Of a stretch of 64,000 bases of DNA, positions 1 to 64,000 are shown one piece after another; positions within the stretch are counted from its first letter, which is position 1, and every line of letters starts with the position of its first letter. The notes beneath the pieces are model-generated. The model was not told the origin of the DNA. It saw only the letters and a list, made by a program, of their open reading frames with translations, and did no database searches. The position numbers and the translations under genes are program-made. The stretch is from Bryum argenteum (Eukaryota > Streptophyta > Bryopsida > Bryales > Bryaceae): positions 33,644,101 to 33,708,100 of the forward strand of contig CM073321.1 in NCBI GenBank assembly GCA_037043015.1. Reading direction: 5' to 3'.

Positions 1-819
1 TGATCTTCTTGTAACAATTGTGACTTCATTCTTATGTTCGTGTGATCATTCTTGCAGTGACAAGTTTCAGTTACATCAACATTATGGGAACCTCATGTAT
101 GAGCGACATAATTGCTGAAAGATTTCGTAGCCACGGAGAAGGATGATGTGCTACAACACATTATTCACAGTATTTTCACTGATAATGACTAAGAAATGCT
201 TCTTCAATGACTTCTGTCTCACTTCTGAGTGACTACGATTTGGAGTCAGTGACTTCAGTATGACTACTGGAAGTCACTCTCTTCAACTAGGACTCCGAAG
301 TGACTACAGAAATTCAGGGATAAACGTGACAGTTTGTGCCCTAAACCCTGAATTGGAGAAGATTGGGATTAGGTTTGACACTTGCCGTTTTCTAAGACGT
401 GAGAGTACCGTAACTCTAATCTAAAAGGCTTGAAAGTAGGGATTAAGACTCACTCAGAGTGAGATCATTGCTAGAAACGAAGAGCCTCCTCGCTTGATAG
501 TTTCTAATTGAGAGCCGCCAACAATTGAACAACCTTGTAAGAGAATCAAGCATCGTACATTACCGTGTGATTTCTGAACTTACATTACAGATTATATCAA
601 CTCACCTTAGCAAGTGATTTCCTAAACTCACATATTCAGCTCTACATTTCTATGAACTAGATAGACAGGTCAGGTCATGGACTTGGTACATTTCTTGCAA
701 GCGTTGTTGTTTCTGCGACTTGAAAGTACACGGTGACTTTCACTTCAAAACTTTTACACAAGCAATTTGTTCAGAGTTTCACGCAAGCAACAGGAATTTT
801 AACGCACTTACCGCAGATC

Positions 820-3800
820 ATGGAATCGGAGATGGAGGGCTCGCCGCCAGAAAAAGGTGCTTACGAGCTTGCTCGAGATCGTAACGTGGCGGAGGTGCAG
901 AAGGCCGTGGCCCCGGTCATGGCAGCTCTACACGATTGGTGAGTAACAACATCACAGCTCTCACTGCGGCGCTGTTCTAGGGTTTACTGCAAGTTATAGC
1001 TCTGTAAGTCCTTCTCTCCCGTGGGATATGCAGCAGTTAGCCTTCAGTTATAGGGAAGTCACATCATCTGTCTCTTAACTAAAACATGACTAAAAACGAG
1101 TGACGCCCTAGTGTCTCCGAAGTTGGGAACTAGTCATATGGAAGTAAAGGACCAATCAAAGACTGTGCCATGAGCATTGTAGCCACGTGAGAGTCTCGCC
1201 AAACCCTAGCCAGTGTCTGTCTTCTTCTCCGCATCTCAGTTGGCTATGAGTGCCATCGCCTTCTCTCTAAGTTCAGTTCGTTTAGGTCGTGCCTCTCTGT
1301 TTGTCCTTGGCGTTATTGAGTCATGCGTGTCGGAGGCCTTGGGGGTGGCGCAGGAGGCCTCAAAAGCGAAGGAGAAGCAAGTCCGATTTGCGAGAGAAGC
1401 GCACTGATGAAAGAGATACATGTCCGTCGAAGTGGTAGGCAAACAATCTTGGAGGGCAAGAGGCAATAAAAGCTACCGGGAGAGATCGAGTTGAGAAGCG
1501 GGGTGAGAAGAGCGTCAAAATGTCGGCGCGGTCTCTTCGTCGGAGGCGACGAATACCAATGACGAGGATATTGCCACAGGTATGATGCACCTTGCAATTG
1601 CTTGTACCTATGTTGTGCGGCGATTCAACAGATTCGATAGAGCCGCAGGTAAGAAAACACTCCGCTCTTCAACTTTTGCGTTCAGGTTTGGGTTGGGCCT
1701 TGCATATGTTTTGAACCAAGGAAGTTGTTGGCTCTGCTTCAATGATGCCTCAACCGTAATTAGAGCAACATAATTCTCCTCCTGTGTCCAACATTGTTGT
1801 TGCAGCATCGGAGCGCAAACTCGTGGATTCATCTGAAGAAGAGGTTGACCTCTCCGACTCTGACCGCTTGTTAAATCGTCACACGTCAAGGAAGAAGAAC
1901 CCAACACCAGCTCTGCCCCCAAAGAAGATAGCACCGCATCCTCCTCCTCGTCAAGCTCCATCAGAATCTTACGGGCAGCCTAATTGGTCTTGGGTCCCAG
2001 GCCACTACGTTCCTAGGCAGGCAACCGGCACTCACCCTTGGGCTGCAAGCCCGCCATCATCATATGAATCTCCTTGGTCTGGCCAAAGTTCAGCCTTACA
2101 AGCTCGAGCTGCTGTTGACCTAGCCCCAGACAGTGCGGACCGCTTGTCCAGGCGAAAGAGGAAATGTGAGTACGATTTGGAGAGCCGACAAAGGGCTACA
2201 GCCGGGAGGAAACCAAATCGAGTCTTTGTTCTACCAGGCGGAGAAGTGGACGTAACATGCGAGGGGAAGAACGCATGGGATGAAGCCCTACGGGAATTGG
2301 TGCCAAAATGCCTAGACATGTCAGTCATTTCGTGGTCCAAGCACGAGGATCACACTCTGCAAAGACTTAGAGCTGCCCTAGACAATGAATTCGAGTACTT
2401 AGGAAATCCCTTGAGCATTCACGGCTTCCGACTATCTGTCATGAAGTACTTGAAGGCAGAGAGAGCTCGACTGAAACTTTGGTGGCTCAAAGACAAAGAC
2501 ACCGCGCCTCCTCTTCACATCAGCAATATAGAGTGGGCCAACCTAAAGGCGTACTGGAGCACTGATGCGCAGAAGATTAAAGCACAGAAGATGACCATCG
2601 CTCGACAATGCATTCGCAGTGAAGGACTCGTGGGGAGGAGAGGCAGGGCTGCTCGGGAAGCACGACTGGTGAGAGTCCACTTTGCTTTCCACTTTTGTAG
2701 TAATCTAAGTCGTGGAACTAATAGGTTCATGCTCATATGTTGGCAGAGGGAGGGGCGTGAAACTAGCCCGGGAATCACAGAAATGGCCGAAACGTGGGTG
2801 GCAAGTTCCTCGCGCGGCGACCCAAAAAAAGTAAGCATTACAGTGGCACCGACTAAATGACTCTATTTGGCTAAAATTTAGAGGCAGTGACCTCCCTCTC
2901 ACATGACTTCGGGATTTGACATTGCTGCATCTTTCGTGTGTTCAGATTAGGGGGGACGGTGAGTCAGCTCGATTGGAATCGTTGGAGTCCTGGAAGAAGG
3001 AGGTGGAAGGCAAGTTTGACAAATTCCTATCGCATTCCAAAGCGCAGGCCGACGCAATGGAGGAATTGCGCTCCATGTTCAAGACCATTGTAGGAAAGGA
3101 GAAGTTGTTAGACAAAGGCAGCCCCTCCGTGACGGAATCAGCATTGGAAAACCAACAACATGGAGCCTCTAAACCAAGGAAGGGAGCGGGAAAGGAGAAG
3201 CAACAAGTTGTAATCACAACTGGGAGGAAAGAACGAAGTGAAGTGGACGTGGGGGACCCAACGTTGTCGGAGCCGGATACACAACATCTCTTACAGCCTC
3301 CACAAACGTCGACGAGTGAGGTGGACATTCTTTTCTCCTCAACGGGCGTTCAGGACTTGCCACCTTCGCAAACTACGGAGCACGTGGAGGTTACAGTAGC
3401 CGGTTTTGTTAACACACCGTCAGCACCCGATAATTCAGGACCTTCCGGTGACAACAATTCTGAAGACGATGGCCCCGCAGCAATGAATAGCGAGGTGTCT
3501 GCTGGAAAGGAACCCTTTTCCCATGATTCGCCACCAACCGCTCAGCAGAGGTCTGGAAAAGGAGCACCAGCCGCAGCATCTCCATTGCAAAGGAAGTGCA
3601 AGAGACTACCAAAGTCACTGCAGAAGGTACTCTTCCCTCCCGACGTCGGCCTGGACAGCACCCCCTCACCTTTCCAAACTTGTCCTTCATAATAGAATCT
3701 TCTGAGTGTGCAGGTGAAAGCGCAGAGGAAAGAACTGAAACCAAAGGCGGCTTCCGCCGCAGAGAAGAAAACTACTGTACCCTCGACAAAACAGGTATCT

Positions 3801-4148
3801 TGTTCTTGAACCCTTCATGAATATCTTCTCTATACCTGAACCGCCGAAACCTTAGACAGCTGATGCACACGTTGCTTTGTACAGATGCAGGATCGGCGAT
3901 GAAGTCTTCCTCATGAACCCACGCGCCATCCGCCAGAATGCCGCATTGGGGAAGATTAGTGGGATTTCAGGGAAACATAAGTTTCACTTCTAGGACATCC
4001 CTGAAAATTGGTTCGCGATAGATGTACATGAAATTTTGATTCCAGGGGTGAAGCTCATGTTTCCCAATCCTAACGATGACCAGAACAAGATGGAGGATGT
4101 GAAAGGGACATCTACTCTATGGGACCAGAAGTACCTTAAAACCTTCAA
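820..4148 (+). CDS. CACTA-element protein, Transposase_24 / DUF8039-like, multi-exon
   Basis: Proposed exons are 820-938, 1806-2668, 2747-2830, 2946-3626, 3714-3794 and about 3890-4148, each bounded by AG/GT sites. The first exon starts MESEMEGSPPEKGAYELARD. The second has a low-complexity basic/proline-rich part, then a segment (WSKHEDHTLQRL... to ...KIKAQKMTIARQ) resembling the plant Ptta/En/Spm protein family Transposase_24. Exon four is a coiled-coil-like stretch followed by Ser/Pro/Glu-rich sequence. The last exon, with AIDVHEILIPGVKLMFP and an aspartate-rich turn before LWDQKYL, matches the style of DUF8039. An in-frame TAG at about 4002 (KFHF-stop-DIPENW) and a phase problem at 3890 suggest decay. 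The catalytic transposase itself is not in the window. Exon joins are unverified. Confidence 0.6.
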
Positions 4149-4154
4149 GTGAGT

Positions 4155-5054
4155 GGTAATGTGGGAGTGATTACTTGCGTAGGGTTAGAGTGATGCATCT
4201 TTCACGGTGACTCTTCTTAGAGAAATAGTGATTTGTACATGTATGTCTTTGGCCCGAGTGGCACATTTACGTTGACATTTCATGGAATAGTGCCATATAC
4301 TCTTGAATCAACCTTTTTACCTCTTTATAATTTGCCATGTCGTGCATGAATGGATTACGATTATGAATGGGTTACGACAACGCTGCATTCCCGTGCATGC
4401 CTTTGCCTATGTCTAGGAGTGTTCATATTGCTAGATAAATTGATGTTCCCAGTCTTTTTCATTTAGACAGCATATCCCGTATAAATCCCCTCTCTGTTGC
4501 GTAACTATACGAAGTAATTGATCATGACATCGGGGTGACTCTTACACTAAAGGGACCCTTCTCATACACTACACAAACTTGACGCACTTGTGACTAAATC
4601 GTAACTTTGTCCAGGTTGACGAAGTGATAATGAGCGTTATATAAATGACTATAACCCGACTTGAAAATCATTTTGCAAAGAAATGCCACGTGTCCTAAAC
4701 CCTAATCAATGCAAAATTGAAAAATGACTTCTATATGATTGACTCTAAAGCTGACAGGGCAATCCACGTCACTCTAAACTGCACTGAATGGTCACTGAAG
4801 CTCTAGTGACATTGCTATAGCCTGAGCTGGCATGCCACGTTGTCCGCGTAGAGAGAAATAAGGGACCCTGCCCGAATTCTTCCCAAAAAAAAATTCCACA
4901 AAACTTTGCTGCCCTACGGACCCCCTCCATTCTCAATTCATCCAACGTTGAAGTGGATGGTGATACTACAATTGAAGTCATGATCTAAAACTTGTCCACA
5001 ATGACTCTAGGGACCCCAGTCACCGTGCAGTCATTTGTTTACTAAATGACTCTG
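4155..5054. other. Non-coding 3' part of the CACTA element
   Basis: No credible coding sequence. It contains scattered TGACT/AGTCA-type motifs, increasing toward the terminus, and a CCTAAACCCTAATC telomere-like stretch near 4693, which resembles one at about 338. This fits a subterminal region of a CACTA element. Confidence 0.5.
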
Positions 5055-5427
5055 TTTGAGTCATTTTTTGTAGTCATTTCAGAGCCCAATTTTTTGTCGT
5101 GGTTGAAGCCTCGATCGGTGCAGTCGCGTGTTCCGCAGCTTCGACGTCACGTACTAGTGTCGCTTCCTGACCCTATCCTTCATTTCCACGGTCGTTGACG
5201 GTATCGTCGCTGACACTCAGACCTTCATCATCGCCAACGCCTTCGTCATCGTCGTCATCGGTATCTTTAGAAGTTGTGCCAGACGTCTGCTGGTACCTGC
5301 GCTTGCATCTTTGATGACGACCTCCCACATGGATCTTGCAAGACGAGTGGACGAATCAATCGTTTCGGCCTTGTCCACGAACTCCAATACAATTGCAGTG
5401 TTCGTCTGAGCAAGATGAACAAGGAGA

Positions 5428-5570
5428 CATTGGTCGGTCGCCCCATAGTATGATTAGCAGATGCAATGGAGAAATAACAGAAAAACAAAATCGGACACAT
5501 CGGTCGATCGCCCCATAGTATGATTAGCAGAGGCAGGGGAGAAATAACAGGAAAACAAAATCAGTGTAGC
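5428..5570. repeat. 70-bp direct repeat carrying CGATCG palindromes, in last intron of ParB-like gene
   Basis: Two near-identical 70-bp units start at 5428 and 5498. Each begins with a relative of CATCGGTCGATCGCCCCATA and continues GTATGATTAGCAG. They sit in the intron between 5594 and 5405. The same palindrome family fills the large intron at 8.5-9.6 kb of the same gene. Confidence 0.75.
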
Positions 5571-8500
5571 GACGAATTAGATTACATACTTACTAATGCA
5601 ATATCTGTGATGTTGGGACCACCATGCACGTTGATCAAGAGTACGCCGTCCCTAATGAATGAGCGTAGAATCTCCGCAGCAGTGCTCAGATTCAAGGACG
5701 GCTCGCTAGGACGTCGCCAGTCTCGGTCTGCAATATCCTTCTTCGACTCTCTCGCTCGAAATACTCTTTCCAAACTAGACCCTGTAGTACATTTCTTCGT
5801 CATCATCCAGTAGTCGAAGCTCTCTTGTCTACGCATTTCAGGGTTCTTGGCAAAGACAAATACAATGTATACAACATAGTCTCGTCCGATGCTGCTCGAG
5901 GGGAAATCATCATCTGGTTGAGGAATGTAGTGAACAATGTGGTAGTCCCAGGGCTGCGAATTAAATCTTGCTGACCGCAATTGAATCTCCTTCACGATTT
6001 CCACCATCCCGTCAACGTCCGTCACAATGATTGCCGCTGTATACAAGTGATGCGCTTCTATTCGTCGAGCTCCTCGCAGGCATAAAAAATGCCAGTAAGT
6101 CTTCTGCCCTCCATCAGTCTAGCCTTAGTCTTGCCTTCAACAGTGGTGAAGCAGAAACAGAACATCAAAACCTTGATTTCTCTGTCAGCTAACCAGTCTC
6201 TGGTCATTTGCTCTTGGATAGAGGAATCGAGATCTCCTCTGAACCAATCAAAACTCTGGCACTTGTATGTTTTGCTGAAGAGTTCTTCAAGAGTGTGTTC
6301 GACAGGAGCCGCTTTGATCGCTGCATAAGACAGAAGGAGAGATTTGATGTTCGAAGGAAGGTCACTGTCTTTGGGATTCTTCACCAAGTTGTTGGTGCGT
6401 AGTTTGAGAAACTCCTGTCTCCCCGGTGATGACTGTACTTTGTTAAGTAAAGACATCATGACATTGCGATCAATATTCTTCTCACGCTCGAACTTGTCCC
6501 AATCCTCAGCAACGTAAGGAATGTACTCCGACTTCTTGCTTGGAAGAGGTTTGCTCTCTACCAAAAACAAGAGTTCATTCTTGAGGACTCGTAACCTCTT
6601 CTCCGTGTTGCAGAAGTCAACCATAGACATCAACGTCGCAGTTTCAGACTTTGAGTTCGTGCTCTTCACGCAAATTTTCTTCTTCTGGATGAATTGCGCC
6701 ACTGTAGAGACATCTTCATTCCGCATCCCATGGAGAATTTTCAAGTCGTTCTCGACGAACAACTTCTTTGGATTAATAACGACTTCATGTGGAGCCGGTT
6801 CCCTACCCCATTGATCTAGAAGCCTCCCTCCCAACCACTCTTTTTCAATCTGAACCCAAACTTGGAAGTCGGGATCATCAAGATATAGCAGTGGAACTCT
6901 TCCATCTCGTGCATTCTTTCATTGAGTACCGTTACCAGCGAAGATGGCCTTCAATTGAGGAAGGAATTCAGTCTGCAGCGAAAGCCCAAATACATTTGGT
7001 AAACATACGAAGCAATGGCAACATGACACTACGATATTCATTAGAAAGCAGAACTAATATTGAACAACTGCAAACTTGAGTTTTATATGATCATTGCTAA
7101 GGCACCGGGGGATTGCGCGATGCTGAACTGGAAATTGTAAATCCTCTAAACCTACAATAATGAGTTAGCTTGGCGTAGGAGAATGATGTGACCTTAAACT
7201 TGTCGGAGTGAACGCGCCCACAGAGAGCAGGAGGAGGTTTTCCGCAATCCGTCCGAGCGACACGAGCATTGGAGAGTTGCTCAATATAATTATGTTTAGT
7301 CCTCTCCCTAGCAACATCTTGATTTTGGACTCGGGAAAGATAGAGGAGCTTCTTATGGCTGGACTGATGGCACCACACATGAATGATGGCGAAGTTCGAT
7401 AGCAGATTCTTCTTGAGGTCCGAAATATGTTTCGGACCAAGCACAATTTTCTTGTGAGCTTCAACGGTGTGCTGGCCACCAATAATGAAGAAGTGCGTAT
7501 CTGCTGTAATCTCGCTCTCAAGTGGTGCACGGTCGAAGTAAACCGGAGTACCTTTATTACCGAAGGCCTTGAGCGGTACGACAACCACCTGAGCTCTGAC
7601 GAGACTTATATCGGGGACGATGTCTATCGCCATCATCAAATGCTTAAGCCGATCCGGTTCGAGCCCGCGGTAGACCATCTTCCCCGGTTCTGCAAGGTGA
7701 AACTTCGAGTGATTCACGAGGAGGTCAGTACCTGGAGGTCTCTGAAATGTTCCAGTCCCCGCCCCAAGTGCCTGACAATGAATATACAAAGGGCTAAAAA
7801 CCTTGTCATAGAGCACCGTGATTTCCTCGCTTCGTTCTGCTATGAGAAGTTTCTTGTCCTTATTGGTGTAAGTCACGGCCTCTTCAATCGTCAGTTCCTT
7901 CTTAGAGTCCGCTTTTGACTTCTTCCCTGCTGGAGCCTTGCTTCCGTCCGTTCTCAGCTTCACTGGCGACTTTCTTTTCTTGGTAGGCGTTACAGCATTC
8001 GGGAGAGGCTCCTCGGCAGCAACTGCGGATTCGTGCTGGGCCTCGAGCATAATACCCCAACATACATTGAGGTTGGCATGAGTAATACTCGGATCCTCGT
8101 CAGCATTTAACCCCCTCCCTTCACAACTTTTCGAAAGTCCGCAATCTAACTTTCGGACATCGAGGCGCAGCCCATATAGTCGGTCTTTAGGATGTCCCGT
8201 GAGAGGATCTTCGTGAACAACTAGAAAAACAAATGGCCACATGTCCTTCGCTACTTCTAAGTGCAATACCTCCATGCCGGTGCTTGTAGTTTGAGATCTT
8301 CCATTTGCGCTGGCAATTACTGGAACTAATATAGCCCTAGCACTTGGAAGCTTCTTCCAGAGGAATCCCCAGCCTCCAATTGACGGCAGCACACTATATA
8401 CTGCTGGGACTTTACTCTTATCAGCCATAAGCAGGTTCTCGTCACGAAGCCAGAATACGACAAAGCAAGCGGTTCGGATCGGATGCAAGTCCTCCTGGGC

Positions 8501-8573
8501 TTCTTGAAATGAAGGATGTCTGAAGGAAGCAAACACAAGAATTAGGATCTGAAGAGAAAGACATGATTATTTA

Positions 8574-9410
8574 CATGGGGCGATCAACCGATGATGACGA
8601 CCGCTTAACGATACACTGGTGGTCTGGGATGACCCACTCGGTTGATTGCGATTCTAAATTCCAAGTCTCTTGTCTTCTCTATTGTTCCTGTCATCGGTCG
8701 ACGGCCCGATGGAGTGTGCGAACACGATTAAAACAATTCATCAATTCAATATTTAGAAACACTGCTTTTTCTCCATCTGGCGATCAACTGATTAATCAGA
8801 CAGGTCATCTTCCGGATTCTAGAGGCTACGCACTTGTTGACTAAAACCTGCTTCCAAGTCTCAGTTCCATCATGTGCACAAACGTATTGCATCAGTCGAT
8901 CGCCCCATGTCCACTGAGATTTACTATAAGAGAATAGCAAAATCTCAAAATAGAGATGGACTGGTTGTCTGTCATCGGGCGTTCGACCGATGGATTGGAC
9001 TGGTTGTTTGGCATCGGGCGATCGACCGATGCATAGAACTGGTTAGTTGTTCAGTGCATCAGTCGATCGCCCCATGTCCAGTGTGAATTTGTATAACAAA
9101 ACAGCAGTATTTGGTGATAGAGATGGACTGGCTGTTTGGCATCGGGCGATCGACCGATACACAGAACTGGAGGTCTGGCATCGGGCGATCGACCGATGCA
9201 TAGGACTAGTCAGTTGTGCAGTGCATCGGTCGATCGCCCCATGTCCAATGAGAATTTGTATAACAAAACAACAGTATCTGGTGTTAGGGATGGACTGGCT
9301 GTCTGGCATCGGGCGATCGACCGATGTATAGACCTAGAGGTCTGACATCGGGCGATCGACCGATGTATAGGACAAGTTAACTGTTTTGTGCATCGGTCGA
9401 CCGCCCCATA
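8574..9410. repeat. Array of 20-bp palindromes CATCGGGCGATCGACCGATG in an intron
   Basis: Twelve good copies: 8574, 8692, 8890, 8973, 9012, 9058, 9140, 9179, 9224, 9308, 9346 and 9391, plus weaker ones at about 8778, 9480 and 9583. The sequence is nearly self-complementary about CGATCG. From 8973 on, the copies form a higher-order tandem unit of about 168 bp (starts 8973, 9140, 9308), each holding two forward palindromes and one in the reverse version. The whole cluster lies in the intron between exons ending at 9665 and starting at 8519 of the ParB-like gene. Confidence 0.85.
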
Positions 9411-9879
9411 CACTGACCGAAAAATTTACAAAAGCAATATCTGCGAGAACAACTACGTCCTAATAGTCGTCCTCCATTATGCGATCGACCCATATGCTGA
9501 AATCAGTGCTCAACGATTGAGCGTAACGTACACAGTTCATCGTACGGACAGTTACTGCACTAGAGAACACAGGAAATTGCTGCATCGGTTGATCCGCAAC
9601 TGAACCCCAGAATCCTAATGACATTCATTCTCAGATAGACACAAGAGCACGAAGTGATCTTACTTCACATTCGGAGAATCCGTACAGTCGGGATTTGCTT
9701 CTTCAGTCATTGCTTCTTCGCCGAGTAATTCCTTGTTTCGCTTCTCGAACACTTTCAGAACTAGATGAGGACCACGGCCACGAATCCAAGCAGTTTGCTT
9801 TGTACGCGCCAGAACTTTAACAAATCTGAGGCCGAATTGTCTACACAATCTGCATTTGAGAAAAAAAAACCGCTTCATC

Positions 9880-10289
9880 AGTACTCTATTCTATTTTAAA
9901 ATGAGTCTGAAAGCGCGAGATTTAGGGTTTGACTTTTAAATATCAGAGTTCTTCAATCAATGAAGTAAGCAACGTAAAAAAATTAGGAGGCTAGCTGACG
10001 CACCTCTCGAACTATGAAACACAACCGGAAACAGCTAACATACGTCTAAAACATGAATCCGAAGGCAATGAAGCAGTTTGTTTCATGGAACAGAAACAAA
10101 CGCATCCACAGATCAACTTCTTGAACCTATTCCGAAGAATAATCTAAAAAACAACTCAATTTTGGAATCGCTAAGACTTTGAAAACGCAATTGTAATGCA
10201 AGTGAAGAATCATAATACCCCTAAACACAACGAACACAATCAAACTCAAGTGAACAATGAGCAATCGGCAAAGCATTCGGAGATTTAAA
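9880..10289. other. Probable intron of the ParB-like gene
   Basis: No long open frame. On the minus strand it ends in a T-rich tract and CAG at 9861, a good splice acceptor for the 9860-9665 exon, so it is most simply read as intron or 5' untranslated sequence. Confidence 0.35.
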
Positions 10290-10535
10290 CCTCCGATGCG
10301 CAGCAGCTGCTTCGAAGCTTCAATTCGTGACGCTCTTCAAATCCGACGAGCACACGGGCAGGGGTTCAAGAACTGATGCGCATTGGCACGCACGCAACGG
10401 AAGCAGAATCGAAGCGAATAACACGCAAGGCACGCACGCAGCGGAAGCAAAATTTTCTTGGAAAAAACAAATGAACGCAGCGCGCGCTCACCGCTCAAAA
10501 CAGCAAGCGCGGAAAATGACTTTGTGACGTCACGC
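10290..10535 (-). promoter_or_regulatory. Putative 5' region of the minus-strand ParB-like gene with CRE palindrome
   Basis: A GC-rich island in AT-rich surroundings, with repeated GCGTGCGTGCC motifs. It ends in the perfect palindrome GTGACGTCAC at 10524-10533, a classical bZIP (TGACG/CRE) binding site. Its position upstream of the 9860 exon and the GGAG/GTTTAAAT donor-like sequence at about 10290 fit a first exon plus promoter. No start codon could be assigned. Confidence 0.3.
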
Positions 10536-10649
10536 TGCCAAATCTACTCATTACGCCGCCACCTTCAGTCATGATGAACCTGCACAATCATACTTTTATT
10601 GTCCTCTATCACTTCCTTGTCGTATATTTATATGTACAAAATACAATAT

Positions 10650-10815
10650 ATTCATACCCTTACCTTGGCTAATAATTATATCGTGGCTAATATTAATATC
10701 TTGGCTAATATTTATACCCTTACCTTGGCTAATATTGATGACTTGGCTAATATTTATACCCTTACCTTGGCTAATAATAATACCTTGTCTAATATTTATA
10801 CCCTTACCTTAGCTT
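10650..10815. repeat. AT-rich tandem repeat (ACCTTGGCTAATATTTATAC)
   Basis: The phrases TTGGCTAATA and TATACCCTTACCTTGGCTAA recur several times head to tail with slight variation, as direct repeats of roughly 24 and 60 bp. An apparent open frame over it is a by-product of the periodicity. Confidence 0.85.
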
Positions 10816-11927
10816 CAAGAAAATACGTATTCAATATGAATGCATATGTAAATGAAATACTTGTTATTTGCACTCGGTAATAAAACGAAATTATTTTATA
10901 ATCAACTCACAAACATATATTCTTGATATTTGTATAAATTCATCTTTAAAGTGAAAATGAAGTTAATAATGTTTTTATTCACTATGAGGAATATCACGTA
11001 TGAGCATTTGGCTGATCTTTATGATCTTTACGAAAGGGTTTTGTAGAAATCTGAATTTTAGAAATATTTCACATGTAATTGTATCATAGGATGATGAAGC
11101 AGAAATGAATCAATAATGCAAAGATTTTGATGTACCTCATTGTGTATTACCAAATAAAATTCTTACAAATCTATCTCTTTAGGAAGAAGGTTTTCATATT
11201 ATTTCACAATACTAACTCAATCAAATTTTCCTTGTTGTATGATCTATGTATCATTTCCTATGTGATTTTTCAAAATTCCAGAATTTTTATTCTCATCTAG
11301 TAGGATTTCCTTCCTTCCTACGTTACAAAAATGATATTAATACAACTTACAATGACTAGGTTGCCAATTTTGAGTTGATTTTTGAAAGTATGGGTTCCCC
11401 AAAGTAAATTTATAAGTTCAAACTTACGAGGCTACGGTTTTTTTTCCTTTAAAATTTAGATGTCACAAGCTACACACTAGTATGTTTAAAATCAATCTAA
11501 GGTTGATTCATTCAGATTATCTTCAAGATCCATTTTACGTAAATTTCTCCTTTGATTTTTTTGCAAAGCAATAATTAATTTCTTTAAAAAGAATTGGTTT
11601 CTACAAAATTAATGTCTTCTATGCTAATTCAATTTAATTTCATGTTCTTTTCATGATTATGAGTAAATATGATCATATGAACCTAATGGAAAGCTCTACA
11701 AACTCACTGCAATTGCATAAATAATTGGGAGTCTTTGTGAATTGCATCATGGTGACGTTCTAAAGACATGAAGAGGTTCTAAAGACATGAAGAGTCGCAA
11801 ACACCTAAAGGCTTTAATTATTCAATATTTGTAAAGTATAATTGAATTTTTTTACAAAGTTCATCATCACTAACAATTAAAAAAGTGTTATTTGAAATCA
11901 AATCATGTATTTTTCTATGTTCTAAGT

Positions 11928-11959
<32 letters not shown>

Positions 11960-12334
11960 ATGCAACATGTGTTTGGTAAGCTCATATAATATTGTCATTT
12001 TCTTGGGAATTAAAGTCACTTATCATATGAGATTACCAATATCCATGTTCCATTTGCTGCAATCAACTTTAAAGTAAGTTTGGAGGATTTTTTATTCACA
12101 TTTGAATGCAACTAACAAATAACAACATACAAATTGCAGAACTTTCTTGTCATTGTAATATCAACTTTTCAAGAACTACCAAAATTGAACTACTTCCATA
12201 TATTATATAAACTAATACACACATTTGATACATTGGAATTATAGATGTTCCTAGTACATGAGTACGATACTTATCCTGTTCAAACTTGTGTATTAATATA
12301 TGGCATAATAGTCTTATCACTATACAACGATATT
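10816..12334. other. AT-rich intergenic DNA
   Basis: No supported gene. Contains a pure run of about 30 T at 11929-11958, which could be a retroposon tail on the plus strand or a simple slippage product. The motif around 12220-12270 (CATTTGATACATTGGAATTA) recurs at about 12953, flanking the 176-bp array. Confidence 0.5.
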
Positions 12335-12840
12335 CTTATATTTTCTATGCCGATTCCAAGTGTTGTGGGCAAATTTTGTGAAAGGCAACAACATGATCGT
12401 ATGGTGCAAACGATTTGCAACTTCTAGAATCAATTTTTAGCTAGTAACCCATTATCAGGCAGTGTTACCTGAATGAATGATGACTTGAGGTCATGATTCC
12501 TGACATTCTTCTTATATTTTCTATACCGACTCCGAGTTTTGTGAGCGGATTTTATGAAAGGCAACAACATGATCGTATGCTGCAAACAATTTGCAACTTG
12601 TAGAATCAATTTTTAGCTAGTAACTCATAATCACCCAGTATTATCTGAATAAATGATGACTTGAGGTCATGATTCCTGACGTTATTCTTATATTTTCTAT
12701 GCCGATTGTAAGTGTTGTCGGCAAATTTTGTAAAAGGCACCAACATGATCGTATGTTGCAAACGATTTGCAACTTGTACAATCAATTTTTAGCTAGTAAC
12801 CCATAATTACGCAGTGTTACCTAAATAAAAACATTAATAT
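12335..12840. repeat. 176-bp tandem repeat, three copies
   Basis: CTTATATTTTCTATGCCGAT and its variants start at 12335, 12511 and 12687, spaced exactly 176 bp apart each time. The rest of the unit (AGGCAACAACATGATCGTAT, then CAATTTTTAGCTAGTAAC) is well conserved. The third copy fades at about 12840. Confidence 0.9.
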
Positions 12841-13010
12841 ACCATGATTCATGTAATATAGATAGGAAGTAATATTATTTAGTGACATGATTATAATTGG
12901 TTTTTACATAATTATGACAAGGTTATCACCTTCAATAGTTGTATAAGTATGTTCATTTGATATATTGGAATTAAATAATATTCCTACATGATTATGAATA
13001 ATGATATTAA

Positions 13011-13768
13011 CCCTAAACGTCCTCAAGAGAATTATGTGAAACGAAAAATAGTATTTGGTGAAAAAAATTTACATGAACATCATGGTCTTTGGATGAACTG
13101 TAACAGATTTTTACTTGGAAGATTTGTGATCCAGATACTTTTGGTATTACAGTTTGCAGTGATGTTTCCACAATGAAAAAAGTGAAAAAGTGGATGATTT
13201 TCTAACAGGTATACCTTTTTCATCCACCGTTAGATTTCAACTTTAATTTTTTGGAACGGATTCTAATTAGAGTCTACTTTGAGTACATTGTAGAAAAAAT
13301 CTTGACAAAATCGAAGATGTTTCGTAGATAAGGCGTACAGTTTAGTGCAAAGGAACTAGTTTTGGATTGTTTTCCCTTCGTAAATTTTTAGGTAGTTTTC
13401 TCCATTGCAAGGGTAATTTTTGAGCCAAGTAATTATTCTGATGATAATTTTTTACCAAGGGGTACCATTAAGATGAAGATGAAACACTTTGTAATTCGTG
13501 ATTTTTTCATTGGAGTAGCTTTATTTGGTAAATTTTTTACTCTGAAGTGAAAATGGTGAAAATTTGTAGCGTGTTTTGCGCAGTAATATGTTATGGTCTT
13601 GCAATCTGAAAGGCCTCATGACTCAAAGTTTAGTCCACATGACCAACAACAAGTCTATTACAAGTTTGTACGGTTGAAATCTAAATAGCTTATATTCATT
13701 TTCATCTATCAATGACACTTTCTCGGAAACGTGATTGTTGAATAAAAATAGGCTGGAACGTTTAGGGG
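13011..13768. mobile_element. 758-bp TTAA-flanked element with CCC(C)TAAACGT ends (piggyBac-like MITE candidate)
   Basis: The left end reads TTAA then CCCTAAACGTCC; the right end reads GGAACGTTTAGGGG then TTAA, so the termini are inverted repeats starting in CCC and flanked by TTAA. TTAA target sites and CCC termini are the signature of the piggyBac class. The interior is AT-rich with no transposase. The inverted match is short (about 10-12 bp), and CCCTAAA is also the plant telomere unit, so chance is possible. Confidence 0.35.
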
Positions 13769-13946
13769 TTAAGAGATGCATAATTATGTTAATTGTTTAT
13801 AAACTAGAACTTTACTTGTTGAACCGTTTCATGCTCAATCCTACAAAATGTTATAATGTGGATTAAATTGAAAGACTAGCTGTGGTACAGGACTATGCAA
13901 TCACTAACGGTTGCAACCGTAGAGGACAATCATAATGTAAACCGCG

Positions 13947-14442
13947 GTGCGGCTGACACCGACTCCCACATCTCGTACAAATTCCTTTTTATTCTATTTC
14001 ATTTTTTGGCGACTAACATCTCGCTCATCTCGGATCTCCCTCCATTTTCAAGAAACCGGTAATGAATATTTAATTCACGGTCTTTCCCACCATTTCTCAA
14101 GCCAGCACCCATCATATAAATCTGTGTTCCACATTCTCTTCAGATTCCGACTGACTTACAGTAGTAGCACTCGCCCATGCCCTTTTCTACAGAACATTAC
14201 GTATTTTGATTTCATTGTGTCACGATGTGTTTGTGTGACCAAAGTTGATGCTGGAGTTAGGGTCCTTCTAGTTGATGGAGACATTCTTTTGTATGAGCAG
14301 CAAAGTGTCGGCGATTCAATCTGGAGTTGTTGGCTACTTGCTACTCATCCTGAAATTTTAGTTCGACGTGTTTCCAAGAACTTGCGATTTCGGCATCAGA
14401 CTTCTACTGCACAAGACGATCTCGCCGCTGACTGAGGTACAT
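13947..14442 (+). CDS. Open exon-like segment of unknown function
   Basis: An open frame of about 160 codons ending at a plausible donor (GAG/GTACAT). I see no recognisable domain. It lies upstream of the DUF7869 gene together with a short exon-like piece at 15051-15113 (TTTGCAG acceptor, ACA/GTAAGA donor), so these may be its 5' untranslated or leader exons. The open frame begins without a convincing ATG. Confidence 0.25.
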
Positions 14443-15050
14443 TGCTCAATATCCAGTATCAATCTTGAAGTTGTCATTAGAACAGTTAGTGGATTCAGTA
14501 ATCCTATCTTATTACTAGATTGCGTTATATGCTAGAGGAAGTCATCATAGTCCTCTTAGTCATTCCTTATGAAACGATCTGGTTGAGTTGTAATTGTTTA
14601 GAATAATCAGTAAGCACTCTTAGATCAACCTACGAAAGATCTTGTAAAGAATCTGTGAGAAGGATGATCTGAGCAAGCTCAAGATTATAATAGTTGTGGT
14701 GGAATCGTTGTGGTGGAATTCACACCTTGATTGGATCAGAGTATGCCAGTGACTATCTCAATTGAGTGACCATCTTATGATAATGGCCTTCGAAGGTTTC
14801 AGAGATTTCTTCATCTGCCGCAATCTCTTCTGTAATTACGGCCATTTCTGTATAGGTGATTTAGTTGTAATAGCTCATAAATCCTCGGGAAGTGGTTCTT
14901 GAGTTTGAGTTTCTACAGTACTACTATTTTCGTGTTATGACAGAGGACTGTACGGATGGTTACCAACGCTTAGCAATATTCATTGAGTCATCAGCGGTAG
15001 GATACTTCTTACTGAATTAACATTTCACTCCCCACCTACCCTTTTTGCAG
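14443..15050. other. Probable intron
   Basis: T-rich sequence with no long open frame, bounded by a donor-like GTACAT and a TTTTTGCAG acceptor. Consistent with an intron between the two exon-like pieces on the plus strand. Confidence 0.3.
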
Positions 15051-15186
15051 GCTGAGCATCATTTGCAAGTCGATCACCTCGAATCACCCGGTCTGAGTGA
15101 ACTGATGCTTTTACAGTAAGACATCCATTTCCTGCTGCGCGTATCTCAGACTCGATGCGGCCTTGACTGTATCCTAAGCTTAGATA

Positions 15187-15762
15187 TCGGGCGACCCCCC
15201 GACACACCCGACGAGGTTGTAGTGAAAGCCATCATCGGGCGATCCCCCGATAGACCTAAGTGTTTGCTGCGGTTACATTCACCGAACGGATTCCTTATCT
15301 TCACTTAAGGCGAACATCGGTCAATCCTCCGATACACTGGCGTGAATGTTGTGATTGAAATCATCAAGGAAATCCTCAAATCTGTTTGGGAATATCCTTT
15401 GAAGATAGCATCGGGCGGTCCCCCGATACAGAAAGGGGATTCTTCTAGGGGCCAGCGTCGGGCGATCCCCCGATAAGATTCCAGAGAATGCCAATAGTAA
15501 CAGTTCTTTGTACACACCGGACGAGGTTGTAGTGAGAGCCCGCATCGGGCGATCCCCCGATACGCGGGACAAGGTTGTTGCGATCGTACACATCGGGCGA
15601 TCCACCGATACACCTCCCGGATATTCGGTGACCGCCAACATCGGTCGAGACTACTATCACCGTGACAAGTGCAACATTGTTTCATCAGCCTCAGTTGACC
15701 GTGAGATTCCAGCGTTGATACCTTACCCCTACTGAGCTGCATCGGGCGAGCGCCCGATATAC
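15187..15762. repeat. GATC-centred palindromes (CATCGGGCGATCCCCCGATA) upstream of DUF7869 gene
   Basis: At least nine copies or close variants: about 15187, 15233, 15314, 15409, 15457, 15543, 15591, 15640 (half site) and 15740. All share the frame ATCGGGCGATC..CCGAT. A 50-bp context (GACGAGGTTGTAGTGA plus palindrome) is duplicated at about 15207 and 15518, showing that some copies spread with their surroundings. They precede the ATG at 15777. Confidence 0.85.
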
Positions 15763-15776
15763 GTTTGCTCTACATA

Positions 15777-18700
15777 ATGGCGTCGGGTAGCTTCTCAAAT
15801 TCTAATTGGGTTAGTGGAAGCAGTTCACACGACACTGTGTACCGGAATAGGATGGATGTCACACTTCTTTATCCTGGGATTGGCGAGGTGGGGTCTGGTT
15901 TCATTCTTGAAGCCCATCCTGCTAGCGACTGGAGGGGTGTTCAGTTGCATGGCAATAGTAATGACTATGTCTTGCTACGGCCATCCGAGATCATTCCACA
16001 ATTTTTGGATTTTCCCATCGATCCACGCCAGATTGGTGTTATTGTCATCGGCTAGTCACTTGATAAGTCTGTGCTTTGGAAAGTCCTGGACTTGATGATT
16101 CCAGCGGAGGATTCCCACACTGATGATACTGATGAGGGTGTGGACTCCTCTTATATTGCAAGATCCCAGTGGGTAGGACACGAGGTAATGCAAAGAGGGG
16201 ATGGCGGTGTTGTTATAGCCTCAGAGAGAATCAGTTGCTGCCATTCCAGTGACCCCTACCAGGATGGTGTTCTTGGTGAGGACTGTGTTGGAGTCACTGT
16301 ACTTCAGGTAATGACCCGTGATATTATGTCCATTATGACGCATCAGAAGTGGCCCCTCTCAGAATGCTTTTTCGCATTCAGCGGTCGATCCCTCACTGAC
16401 ACACTTCATCACTTTGCGTCCCTGCCCGAAGTCGTCAACCCTATCGCATATATGGCGGGGATTCAGAAACCTCCCTATTGATTTGTCAGCAGGAAGCGCC
16501 GTGAGAGTCCAATCATTTCCATGTACACGAAAATGAGGGGAGATAGCGAGATTCGACAAATGAACGCGGAGAAGTGTTGCGACTCACGGTGTTGCCAACG
16601 ATTTCCCTGGTTACATACTCGCTCCGTTAGACAGTTGTTTTATCTAAAAGAGTATCAGGACAGGCGTGAGTACTGCATCGCGGCTGGGGGACAAAGGCAC
16701 TCCAAACCGGGGGTCAGACTGATGTTCATGACTCTAATGGGACTTGAGGTGTGCACTACGGCGTGGTATAAAATTCATGGTATCGCCAGATCGACGTTCT
16801 ATGGATACATTCGGAACTTCAAGGAAGGTGTTCTTTCTGGTCAGCATGGAAATAAAGGTATCAAGCGTCCCCGTATTGGGACGGTTCAAGCAATGGGCAC
16901 AATTGCAGCCATTGTGTCTAAGAACGCTGATCAGATGCCTAATCAAATGCGCGGAACTAGAAAACCCCGCCGAATCGACACATTGAAGTATCTTCCGGCC
17001 CTTAACAACTGAACGAAAGTTCACTCCGATGTTAATGAGGTAAATTCCGACCTTCGCATTGACATGTATGTTAGGTTGGGATGGGGCGATCGCCCCTTGC
17101 CTGGGCGAGGTTTCATAGGTCTACGTCTGTGTAGTAGGTTTCATTTCTCTGCTTCGCTTGGATTTGTAAAGAAGTCGATTTTTATCTAATGGGATTTATT
17201 TGAATTGTTCCGCAGACGAACCTTTCCTACGGCCTGCCGCCAGTTAGTCAGTCTGCGATTAGCAGAATCAAGACTATCATGTTCAATAATGTTGCTATCA
17301 AACCCGTTGGAAGTAGTTTCGCAAAATGTACCGAGTGCGACACCCTTCAGCAGTTTATTTCAAGGAGTCCGATTGGCAGTCCTGAGTATGTTTCATTCAT
17401 GAAGCAGAAACTTTCTCATTTGCATCACCAGGCATCCTGTCGTCGGCTATATGCATCTTCGTGTGAAGAGTCAAAGCGGAATCCTCAAGAATATCTATGT
17501 GTGATTCATGACAAAATGGATACCGCGAAGACAGCTCTTCCACGGATGAGGACTACAACAAAGGCAACCTCTGGCTTGGGCCAGCTTCCAATGAACGTGA
17601 CAGGAATGGTTGCTCATGGCCACAGTGACGGCGCCTATGCGCATTACTCACCGGACTGCTGGCCCTCTGATCCCAATGCTACCATTTCCTCTCTTGCAAA
17701 GCTGTTTAGGTAGCTTTTAGAGCCTCCACTTCGAGAATCGAGGGCGTTGTTTCCTCATCCTCCAGCTAATTCTCTCTTCGAAGCGTTGTTACGCGGAAAA
17801 TCCAGGTGCATCGATGCCCTAACGGTCATGGATCTGAACAAGTTTACTGGCGCCTCTCCACTACCTAAGAAACTGTATCTTCAAATAGACAATTCCGCGA
17901 AGGACAACAAGAACAAGTACCTGATGTCATTTCTATCACTGCTTACGGCCAAGGGGGTATTCGAGGAAATTCAGGCTGGGTTCTTTTAGTCGGACATACC
18001 CATGAGGATATTGATACGTACTTTAGCCATCTCTCGAAGGCTCTCAAGAGCAGGAATACCTTCGTGCTTGCAAACCTTATAAAAGCTTTCATGGAGTCTC
18101 AAGAATTGTCGTTCATGCCGGAGTTTGCGCAGGAAGTTGCAGATTTCAAGTCTTACGTCAAGGGTTACCAATGTGACGGAGCAAATCGATTGATTGGACT
18201 TGGGAAGATGCACCTTTTTAAATTCTATGTTGACTCTGACGGCTGGCCAGTAATGAGATGGAAGAAGTGAGCGGTGGGTTCCCAATGGCAACCGCTTAAC
18301 AAACCACCAGTTCGTCTTTGGATAGAGGACATCAACGGGCTACCTTTACTACCGTCCGATGATCCGAACCCCGTTCCTTTTAAGCATATGTGGGGTTGCG
18401 AAGTTCCACCTGAGACGAAGAATCAAGCGAAGGCGCATGAGGCTGCAGCCAAAGCAACAGACCGACGAACTTTCATGATGCATGGAATTCGTAAAGACAT
18501 TGAGTACTGGGAGAGTGGTCGGAGGAGGTGCTCAACGTTTGCTGCTGCATTCCAGCCATATGTCGAGTACTGGTCTCGGGTGCTGACAGAAATCCAGAAG
18601 CCTTTGCCCCCCACACCGACTCGATTAGTTGACGGCTTCTGGCCGCTTCACGATTGGCGAGGGCCCTTGTTCCCCGTTCCACGCCTGACTTTGCTACCTG

Positions 18701-19143
18701 TGGATGTTACTCCGGAGGATGAAGATATCGAGGCATACTGCGGGCCTGCTAATGAGAGGCCGGAAGAAAGATTTAACCCCAGGCGCCAGATCGCTCCCCT
18801 TTGGTGGGTCCTCCTCCGACCTGAAAACCCAGCAGTATGCCCTGTGTGGCTAGGTCGGGCAGTGTCCCCTGTTTGTAGAGACGAGGGTGTTCCTGAGTAC
18901 GAGAAGTTTATTATCCAGTATTGGGAGCCCCAGAACGCAGCGCGAGACATGGCAAAGAAGTACGAGAATTGTTGGTCTGCTAAGTGGGTTGTAGAGGATC
19001 GTCGTCTTGAGTGAATCGACGTTGGCGCCGTATTGTATGCGTCATATTCGAAGATTAGTAACCCGAAGTCTCGTACTATTCCTAAGAAAGATAAAGCCCG
19101 TGCCCTGGACAACTTAACAAGAGCCAACGTTGCTGACCCTTAA
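15777..19143 (+). pseudogene. DUF7869-type RNase-H-like transposase protein, frame preserved but broken
   Basis: Starts MASGSFSNSNWVSGSSS. Exon one (15777-17039) carries a Cys motif (KCCDSRCCQRFP) and a helix-turn-helix-like region around ARSTFYGYI. After a 176-bp intron, exon two (from 17216) holds CVIHDKMDTAKTALPR, LQIDNSAKDNKNKYL and VGHTHEDIDTYFSHL, the Asp-containing and H-T-H-E-D motifs characteristic of DUF7869. The frame is cut by stops at 16053 (TAG), 16479 (TGA), 17010 (TGA), 17711 (TAG), 18268 (TGA) and 19012 (TGA), and by one base lost near 17985. Reading resumes in frame after each, ending at TAA 19141. Most stops fit loss of Trp, Arg or Gln codons by C-to-T or G-to-A change. Length (about 1060 codons) fits a full-size protein. 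Probably a dead transposon or TE-derived gene. Confidence 0.75.
17082..17104. repeat. GATC palindrome inside the DUF7869 gene intron
   Basis: GGGGCGATCGCCCC, a perfect 14-bp palindrome, lies inside the 17040-17215 intron. It shares the GGCGATC core with the arrays on both sides of the gene. Confidence 0.7.
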
Positions 19144-19177
19144 TGAAGGCATACCTTCGTGAGGCTCAGTGAAGTGC

Positions 19178-19372
19178 GTCATTGGGCGATCCTCTGATGT
19201 CAGATATTCTTCTCAAAGTTGTCCCACAATGCAGGCATTTCTTTGTGGGGCTGAGTGATTTGTATTATTGGGCGATCCCTCCATGTCAAATTTACTTCTC
19301 GTTGCTGACTCATAACGGAGGCTTTTCTTTGTGGGGCTGACTGAAGTGCACCATCCGGCGATCCCCCAATGA
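19178..19372. repeat. Three GATC palindromes downstream of the DUF7869 gene
   Basis: Degenerate copies near 19180, 19265 and 19350 (CATTGGGCGATCCTCTGATG and relatives). They sit in roughly 80-bp units sharing AGGC..TTCTTTGTGGGGCTGA, so this is a short tandem array. It mirrors the array upstream of the gene. Confidence 0.75.
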
Positions 19373-20730
19373 CAGATATATTTCTTCTTGTTTCACTGCC
19401 TATGTCTACATCTTCTTTATATCCTGTTCTTCAGATCAGCTGACGAGCTTCGGCTATAGTTTGATTTTTATATACATCAATCCGTCCTACACATATTTTT
19501 TTGGACTTGTTTTTCCTAATCGACATTATGAAGATTATACGTTTTGTCATAGCTCAGTTCATTAGCCTTATCTGTATCAAATTCAGTTTTATAACGTTTT
19601 CATATGAGAGTCTAGCTAAATCACAATTTTAAGTACAACATGAGAGTTCACCCTACTTCTCCGAATATTGTCTTCAGGTAGGTCTTACCCTTACCTCTTT
19701 CACTTTCAGAAGCCTATTGCTTAACCCTGTCTTTTTCTTTCCTAGTTCTACGGTAGACAAGGTAATTAGCTTACCTCTCTTTGCTTTTTTGCTTTAATTT
19801 CTATAATCAGAAGGCTATCCGTCAGCACTTTTGGCTTGATTCATTCATGCGTGACGATCTTATCGGGCGCGGTATGTTTGAATTTACATCTTTGTCAAAG
19901 TCTTTGAGGGCGTCAAATGTTCATATCATACGAACGATATAATCTCGGGCACAATTCGTTTATGTCCTTCTTATGATCACAAATGATAATTAGCTAAACT
20001 AGTGTTGCTTTCTGTCCCTAATGCATTGGTAGTGTTTTATTTAATATGTATTTCTCTCTTCAAGGACTTCTCTTCTATTGTCCTTCGGGGTGTCCACCAA
20101 TCACTTCTTATAATATGGACTTGCATTATTTTTAAGGCCCATTAACAATGGCTGCGCCTAATAATCCATTGTTTAGGCATTGTCCTCTTCAATTACGTGT
20201 ATACTCATCATGAGTAGTCTTCTCCTTAAGTACTTTAGTCCTTATGATGGCTCCCATGATTACGCGTGCCGCCCGCCGCCGTCATCGAACCTGGAGTGGT
20301 CCTCATACTGCCTGATGTTGGAGTCGACCTTTCTGTATATTTGGAGCTTCTCTTCCCAAATCCATGCTGCCATTTAGGATATGCTTCATCGTGATTTTCC
20401 TCACTACTCTGCAGTCCGTCTAGAATTCTACTGTTCGGAGGCAGTTCACTTTCTAGTTCTCTTGTTCATTCCTTTCAGAGGAGGCTACAAAACTCGCACC
20501 GAAGAGGTTGCAACTTCCTAGACTACCTTATTCCTGAAGCATGTCTTCTTCGTTTTTCACTCTTGCAAATCAAGGCGAAAGTATAGAATCTCAGGTGATC
20601 TTCTTACTTCTGCTCTTGTTCTCTAGTTTCAAATTCTTTTTTCTGTATTCCGTGCACACGCACTCTTGCTATCTTAATATCAGATTGATTACCGTCAACT
20701 AAGCTGATTGATTTGTTTCGGTGTTTGTAG
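19373..20730. other. T-rich intergenic or intronic DNA
   Basis: Long pyrimidine tracts and several acceptor-like TTTCAG/TTGCAG sites on the plus strand suggest intron or 5' untranslated sequence of the small gene at 20731. I see no convincing coding stretch. One stray half palindrome (TATCGGGCGCGGTATG) lies near 19861. Confidence 0.35.
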
Positions 20731-21129
20731 ATGGATCCGACGTTTGTCGCTACATTTGTAGATTTCATTCTGCAGTCTATCCATAGAGACTGTGTGTGGG
20801 ATCCGGAGTTTCAGTTTGACCTGGACTTTGAGTCCTTGCAACTCATCGTCGACCTCGCTAGAACATGCTCACTTTTCAGGACGTACCTTCACACCCGTGT
20901 GGAGTATTTTGCTCTGAAATTAGCCGTTTATTATGTAGCAATTTCGTAGGTTCCATATTGGGTTTCTCCAGCTCAACAAGTCGTCTTCTAGGTGCGGACG
21001 ATATGGTCTAACTTCAAGGAGTTGCATTGTGGTCCTCAAGCTGCCTTCTATCGAAGTGTCTACGTTCACAAGCCATTAGCTCAAATGAGCCCTGAAGAGC
21101 TCATGTCGCTCTATGAAGTGTTACAGTGA
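20731..21129 (+). pseudogene. Unknown protein fragment, two in-frame TAG codons
   Basis: ATG at 20731 begins MDPTFVATFVDFILQSIHR. The frame runs 132 codons to TGA at 21127 but has TAG at 20947 and about 20989. The sequence around them (PYWVSPAQQVVF, VRTIWSNFKELHCGPQ, AQMSPEELMSLYEVLQ) looks like real protein. No domain recognised. Both stops could come from CAG. GATC palindromes follow at 21.35-21.6 kb, as around the neighbouring broken genes. Confidence 0.45.
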
Positions 21130-21350
21130 TCAGTGTAATGAATTTCATTTCCGTTTGTATAGATAGCTTAAAAGTAGCCATCAAACTTTGTTATTTGTCC
21201 AATGCCCAAACTGTTTCATGGATGTTGGTTTCTGTAATTTTCACATGCATATTTAGTCGCGCTCTATCCATTCGTATAACGTATTCAAGTAAAATCCATC
21301 GTATTTTAGTACAATGAATGACGATAAATTCATGCTCTGCAGTCTCGCTT

Positions 21351-22271
21351 ATACATAGGGGGATCCACCCATATGTAAATGTGCACCAGTCTGTTTTGTT
21401 CCTATGAATTTTTTTAAGTTTTCCTAACTCTATTATACTATACTGCATCGGTGGATCCCCCCATGTCAACTATAGACTACGTTCGCTTTTGTGACTGCAG
21501 TTGCTTCCTGTCAGATGATGCGACTTGCTCAAGGCGATTCGAGATTTCCAATAGTGAAAGATTAAAATGACACTTGCCATGGGGCGATCGCCCGATGTCA
21601 TGTACTCCAACTTTGTATTCTTTTTTCTTTCGTACTAGTTATCTTTCGCCTAGAAGATGGCATTTTCTTTCTACCCCACCCATGCAGTTGATGTATTATG
21701 GCTAGCTGTGTTTGACCCCCTGCTTTTGGTTTGTTCCCGCATTTTGTGAATATTAGGTAATGATGCCAATTTCCTTTTCTGTGTCGGGGAATCGACCCAC
21801 GTGTATCAGGTTTAATGGTCATTTCTTGTTTTCCTTCTCTGATTGTTTTTTTTATTTTTTTAATGATGTAGTTGATTTTGTGCAGAAGATCGGTGTTTCT
21901 TGCTTCACGAAATAGGTACTCGTAGTTCTGTATCTTTTCAATGTTTCACTCATAGTTCTCAGAATCCACCGCTGCTATGGATTTGGTTCCTTACTCTTTC
22001 GTCTTGATAATGTCGTAACTTTATTTTTCTCACTTTGCTATGTGCACAATACAAGTTTTAATTTTTCTAGTCTTCTTCTTAAGACTATCCACTACTGTAA
22101 TTTACTCCTCCAACCACAATTACAGATCGGTGGATATCTTGATCTATCCCATCAATTTTTTCTTTCTCTTGTTAACCAAACCAATTCCTCACTGAATTAC
22201 TTCCTGAATTTACGACCTCAGTGCCTCAGGCTTCCTCACTACCATTGCATCGGGTGATCCATCCATTCATG
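21351..22271. repeat. Scattered GATC palindromes (GCATCGGTGGATCCCCCCATGT type)
   Basis: Copies at about 21352 (ACATAGGGGGATCCACCCATATG-like), 21445, 21578 (CATGGGGCGATCGCCCGATG) and 22247. They are more diverged from each other than the 9-kb or 15-kb sets but share the GGnGATCnnCC centre. The sequence between is T-rich with no supported gene. Confidence 0.7.
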
Positions 22272-22976
22272 CCACTTTTGGTGCTAGTTAAATATGGACT
22301 GTGGATAGTCCATATTTAGTTAGATAGTGCATATATGTTCCTTAACACAAACACAGAAAACCCCCAATATGATCTAATAGACTGAGTGGAAAAAAGGTAC
22401 GATTTTTGCCATATTCTTTACTAGGGAGCAAAATGAAACAAACATATCAGCATCACTAGAACGTCACATTAATTATTTAGCTAAATCTCTATTCTTAGAC
22501 GGGAAGTATCCTCAACTCGGGGATAAATCTAGGAGGCTGTAATCTGCAAAGACCGTAAAAGAGATGCAGGCTACGCTTTCATTGAGTACCGTCCAAGAAT
22601 TTTAAATTCTATGTCTATTAAGACTTTCAACACCAGTTTAAATATACGAACAAAAGTTAGTCGCTCAGGTTGAATGATTTAGAGCACACTTCGTCTCCAG
22701 TACTTAAGTAGTTGGTAGAAAACAAATAGAAATAGCCATCAAAACAGCCTAAACCTCACGCTAACAATCAACTGAAATTATCCCTGGTTCCAGGATAATA
22801 TGGCTCATCTAATAAATACCCGACAACTCCTTACACAAAAGTTACACCAAAACCTTCCACCACCTTCTCCAAGACAACACTGTTACTTTGAATATTTATC
22901 CCCGATTTAGTTTGCTCATTAAGCGGCCTCCATCACGGGAGTCCATGAAGGATGGAATTTTTTTATTATTGATGGC

Positions 22977-23186
22977 TTGCATTCCGTGGAAGCCTTGAGA
23001 GCTTCAAAACAAGCTCGTGTCAAAGAAAAGGAAGAGAGAACTTCTTCATGGTATGCATATATTATATACGATAGACCCGAAGCGCCTCATTGCGGTTTCG
23101 AAAATCTACAACACAACGAACCCTCTCAAGCACGCCCAACCGACGTAGGGCAACCAAATTGTACATGGGAGGTCAATTTGGATTGA
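22977..23186 (+). CDS. Short open segment, unknown
   Basis: About 69 open codons (AYIIYDRPEAPHCGFENLQH) upstream of the FCP1-like pseudogene. It could be an early exon or a chance frame; no domain recognised. Confidence 0.15.
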   Translation: MHSVEALRASKQARVKEKEERTSSWYAYIIYDRPEAPHCGFENLQHNEPSQARPTDVGQPNCTWEVNLD

Positions 23187-23779
23187 TTAGGGTTGTCTTG
23201 CCTCTAGCGTCAATGAGAACGCTGCACGGAACAACAAACTTGGTCTACAATCCAAAAAATCACACGTTAATTCAGTCTCCTCCTCTCGTAGATTATACCC
23301 GGACCGGGGATAACCCGCCTACTTATTTCTTTTGATACTTCACCCCTCATTGCATTAGTATTTATCCCTGGCTCGATAATAATTTTCCTGAATTTGTCAA
23401 GGACTCTCACATTTTCTTGACGTTAGTGACTAATATATATGACCCTGCTGTAACTTCTAGCCATCCTTGAGAACTCTTGGACATTTATCCTTGACTCCGG
23501 GATAACTAGACTATAGGGTTCAGCAATGAGCTCTGAGAACTTCTCAATACAAAATAAATTGATTTCTCCTTATGTTCCTCAACTAATATCTTCACTCTTT
23601 GTACCCTCACCAGTTTACAGATCTCCTTATCATTTGCTTCCGCAACATCGACAAAAATAATGCTGGAAAGTCCATTCTTACGACATCGGATCTCAAACAT
23701 GAAATCTAGATCATTACGTTGGCGGACTCCATGTACGATAAGTTCAAGGACTTCACTCGCTTGGAAATCTGATTGATCT

Positions 23780-26700
23780 AGACACTTGTGCGCCATATGG
23801 TATAAACGGCGCCTACTTCAACAATAACAAGCATTATGTCAACTTGGAGTTCTTCAAAAAGCTTGGAAAGATATCCGATGATGACATTGACGAAATGGTC
23901 ACTTTTCTCGTCCATGTTGACACTACCAATGGAGCCATGAAGTATTGGAGGTTATTCTTCAACAAGAGTAGGCACCATCATTAGTCGAATCACTCAGTTG
24001 GGAATTGGTTCAGTCGTCACAAGTCCAAAGATATCGCTTGGACTGAGATGAAGGCCATGAGACACAATCTTCCAATTTTCCTTCCCAACGACGAAGGTAT
24101 CTGCGTTGAGAAATTAAATGAATGGAAGTCAAAAATAGACTTCTCTACGGCGTCGTTGAACATGCTTATAAGCCACGTTGAGGCAAAATTATTCTTGATG
24201 CGACTGCAGAATCTTGGGAAGTGCAAGACAACAAAGGATTTGAAGGACATGTTTCCTAACGTCAAGGACTTCTACAAGGACATTCTTTGCTTGAAGTCTG
24301 GACATCGCAAGTCCAACAAAGGGTTCAAACTTTGAACCCATCACTCAATGACCATGAGTCTTGGTGCCCAATGGACGTTAAAGGCGCGTGTAGGAAAAGT
24401 TTTGTTGGGTTTGTTTGACTTGCGAGACACAACCTTCGCCCTGAGCAGCGATGGTGATACTGCAAAGCAGTTATTTGAAACCGTAATTTCCAAAGTAACG
24501 CTCATTTCGAGCCCATCACACACAGACTCTACTGTCTCGGTCTAGATTGTGAACAACTCTTTTGCAAAGAAGCTCAAGAAGTTCTTAGTCGAGTCAAAGT
24601 TGTCAGCTAATGGCGCGATCAAGTCGGGAGGATAGAGTCACCGTTTTGCAGCAGGCCACTACGGCAGCATCCGTAGTATTTAGAGGCGTAGAAAACTAAG
24701 GGTAGCACTCCTTTTCCTTGGTCAACTGATTGTAGTGATAGGAACAGGGTTATAGCAATTGTACTCTTATTCCATAGTATCAATACTGAGGCACGAGGCC
24801 AGTCCTTTTCTTGACGTGCTGAATGTCTATGCTTTCCACTGTCCTCGTTCCTCTGCTTCCTCTTCAACTTATTTCTACGATACCAGTCTTTGCTAAACTT
24901 TGTCTCTACATCTTGTGCAAAACCCCCAAACATGCGTAGTCGACCTTCGGTGTCACCAATAATAGGCAACCAAAGACGACCTTGGGCTGTCTTAAAGTCA
25001 AGCGTCAGTCGACCTCCTGTGTCACCAATAACAGTTTGTTGCCAACCTCTCTCGATCGATTCCTCTTTGGCACAACTGATTAGGCTCACGAGAGTTAGCT
25101 AAGGCTCTAGTATAGTCTACCAAGAAAGTTCTCTCAGAACCTCGAGTTCTCTCAACCTAACTGGTTGTTTTGCTAAGTGGGCCAACGATGACTATGCTAC
25201 TGGATAGCCAGGTACCACACAGTTCCCTAGGCCTCCCCTGACTGGTGTTTACCTGGATAACATTCCTCTTTTTCAAGAAGTCTCCTCCCTTGCTGCCTAA
25301 AACACTCATTGGTTGACTTGAGTAGGCTCATAAAGCACTTCCATACTTCACCCAGCTAACAGAAGTTGAAGGGAAGATTCAACTCAGCCAACCGAAGTAC
25401 ACAATAAGCACTTCCAAATATCACGTTGCAAAAGCGAAGAAGATCTACAATTTGCCTCATCCAAAGAAATCTGCAAACAACGTCTAGCTTCTCTTCTTGT
25501 TCAAGAAGAACGCACAAGGGAATAACTTTATCCACACTAGCCCATTTAGTTCAAAGCCCCCGAAGTGCCATATTACACGGATAGCGGGTATTACAATAAA
25601 GGCAAGTGGATGATCAGGGAGTCAAAACTGCGTATGGAGTTTTACAATCGCCTCATCTAAAGGTATTGCAAGAAGGGTGATTCTACTCTCGGAATCATCA
25701 GCAGTTCAAAATTCATGGTCGCCTCTCTTGTAAGCCCGAAATCCTCTTCATCATCTGATTTGTAAAAGTAACATTATCCTCGGGTCGGGGATAATTACTA
25801 TTTGTATTGTGGCCATGGCAAATTTTGGCCATACTATCAGTAACAAAACCAACTTTGTTTATCGTTAGATGATTGCTCCTACCGATTTTGAACCACGACT
25901 TCAATGAGTTGCTTGACAACCACCTTTACGCGAGGTAATTGCTTTCTGCGGGTAAAAGATCGATGGTTGACTATAGGTACTTCATTCACCACGAGTGTCA
26001 CTACAACCCAAAGTAGAGCTCGTTGTCTGATTTACTAGCTGACAACAACCATCTTATAAGAGCTTTTGTTGATGGGAGCCAACCATTGACTTCTGAAGTT
26101 GAGGTTGTGGCGAGCCTCGGAGCACAGAGTACGATGTTGCCTCACAGTGAGGCTCGAGATACCCTCCCTGCCTCCTCAAAAGAACCCAAAAGCAATTATT
26201 CCTCGAGCGGACATGATTAAGAAGACTCGGACAATCCCTCCGTTGATCTAAGTATAAGAGATTCCCCAGCCATCATGTCTTCGTTGCCAACGCCCACAAC
26301 ACCATCACATGAGGCAATGGAGACATTACCAGTTAGCTCCACTCCAAAGAGTGACGACCGCCAGGTGCACAAGGGTGGTACGCAACCTCTACGTCCTCGT
26401 GAGGAACTGATGCTAGTGACTCCGTCGAGGCTCTTCACGACGACGACACTGTCAATTTAATCATTTACAAATGTTGTCGTCGGATTATTGGGCAACTCGC
26501 AGCTGCTTGTCTATTCACGGAGGCCATTAAAGCGTTGGCTCAATCCCGCTACTGAGATTGCGTCTCCCAGCCAACCTCAAGTTGGGACATCTTGCGGCAT
26601 GCCTACGTTGACAATTGCAGATCTAGTGGACACAACTCCCCATAGCAAAGACTTCAACAAACAAAAGAAACCGATCCATACATTTGTATCAATCGACCTT

Positions 26701-28250
26701 GTATACATTGATCTGAGTAACAACGACGGAAGAGATCCCACGCAAGAATATCATGTCGTTGATCGTCCACCCCCGGGGGATAATGCAGAGCCGAGCATTC
26801 AAGAAGAGGAAGCTCATGGTCCTGAAGAGGCAAGCGAGGAAAATGTTCCAGATCTCTTTGCAGCTCTAGTCTTTGATGAGCAAGACTTGGCGATCTCTAA
26901 GGCGAGAAACCAAGTTGATGACGCAGACAAAGAGTTGGTGGACTACTTGTCAAGCCCGACGGACTTGAATCAACAGCAGGAGCTGCAGGATAATGTAAGT
27001 ACACTCTCCCCATGACTGCAGGACTTGTTGTTGTGACAATCCTCATGATATTCCTTGTTTTGGACAAGCCGCTACCCATTTGCTTGCTTAAACTTCACTT
27101 GATTGTCTATTTTCTCTTGTAGAAGATGAACGACCCTTACTTGTTATGATATTTCTAGAGTTGGCAACGTTGGTTGTAGCGCGTCATGTATTATAGATTT
27201 TTGGTAGTATTAGTTCCCAAACTAGTGTTTAGGTTAAGTTGACAAAGACAACCCTTGTACATGATTGTTGTAAATAAATTTTTTTTTGGAATCCATATAT
27301 TTTCCTCAATTTCGAGTGTCATTTGATTTTCCTCAATGTCTTTCTCAGTTCACTTCTATGGGATACATTCCGCGCCCATGGGCCGTAAGATGGCATCAAA
27401 ATTCGATTGTTCTCGCCCTAATGCCTTGGAAGCAATGGATGCCGTCCTTGTGGATATGCGCACAACGTAGTGTCTCTCCTTTCAATCAGGTATCTCCGAC
27501 GTTATTATTTCATTTATTAGCTACAGTAGGTATTTGGGTGTATTCCGCCGTCGAGGTCTGCACTTGAGCTCACAATGTCGCCCCAATGGTTGAATGTCGT
27601 CATCAACATCAACAAAATCCTTTGGCAATGTTTGCATCTGCCATTGCACAAGAAGAATTCTTCCATGTGTTCTCCTGGAGACCGGCTCTACGTGCCAAAC
27701 ATCCCAGCGAAGGTTATTACAAAGGCAGTCTTCTGCTGCTTGGGGGTAAAGGATCTCTTGGAGACCATGTCCGCCCATGTTGCAAGGATTGTGATATAGA
27801 GCACTATGAAGGAGTCCACTGTAGAGGTTGTCATTGACTACCTCTTTTATGGACTTCGCAAGCCTTTTGAGATCTATGGACAAGAGTCTTGTGGCTTGGT
27901 TGAGGTTAGTTGCGGTGTCTACATGACATACCCTACCAGTGCACATAAGAGGATATTTTTGAAAACGTTGTCCTCTTGGGTGTTTCCGAGTAGTGACGAA
28001 GCTGCCGTATTTGGAGTAGACAACACTCTCTTCATTGACAACAGTCATCTGAAGAGTATTTGCAACCACACCGGAAATGCCATTTTCCTCTAGCCTTAGG
28101 CAAGTTGTAATCTGAACAATAATACTCTGTCCACGGTACTTACACCCTCGCTACTTGCTCTCTTTGCCAATTATAGGCCTAGGAATCTTTGGTCCTATGT
28201 CGACAATCATAGGACTAGTATCGCGCCTCTCAATAAGTATTACAATTTGG
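23780..28250 (+). pseudogene. FCP1/HAD-like family protein, degenerate copy 1
   Basis: Four blocks in the same order as in the 60-64 kb copy. Block A (23780-24600) contains YVNLEFFKKLGKISDDDIDE and LNEWKSKIDFSTASLNMLIS. Block B (about 25440-25731) contains YYNKGKWMIRESKLRMEFY and ends at a GTAAGC donor. A Ser/Pro/Glu-rich linker (about 26002-26994) ends at GTAAGT. Block C (about 27550-28095) has WLNVVININKIL, STVEVVIDYLFYGL, KRIFLKTL and NTLFIDNSHLKSICNHT, matching NLI/FCP1-type HAD phosphatases. The catalytic first motif (DxDxT/V) is replaced by NINKI, so it cannot be a classical phosphatase. Stops at about 23982, 24333, 24543, 26218, 26458 and 27797, and a frameshift near 25555, mark it as dead. 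A possible foreign insertion with a duplicated GTCACCAATAA phrase lies at 24.6-25.3 kb. Confidence 0.6.
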
Positions 28251-28259
28251 AAAGGTTTA

Positions 28260-29480
28260 TTATAGACGATATGTCCCAGTCGCATAGGAACCTAGAATAC
28301 ACTTGCGACTCGCCTTCCTTTTCTATGTCATTGTCTCAATGACGATTAGGATTCTCCATATTCCTTTCTTTGGATGCAACAGATATATATGAAAATTGGA
28401 CTTGTCCGTATAAATCAGTTGAGTAAATAAAGAACTCAATTCTTATATCATATTTTTTCTACCGCAACGCGATGTTCTTCGTTTTCATTTGTCATTTGTG
28501 GATGCTTGTTCATTTCAAATATCAGTGATTGTTTCTATTTAGAAATACCTTCTTTGGTGTTGGTTTCGGCGACATTTTTGCCCGCCTCCGGGATAATATT
28601 TTGGACTTTGCATCTGTATGCATTCATGTTGTTGTTATTGTTCAGTCGAATATGATTTCAGCTGTTGTTATCTTCTATAGTTCATGCATGGTATGAGCTT
28701 GTAAACTTGACACCGGTTCTTCTTTCCTTGTACTTTCTTCATCCTATTCTACTTCTCAATTATCCATGCTTCATGGTTGATTGTTCCATGTTTTATTGTC
28801 ATCTTTCCTGCTGCACGGTGTGAACAGCCGAGATGGTTCACACTTGCGGTGAACGTTTCCTTCAAGATTTAGTCTAGTTTATTTCCATTCTAAATCTCTA
28901 ATTGGAGCATTTGGGCCAAATCTTTCAATTCCCAAGAAATCCATGACCTTTGCTGGAGTTTTGCGCAAATGTCCCGCCTTTTATCTATTTTATTATAATT
29001 TGGTGTTTTTGATTGGCGCCAATATATTTATGGCAGTCTTTTAGTATTTCCTATGCTTTATCTATTATTCATAGTTGAGCGCATTTGCATTTTGACTAAT
29101 CTAATCCTTTATAGATTGTGCCCAAAATTGCCTTTATGCCTTCTTGTGGGAATAACCTCCTAGAGGCATCCAAATAATGGAGAAAAATGGTTAAATCCTG
29201 TGAATGAATTAGTTGGATGAACAAAGATTCATCCCTTGAAACGAATGAAGCTTTTGCTTCAACCAAGTTGAATCAATCTAGGGTTGGGGGTATCCATTAG
29301 GTAGTAGTTTTTTTGCTTGTTTTTTCGCTTGTTCTTCTTGAGAGATCTAAGTGATCGGTGTACTTGGGATGAGACAAGATTATCGTAGAGAAGGAGAGCC
29401 TTGAGATTGGTGATCTACAAGGAAAGTCCATGACGAGTAAGACAGATGCAATTCACCCTAGATTAGGAGTTTTGTGTTGG
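28260..29480. other. AT-rich intergenic DNA
   Basis: No supported coding sequence. One palindrome half-site (CTCCGGGATAATA) at about 28586 is the last of the second family. Confidence 0.4.
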
Positions 29481-29822
29481 TTAGTGTGAGATTGGAGGAG
29501 CAGCAGCAGATCTGCAAGGAGGAGCAGCAGCGGATGGCTGAGGAGGAACAGCAGCGGATTGGAGAGGAGGGTGCCAACCCCTCCAGCATCACTTGTGTCG
29601 AAGGAGGCCAACCCCACGGTTGCCTGCGTTAGTGCTGCAACAACTGCGTTGGAGCAGGCCGTGCTCGAACAGCTGCGTCAGCAGCACTATCTTCAGGGGG
29701 GGCCAACCCCCGGCGTCGCCTACAGCTGCGCCAAGAGCAGAGCAAAGCCGACACTTTGCTCACCCCGTGATATTATGGGGGGTGGACATGGTGCCATTAC
29801 AAAGGGAGTCTCTCCCTCTTAA
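29481..29822 (+). other. Glu/Gln-rich coding-like stretch, possible retroelement gag remnant
   Basis: GAGGAGCAGCAGCGG-type repeats encode EEQQR-like units, followed by a GC-richer stretch with repeated CCAACCCC. The frame is broken by TAG soon after. Its neighbour (30.1 kb) shares sequence with 39.78 kb, so both may be remains of one retroelement family. No protease, RT or integrase motif is visible. Confidence 0.3.
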
Positions 29823-32800
29823 ATTCCAGTTCATTTTATTGAATTGTTCTAATATTTGTATTTGCGTTGACATTTAAAATTGTGAATTGGTGGTTTTTTC
29901 TACCTAAAAGATCCATTTTCTTGCCCTTTATTTGTATTTGATAGTCATGTTTAATTGTGTTTTGTATATGGGATTACATATGTATTAAATATATATGCTA
30001 TTTTGTGTGCGAGAACCGCACGGAACTGCTGCCCGGATCACATGAGAGTTTGATGGAGTGATTGTCGTTGAAGTTTAGGTCAAAATTACGAGAATCGTGG
30101 CACGACGCGTACGCCCAAAATTTCTAGTCAATCCTAATTTGCGTTGAAATTAAGAATTGCATGTTTGAATTGCTCTCTAACCTTTATGTGTTAATTTGGT
30201 TGCATGGAAGGTAGATAGAAAGGATTTCAATATGAATTACACCTAGGTACAAATCTAGAATGTGAGCTGAAATTGTAGATAGGGTTCGGAAATAACCATG
30301 CTTGAGGGTTCCAATTCATAAATCTATGTCAATTTTGCACCCTCAGTGCCTAGATTGGACTTTAGTCAATCGATCATGTTTAAGCATGGGGTGAAATTAG
30401 ATAGAGTCAACAAAATTGATGAATGCTAATCATCTTGTTCCTTAAGGTTGTGTTAGAAGTTGGTTGATACATTGGATTGCTTGCATAGGTGTTTGTGAAC
30501 AAGATTCCAACCATTGCATGCATGAAAGAGTGCTGAAGTAATTAGTTTAAGTGGATTTTGGGAATCTTTTGTTGAGTTTTGGCCTATTCTACCCCTACTT
30601 CAGTCCTTAAGCTCTCACAAGTAATTAGAGGCACTCTAAGCCTCCTAAACTCATAGAGGGTGGGCTTTGGAATTCAATCCACAATTGGAATTTCATGGTT
30701 ACATTTGATTTCAAGTTGATTGAATTTACAACCCACTTTGTAATTTACAACTTGAGTTAATCTCTGCAGGCCTCGAGGAGCTTGAAGAAAACTCACAATT
30801 GTTATAGTATATGGATTTCGTAACCCTTATGTTGTAGAGCTCGAAAGATAGTATAAAGACTTTAAATCCTAAATTGGATCTATATGATTAAATTTCCTGA
30901 AAATTATAATTTGTTATATAATTTATCAAAAAGAGTAAATCCTTGAGAATCAATATAAAATGTACTTTCAACTATTAGTAACTACAAAGTGATATGAATG
31001 TTATTTGATAAAATGAAGAGAGGCTACAAGTAACCTATTAGGAACCATATTAGTTTCCCAAAATAATAAGTTTTCTTACACTAAGAAAACCTTGCCCTGT
31101 TTGTGTTTGAAGGCCTACTGTGAATCCAATCCATGAATCGAAACGAGGTTTCATAAATTGGATGTAGTTCCCAACTCACCAAACTTTTAGAATGATCAAG
31201 AAATTTTCTTGTCTGGGTATAAGTCCTCAAAATTCAAGATCAACCATAAAATGGTTAACCCCTAAAGTCAATAGCCCCAAAACTGTCAAAACACGTCAAA
31301 AATACCCTCTTTCAATGCAAGATGAAAATTTTCAACTTTTGATGTAATCTTAAGTATGTAATTGTAAGATCTTTTACCTAACTTGTCCATGTATGTGTAT
31401 ACCAAAACTTAGTTACAAATTCCTTAACAATTGTGAGATTATAACATTCAAAGTTGAAAAAAATGTTTCTATAGTTTGTTGCAAAATAGGTTTGAAGTTT
31501 TTGTGAGCTCAAAAAACCAATTTTAAGAGTAAATTTGAACCAAGGCTCTTCAACATCTTGTTACTAAGTGAATTGGGAACATGTCTATGCAATTTTTACC
31601 CTCATGCGACCTACAAAACCTAAAGGAATGCTTGAATTCTCACATGGAGGTATGCTAAAATTCAACTTCAAAGGCCCCTCTTTGATGATAAAAATAGCAT
31701 GTGAAGTATAGTTGCATGAAAGATCCAAATGGTGAAATCATGCCATAAAACCTTATTTCAAAGTACAAAAAACAAAACTTGAAGAAAAGTAAAATCACAA
31801 TATATGGTGAATTTTTTAAGTTCTTGCAATCTTATTTATTTTGGGTAGGTTTGAAAATAAATGAGCCTATACCACAGTTTGGGCAATTCAGGGCAGATTT
31901 CAAATAGTGTTTTCAAACTTAGACCATAAATATCTCCTGAAATATGAGGAATTTTGAAGCATGAAATGACTTTTCAAAAAGGTCTGGACAACACTACAAC
32001 CTGCAAAAAGTTACAACTTCATACGAGCTAAATATAGTAAATAAGAGGCTGACCAGGCCTTAGACGACCCGATTCGGGCTCTTCTCGCCTTTAGAGGTTA
32101 ATTGGGTTCTTAGAGATTAAGACCCACTTCAAATTCATATGGGCTCGGACCATCCGCACCCCTGCTTCAAAAGCACGGCCGGAAGGCTGTATTGCGGGCC
32201 CAGCCTCCAAACGCTCCTTCACGGCCTCACCGGAACCCGGACAACGGTCAATAAAATTGCGGGCTCAAAAGAAACGGCTGTCAACTTGCTAGTTTGTTGT
32301 ACATGCGCTTCTATTTGCCTGCCCCGTTTTCGCTCCATTCGGCACAAATCTGCAAGCTAATCTTGCCTCCTTGATTCGTTTAGGGTTTTTTGCACTGCAA
32401 TGGCCGGTCGTGGAAGAGTGGTGTCGGTAGGTAATCGTTGAGCGAGGGAGTTCGATGGAGCTACATCAGAATTTGGAGGAGCCTTCGATGATGGAGTTGC
32501 ACGAGGAGGCCGACAGGAGCAAGGTCATAGTGGTCGCCTTATAACAGGCTATCAAGAAGATCAACATCACCACAAAGTTAATCAGGTTTGGAAGCTCCCC
32601 GCTGATAGTTAAGTTAAGATGATACGTTTCGACCTCGTGGTTTCACGGTTTCCTGCTTCGAGCTTTCACTGGTGGAAGCAAGTTTTGCTACAAGTTTCCA
32701 CCAGTTTCTACCAGGTCGTACAATCAGGTCATGCAATCCCAAATCCTGCTGCAGTTTTTAGAAGTATTTTAGCGTTTTGACATGAGGTTAATGTAGCAGT

Positions 32801-33960
32801 GCCACCAGCCATCATCTGTGATTCTTAGACATTGTTAGATGGAGATTGATGAGCATGAATGATAACATTGATGTAGGCCTCAAACGCCACGGATAATTTC
32901 ATTGTAAAGTAGAAAATCGATACAAGCTTTGAAAATGGCTCAATCACTACTTTCTTGGAATGGATCACACATTTCATCGTTCCAGTGCAGGAATCATAGC
33001 AGAAATGAATTCCAGGTCCGGATCAAGGAAACTGATTCAATTCCCGGACAAGTTCGAATCGGTAAGCGAGAATCATGACATTGATCCAGGTTCGGTTAGC
33101 CATAGATGTGATAGTATGGATGATAGTAGTGATGAATAAGTTGCAACTAATCTACTACCACCATGACACAAGTTCCATTCGTGAAACTCGCCAACAGAAT
33201 CCAGGTCCAGAAAATCATTATGGATTCGTGTGCAACGACTCACATCATAGTAAGAGGAATAGGCGGTGTGTTGTAATACAGAGTAGGATAATCTCCTTGC
33301 AGATAATTGCAAGTCAAGTCCCTGTGCAAGAAATCATCTGAAATGTTAATAAGACTAGAAAATGCAAAGTGCTCAATTATCACATGAAAACGAAGATAGT
33401 TATCCTTTCAATGTTGTGAGATTGGCAATTCCATTGTGCAGTAATGCTGTGAGGTTTAAAAATGTACCAACAAATTGATTGCGAGAAAATGTCATGTGCC
33501 AATAAATGTGTGTTAGTCGTCATCAACGAATAGGCTGCTCGAAAGTGAAGCTAGGCACAAAATACGAAACCAAGAATTTATGAGCGAGAAGCAGCTCCAG
33601 AAAATTCCATGTTAAAGAAAGAAAGGAGCAGGATGAATGTTGTTGTAGAAGCTACAACAAACCTTGTAGCTCGTGAAAGTTAATTGTACATTTGTTATGA
33701 CTCTGAGATCTTGTTATAAGAGAGGAGAGTAGCGGTCAGGTGTTTCTGATCTTGTGGTGAGTAATTTCTTTTGTGATGTATGAACTCATATGATATAATT
33801 CTAACCTCATTTTGCCAATTGAGATACATGAGTAGTACATTTGTCCATGAATGAAGATTTGTCCGAGGTTCCATCTCTAGCCGCTTTAGACTGATTTGGT
33901 GTCTTCTGAAACAAAGTGGTTTAGACGACAACGAGCATCAACTTCGTGGCTCATGATTCA
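29823..33960. other. Repeat-rich non-coding DNA including two dispersed repeat matches
   Basis: The segment at 30100-30200 (CGCCCAAAATTTCTAGTCAA...) resembles 39780-39870. The segment at about 30770-31260 is a reverse-oriented relative of the element at 49790-50331, with matching phrases such as CCATTTTATGG and TTGATCTTGAATTTTGAGGA. An ATG at 32401 (MAGRGRVVSVGNR, then TGA) could be the N-terminus of the Harbinger ORF1. Otherwise I see no gene. Confidence 0.45.
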
Positions 33961-33989
33961 ATGTAGAGATCCAGCGTGAATCCCAGCGT

Positions 33990-34797
33990 ATGGCATCCCA
34001 GGTAAGTGATCTGAACAATTTAAGATGTCGTGATCACGAGGGATGGTTTCGTGTTGATAGCCAAAATAAATCAATTGAGGTTGGTGGTAGTCGTGGTTGG
34101 GGCCGTGGGTGTAGATTTGCACGTCCATTGAAGGGAAAAAATTCTGTTCCTGAGGAAGAGCGCCAGTTGAGACGAAGCGTATTGGCCATTTTTCAGGACT
34201 CCATCTGTACAAATCAACAAAAGGGAGATGCTTTTTGGAAACGCATTTACACACACTATGATCACCGTAGGCCGAGCGGTCATAGAGGATCTCGTTTGCT
34301 AGAATCAAAATGAGGAGCAATTAAGCACGATGTGGGGAAATTCATTGGAAATCATAATAAAGTGAAACGTTTGAATAAGAGTGGTGCTAAGGAAGCTGAT
34401 CTTTTCCGCAAGACTAGAGAATTGTATTAAATTAAGTCTGCTAAGAAATCTGATTTTGCCTATGAACATTGTTGGAACTTAGTAAAAGATTTTCGCAGTG
34501 GGATGACGGTGTTAGCACATCGCGCCAATCAACAGCGTCTAAGAATGTCCCGGTGTCTTCTGACCATGAGACTCAAAGCATTGAGTTGTCTACCCATAAG
34601 TCTGTGAGTTCTGTTGACACTACAGGTGTAGCAAACACGAATATGGGGTTTAATGTGCGGCCCGATGGCACGAATGAAGCCAAAGAATCTCACCGCGTCG
34701 AGAAAAAGGGCGAGAAGGCGGCCTTGGTTCAAGCTAAGGCCGCTGAGATGATGGTTGAGGCAACTTTGCGCAAGGCTGCTATATCGCGGCCCTAATT
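33990..34797 (+). pseudogene. PIF/Harbinger ORF1, trihelix/NAM-associated DNA-binding protein, broken
   Basis: The frame reads VPEEERQLRRSVLAIFQDSI, NQQKGDAFWKRIYTHYDHRR, then LESK-stop-GAIKHDVGKFIG, NKSGAKEADLFRKTRELY-stop-IKSAKKSDFAYEHCWNLVKDF. The W..I...Y pattern, LESKWGAIKHDV consensus and HCW.LVKD are typical of NAM-associated/trihelix proteins of Harbinger elements, which aid transposase binding. TGA at 34309 almost certainly replaced the conserved Trp; TAA at about 34427 fits a lost Gln. A frame change near 34490 moves into QWDDGVSTSRQSTASKN and an Ala/Lys-rich tail ending at 34795. Confidence 0.75.
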
Positions 34798-36125
34798 ACT
34801 CCCACTCTTTTTCCCTTGGAAAGCCTTCGCTGGTAGTGGAATCACGGCTCACTCTGTTAGAAGCAACCGGCCACATCTTAGCTAACACTGCACATGCCAA
34901 GCATAAACAATATTAGCATCAATTCTTGTCAAGGTGTCCAACCCACCTTGACTCCCCAACTCATTACTCGGAACTCGTAACCCGGAACTCCCACAAAACA
35001 CATGGGCATGCTACTTGGTATCACGGGGCGGCCTTTTACAAATGTCCAAACTTCCAAAGGTGGCACTACTCACCCCCGGAGCTAACTACCCTTGCATGTT
35101 GTTTAACTCTCCGCTAGTCCCCTTCCATTCATGTCTACACTCTCCATTCAAGACACTACCGGAAATCGGCACTACTTTTCACGGAGACTAGTTTGGAGCA
35201 GGACACTTTTCCAATCCAATGTTTTGGGATGCACACCTCAAGCATCCTCATCCCAAGCCTCACCCAAGCCTCACCCCTTAGAGCCACCCCGGCTCTCATT
35301 GGCACCATATGGAAGTGAGGAGGAAGACCCCTCTCCTCATAGTACTCTCTGGAGTCTTTGGTAGCCCCCCCTCTTGTGTTGAGGGGCCTTCCGTGACACA
35401 CTTTTCTTTTGGAAGACCACCCCTTTTTGCCCTAGTCTCAAAAACGCACCGTAACTTCTTCTCGGGCTAGCTCCTAGCTCAGGTATCCAAATGGGACGTG
35501 CAAGCCTATTTTCAACATCTAATTTTCAAGTAGATATTGATGAACTACCTACTTGCTCCAATTAGAAGATCCCAAGGGAGATATGCCTCTCTGAACATTT
35601 AGTGTCTCTGGAGGCAACATTCCCGAGTCACGAAGTCCTGACCACTTTGAGGAGCCATATCACCTAGACTATTACTTTTCTCATCATGAGCCTTAGCATT
35701 CTAGGAAGCCATTGTCATTAGCTTTCTAGCGATATGCAACATACCGCCTTCCACGAAGGTCGACACATTCAGTTCCGAAAGGCAACACTCTCAAGTCCCT
35801 AAGTGTCCCGCACCGCGCTCCAACTTTGGGGAGCCATATTTCATGACTCAGAACTTCAAATCGCGCATTCTTTGGACCCATGAGTGCGTGCTTGAACAAG
35901 GTTTCCTACCATGTAAGGCACACCACCAAGTTTGTCCCGAGCACGTTGCCATGGCGTGCTGTTTGCTCGGGACTCCCCTTGGACACTTCACCTTGTCTCT
36001 TGCCAAGCCCGGAACATCATCCCCGGGGTCCTCTTGGCTCACCACGGTGTTCGGACATCCTTTTGAAAAGGATGTGATATGCTAGCTTAGAGTATCACAT
36101 CATTCTCCTCCTATTTTCCGCCTCG
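34798..36125. repeat. Interrupting segment with diverged ~175-bp direct repeat
   Basis: GGAGGCAACATTCCCGAGTC...GAGGAGCCATAT (about 35610-35665) is echoed by AAAGGCAACACTCTCAAGTC...GGGGAGCCATAT (about 35778-35838). No supported coding sequence. Lies between the two halves of the Harbinger ORF1-like region. Confidence 0.45.
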
Positions 36126-36891
36126 ATGGAAAATCTCAGCCCACCGGAGGTCCACGAGTACATCGCCTTGCTCAGACAAGAGGAATTGGACAAGTTGCGG
36201 CGTCGACGGGTGGATGCGGCGGCGTTGGAGATGCGGGAGCGCGAAGGACAAGAGGCTGATGTCGTGCTAGAAAGAAAAGAGGCGGCTTCTAGAGCTCGTG
36301 AAGACCAAGAGACTTTGAGGCAAATGCGCCAAGCCAAAAGCGATTATGGTGGTGGTGCACGTCACGGCGAGGACAAATGCGATCGAAACGATAAGCCTGA
36401 GCGACTAGGTCTGGAGCGGCCTAACCTTCATGTTGTGGACCTTGGGGAATCAGAAGATGAAGAAAATGGTGTTTACGAGGTGAGTATGGACATCATCTTG
36501 TCTCTTGTCATGTCGGTTTAATCATTTAAATTCATATTCATCCCACCTTAGTTTAAGTTTTCATTATAGTTTAGTTTTGCTCTTTATATGAGTTAAACAT
36601 TTTTAGTTATCACCTTCATCTTTTTAGGTGTAAAATGTCTTGATCTACACAAGATTTTTTCATATTATAATATTGTCTTACTTATGTTTTTGATTGCAGG
36701 CATCAAATGTTCACTTGGAGACCAATAGTGATATTGTAGAGCCTTGGACTCCAATTGATGATAGTAGGGAGTCTTGGGATGAGTTAGAACATGTCACGCT
36801 TGGAATGCCCACCACATGGAACGTTGTTACATCTACGCCAAATTCTCAAGATCCTAATCTTGAAGAAGATTTAGGTAAATCTTTGGACTAG
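36126..36891 (+). CDS. Coiled-coil acidic/basic protein, possible C-terminal part of Harbinger ORF1
   Basis: ATG at 36126 begins MENLSPPEVHEYIALLRQEE, then a long Glu/Arg-rich helix (about residues 15-75) and an acidic end before a GTGAGT donor at about 36480. A second exon from about 36701 (ASNVHLETNSDIVEPWTPID) ends at TAG 36889. The frame is intact. Helical, charged tails of this kind follow the DNA-binding part in Harbinger ORF1 proteins, and it converges on the transposase, but it could equally be an independent small gene. Confidence 0.45.
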
Positions 36892-36956
36892 ACTTAGGCG
36901 TTTATGATGAGACACGTTTTTATAAATAAGTGTGATTGTAGTCACTGTTTATAATA

Positions 36957-38231
36957 TCATGCGAAATTGGCACCTTTGAGCAACCACAAATACTCTATGT
37001 GATTACCACGAAGTCCAAACTGAGTGTCTAGGTTATGAAGCTCTCTAGTCCTTATCATTAATTCCTCAAAATCTAACCCTCTTTGCATGGAAACATTTTC
37101 CTCATGCAATTCACCAATAATGTCATCCAATCTTTCAACGTCCTCTTCAACCTCAAGAATCATGTTATGAAGAATGCAACACGTGAACATAATGTTTGAT
37201 ATAACTTCCATGCTCCAATAGCCACAAGGATTGCGTATAATCGCAACGCCGGCTTTCAAAACTCCAAAGCATCTCTCAATGTTTTTGCGCACCGCATCTT
37301 GTCCTTCTGCAAAGTAGCTATAGCGCTCATCCTAGGGCTCATGGATACTCTGAACGAAGGAAGACCACTCCGGATAAATACCGTCGGTGAGGAGGTAATA
37401 ACGATCATAAATAGACCCATTCACCTCAAATCGCATGTCCCAAGCTTCACTTGTCAACATATTGTGAATGAGTGGCGACCGGTCCAACACATTTAAATCA
37501 TTGATAGACCTGGGTAACTCAAAGATTGCGTGCCAAATATGCAAAGAACCATCCGCCACCGCTTCAAAAATTATCGACTTCTTCCCATCTCTGTCACCAA
37601 AGTCTCCTTGTCACGCAACCAGACAATTCTTCCACTCATAGTGCATGCAATAAAAGGATGCAAACATCCCTGGAAAGCCACGCTCAGAATTGATCGCCAA
37701 TTGTTTCTGAAAGTCTGTCCGGGTAGGTTGGCGCATGTAGTACTCCTCAAACTCTCCCCTAACCGCAATGCAAAACCGCTTCAAACATCTCATAACTGTA
37801 GTCTCACTAGTACAACAATACTCATCTGTTGCATCAAGACATGAACCATATTACAACATTCTCAGAGCCGCCGTTATTTTGTGATGAGATGACAATCCCG
37901 TGAATCTACAAGCATCACTCTACTCATCTCTAGCACAAACTCTATGCATAATTAAGAGAAACAAAGACCTTCGCATATGTTACCTCCGTCGAAACAAGTG
38001 TGGTCTATAAATTCGCTCCTCCACAAAATAATCGGACATCATCCGTGCGTGTATCTCGTGCCGATGCTTGTCAATGTTGGGCACTTTCACGGGTCGCGAT
38101 CCTCCAACACCACGAGGCACATGAGGAACTGGTGCACGCAACCCTAATTCGACTGTCCAATTAACGATGGAATCATCCTCCAAATACAGCTACCTCGAGG
38201 CAAGAAGGCATTGATGCCATTCATTGGCCAT
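36957..38231 (-). pseudogene. PIF/Harbinger transposase (DDE_Tnp_4), dead
   Basis: Starts MANEWHQCLLAS at 38231. Exon one to 37984 includes HEIHARMMSDYFVEERIY and LFRRR; exon two runs 37905-36957. Recognisable family blocks are TDEYCCTSETTVMRCLKRF, RGFPGMFASFYCMHYEWKNC, AVADGSLHIWHAIFELP, INDLNVLDRSPL, YYLLTDGIYPEWSSFV and RKNIERCFGVLKAGVAI. The first catalytic Asp (family consensus SIDCMHW) is Tyr here; the second Asp (NDLNVL) and the Glu (IERCFGVL) remain. In-frame stops: TAG near 38190, TAA near 37855, TGA near 37615 (conserved Trp, VAWQG) and TAG near 37332 (conserved Gln position). All can arise by single C-to-T or G-to-A changes. Length matches the family. Confidence 0.85.
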
Positions 38232-38853
38232 CGCAGGAGTGAGCAACTAAAAAAATGCACAAAGCAAGCAACAAATGGGCCAAAACAGCCTTGTGCGATC
38301 CTTGCACTCTCCTAAACGCTTCCCACTCTCAGGGTCCCTTTACAGCATGGACCATGAAGATTGACCATGGTTCTCTAAAATCTGTGATTGGAGAGTGAAG
38401 TCCTCTTGGTCCCACTTGGCTTTACACCACCCTGAAAAAATGAGAATGATCACTAACTTTGTGTGAACCCTTGAGATGGTTCACCTCGGCGGGAAAACCC
38501 TTCCCGCAAGGTTTTGATTATTTACGCGCATTATATAATGCTTATTCTTATGTTTTACCCTTTTAGTTTCAAACCTCGGCATATAGTAGAAAGTCTTGGA
38601 GTCCTATCTCGCTAATCCGGACTTGTTAGAATCAAAATCCTCAATGGTTTTAGTTCTAAAAAGTTAGAAAGTGGAAAAGGGGTTAGAAGACCGGTGGATG
38701 AAATGTTGGATGGATGTAGTGGAGTTGGTTTTCTCCCTACCGTGGGGCTAGGGTTGGAGAGAGTGTGTGTCTCTCTCTCTCTCCCATGTGTGGGGGAAGA
38801 GGGTGTGTGTGTGTGTGTGAAAGTTTTCTTAGGTTGAACTATGCAAAATAGAG
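38232..38853. other. Intergenic, with GT microsatellite
   Basis: No gene seen. (GT)n at about 38803-38818 and a CT-rich tract near 38771. The CCCTTTACAGCATGGACC motif at about 38337 resembles the end of the small foldback element at 40527-40665. Confidence 0.4.
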
Positions 38854-39543
38854 TTGGGTGGTCTAACACAAAAAAACTTGCAAGTAAGATGTGTGGATTC
38901 GTTGCATGTGGGTGTGAGTGTGGGTAGGTTGGAGGAGAAGATAGAAGGGTTGGAGTTTTCAATTTGGGAGTGGCTGCCGACTTTGAAGGACGAGATCTCA
39001 CGATTGACGAAGAATTGGGAGGCTTGTCTTAGAGATCTAGGAGTGTTGTCGAGTTTTCTTTCCAACAAGACCAAGCTTGCCCTCATTGGAGCAAGGATGA
39101 GGAAGAAATCGCGATTCTACCAAAGTACCCTTACTGGTGACGGCAGAGTTGGGGGGCCGACTTTGAAGGACAAGATCCCACGATTGACGAAGAATTGGGA
39201 GGCGTGCCTTAGAGATCTACGAGCGTTGTCGAGTTTTCTTTCCAACAAGACCAAGCTTGCCCTCATTGGAGCAAGGACGAGGGAGAAATTGCAATTCTAC
39301 CAAAGTACCCTTACTGGTGACGGCAGAGTTGAAGGGTCGGCTTTGAAGGACGAGATCTCACGATTGGCAAGGAATTGGGGGGCGTGCCTTAGAGATCCAG
39401 GAGCATTGTCGAGTTTTCTTTCTAACGGGACCAAGCTCGCCCCCATTGGAGCAAGGACGAGGGAGAAATCGTTGTTCTACCGAAGGGAACTTACTGGTGG
39501 CGGCAGATTGAGGGAAGCCCCATTTCATCCTCCTTTGATGTGA
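38854..39543 (+). CDS. Protein with three 60-residue tandem repeats, function unknown
   Basis: An open frame of 229 codons. Three copies of a 60-residue unit (LKDEISRLTKNWEACLRDL, SSFLSNKTKLALIGA, FYQSTLTGDGRV) start near 38980, 39160 and 39340, exactly 180 bp apart. Substitutions between copies are few, so the duplication is recent or homogenised; the third copy is the most diverged. No domain recognised; it may be an expressed tandem-repeat protein or the gag-like part of a retroelement remnant. Confidence 0.4.
   Translation: MGGLTQKNLQVRCVDSLHVGVSVGRLEEKIEGLEFSIWEWLPTLKDEISRLTKNWEACLRDLGVLSSFLSNKTKLALIGARMRKKSRFYQSTLTGDGRVGGPTLKDKIPRLTKNWEACLRDLRALSSFLSNKTKLALIGARTREKLQFYQSTLTGDGRVEGSALKDEISRLARNWGACLRDPGALSSFLSNGTKLAPIGARTREKSLFYRRELTGGGRLREAPFHPPLM
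38980..39519. repeat. 180-bp tandem repeat x3
   Basis: CTTTGAAGGACGAGATCTCA and its variants begin each unit at 180-bp spacing; ACCAAGCTTGCCCTCATTGG is conserved in units one and two. The period is a multiple of three, so the frame stays open. Confidence 0.92.
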
Positions 39544-40315
39544 TTGTGACACTCTTGAGTAGCTAGATTGTGTGTGCAACGACCCTAGTGGGGTTAGATG
39601 CATGAATGCTTTGGAAAATGACAATTTGTTCTTCAAAAACATGTTTGGGTTGCGGACTTGATTTGGTGATGTTGTGTTATAGTTTCATGTATGAATGTGT
39701 GTTTTCTTGCTTGTGTATCTTTGGTTTGATTGTCTTGTGTCACGATTTGGATTCGTGTGAGGGAACCGCGGAGAGCCATTCCGCCCAAAATTCTCCAATT
39801 AACCCTAAAATTGTGTAGTGGTGGAGAATTGCATTTTAGTTGATTGTTAGCACTCATATGTTGATTGGGTCTTAGGCTTGAGTAGAAGGTGCTTTGATGT
39901 GATTTGCAACCCCTTTTCAGCCCTAAATTGTGTGCTGGACCTCTTAGTCCATATGTGTTTTAGAGGCCTTAAGTGTTCCTTTTGGTCATTTTGTGCCCGT
40001 AATTGAGCCCTAGGCCCTGGGTGGTCAAATGAGGGTTATTTGAACCTCCTAGGGAGGCTTGGCGGACTCAATTCACTGCTGGAGCTACTTGTTTTGCATT
40101 AAATGGAGACTTGAGTGAATGGTTGTGTCTCCTTGTGAATCCAAACTAGAAATTGCATGTATGTATGAAGTTTGGTGTCCATTGCTTGGAAGGTCGTTTT
40201 ACTTGCACCCACCCCCACGGCCAAACTTGTGGCTTAAAAACCGGGTCACCGGGATTTAGGCTCACACTTTGAGGTCCTCAAAGTATGCTAAATTTTGCAT
40301 AGTGGATAATGTTTT
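39544..40315. other. Retroelement-like non-coding sequence related to 30.1 kb
   Basis: CGCCCAAAATTCTCCAATTA...GAATTGCAT at about 39782-39835 resembles 30110-30160, and the following 400 bp has weaker similarity in the same order. No protein motif seen. Confidence 0.35.
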
Positions 40316-40383
40316 CATGGTTTCCTTGATTATAGTTGAGTCGAGGCAAATACCTCGACTCAACTACAATCAAGGAGACCATG
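40316..40383. repeat. 68-bp near-perfect hairpin
   Basis: Arms 40316-40346 and 40353-40383 (31 nt each, two mismatches) around the loop CAAATA. The left arm ends in TTGAGTCGAGG and the right begins CCTCGACTCAA. Transcribed, it would fold into a stable stem; this could be a miRNA-like stem or a tiny foldback element. Confidence 0.85.
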
Positions 40384-40526
40384 AGGCTCCAAAATCATTG
40401 ATTGGCTAGTGTTCAATTATTTAAATAGAGAGAAGGAAAGAGGGGAGGGGAAGAGGGAGGGGAAGAGTGAGAATGATGAGGATTTATATTAGAATATTGA
40501 GCTAAAAGTTATCCTGGTCTAAATCC

Positions 40527-40665
40527 ACTTTACACTACAAGAGTGACCAAGCCACTCAAAAATTCATTTTTGATTTAGCATGGTCACGGCTCTTGGCCAA
40601 GAGCCATGACCATAAAAATGATTTTATTTTTCTTGGTTATGGCTCTTGGTCCATAGTGTAAAGGG
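40527..40665. mobile_element. ~139-bp foldback MITE
   Basis: Ends CACTTTACACTA and TAGTGTAAAGGG are inverted, and pairing continues imperfectly to the 34-bp central palindrome at 40580-40613 (GGTCACGGCTCTTGG / CCAAGAGCCATGACC). Target duplication not resolved. Confidence 0.7.
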
Positions 40666-40879
40666 ACTCTCACTCAAGTAGCATCTTGGCGGAGCTTCTC
40701 TGTGTAGCAGATACCGTGCCAGGCACGTCGTCCTTACGTGACAGTCGCACTGGCCTAGCAGTAGTCAACCTGCCACCTCACTTCCGAACTTGAAATTAGG
40801 CCAAACGGTGGGGGACTGTAGCTGTGGCGAGCCGCGCTTTATTTCAAGAGCCCTTAAAAGCAACCAACTAGTTGCGTTA

Positions 40880-41297
40880 AGGCCCGTTCGCACTTGGCCT
40901 ATGCAAAGAGCGTGGCTAAAAATTTAACACCTTTACAATTTGGGGAGGAATACCTTCTTTTGAGGAAAGGTGTCATCAATGAAGCTCGTAAAGGTGTAAT
41001 CAATAGTGAGGGAGTTACGTAATGGCCCCTCAAGTGGGACAATATATAAGACCACTCTTAAGAGAGGAAAATTTGAGAATCTTTCCAATATTGATGCTCC
41101 CTTAAGTATTGCCTACTATTGCTCAAAGCTCTTTTGTCCTCCTAAATGTTTGCTAATACCCTACTCTTTAAAGTGTGCCATGTGGACATCCATGTAGGAT
41201 TGGTAATTACTAATGAATGTAGGTGCGAACACACACTTTTTAATAGAGTTAAAACCCCCTCCTAAGACCTCCTCTAAGGCCAAGTGCGAACAGGCCT
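40880..41297. mobile_element. 418-bp Tourist-like (PIF/Harbinger) MITE
   Basis: Terminal inverted repeats AGGCCCGTTCGCACTTGGCC (left) and AGGCCTGTTCGCACTTGGCC (right, read inward) differ at one of 20 positions. Both sides are flanked by TTA (40877-40879 and 41298-41300), the TWA target duplication typical of PIF/Harbinger. No coding capacity. It ends about 255 bp upstream of the M16 protease start codon, so it may sit in its promoter or 5' untranslated region. Confidence 0.9.
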
Positions 41298-41551
41298 TTA
41301 GAGGGCGGATGCTCTCAACTCCAAATGTGTCAAGGTCAAGTGGGCCGTATCATAAAGAGGCCCTGAGGCTATCTACAGAATTTTCCATCGCCACCGGAGA
41401 GGGCTTTCACGAGCGCAGGCTCTCGGTCGGACAGGAGGTGGACTCCTAGGTTGTGTATCGCCCCCATGTGCCGAGGCCCCCTGAGGACTTAGTGGTTTGA
41501 ACTGTGTTGGCGCTCCTTGCCAATTGCCCGCAGCGAAGTCCCTCGTGCGAG

Positions 41552-44500
41552 ATGTGGCACGGAGGCTCTGTGGAGGTAGTGGTTGACAGCAGGGAAGTTC
41601 TAAAGCCGCGGACGGACAATCGCGAATACCGATGCGTGGGCTTGGAAAATGCGCTGCAGGCGCTCATTGTTAGCGACCCCGACACTGATAAGGTAGCACG
41701 TTTGGAAAATTGGACACGCCCACAACCCTTCTTACACAAACTCTCACCCACCGTCACCTGTTTTTCGATTCTAAGCCATCCACTGTGATATGTGATAAAA
41801 TGTTTCGATTCCTCTTCCTCCAGCTTACGGTATCAGTCGGCTATCTTTCATTAGTTGAAAGAAACACCGCTACTGATGCCTTTCCGACTGACGTTGATTT
41901 TCCGTCTCGTTGGGAGTGGTGCATTTTCATGGATCGGAAGCGACCAGTGTACGAGACAGACTGGACCCCATTTTTTTATCAGTATACGTCATCATAGTAT
42001 AGTATCTGGTTTTGTAGCCCTTAAAATTTGCAAATTAGATTGTGCTCGGACTTCTCATCAGATCATGTGTTTTATTAACTTGTGGCATTGCTCCGTTGGT
42101 GAGTTAAGATTGAAACGGAGTGGCACTTCAGCTGATGCTTATTGCTGCAAACTCTGGTCTCCTGACATAACGAATTGCACTGACGTAGTATAGACAAAGT
42201 TGCTACATCACACAATCACTGGAAATGTATTGTTACGCAGTGTTTTGTATATCGGCTGGATCAACAGTGCCAATCTTAGGTCTTAATTTAAGTTGCTAAG
42301 ATTTAGCTTCAGGATTGTGTGCTTGATATGCTCCTCAATGAAGCGTGCTTTTCTTTGCATTTCGGAACTCCGTCTAGGTTACCTTCAGGCCAGCCATCTT
42401 AGTTTGTTCCATCCAATTTCTGTAGATTTTCGGATGTTGGTTGCACATAATTTGATCTCTTTACAATGACCGTAAGTCTCATATCAGTGTTTTGACACGA
42501 TTTGAACGTTTGGTACTGTCAACATTATTGTAGGAAAAGTGCAGTACTATATGCTTTTATGAGATTTAAGATTCCTGACTGTAAGGTAGGAATAGTGAAG
42601 CGTATTTTTAGTCACCTGGTTGGTTGTTCTTTTGCAGGCAGCAGCTTCTATGGTTGTGAATGTGGGATCCTTCAGTGATCCTGAGGGTCTTGAGGGATTG
42701 GCTCATTTTTTGGGTATACTCTTCTTTTCCTATGTGATCTTTATCCTTCTTTGCAATGAAGATGTTTTCCGTTGGGAGTCCTGCAAGGTTCAACTCGTAG
42801 TTTGGGTTGTTGCAGAGCATATGCTATTCTTTTCTAGTGAGAAATATCCCGAGGAAGACAGCTATTCCAAGTATCTCACTGAGGTATCTATATCACACCT
42901 ACATACATGCACTCACGCACGTGTACGTGCAAGCTCAGTGTATACAAGTTATTTTGTATGTAGGAATTTTTTTCTTCATAGAGTGTGTGTACTTAAGACT
43001 CAGTACTGGAAGAGCTGTATGCAGCATGGAGGCCATTCGAATGCTTTTACCGCAGCGGAGCATACCAATTTTCATTTTGATGTCAGCGCCGACTACTTGG
43101 AAGAGGCTTTGGACAGGTGAACACCGAAACTGAGGTCGATAGAGAGTCCTTGCTATCAAGATCCCAAGAAACGAATTTGAGAAGTTTTACGCCATGTAAT
43201 TATATTGGTTTTGGTTTGCTCATCTTACGTTGATTTAAACGATTTTCTGTGTGCAGATTCGCTCAGTTTTTTATATGCCCATTGCTTTCTGCAGATGCAA
43301 CATCTAGAGAAATCAATGCTGTTGACTCAGGTATAGTATTTTGAGTTCAATCTTTGCGGTATTGAATTTTCTCTATCATAGTAGGCTGGTTGGAAGCTGC
43401 AATTTCCACATTCCTGATCAAGTAGGGTCACGTACTGTCGTTCGCATGGATTGGTGTCTCGAGTGACTATGGAGAGCCATACCCACGCTATGCAAGCAGC
43501 TATGTTCATCTGGACGGTGTGTGTGTGGGCTTCGTGTTTGTATAGAGAACAGCAAGAATTTGACTATGGACATGTGGCGAATGAACCAGGTCTGTCTCTT
43601 TTACGGTATCATCTTTCAGGTTACTTTAGCTTCGTGTTGGCACTGTTGGTGGTATTGCTCATAAATCTGAAAGGTTTGTCCCGTGTGTTGTCCACAGTTA
43701 ACGAAATTGGTGAGCTCCAGAGATTATCCGTTTCACAAATTCGGAACCGGTAAGAACATCATCTCAGAGTCAGATTGCTCCGTGTACCCTCGAAGTGGTT
43801 TGATTATCATAAGAAGAGAGCCTTAGCTGTAGATCATTGTACAGGAAATTTGGAGACTCTTGACATTGGACCTAAGTCAAGGGGAGTGGATACTCGTACC
43901 GAATTGGTAAAATTTTACACGGCCAACTATTCCTCAAACCTTATGCGGCTTGTTGTTTATGGTAGAGGTGAGTTCGTGCGGACTGTCGCTGTCTATCGTT
44001 GTTGCTATGCTGTTTGGCAATTTCCTGTTTACAGTTTGGACTTCCGTGATGGGGAATCTGCTGACGTGATCTACCCTCTACCTGTGCATTGATTCTTCAG
44101 AATCTTTAGACGAGCTTACAGTTATGGTGCAGAACAAGTTCAGTCTGATCACCAACACAGGGAAGAAAGCCGAGAGATTCATTGGACAGCCGTGTCGTCC
44201 TGAGCATTTGCAGGTAATGTTAAATCATCTGCTTAAACAGCACTAAGTTGCAGTTTACTATTTTATGGAGTGAACGGTCATTGTGTTCGAGGGGGAACGT
44301 AATGAGGATTTTTTGCAATTGCATTCCACATTTCTGGCATATATTATGCCGTTTCTTAGAGTTGATGAGGGTGCGAAATTCGCAGATACTAGTCAAAGCT
44401 GTGCCTGTGAGGGAGGGGCACAATCTGGAGATAATGTTCCCTATAACACCAGAGATTCAAAATTATACGGTAGCACCATCGCGCTATCTTGGCCATTTGA

Positions 44501-47500
44501 TTGGACATGAAGCTGATGGATCTCTATTTGCGCTTCTTAAGAAACTGGGTGAGAAAACTTTGACACTACTATGCTCTGCGAGGGTGTGTATCTTGCTGTT
44601 TCCATAATCCCCGATTCTTTTCTGGCAATTTTAGGATGTGTTTAATGTGATGCAGTGTTGAGTTTACAACTTGTTCAGAGTACGTATTTGACCTTGTCCG
44701 CTCCGTCATGTGAAGTACACCTGAATAGGTCATATCGTGATACGATCCCAAGCAGCTGATAAACTATGTTCCTAACAGGCTGGGCAAACAGCTTAAGCGC
44801 TGGAGAGATAGACAGTAGCTTGGACTACGGATTCTTCATGATTGCAGTTGAATTGACTGATATTGGACAAGGTATGATCCTTCATATCGGAGCACAGTCT
44901 ACAGTCGTAGCCTTAGTGATTCTATCTTCTGGATATTTACTTTAATCCTGGACTACTTTTCGAGGGAATTTGGATTGATGGTGTTACATGGTTACAGAGC
45001 ACATGGAGGAAATAGTCAACCTCACGTTTCAGTACATTCGAGTGTTGCAACAACAAGGCGTTTCTGAGTGGATGTTTGATGAGGTGCGCGCTATGCTTCT
45101 GGAAGCGAAAGCCCTACGCTTCTTTTTAGTATTAGTGCAGCTAGCTTACTGTGCTCACCTGAACGCTTTTGTAAGGTGCGAGCTGTTTGCGAGATGAAGT
45201 TTCACTTTCAGGATAAGCGACCTCCCATTTCATTTGTCACGGATCTTGCAGGAAATATGCTGGTAAGAATCTTGGTCTTGTGCTTTGATTTATTCTGAGG
45301 AAACTTCCATCACAAGTGCTTCAATAATGCCAGCGATTTTCAACCTGTCCATCGGATTTTCAAAAATCGTTTTCTACAGTATGGAAGCGTCGCGTACGTA
45401 TCTGACATCCTGAGTAATTTATACCTTGCTTCTGTGTGCATCTGCTTTACTTGTCTATATAGCTCTATCCGCCCAGAGACTGGTTGGCGGGATCTTCGTT
45501 ACCGCGGCGTTTTGATGCTGCCGCCATCACAGGCTTAATTCAGCAACTGACACCTGGGCGAGTGAGGTGCTCTTTTTGTTCCCTTATAGTGGTAACCTTT
45601 ATTCTGTCAAACCTATAGGTCGCTCACAGCGCACAGGGTACGTTGATTTTGATCGCTTTGGAGTCCTCGAAGTCTATTGTCTGAGGAGAATATGCTGCTG
45701 ATTGTACTTTGGCGCTCCCGTTTCAGAGTTTTTTGGTACTCAAAACAGTTTGAAGGTAAAACATCTCAAAGAGAACCTTGGTACGGAACAGAATATATAA
45801 TAGAAAAAATCGAAGATATTCTCGTACAGGTTCGACCCTTTACCGTTGCATTGTTGATCATTTTCCTGTTTTCAGTTTTTACTTCTAAGGGTGGTTACAT
45901 GTTAATAAAGTCTGAGTAATCTGAATGCATCGAGGAAGAAGTTGAAGATCCTGGGATGCCTAAGAATCTGAAATTTGTGCCAGTGATTACTTGGGCACGA
46001 TTTATCTGAGTACGTAACGGAATGCGTGATACCAAGGCCCTTCAACTCGTCTGGTGCTAATTCAATGTAATATTGCAGGAGTGGTCAAATGCCCAGATTA
46101 ATGAAAATCTGCACTTGCCACTGCCAAATGTTCTTATCCCAACCGATTTTGCAATTCGTGAACCTGAAGATAAGGTATTTGTCACTAAAAGTATGCTGCA
46201 TGTACTCTTCAATTAATCAGTTTCCAAGCGCATGTATGTCCTCATTAGATGTTTTTTGAATGGAGTATCTAATTGTGGCGTTCATATTAAGACTCAGGAG
46301 CATCCTTTCATCTTGAGGAGAACGGAAATGTCGAGATTGTGGTATAAGCCTGGTACGAAGTTTTGCACACCCAAGGCATGTGTTCAGATCCAATTCAATT
46401 GCCCGGAGTCTAATTATTCGCCAGAGGCGAGCGTTTTGACTCGCATCTACACAAAATTATTAGTGGACTACGTGAACGAATATGGTAAGCTTGCCGAACA
46501 GAAGAGTGTAGAATGAGCTTGATTGCTGTTGGATGAGTCCGTACAAGGTATACGAATTTTGTTGACTGGTTGTCAACATCAAATATTGCGAATTACTCAA
46601 GTTGATAAGAAACGATAATTAAAAGTATACTTTCAGTGATTAAGGCATATCATCAGTAATTTATTGTAGTATCTGTACCCTGTTGTGATCTTCTAGTCAT
46701 ATCTTGGAATTCTCATGGCGAAAGTTATTTGACCAAGACTCTTTTCTGCGAATGGTTTGCACAAATTTAAGTTGAGTACGTGGGGAATGGCATTCCCGAT
46801 TAAATTCCTGTTCTTGATAAGCCTTTGCAGCGTACTATGCGCAGGTTGCTGGATTAAATTACAGTATTATCACGACTGGAACAGGATTTCAAGTACGCTT
46901 CTCATCCCGATTGTCTTAGATGCAAAGTTCCGTATCGAACTTGATGAAGTTTTCACTTCCGGACACCGTGTTTTAATGTCGGAGGCTTGATCAATGGAGG
47001 CAGGTGTCCGTGTCAGGCTATCATCACAAGCTGATCAATTTGGCAGAAAAGATAATTGACAAGGTTGTTAATTTTGAAGTGGACAAGGAGCGATTCTCAA
47101 TCATCAAGGTTAGCCTCTATTCACACTTCATGTTAGCCTACTCTCACCCGAATTGCTTGAGTTTGAGCGATGATAAAGTTGTGGCTTCCCCTTGAAGAAA
47201 TCAGGCCATAAGAAGCTTTCTCAAAGGTCCTTATTATTCTGTGCCGACTTTACCCACTTTGAAATGCAGGAGAAAGCGATGAAAGATTACCTAAATTTTC
47301 GATTTCAGCAACCGTACCAGCAGGCAATGTACAATTGTTCCATGTTACTGGAGCACAAGCGCTGGCACATAAATGAGTTTATTGACGTATTGCCATCCTT
47401 GGAGGCCCTAGATTTGACTGCGTTCTTCCCTCGCATCTTATCTCGCGTGTTCTTTGAGTGCTTTATAGCAGGTATGTGACATTCAGGTGCATTATGTGGA

Positions 47501-49507
47501 AGCATCTCTCTGAAAATTTCTATTTTTGGACCGCACTGAATCTTCAGTGCGGAGAAATTATAGGGCCTGGATCATATGGAGTGTTCACTATTACTCTGGG
47601 AGATTCATTCACATTCTGGAGGAATCTTGGCAGGAAATTTGACATCTGCTGAAGCAGAAGGTTTGGTGGAGCAGATCGAGAACACCTTGTCTGCCGGGCC
47701 TCTAGTGAATGCGAGGCCTCCGTTCCAATCTCAGCACACGGAACAGAGAGTCTTAAAGTTGCGACCTGGCGCTGATTGGTACTATCCTATTGCTGGAACA
47801 AATTCTCAGGATGACAACTCTGCTTTACAGACCTACTTTCAGGTATGCCTTAGTGAACTTGTGATCCTCAGCTTGTGATATTTGTTTCGGTTAGTGAATG
47901 AGCTGTTTGGTGGATCGAAGCTACATGAAAGGTCTGGGCATTGTCGGAGTTGCAGGTTGGCCAAGATAACACGCATATGAATGTGCTTCTTGAATTATTC
48001 GTGCTGGCTGCGAAACGCGAAGTCTTCCATCAATTGCGAACAGTGGAGCAACTAGGTTATGTTGTGTTTCTTATGTCTAAGTAAGTTTCGGACTTGAAAA
48101 TGGGAAGCGCTTGTAATTTGTTCTTGAGACTGACTCCATTCTCATTTTGTCTCAAAATGCTACATGACTGTCATTTTTCAAATATAATGCGGTCTGCTTT
48201 TGATGATAGCGGCCCTTGGCAGGAATGATTATGGTGTACGTGGGACACATTTCATTATTCAATCAACTGCTAAGGTGTATTTACTATGAACAAGTCTGTT
48301 TATTCGATTCTGATTTTTCGAGTTTATGGTTTAGAGCTTAGACTTTCTGGGTGTATCATCGTATCGTATTTCTGCAGTACATGCATCTGCTGATGTTACT
48401 TAACATTGTGTAGTTGAATCCTAATCCTACTTAAATACCTCTATGTAGGATCCACGAGGTCTTGAAGAGAGGGTTGAAGAGTTTCTTGAGCAATTTGAGA
48501 AGGACATGCAGAAGATGTCAGATGAAGATTTCAAGGTATTTGGAGTTTCATGATTACTTTTTATCTGATTGTGTTCGAGGGTATGTAATTGCATGAGATG
48601 TCTTTTTAGAAACTAAACTGGGTGATAGTTGCGTGACACTCTTTACCCTTGCAAGTGTTCACCACTTCTTCGCCTGACTGACCCAAGCTTAGAATTCGTC
48701 TGGAACTTAAGCATCCTTTTACTGCCACAAAGCTCTTGTTGATCCTGCATTTTTTTATCAAAGATGATGGATGCAGAGTGTTGGGTGCAGCGGTAGGCCA
48801 CCAATTAAAGAAGCTTAATTGCATTTGACTAAGTGTGACTTCTGGTTGTTACCAGAAAAATGTTGACACGTTGGTTGAGATGAAACTTGAGAAGCACAAG
48901 AACTTGTGGGAGGAGTGTAGATTTCATTGGGGAGAGATAGAGGATGGAACTTTGACCTTTGACAGACCGCAGGTTGAGGTATGTTGATCTTTCTTCTGAG
49001 ACTAGTGAGGTAGAGGATACCGACAGCAGTGACGTAGACAATCCAATTTCTATTGGATCATCAGTTTACATCCAGCCCCTTGAAGAAGGCCTACCAAGTA
49101 ATTGTATAGACAAGTTGCTGTAAAGAACAGGGGAAGGTATGAAGGTCCTTATTGACGGAGGGGTTATTTATGCCCAGGTAACTGCCTTGAAGAATGTGAG
49201 CAAGAAAGAGCTATTGGACTTCGTAGCGCAGTATATTGCTCGGAACTCTCCCAACCGCAGGAAGTTGAGCATTCAAGTCTATGGTGGTCAGCACCTTGTG
49301 GAGTACAGAGCTGCGAAGGGCCAGGCACCTAATGAAATGTCTTATAATTTTAAGTTGAACTCGACCGCAGGAGAAAGCTGTGCAGTTCCGGTGGGCAACT
49401 CAGTTTCCAGGGCAGCAGCTGATCGTATCGACAACATCTACACTTTCAAGCGCTCTCAAGAGTTACACGAGTCCCTGAGGGGCGGGAAGCACGCCGCCTA
49501 CTCTTGA
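41552..49507 (+). CDS. Insulin-degrading-enzyme-like zinc metalloprotease (M16A), 26 exons
   Basis: A complete 998-residue protein can be spliced from exons 41552-41692, 42638-42713, 42816-42883, 43025-43116, 43257-43330, 43546-43589, 43698-43749, 43845-43967, 44101-44213, 44386-44548, 44779-44871, 44998-45083, 45176-45262, 45463-45566, 45727-45829, 46079-46174, 46298-46484, 46831-46892, 47004-47108, 47270-47471, 47634-47842, 47956-48080, 48223-48274, 48449-48535, 48856-48978 and 49178-49507; phases agree and there is no stop. It cleaves peptides in a closed chamber. The inverted zinc motif HFLEH (residues 70-74) and the third ligand Glu151 (INAVDSE) are present, as are the FHQLRTVEQLGY substrate-site residues (Arg788, Tyr795). 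Length matches plant and animal IDE. The start is the first in-frame ATG. No peroxisomal PTS1 tripeptide is seen (ends HAAYS), unlike Arabidopsis PXM16. It is the only clearly functional gene here. Confidence 0.95.
48979..49177 (+). other. Last intron of the protease gene with an acidic open stretch
   Basis: Between exons 25 and 26 an open stretch of about 45 codons reads SSETSEVEDTDSSDVDNPIS and ends at TAA. It is not in frame with exon 25 through the normal donor. It may be an alternative exon or chance; the family has no such acidic insert at this place that I know of. Confidence 0.3.
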
Positions 49508-49785
49508 CTTTTGAGACAAATTTCAATCAGGGTATCCCTTTGTAAATTATGTCTCGTCATGAGATGTAGTTTCCTTGAGCAATAGGTTCATGTCCAAGCT
49601 AAGATGCCAAGAGTAGATCCTCATGGTTATGCAGACGTAAAGGAAAGGGGCATCTACCATTTTAAACATTGATTCAATCAGTTCTTCATTCAAATTCTTG
49701 GTCTTCCATACATGCGAACTATGAAGACCTATTTCAGAAATTTGTTGGTCTGTGTTTATTATCTGTATTTTAGCTCTGGTTCCTT
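49508..49785 (+). other. 3' flank of the protease gene
   Basis: Non-coding, probably 3' untranslated sequence followed by intergenic DNA. No polyadenylation signal stands out. Confidence 0.4.
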
Positions 49786-49789
49786 TTAA

Positions 49790-50331
49790 CCCCTAAGAGC
49801 CCAATCAACCATTTTATGGTCGATCCCGAATTTTGAGGAGCTGTACCTAGATAAAAAAAGATTTCTTTTGGAATTTATTTTAACATTCCAGAAATTTGGT
49901 AAGTTGGGAACCACATCCAATTTACAGAACCCTATTTCGATTCATAGATCGTTCACAATAAGCCTCCAAACACAAACAGGGCAAAGTTATCTTAGAGTAA
50001 AACAACTTACTATTTTGGGAAACTAATAAGGTTTCTCATAGGTTACTTGTGGCCTCTCTCAATTTTATCATATAATATGTGATTTTAGCCAATCATGACA
50101 ATTTTCAATTACTAATAATAGAAATTACATTTTATATTGATTTTCAAAGTTTTACTCTTTTTAATTAATTATGAAAAAAATATTACTTATTTCAGGAAAT
50201 TTAACTGTATAGATCTAATTTAGGGTTTAAGGTCTTTATACTATCTTTAGAGCGCTACTTCATAACGGTTACCAAATCCATATTTTATAACACATCTAAG
50301 TTTTTCTTCAAACCCCTTGGGCCTTTAGGGG
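49790..50331. mobile_element. 542-bp TTAA-flanked element with CCCCTAA ends
   Basis: The left end TTAA-CCCCTAAGAGCCCAA and right end (read inward) TTAA-CCCCTAAAGGCCCAA match at 13 of 15 element positions. TTAA flanks both sides (49786-49789, 50332-50335). This is the piggyBac-like signature, also seen at 13011-13768 with a different interior. A diverged reverse-oriented relative of the interior is at 30770-31260. No transposase inside. Confidence 0.55.
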
Positions 50332-50408
50332 TTAAGGTAACCTGCCTTCACGTACCAGAGTTCTACAGGTCTATCTTCTCAAAAAGAACTTTGTACCCTA
50401 TCGATGTA

Positions 50409-51346
50409 CAGTGGGATACACTAAGCTTATGAATTTCTTCTGAGTGGGAGTATTTGTGAAAAGTTTAAAAATTGATTGTGAGCTCAAAAACGATCAGAAT
50501 TGAAATTCGTAAAGTGAATTGGAATCACATCAGAGTGTGCTACAATAGTATGATGAAACATCAATTCTTCTTTGTAATGCAATTTATCATATTACGATTA
50601 CTTTATACACCATCCACCATTGACTGCTTCTACTTTCTGTTTTTTGTTTGATATACATTTCAATTGCAAGTTTGAAATTAGCTTTGGAAGTTGTTCTTCA
50701 GGTACTTGGGCACATACTTAAATATTAAAAAGAATATCCTCTCTTGACTTTTTTTGGTAATGAAGTGGTTTCTTATGAGTTTTTCATAAAAACTCAAATT
50801 GGAAATTGAATCTTCCTTTGAACTTGGCAAGAGTAATATAAGAATGTAAGCTACGCATGAGAGTTATTACTCTAATAGCCTCTAACCATCCTCCAAGGAA
50901 ATTTGTTGGTCTTTCAAAAACATATGTAACTGTGTAAAAGGCTTTCACATGTTTTGGGTAAAGTTTACCGGTTAGTAGAACTTACTAAGAAATTTCTCCA
51001 AGTGAATATCAAATAAGCGGTATATCAATAATACCACAAATATGTGCCTAAGTACCTCAAGAACAACTTCTGAAACTAATTTCAAACTTGCAATTAAATT
51101 GTATATTTTAATAAAATAAAAAGTAGGAGTAGTCTATGGTAGATGATGTATGAAGTGATTGTAATGTGGTAAATGACATTACAAGGACAAATTGACGTTT
51201 TATCATATATTTTAGTACACTCTGATGTGATTTCAACGCACTTTACGGATTTCAATTCCGATCTTTTTTGAGCTCACAATGAATTGTCAAACTATTCACA
51301 AATACTCCCAGTGGGGAGGAATTCGTAAGCAAACTGTACCCCACTG
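50409..51346. mobile_element. ~938-bp foldback element with arms over 300 bp, mariner-related
   Basis: The left arm begins CAGTGGGATACACTAAGCTT after TA (50407-50408); the right arm read inward begins CAGTGGGGTACAGTTTGCTT. Pairing continues through GTGAGCTCAAAAA and ATTGCAAGTTTGAAATTAG to about 50730 / 51030. The subterminal part (GCACTTTACGGATTTCAATT) is shared with the end of the adjacent Tc1/mariner copy (about 53758), so it is probably a non-autonomous derivative of that family. The expected right-hand TA is TC here. Confidence 0.8.
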
Positions 51347-51441
51347 TCGGGTACAAGGACAGGAGTTGTGGGTTCCTAGTGAGGAGTACTTTATTTACAC
51401 AAGAAATATGTACATGAAAACTTTAAAATAATGAAGTATTG

Positions 51442-53877
51442 TACAGTCCCCTTCAGATGATTTACGAATTCTTGAGTCTCTCGTTGGCCTCACTGTGAAC
51501 TTGCATGGTTTTCCAAGCCACCTCAAAAATTGTCTATGCAACTTCTGAGTATTAAATTTAGTGAGTGCTGGCCCCTACCACTTCCTTATCTTCCAAAATG
51601 CTCTAAATAAAAATTGCCACCAACATTCTCTACAACCACCGCTTTTTATAAGCACCTTTTTTACAAAATTTGCACACGTGGATTTGGATTTCTTCCATGT
51701 CTCCCATGTTTCTCACACAACTGCGCCCACCTCTTCCACATAACCTCCACTACTCACTCTACCCAATTTAGCTTTAAACAATTTTTTTTAAGATAAGAGG
51801 TGATTATAACAAAGCCCCTATTTAAGAGTCTTCACTCTTTTCAACATATTCTTCTTCCTCTCCTCTTGATGCATCCTATAAGCATGTAGGTTGAATTGCA
51901 TTGTCTCCAAGGCTCACTCTACTTGTTCTCAATCTGATTTTCCACTATGTTACTACGTATCTCTCAATTTTTTTTCTCTCTTGCTGCTACAACCTCAAGC
52001 AAACTTGTGGTTGATTCAAGCTTGTGGACTTCAAAGTTTCATACTGTAAGTGTCTTGGTAACAGTGTTTTTATTTAATAGGAGTTAGTATCCATGTGGTT
52101 GATTTTTTATTCACACTTAAAGCTTAGAATCAAAGCTTTATTTATGGTTCATAGAAACCTCATGTTCAAAGCTTTTACTTGTTTAATGAAAGTCACATCC
52201 AAGGCCTAAGTTTAATTAGATTGCAGGTGATCTAATATGAATTTTTTTTGCTTGATTTCACATTTTAGTCACATCATCAATTGTTTTTAATGTGATTTGT
52301 AATCTTTTCACTTTGTTATAAACTAAAGGATTTTCTCATGTAGTATACACATGGAGTTTGATTTTTATATGAATGAGGTATTCACAAAATCTGTAAAAAG
52401 AGGTATTAAATTCAAAAATTGTGATTTTAAACTTCAAGATTCACTAGTATAATATCATTTAGAAGATTTACTAGCAACTTCCACCATGTAAATTAATATT
52501 ATCATAGAAGGTTATATGAGCTTTTACCTTATATGTTTCTATAGAAGATTTAGCATAAATTTTTACCGTGTAAGCTCCACTATGCCTTCAAACTTGAAAG
52601 TTAGTTACTTTGTTTATTGAGTTATGCATTTTCTCGTTTTTAGGTGAACCATGCGAAGTGGTACATTGAAGAATGATGAAAGAAGAGTAATTGTAGGCAT
52701 GCGCCTAGGAGGAATGAAACCATCGGTAATTGCTTCACTTTTGAACATGCCATAGTCTACTGTTTCCACGGTATTGACGAAGTGGAAAGTGACTAGTTGC
52801 ATGGTCACAAAAAAAACAAGGAGGCCACCAGCACTAGGTGATTGTGCGATTTGAGAATTATCTCGGCAGTTATTACAAGATTGACGCCAATCTATTGCTC
52901 AAATTGCACGATACTTCGATGTGGCACGTAATACAATTCGCAAATATATTCACAACTTGGGATTTGGAAGTCGTATAGCTCCAAAGAAACCATTCTTTCC
53001 TTCTCATCACATGACAAAAAGGCTTGACTTTGCCAAGGTCCATGCACATTGGACTGTTGAGGATTGGAAGAATACCATATGGACGGATGAGTCTTCTTTT
53101 GAGTTTGGCAAGAATAGCGGGCAAATTTGAGTTTGGCGATGAATACATGAGAGGTATGACATCAATTGCCTTGCACCATTTTTTAAATCTGGTAGAACAT
53201 CCATAATGGTCTAGGGGGCTTTCACAGGCTTTGACAAAAGCCCATTAATTGTAATTCCTCCAACCAATCAACCAACAGTTGGATTTGTGGAGCATGTTTA
53301 TGATGGCAGATTAAGTGGCTTCTAATTTATGCATGATAAGCTTGAGCAACTTACATTGATGGAGGATGGTACTCCGATACGCCGTAGCAAATATCCTAGC
53401 GATTGGAGAGAACCCCATGGAATCAAGAAGATAATTTGGCCTCCAAACTCACCAGATCTCAATCCCATTGAGAACCTTTGGAGAATGGTGAGTGATTCTT
53501 TGGAAAAGTATGGCAAGCTAAAGAACAAGGAAGAAATGATACAAAACATTCAACATGTATAGGATCAAGTATCTCAAGAACAACTACTACAACTCATTTC
53601 CACTATGCCCGCTAGAACGCAAGTAGTAATTGAAGCAAGGGGTGGAAGCACTAAATAGTGAATAGTGTATAGAAGATTTATAATTATTCATATGTTTTAT
53701 AGTAATATATGCTGAATATCATACATGTTTTGTTGTACACTTCAATACAAATGCAATGCACTTTACAGATTCCAATTTGGATCATTTTTGAGCACATAGG
53801 ACCTTCTCAAACTTTCAGCAGAAAAGTGATAAAGTGGCTAGAGGGAAAAATTCGTAAATCATCTGGAGGGGACCATA
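51442..53877 (+). mobile_element. Tc1/mariner-type transposon, copy 1
   Basis: Terminal repeats: left TA-CAGTCCCCTTCAGATGATT, right (read inward) TA-TGGTCCCCTCCAGATGATT, both continuing TTACGAATT. TA dinucleotides at both ends fit the obligate TA target. Between them lies a full-length broken transposase (52651-53658). The 1.2 kb before it is AT-rich and non-coding. Confidence 0.85.
52651..53658 (+). pseudogene. Tc1/mariner transposase, 335-codon frame with eight nonsense codons
   Basis: One continuous frame without any frameshift from MRSGTLKNDERRVIV to EARGGSTK-TAG. It has the N-terminal helix-turn-helix (VIASLLNMP...STVSTVLTKW), KKPFFPSHHMTKRLDFA, the first catalytic Asp in IWTDESSFEFG, a second Asp in FMHDKL, and the Glu in WPPNSPDLNPIENLW, the Tc1/mariner DDE set. 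Stops occur at codons 35 (TAG), 68, 78 (TGA), two TGA around VWR near 53128-53140, TAG near 53210 (IMV-stop-GAF), TAA near 53323 and TAG near 53560. The minus-strand sister copy has CGA and TGG at two of these places, showing CGA-to-TGA and TGG-to-TAG change. Confidence 0.9.
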
Positions 53878-53892
53878 CAATGAATGTGCAAA

Positions 53893-54935
53893 CTGCCCCC
53901 CCCCTTGCTGAAATCAGGGCTTGCATTCGTTGAGGTATGGTCTGAATCAGCCGTTGGAATTGTTCAAGAGAAAAGACATTTCAAATGACTTGGAGTTGTT
54001 AAAGAGAAAAGACATTTCAAATGACTTGGAGTTGTTCAAGAGAAAAGACATTACAAATGACTCGAATGAGTGCCCTCATTTCCTCCGTGTTGCTTATGTC
54101 TTGTAATAATGAACCTTGTCTTTCATGGTTTTCCAAACGTTCTCAATAGGGTTTAAGTCGGGTGAATTTGCAGGCCACTGCAATTTTAGTATGCCATGTG
54201 CTTATCTCCAAAGTTCAAAAATCTTAGCAAAATGCAAAGGACCGCCATCTTCCATTAGGAGGAGTTCATGTGATGCATCGAGCATGAAATAAAAGCCACA
54301 AAGAACATTATCGTAGACATGTTTCACAAAAGCAATTGTTGTTCGCTCTCCTTTTCACAAAAAAATGAGAGGACTCTTGTCGAAGCTTGTGAATGCTCCC
54401 CACACCATAATGGATGTTATCCCTGATTTGAATGATGGCCCAAGACATCAATCAGCATATCTTTCTTGATTTTTTCTCCAAGCTCGAATCCGTTGAGAAT
54501 CTTAACCTAATTCAAAAGAACATTCAATGGTCCAAAAAATCTTTGACCAATACTCGGCTGTCCAATGCCTATATCTACTAGCAAATACTAATCTCTTTTT
54601 TCTATGGATTACACTAAGGTGTGGTTTCCTTACAACTACTCGACTTCTGAATCTAAGTCGATAATTGTGCTTGCGGATGGTGTCTATGAATTCCAAAAGT
54701 TTTTGCAAGAGATACTAAACTTAGTCGACGATTTCTATGAATGAGGCGTGCAAAATCCCTAATTTTATGATCAGATAGTTGTAGTGGTCGCGGTTTATGT
54801 TTTTGCGTGGTATTTAACCCAATTTTTTCACTTTGTTAAAACTGTGGAAACGGTCGAACGAGGCATTTTTAGTAATTCTGCAATTCGTCTAGATTTTATT
54901 CCACCATTTCTCATTTCTATGAACCTTCTTTTGAT
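53893..54935 (-). pseudogene. Tc1/mariner transposase, copy 2
   Basis: On the minus strand: MRNGGIKSRRIAELLKMPRS (near 54930), RRLSLVSLAKTFGIHR, VVRKPHLSVIHRKKRLVFA, HWTAEYWSKIFWTIECSFEL, SIMVWGAFTSFDKSPLIF and WPANSPDLNPIENVWK, closely related to copy 1. The first catalytic Asp (WTDES) is replaced (WTIEC). Several stops include TGA for the Trp in LTKW. Near its C-terminus a 36-bp unit is triplicated (53960-54068). A TIR-like sequence (CCAAAATTCGTAAATTAAG) at about 55930 may be its right end; no separate left end is seen next to copy 1. Confidence 0.8.
53960..54068. repeat. 36-bp tandem triplication inside mariner copy 2
   Basis: AAAAGACATTTCAAATGACT within a 36-bp unit is repeated three times. 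On the minus strand each unit reads NVFSLEQLQVI plus a stop, so the expansion happened inside the transposase C-terminus; the period keeps the frame. Confidence 0.9.
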
Positions 54936-54939
54936 TGCT

Positions 54940-56060
54940 CAATGTCCGTATGCGCATGATGATCTATAGAATGCAATAAAGTCTATTAGAAATATACAAA
55001 AATTTGAAATATTATTGTAACATTAGACCAGAGGAGATGTGGATATATAACTCACCAAATACAGATTTGAGAATAATGTTGGCCACAATTAAGAAGAATC
55101 GGTTGAAGCGAGGAAGCTCAGTTTAGAAGAAGCTAATGGTATCGAATGGACCATTCATCTTCGAGGATATTGAGCATTATTTAAGCCTAGAATTGACTCC
55201 AGTTACTCCGCATTGTCAAGAACATGTGAGACGGAAGTGAAAGGAGGTCGGAGCTCATCTCCACATTTACCACTGAGAGCAGGTTTGACGAGCACTGTCA
55301 AAAGCTTTAAGTTGGAAGTGAGAGGAGGTCGGAGCTCATCTCCACAACACTAGAGCACATGTATCAGTCGCCATTTTCGAATCATCCAACAACAATATGT
55401 GTTCTTTATAGAGTTTGTGAGATTCTAGGTAATATGAGAAGTGAATGGTACTTCTTACTCCATCTTCATGCATTGGTAGGGAAAGAAATTTGAAGCGACA
55501 TGTCGTTTATGATGCAATGCGCTGTGGCTATTGGACATGAAGGTGGGGCTGTGCGTTTGCATCAGACTTTGATTAAACCTCCAAATAGATACCAAAAGAT
55601 CATGATTCCGAGCAACTCCTTCACGAATAACCTGAGCCAAGTGCACATGAAACAAATCCGGGATGAGAAAATGGTCCGAATATACACCTCAATAAGGACA
55701 ACGGAGGCGATGAGTATGTGGTGGCAGCAAGGCAATGTGAAGGAGTATTGAGTTTTGAATTTTTCGGTCCATAGTGGTAATACGTTTGACGGCGGAGTAT
55801 AAAGTCTTTGCAGCAAATCTAGGAGTAGGACTATGTCACAGTTTTTGGAAGTCAAAAGCCATCTCTACCAATGGTGGCAAATGGTGCAAATTTTGGAAAC
55901 TGTAAGGAGCAGGGAAGGCTAAGGGCCAAAATTCGTAAATTAAGTGAACCTGACTGTGCACTGCAACTTGATCGGTTGAACCCTTTGATTCCAAGGGTCG
56001 GTTCTTGCGAGAACAAGTTTGCTTCTTATGTCAATAGCTTTAGATAGCCATATTCATTAT
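54940..56060. other. Flank of mariner copy 2, no firm gene
   Basis: An 83-codon open stretch at 55500-55748 shows no recognisable domain. A 27-bp phrase (GGAGGTCGGAGCTCATCTCC) occurs twice, about 90 bp apart (near 55243 and 55327). Otherwise unremarkable. Confidence 0.35.
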
Positions 56061-56063
56061 TTG

Positions 56064-57052
56064 AGGTAAATAGTTTGATTTGTTTTGTTTTGATTTTCGA
56101 GTGACACTATACTTTTGGAAACCGCTGGTGGGATTGAGGCGCATGAGGTGTCGTCGGAATTGGATTCTACAAAAGAAATGTAGAAAACGATTGGAGGTGA
56201 AACAAGTGTACAGATGTTGTAATATTATATTATGGCCCCCAAATCACCAATAAATTATAGAGATGACCTAATTTTGGATCTAAGACATGATCTAATTAAA
56301 AATCTAGGAGAAAAATAAGAAAATCCAACCATGCAAGACTCATATCATTTCAGGCTACATAATCAATACTAAAAAATAAAATATCCGTGGCAATGCCAAG
56401 GTCCATACTAACCTATTATTCAAGGCATCCGTTATCTAAGGCAAATAGTTTGTTTTGTTTTGTTTTATTTTGCGAGTGACACTATGTTCTTAGGAACCGC
56501 CGATTGGATTGGGGCACATGAGGTGTCGTTGGAAGCGTGTTTTTTTTGTAAAATATCTATAAACAAGAGGATTGCAAAAGGGGACAACAGGTCTTAGAAG
56601 ATGACTTTTGAAGTATTTTTGGCCCCCAAATTTCCAGAAAATACAAAAATGACTTAATTCAATATATCGTGATCCATCCACCCGTTTTGCTGTACGATTG
56701 TTCTCTACGACTCTAAAAAAAAATCACAAACAACCACGTATTAATCACGTTATTTGGAGATATATTTACTCATACTTAATCATAAGAAAAGTTACAATAT
56801 ATTTGTGGCAAAGCCGTGGGCCATAGAAGTCAATTATTCAAGGCACGTAGTTTGTTTTGTGACATTATCATCGGATTGACCGCAATTGGATCACGTTGCA
56901 TGAGGTGTTGTTGGAAGTGAGTTTTTTTTTGTAAAGGTGTGGAATACAATTGAATTGCAAAACGGGTAGATGGAACACGAGATATTGAATTTTGATATAT
57001 TTATGGCTCCATAAATTTTGGCAATTCTTCATATGAGCGTGACATCGCGGAG
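56064..57052. repeat. Three diverged direct repeats of about 380-400 bp
   Basis: AGGTAAATAGTTTG (56064), AGGCAAATAGTTTG (56440) and AGGCACGTAGTTTG (56838) each start a unit containing a GTTTTGTTTTG tract, GAGGTGTCGT(T/C)GGAA and GGCCCCCAAAT or an equivalent. Spacing is about 376 and 398 bp. Divergence indicates an old array. Confidence 0.7.
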
Positions 57053-60000
57053 GCATACTAGTTATATTGAAAGATAAAATTTATATACACTCAATGGTGG
57101 CTGTTTTTGCATAAGACTACTTAGATATATTATAAATTCTTTCCAAACTATTACGTATCAAATTGGAAGTTTCGAATGCAAGGAGAAATCAATATCCACC
57201 AAATAATGAAGAATGTATGGTAAATGAAGTTTGATCAAAATTTTGTACTAATGTATGTATATATGTGCGTAAAATACAACAAAGTAGATTATGTGGTATC
57301 CATTGTTTTCACTATATTTTCGTATATTTCATTTTTTTATTACTGTATTTTAGTGTATTCTATGTATTATTTTTGGTAACTAGTGAAAAGTAATAGCTCA
57401 AAATGTCTATATTTTAAACATAGTGCATGCCTTGTATACCTAATAATGCTACTCCATGTCACACCAAACACAAGACAAATGTACTTTAGTGTGTTTTAGG
57501 AGGTCTATTTAATTAATCAAATTGGATAAACTTCTAAAAATCTTATAATGTAATACATTCATATGATATAATAGTTATATCATAAAGCACTTAAGATAAT
57601 GACGGGTCAACGACTTACGCTAGATGAAATAGTAATTGCTCGATAGTGACATGGAGAATGATGAGGAGAACAATTTGACAATTTTGATCTAATACCATTT
57701 TTCTAATAGAGGAACAAACATAGGATACATTGGCTTATTAACTTGCCTAGAAAGATCCAATCTATCAACATGAAGGACAAATAGGCAACACCCAATTGAA
57801 AGAGAGATAATCACAAATAAAACATCATTCAATAACATCAAAAAACAATTTAGAGTAAGAAGTTTAGAAGAACAGACGCATATGTGAAATTCTCGAGGAG
57901 GTCTATGCTTTTCTCAAAGCACGAAAACTCTCATTCAAAATTCTCTACAAAACATTCTAGATGATTTTTTTGCAATGACACTTTGAGTTAATTGTGAAAT
58001 TGGAAACTCTTGTAACATTCACTACACCTCTGTATAATTAAAAAAAAGTTCCAATCCTGAAACTCTCTAATGGTCTTTGCCTACCTAATATTCCACCCAA
58101 AGTAGCATGGTATCACGTCTTGAAAGCCAAATAGTGTAGCCAAATGATGTTATTGGGGCAATATCGACTCCACATGGACCTCATGAACAACTACAAACTA
58201 AATGATGAATTGTAAACGTACGTGAATCTGTCAACAACACTGCCCAAACGACGCCTATGTTCTTCATCTTCAACAGATCGATTTGTTTGAGAGAACAAAG
58301 TAAAAATGGTGATTTTATCCAACCAAATACATGACAAGTTTTAGACCCAAATTTATTGATGGTCTAATATATGATGATAATGCTTTACATGTTCTTGAAT
58401 ACATTTGCAATACTGAACTATATCAGACAAAAAAATTATTAAAAAAGTAAATGTTTAGGCCATGATTTGACAAGATCATCTAGAAACACATTTTGTGACG
58501 GTGAGCATTGCTGAGATACACTAGAATGATCCTCTCTGGATTCGTAAAGAAGTAACTTATCATGATACAATAATTGTGGAGCACACTCATGCTTTAATAA
58601 AAAATGAGAAAATAGACCTAATTTAACGTGAACCAGTTGCTTGCACTAGATATTTTGAATATTGAATCTAGGCTTTTGTCCTAAAGTATCATATCGCGTG
58701 CCAACCACATTGTCGGCTTAAGTGCAGTGTAACAAAATCCTTCCAAGCCATGCTTATTCTAATTCCAACCTGCAAGTAGACACATCTCTTGTACAACTTC
58801 AAAACAAACTTGAGTTGTAAGTCAATTCCTCTTACAACAAAGTAGGTGGAACTTCAAATGATGACACACCATCTAAACAAAAAAGTAGAATAAACTTTGA
58901 AAATACAAAGAGTTTTTTAGCAAAGATAAGGCCTGCAAAGCCTTATTTACTCGCCCCATGCGCCTCAAATGAAGCCCTAGTCATGATAGCGCACCATTTT
59001 TTACACAAACAATCTCAATTAATGGGATGGTAAGTGAGAAAATACTGCCGTACTCTTAACTTCCTCGCGATCCCCTATGTCTTCATGGACAGAGCCAATG
59101 ATTAGTAGGAATGTGATATAGAGGTAGAGCCAAGTAGTACATGTTCCAAGCTAATGAAAAAACACCACATAGGATCATTGTAGGAGCCCATTGAGCTCTC
59201 CTATACTTCATACATTTCAAGTTCACGGATATGATATTTAGATTAAGATCCACATTGCCATCAATCTTAAGCAAATGTCAAGAGCACAATCTCTAGCATG
59301 GTTCTTCTAAATTCGCCCATCATAGCCTTTTAACTCCAACTTACTACATGTAAGCACCTTCTTTACTCACACGATAATTCTGCTTGATGTCACGTTCAAT
59401 ATAGTTGGTGCTATTTGTTGTAAATGTACAGAATCACGTGGTAGAAATATCCGTAACATTGGTCTATAATTGTTAACAATCCGCCTCCCCGCATAGTGGC
59501 ATACTTCAAAGTGTTACCATGTTGTGCAATAGCAAGGTTCTCATCTGCTATAGGAATGATTTGTTGAGACATTTGTGCACATGTCTTCTATACCTACACC
59601 TATGTATCAAGGTCATCCATGTTGCTCACCATCTCAAGAACCCTTCAAATTGAAGTTAGTTGAACTAGATTCCTTCTATATAAGAAGAAGTAGGGAGCAA
59701 AGGAAGGAAGAACGCCATATTCATTATTTTGAGAGTATCCCTCAATAATGAGAGTATTGTTGAGTCCCAGAAGTAATGATAAAACGCCAAATAGGCCGTT
59801 AAAAATGGTATTAAGTAGATATAGATGGATGAATAATTGTATACCAAAATGGAATATACAGGAATGTATGTTTATTTGTAGACATTGTATACACCAATTG
59901 ACCCCGTCAAACGAAATATGCTCATCCAGATATAAATGTGAGCTCTAGTTACATATGAATGATCTGAATGTACGATGGTAAATACAATATTTCTATACCA

Positions 60001-60092
60001 ATAGAACAATACAGTATTGTGTTGAATGTCGGCTATCTATGAAGAACTACGCCGATCAATGTTCTCTAAATCATATCTAGACTGTTGCCATA
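57053..60092. other. AT-rich DNA with no supported gene
   Basis: Only short scattered open stretches; none has a recognisable motif or splice pattern. Probably old repeat-derived DNA. Confidence 0.45.
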
Positions 60093-62049
60093 TCACAAGT
60101 GCGAACGGCTTCGAATTTTTGCTAGTGCCTTCCACACTTTTGGTCCATGACTGTAGCCTGTATATGGTGATGAACGAGAACTTGATTTTTCCCATCTTTG
60201 AAGCTTCAAAATCAGTTGCTCCCATGCATCACGAACTGGAGGACAAGTAACTCTGGGCTGAAATCCATCGTGTGATTGAGTCTCGCGGTGACCCTTGTGT
60301 AATGGCGGGCGCATAGTACGGAAGGGCAAACGCGAGGTATCAACAGCATGGGCAACAGACGGTTTAGGTAGCCCCATTAATTCTGTCATCCACTCTCCAA
60401 GTTCTGTTGCCGGCTCCAAAGACTTCAATGGACAAGGAGTAGAGAGAGAATGTGTTGTCGCACCACGAAATATTTTCAGCGACGATGCCTTATGAGGTGA
60501 TACAGGAAGAGGCGGGGACTCAAAGATGACCGGTATGGGCACGACTACTGCAGCAGTCGCCTAAGTCCATGAAAAGAGATAGTGAAATGTAGATAAATCA
60601 AATTACGATTGAAGTTAACAACCACAGAAAAATTCATAGATGAACTGCTTCACGTATTACATACCTGTACCGGAAGTGCATCCTCGACTAACTCGGAATC
60701 ATCATAAAGCTTTTTTTGCAGAGCGCCACCTTGACTTGATTCGTCTATCATGGTACGGTTCTTCAGCAGATAAGGAGAACATGGAGAGTGTGGTCGTTTA
60801 CCGTCATAAGGAAGACTATCCACAACACCATCATCGATTGCGATTGTCGAGTAGTCCATAGTTGATTGTGTAGTAGCTGCTGAGTACATTATATGGCCCA
60901 TTCCACTCTGCGAAATTGTGTATTTTCCGTAGTCCAAAATCGAATCAGCAGAAAGAGCGCAACGGAAATCAAAATCATTGTCCAAACCCGAGACGGAATT
61001 GGACACCTGGATACAAATTCATTTTAGAGGAATCATCAACGAGGATGATATGCAATATGATATAGCCAAATCAGCTCGACTCGAGTTAAATCAATGCTGA
61101 GAAAACTAGCACCATCAAATACTACGATAAAATAAAAGGTCGGACACAAGCCCGCTCTAAAACAAAATCAGTCCGAGAGGAAACAATATTATTAAAATCA
61201 TTTATTATAATCTACACAATATACATGGCAAATTTGAATCATGTCTGGTGAGACCAATCATGGTTAACTAGCCTAATCAAGCACTAGCTTTCTAGAAGGC
61301 TCTACTGCGTTACTAAGCTCTTCGTATTCTGAAGTATCGAGCTCTTCAGAGAGCATTCTACGCCCCCTGTTGTCTTCCCTATGGAGAGACAACAAGCCCT
61401 GACCGCGCCTTTGATGTAGGCGTTGAATCCAAGGGAGGAGCTTGTCCACCAAGAATCTGTCAGATACATCATGCTTTGACCACGAGACTGGCAGTACGAC
61501 ATTCTCTAGTTCATTCACAACGTGCTTCTCATGGCTATCGTCGATGATGATCGTGTCATGCTCATTAAACTTTGAGTTCAGAGCACCAAAAAGCATATCT
61601 AGTGGTTTGAGGAAGAGATCCTTATTAGTCCCCTTCAACTTGAAGTTGAACAACTTATTCCGTGGTCCACGAACCTTGACAACCTCACATGAGATCTGCC
61701 CCCAAATAAGGTACGGAAAGGCCACACCCCGAAACAAGTAGTCACATATGGACTTCGTGGTCGCATGAACCATCGAACTCCATACGAAGACGTATGCAAC
61801 TTCACTCAACTCACGAAGGAAATCAAGGCAGAAGGGCTAAACGAAAACGGCCTTGAGACCAATCAGAGCGGGTAGGAGAGAGGAATGTGCACTCGCGACC
61901 ATGTTGTAAACTTGGTCCTTTGGCATAAATCTCTTCTTCTTGCAGACACAAAGAATACAATTCAAGTCCAGGATGACATTGAGCCACTTGCATGGCACCC
62001 TTGAAGGAATAGAACGAGGGAGATCCTCCACGGCATCATTACGCTCCAT
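60093..62049 (-). CDS. FCP1/HAD-like family protein, copy 2, C-terminal exons (possibly broken)
   Basis: An ATG at 62049 begins MERNDAVEDLPRSIPSRVPC, followed by WLNVILDLNCILCVC, which aligns with the DxDxT/V motif of FCP1/NLI phosphatases but has Asn for the second Asp. Then EVAYVFVWSSMVHATTKSIC, NKDLFLKPL, DTIIIDDSHEKHVVNELENV and LLPWIQRLHQRR (to about 61280) follow the HAD order, including the late Asp pair. A TAG at about 61820 (AVFV-stop-PFC) interrupts the frame. Exons about 61008-60665 and 60561-60093 continue with a Ser/Pro-rich tail ending RSRSHL-TGA. Without the catalytic Asp pair this is probably a pseudophosphatase. Whether 62049 is a true start, or continues from the upstream exons, is unclear. 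Confidence 0.55.
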
Positions 62050-63010
62050 CGTTGCTCATCCTCCAGTCTCTAAATTCTGCGTTCCTTGTGCTTTCGAGTA
62101 AACATTGCTTCAACTTCCATCCTTTGTCGCGCCTGCGCCTCCTCCTGCATTCTAACAAGCCTTTCCATTAGAGTGTCAACAGATGATGATTCCCTTCGCT
62201 TCTTCTCACGCGAAGGGGTGGAAGCCGGAAGAGAGCTATCGGAGAGGCCATGTTTATGGGGATGAAGAAGATGAGAAGATGAGCCTCGTCCAGTTTGGGG
62301 CGTTATCGGAAGTTGGGATTCGTAGGCCTCAACTTCTTGATCAGGATTGTCATCGTCGTCACTTGTCCCGATTACTATCCGTCTTGGGGCATTCACGTCA
62401 AGTGGTAACTCTACTCCCCTGCCCTTTTTCTTCGCCTTCTCCTTCTTGGCCTTCATGGCGGGTGGTGGTGGTTCCAGTCTTTCCTTGGATCCGGAAGCCT
62501 CACCGATCGGGTACCCACCTTCAATATCTTGACGATCCAAGTTGAAGACCTCCATCGAAAGTTTGACGACTTCGTCGTGCTCGTTGCTAGAGCTGATCGT
62601 GTAATTCATCAGCGAACACATCTGCGAGTAGACATAGCAAGATATAAACATCTCAATAACTTGTACGTTTAACCCGATTTGAGTTAAAACGGACCTAGCG
62701 TGTGAGAGCAGTATAATAATCGGCTGTTTGCATTCAACTCGACTCGTGTTCGATACGAAATATGAACTACTAAGCGCCAGCAATCAATACATTCAACTCG
62801 AGTCGAGTTAAATTTAAGAACGCATGAGAAAACATGGTTTTGTAGTAGATTTAATAATCCATTCAACTCGAGTCGAGTTGAATAGAATCCAAGTTAGTGT
62901 GAAATGATCCCTCGACACTGAAGTGCGCACTAACCTTGACTCCAATTAAATACAACAAACTTAGGAAGAAACAGATTCATGTCAAAATAGTCAACTCGAA
63001 TCGAGTTGAA
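61073..63010. repeat. Third palindrome family, TCAACTCGAGTCGAGTTGA, in introns of copy 2
   Basis: Copies at about 61073, 62668, 62731, 62790-62813, 62861-62884 (best match, extended by AT pairs) and 62991-63010. Five of six lie in the single intron between block B and the linker exon (about 63035-62623); the other lies between the HAD exon and the next exon (about 61280-61008). The sequence is nearly perfect about its central base and unrelated to the palindromes of the other loci. Confidence 0.8.
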
Positions 63011-64000
63011 ATATAAAGGATGTCCTTATCCAGGCCGCACAGTAGAGCTTCCCGCCTCCAAAAACACTAAGGATCGCATCCCTTTCCATGTAGAAGAGAT
63101 CAAGCAGCTTCAGGTAGAACTCCATCCTCAATTCTGTATTATAAATACGGTACTCGAGTTCGTTGTATCTCCCGCAGATGTTGAACTCTGGAGTGTCGGG
63201 GGCCGTGAAGAACTTCGGGAGGTTAGTAATCTTCAGTTTCTGCGATTTTTGAAACAAGAAGAGGATCCGGACATGATCCTTGGCCTTCTTGGTCGAGAGA
63301 ATATGATCCTCAAGTCGCTCATATGGAGCCGGAATATATTCCGCATACTCTATCTTGTAGTTCTTTCCGAACTTGCAACTATCGAAGTGATTCTTAATCT
63401 TTGCCTCAACATCCCTACTTCCTCAGATTCAAACCCAAACGGAGATTTCAGTAACCACCGAGTCCGTCATAGACTTTAGGACTTGGAGGACGTTGTAGAA
63501 GTACGAGCCTAATGACGATCTTGATGAAACTGATACCTCCTGTGCTCCGGGGAGATTACGGAAGTCCATTATTCCGACCTTGATTCTCTTGGAAGATAAT
63601 TTGTTCCAAGAGTCACCGTGCCATTCCCTTAGCACATCGTTGTCCAGGTTGTAGGCCCTGAAGTTTGCCTCGCCCTTTGGAACCTGAAACTTCCCCTTGT
63701 TGGCGAGAAAGACTCTAAAGAACTCTGCTGCATACGGCAAGAGTTGCTCTACAGACTTGTTCTTGTTGCTGGGGAATTTGGACCAAGCGATGAACGTCTC
63801 TCCGGGATTCGTAATCATAACGTTTAGTGTAGCAGGCGTTATCTTAAAATCGTTCTTAAATTTCTTCCAGTTCTCCGTCCTAAAGTCCCTACTCGTGCTA
63901 AACAGCATTAAGTCACGGCGCATGTTGTGAATCACACGCTTCACGATGGTCTTCCTCTTGCAGCGCTCCAGCCAGTCGTAAGAGCTGTAGCAATCTACAA
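62070..64000 (-). pseudogene. FCP1/HAD-like family, copy 2, N-terminal blocks (runs off the window)
   Basis: Block A (63944-63530): MKRVIHNMRRDLMLF, FKITPATLNVMITNPG and WNKLSSKRIKVGIMDFRNL, related to 23.8-24.5 kb. Block B (about 63400-63037): HILSTKKAKDHVRILFLFQK and NTELRMEFYLKLLDLF, related to 25.4-25.7 kb. Linker exon (about 62622-62070): Lys- and Ser-rich with a predicted helical end (RMQEEAQARQRMEVEAMF). At the end of block B the donor reads TGG/ATAAGG where copy 1 has GTAAGC, suggesting a G-to-A loss of the splice site. The gene starts beyond the window edge. Function unknown. Confidence 0.55.

Follow-up and report, generated by a model that had tools for sequence, protein, structure and literature searches.

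Lineage-specific palindrome arrays in giant DUF7869/ParB-like transposons of Bryum argenteum: probable binding sites of a dimeric protein

What are the short palindromes that recur around a few genes in a 64,000-nucleotide stretch of the Bryum argenteum genome (contig CM073321.1, positions 33,644,101 to 33,708,100; hereafter the window)? The original prediction distinguished three families and offered tiny mobile hairpins, protein-binding sites or RNA structures as readings. All three families (A, B and C) were recovered at the positions given for them, in numbers exceeding chance. With up to three mismatches, the window holds 19 A, 2 B and 5 C sites, and each of ten first-order Markov shuffles holds none; the shuffled-sequence check that had been proposed thus gave no comparable counts. 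With up to five mismatches the numbers rise to 32, 6 and 7, versus 0–1, 0–3 and 0–4 in four shuffles, and because these reach 3 for B and 4 for C, weak sites of the two families are not individually significant. At this threshold all 32 A sites fall inside 5428–22267, all six B sites inside 22507–25793 and six of the seven C sites inside 61071–63009. The remaining C site (46042, five mismatches) is at chance level, and the region 28.8–59.7 kb contains at most this one. Across the 259-Mb genome, forward matches number 748 (A), 611 (B) and 2046 (C): far from being locus-specific, as had been supposed, each family recurs some 600 to 2,000 times. Family B, with few sites in the window, is secured by this genome-wide count, the reversed control giving 0. 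Among the C places listed there is an apparent strand bias, on which we make no claim.

The palindromes are almost certainly part of giant DNA transposons. Each of these carries two genes, one for a DUF7869 protein (the probable transposase) and one, on the opposite strand, for a protein with a ParB-type GQHxVEA motif. The degraded genes originally described as holding the palindromes are genes of these transposons, the decayed DUF7869 gene of element A among them. Element A comprises the following features (strand given where assigned):

5102–22332: lineage A giant transposon of the DUF7869/ParB-like kind, truncated on its left side at 5101 by another element
5084–5101, minus strand: terminus (CACGACAAAAAATTGGGC, reversed) that we take to be CACTA-like, interrupting element A
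5428–5517: tandem unit of 70 bp with A sites, downstream of the ParB-like gene (motif search)
5582–6118, minus strand: C-terminal reading frame of the A ParB-like gene, methyltransferase-like by eye (reading frame and alignment)
6058–6918, minus strand: next reading frame of the A ParB-like gene (reading frame and alignment)
7097–8566, minus strand: A ParB-like gene exon with GQHTVEA motif (92 genome-wide matches including the window copy; aligned with B and C homologues)
8574–9494: A palindrome array upstream of the ParB-like exon (167-bp tandem units; sites 39, 45 and 83 bp apart)
15233–15759: A sites of the variant form CATCGGGCGATCCCCCGATA, upstream of the DUF7869 gene (motif search)
16482–19014, plus strand: decayed gene for the DUF7869 protein, the probable transposase (PF25273 of Pfam at 17869–18270, E 3e-14)
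19180–19371: tandem unit of 86 bp with A sites, downstream of the DUF7869 gene (motif search)
21354–22267: A sites close to the element's right end (2–5 mismatches)

Six of seven copies scored (from 4565 candidates) begin at window position 5102, the seventh covering 17310–22332 only; on the right, eight match rows stop at 22330–22335 and none continues beyond (13 of 4434 candidates scored). We considered 5102 as the true left end and rejected it: the CACTA-like terminus adjoins it and there is no inverted repeat with 22332, which indicates an interruption. The true left end was looked for and not found. In copies of element A the ParB-like and DUF7869 genes belong to a single unit, and the copy at C1:42797737–42816083 spans both in collinear pieces. 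For the ParB-like exon, Ka/Ks is 0.21–0.48 (five copies).

Element B adjoins on the right:

22507–28720: decayed element of lineage B (ends approximate; the part 26773–28720 recurs at ~76% identity)
22507–25793: six B palindromes (22507, 22779, 23294, 23363, 23486 and 25775), one of them exact

The B consensus, built from fetched loci, is TATCCCCGGGCCGGGGATA. On the right side of the element, 32 of 40 non-self match rows stop at 28706–28730 (40 of 372 candidates scored); both ends were sought and neither was found. The third element begins further downstream:

59711–64000: left part of a giant transposon of lineage C, continuing past the window edge
59711–59736, plus strand: terminal inverted repeat at the left end of element C (one mismatch relative to AACACCATATTCATTATTTTGAGAGT)
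61071–63009: C palindromes (61071, 62669, 62734, 62793, 62863 and 62991; motif search)
61273–61836, minus strand: NIF/CTD-phosphatase-like reading frame carried by element C (Pfam PF03031, E 6e-9)
62991–63422, minus strand: C-terminal reading frame of the C ParB-like gene (homology match at C1:33707094 and alignment)

Element C, ~17 kb in total, is a DNA transposon with terminal inverted repeats. Both its ends are sharp: 33 of 47 non-self rows begin at query positions 2707–2713 and none further left (40 of 294 candidates scored), and 38 of 41 stop at 2281–2290 with none beyond (40 of 512 scored). In six copies selected for having both ends, the 26-bp repeat AACACCATATTCATTATTTTGAGAGT is identical at the two ends in three and differs by two mismatches in the other three. 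Target duplications of 4 bp, read by eye, are exact in five (GCGG, CTTT, TTCA, TGAT and CAAG), the sixth showing ATGG/GTGG. The right end of the window's own copy was not found. An additional domain match, to Plant_tran, was recorded.

Why, then, do the palindromes differ from locus to locus? Local homogenisation had been put forward as the cause. Tandem expansion within elements does occur, but what sets the loci apart is the transposon lineage to which each belongs, not amplification locus by locus. In fetched loci at up to three mismatches, A loci hold 317 A sites and no B or C sites, B loci 58 B sites and no A or C sites, and C loci 175 C sites and no A or B sites. These counts cover all 30 A loci (the overlap of L046 and L052 being counted twice), the B loci except L021 and L024, and the C loci except L009–L016 and L067; reversed-pattern controls gave 0, apart from three reversed B matches in A loci. 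The same partition is seen along contig C1, where a ParB-like gene of the own lineage lies within 12 kb of all 27 exact A places, of 61 of the first 100 listed B places and of 86 of the first 100 listed C places. Position-shift controls averaged 0.5, 3.3 and 3.6 (maxima 6, 13 and 21), and association with ParB-like genes of the other lineages amounted to 0–3. For the genes we took the upper rows on C1 with one fragment per locus: 70 of 79 for type C, 40 of 64 for type A and 56 for type B. The lower B figure is partly due to the genes being those among the matches listed. Within lineage A, the motif persists at 43–44% protein identity (L053 and L054). One of the 30 A loci, L036, is without sites, L037 has three and L048 two; in five of eight A loci examined, near-perfect palindromes are gone and mismatched sites remain.

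The sites occupy introns, intergenic DNA and flanks, and their proposed exclusion from exons was borne out: among 307 A sites (up to three mismatches; 29 of the 30 loci, L052 being dropped for its overlap with L046), the interior of the matched exon, beyond 40 nt from either end, contains none; 34 are no further than 40 nt from an exon end, and the other 273 fall outside. An intronic position is likewise supported by a predicted GTATGT...CAG intron containing two C sites, and by a predicted A intron built of six tandem units of ~72 bp with one palindrome per unit. Overall, tandem units measure ~45, 70, 72, 86 and 167 bp and vary in copy number.

Such units invite the view that the arrays are functionless, satellite-like repeats whose likeness is maintained by slippage and gene conversion within the elements. 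Against this speaks the divergence of the C palindromes, which, with sites chosen in a third copy, is 0.088 versus 0.217 in their flanks, that is, 2.5 times slower than adjoining DNA; homogenisation of whole units does not explain such a difference, and we regard the satellite view as quite unlikely. This estimate replaces an earlier one biased by site choice. In 24 of 26 cases the palindrome diverges less than its own flanks. CpG retention is 0.83 in palindromes and 0.58 in other non-coding DNA, a comparison biased by the choice of sites in the compared copies. Independent tiny mobile elements or hairpins inserting into introns, one of the readings originally offered, would account for dispersal at high copy number. 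They are already contradicted, to the point of being hardly credible, by the ties of the palindromes to one kind of transposon and by the six C copies, in which site positions and spacings are largely shared: sites keep largely the same places in diverged copies (the 128-bp spacing of the last two C sites of the window recurs in other copies) and multiply as tandem units within a larger transposon.

Could the palindromes instead act as RNA hairpins, serving splicing, termination or small-RNA production in transcripts? Several sites are intronic, perfect palindromes could fold, and in family C the pairs 2/18 (20 paired changes versus 8.6 expected) and 9/11 (4 versus 1.1) show some excess of paired changes. 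In family A, by contrast, 139 of 352 sites break the symmetric consensus at position 7 and 145 at position 14, yet compensated pairs number 0 versus 53 expected; the five-mismatch limit reduces joint changes somewhat, not to zero. One mismatch is therefore kept, and this uncompensated, non-pairing position disfavours RNA structure for A. As arrays are also found on the upstream and the downstream side of genes and an Rfam search of the window returned no match, the hairpin reading seems very unlikely. Symmetric position weights, slow divergence and one motif per lineage make protein binding the best supported of the three options; the palindromes have the appearance of DNA sites bound by a dimeric protein, and on these sequence patterns a protein site is strongly favoured over an RNA hairpin.

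Which protein would read them? We propose, with a probability of about 0.5 for the explanation as a whole, that a dimeric DNA-binding protein loads onto the palindromes and is a product of the element, the ParB-like protein being the likeliest candidate. Bound at its numerous intronic, promoter and intergenic sites, the protein would recognise its own element and keep it active against host silencing, as VANC does on VANDAL transposons; motif and protein would change together, giving each lineage its own specificity. For the parts of this proposal, we rate binding by the ParB-like protein at slightly better than even odds, while anti-silencing as the purpose is possible but somewhat doubtful. 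Alternatively, the DUF7869 protein or a host factor could do the binding.

The palindromes might, on the other hand, be transposase-binding repeats used for finding and pairing transposon ends. CACTA and hAT transposons carry element-specific short subterminal repeats in both orientations, and the sites described here are likewise element-specific, present in both orientations and palindromic; element A does have some sites less than 1 kb from its right end (21354–22267). Subterminal repeats of this type do not, however, match element C, whose sites are largely internal and intronic: the window copy has no site before 1.36 kb from its left end, and in copy f the last ~3.4 kb up to the right end are free of them. 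With many sites central or intronic, we consider this reading unlikely.

As to the ParB-like protein, the A, B and C versions align at 19–23% identity and all have a GQHxVEA-like motif, GQ being conserved in all 11 sequences and H in all but one. The ParB/Srx superfamily motif is of the GxRRxxA or GQHRxEA type. Using hhalign, we obtained 94% probability over 23 residues (A3) and 88% over 22 (A2) against a phage ParB-like partition protein selected because it shares the motif. From each of A, B and C, a single protein matched phrog_1033, ‘ParB-like partition protein’, weakly (E 0.33, 0.032 and 0.16); three of the six proteins missed it in that scan, and all six missed the ParB PHROG in an earlier PHROGs scan. 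The ParB assignment, suggested by these alignments, is thus one at the level of a motif. Pfam and NCBIfam gave no family above cut-off and no Pfam ParB match, the best being DUF6551 (E 0.0034; 17.3 bits versus a cut-off of 26.8). A PDB search returned nothing significant, tblastn in phages nothing better than E 2, and two AlphaFold models were poor (mean pLDDT 33.6 and 34.7).

How does this compare with known systems? Sites of bacterial ParB, parS, are palindromic and, at 16 bp in the material consulted, of similar length, and the GQHRxEA-like motif is shared. Unlike in bacterial ParB-parS, however, homology extends over ~23 residues, we identified no ParA, segregation role or helix-turn-helix able to read the sites, and there are arrays of many sites rather than a few. 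That a group of plant nuclear transposons has its own ParB-parS-like system, with a ParB-type protein loading on lineage-specific arrays in introns and promoters, spreading along the 17-kb element as a shield against silencing, and co-evolving with its palindromes such that each lineage recognises only itself, strikes us as a rather doubtful, tentative idea.

A close parallel is found in Arabidopsis, where related VANDAL families each have their own short motif, recognised by the transposon-coded protein VANC and tandemly repeated in introns, between genes and in non-coding DNA at the termini (PMC5735166, PMC10398659, in the parts consulted). Lineage-specific motif arrays in transposon non-coding DNA are what we found here as well. 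VANC motifs are 8–9 bases long (YAGTATTAY and others), unlike our palindromes, and no word starting with ‘palindrom’ occurs in either main text (PMC5735166, PMC10398659). VANDALs belong to another superfamily, the Mutator-like one; anti-silencing was shown for VANC and is what we infer here. Mutator-like transposons have a Mutator-type transposase and a ~9-bp target duplication. The elements described here, with 4-bp duplications and DUF7869 instead of a Mutator domain, do not belong there. If our reading is correct, they may be a second case, in another transposon group, of what VANC and VANDAL showed.

Sola1 transposons make 4-bp target duplications. That of element C fits the Sola superfamily, and other superfamilies too. 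For Sola2, 4 bp is given in the part of PMC3627910 consulted. The candidate transposase gene matches DUF7869 only, a name for which a literature search found no publication. The giant Ectocarpus transposon Sola1-1_Ec32 carries an opposite-strand ParB/methyltransferase gene, which its authors propose to bind and epigenetically mark the transposon's own sequence, citing green and red algal relatives; the text contains no word starting with ‘palindrom’, and the sections consulted name no binding site (PMC12477816). To this proposal about giant algal transposons (PMC12477816), the three lineages here would each supply a candidate site—conserved, repeated and lineage-exclusive—making protein–site co-evolution in transposons directly testable. 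Sola1-1_Ec32 is 21.5 kb long (PMC12477816), versus ~17 kb for element C, and the methyltransferase-like part here differs in having no DPPY-type motif in the stretches examined. Since the catalytic [DNS]PP[YFW] motif was absent from all eight translated stretches, methylation of own DNA, as proposed for Ectocarpus, is unsupported here. A GGG stretch resembling motif I is present in the C protein, and L035 has a loose match to the catalytic motif, EPAT.

What carries these palindromes? At up to three mismatches, the window holds 19 sites of family A (the GATC-centred one), two of B and five of C, compared with none in ten shuffles; at up to five mismatches the counts are 32, 6 and 7, compared with maxima of 1, 3 and 4 in four shuffles. 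The three families are present where the original prediction placed them, in excess of shuffled sequence. Between 28.8 and 59.7 kb there is a single C-like site (46042), at chance level. Genome-wide, forward matches number 748 for A (up to three mismatches; control 2), 611 for B (up to two; control 0) and 2046 for C (up to two; control 1). Since the families recur this far beyond the window loci, their description as locus-specific does not hold and should read transposon-lineage-specific.

By their reading frames, A, B and C loci share the same two genes: one product has a GQHxVEA-like motif (hereafter ParB-like), the other is of DUF7869 type. In lineage B, the two genes were seen only in separate fetched stretches; the DUF7869 frames there were identified through their likeness to those of C. 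The protein frame at 7097-8566 has 92 genome matches, its own included; the DUF7869-type family has at least 151 in Bryum, and 14 control genomes gave none.

Element ends are sharp for lineage C. On the left, 33 of 47 non-self rows begin at query 2707-2713 and none lies beyond (40 of 294 candidates scored); on the right, 38 of 41 stop at 2281-2290, again with none beyond (40 of 512 scored). Inverted repeats of 26 bp form the ends and are flanked by 4-bp target duplications, which are exact in five of six copies examined; in one copy (copy f, C1:18860612-18878279) the two ends lie ~17.7 kb apart. Six fetched copies of ~15 kb can be aligned to one another along most of their extent (~82-97% for the long pieces), and each carries 31-34 palindromes (up to four mismatches) at largely matching positions. 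The window holds one such element:

59711 to beyond the window's end: C element

C transposons also carry a NIF/CTD-phosphatase-like frame (window 61273-61836), perhaps a captured host gene.

For element A, six of seven scored copies begin at window position 5102, because a terminus that we take to be CACTA-like adjoins there, and eight match rows stop at ~22332. Collinear pieces of one copy (C1:42797737-42816083) take in both genes; a single element therefore contains the GATC palindromes at 5-9.6, 15-19.4 and 21.3-22.3 kb. Immediately inward of the right end there is a 30-bp inverted repeat (TAAATATGGACT...AGTCCATATTTA, 22289-22318), and a 176-bp tandem repeat (2.8 copies) occupies 12331-12829. 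Lineage B is represented in the window by a decayed element, of which 26773-28720 recurs at ~76%; 32 of 40 rows stop at 28706-28730. Nesting was seen elsewhere: an A copy at C1:17264139-17275803 is split by a stretch with B-type matches, and at C1:41398060-41398062 a C element begins where an A match is cut.

Each lineage has its own motif. At up to three mismatches, A loci (126.7 kb) contain 317 A sites and no B or C sites, B loci (18.1 kb; six of eight fetched, omitting the window's own and one repeating another) 58 B and no A or C, and C loci (89.5 kb, six copies) 175 C and no A or B; reversed patterns were absent from fetched loci, except for three reversed B in A loci. As the palindrome itself served to fetch or choose the B and C loci, the independent test is the proximity of sites to genes on contig C1. 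There, an own-lineage ParB-like gene is found no more than 12 kb from 27 of 27 exact A sites, 61 of 100 listed B sites and 86 of 100 listed C sites (expectation with shifted genes: 0.5, 3.3 and 3.6), and other-lineage genes give 0 to 3 sites. The A motif is retained at 43-44% protein identity (L053, L054), and lineages with 19-23% identity have unrelated motifs. Among 30 A loci, L036, L037 and L048 are site-poor (0, 3 and 2 at up to four mismatches), and no near-perfect A palindrome is left in five of eight A loci examined. Near the distant A-type gene of L053, a second palindrome array, GCCGGATTAGAATCCGGC, recurs with a 31-bp period (3973-4083).

The expectation that palindromes avoid exons was borne out in A loci, where none of 307 sites falls within the matched exon away from its ends. 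One C intron, bordered by GTATGT and CAG, contains two palindromes; an A intron contains six units of ~72 bp. In C, the fraction of differing positions is 0.088 for palindromes and 0.217 for flanks (sites chosen in a third copy); in one C copy (copy a), 24 of 26 palindromes have changed less than the sequence flanking them, one more and one equally. CpG is kept at 0.83 in palindromes vs 0.58 in other non-coding and 0.77 in coding sequence, an estimate biased by site selection. The ParB-like gene has a Ka/Ks of 0.21-0.48 (two exon sets, from four C and five A copies).

Do the palindromes act as DNA or as RNA hairpins? All three families have symmetric position weights. A sites retain one asymmetric pair (7/14) with 0 compensated changes vs 53 expected; the five-mismatch limit on site collection makes joint changes somewhat rarer, yet would not eliminate them. 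Judged from these substitutions, the A palindrome fits a near-palindromic DNA site rather than a selected hairpin. In C, base pairing might still play some role, since one pair there has excess paired changes (20 vs 8.6).

The GQHxVEA stretch aligns to a ParB-like partition protein of Staphylococcus phage 85 over 23 residues (hhalign 94%; another alignment, 88% over 22 residues), values for a chosen pair, as this protein was picked via a weak match to the same motif (E 3). Among six proteins scanned, three, one per lineage, weakly matched the PHROG of ParB-like partition proteins, and the other three did not. On visual inspection, the C-terminal part of the protein resembles those methyltransferases in which motif I comes last (DAILSVFGGGK). 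The translated stretches examined contain no DPPY-type motif, and the predicted models are of too low quality to decide. Both assignments therefore stay tentative.

A 2025 study describes a 21.5-kb Sola1 transposon of Ectocarpus whose opposite-strand gene encodes a ParB-like and DNA methyltransferase protein, suggested to bind and mark its own transposon DNA, and cites green and red algal relatives (PMC12477816). In Arabidopsis, VANC proteins bind short family-specific motifs that form tandem repeats in the introns and other non-coding regions of VANDAL transposons, and they relieve these elements of silencing (PMC5735166, PMC10398659). The Bryum elements resemble the former in gene layout and the latter in motif layout. 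We infer that the likely function is self-recognition of the element through its own ParB-like protein, which would counteract silencing. By title and abstract, none of the top full-text matches (subscription journals mostly outside) describes palindrome arrays in such elements.

Contig C1 (44.1 of 258.8 Mb, 17% of the assembly) is strongly enriched for A-type (at least 64 of 92) and C-type (at least 79 of 96) protein matches. It could represent a chromosome that does not recombine, for instance a sex chromosome. The window also contains, at 36957-37331, a plant transposase remnant (PF04827), presumably of PIF/Harbinger type.
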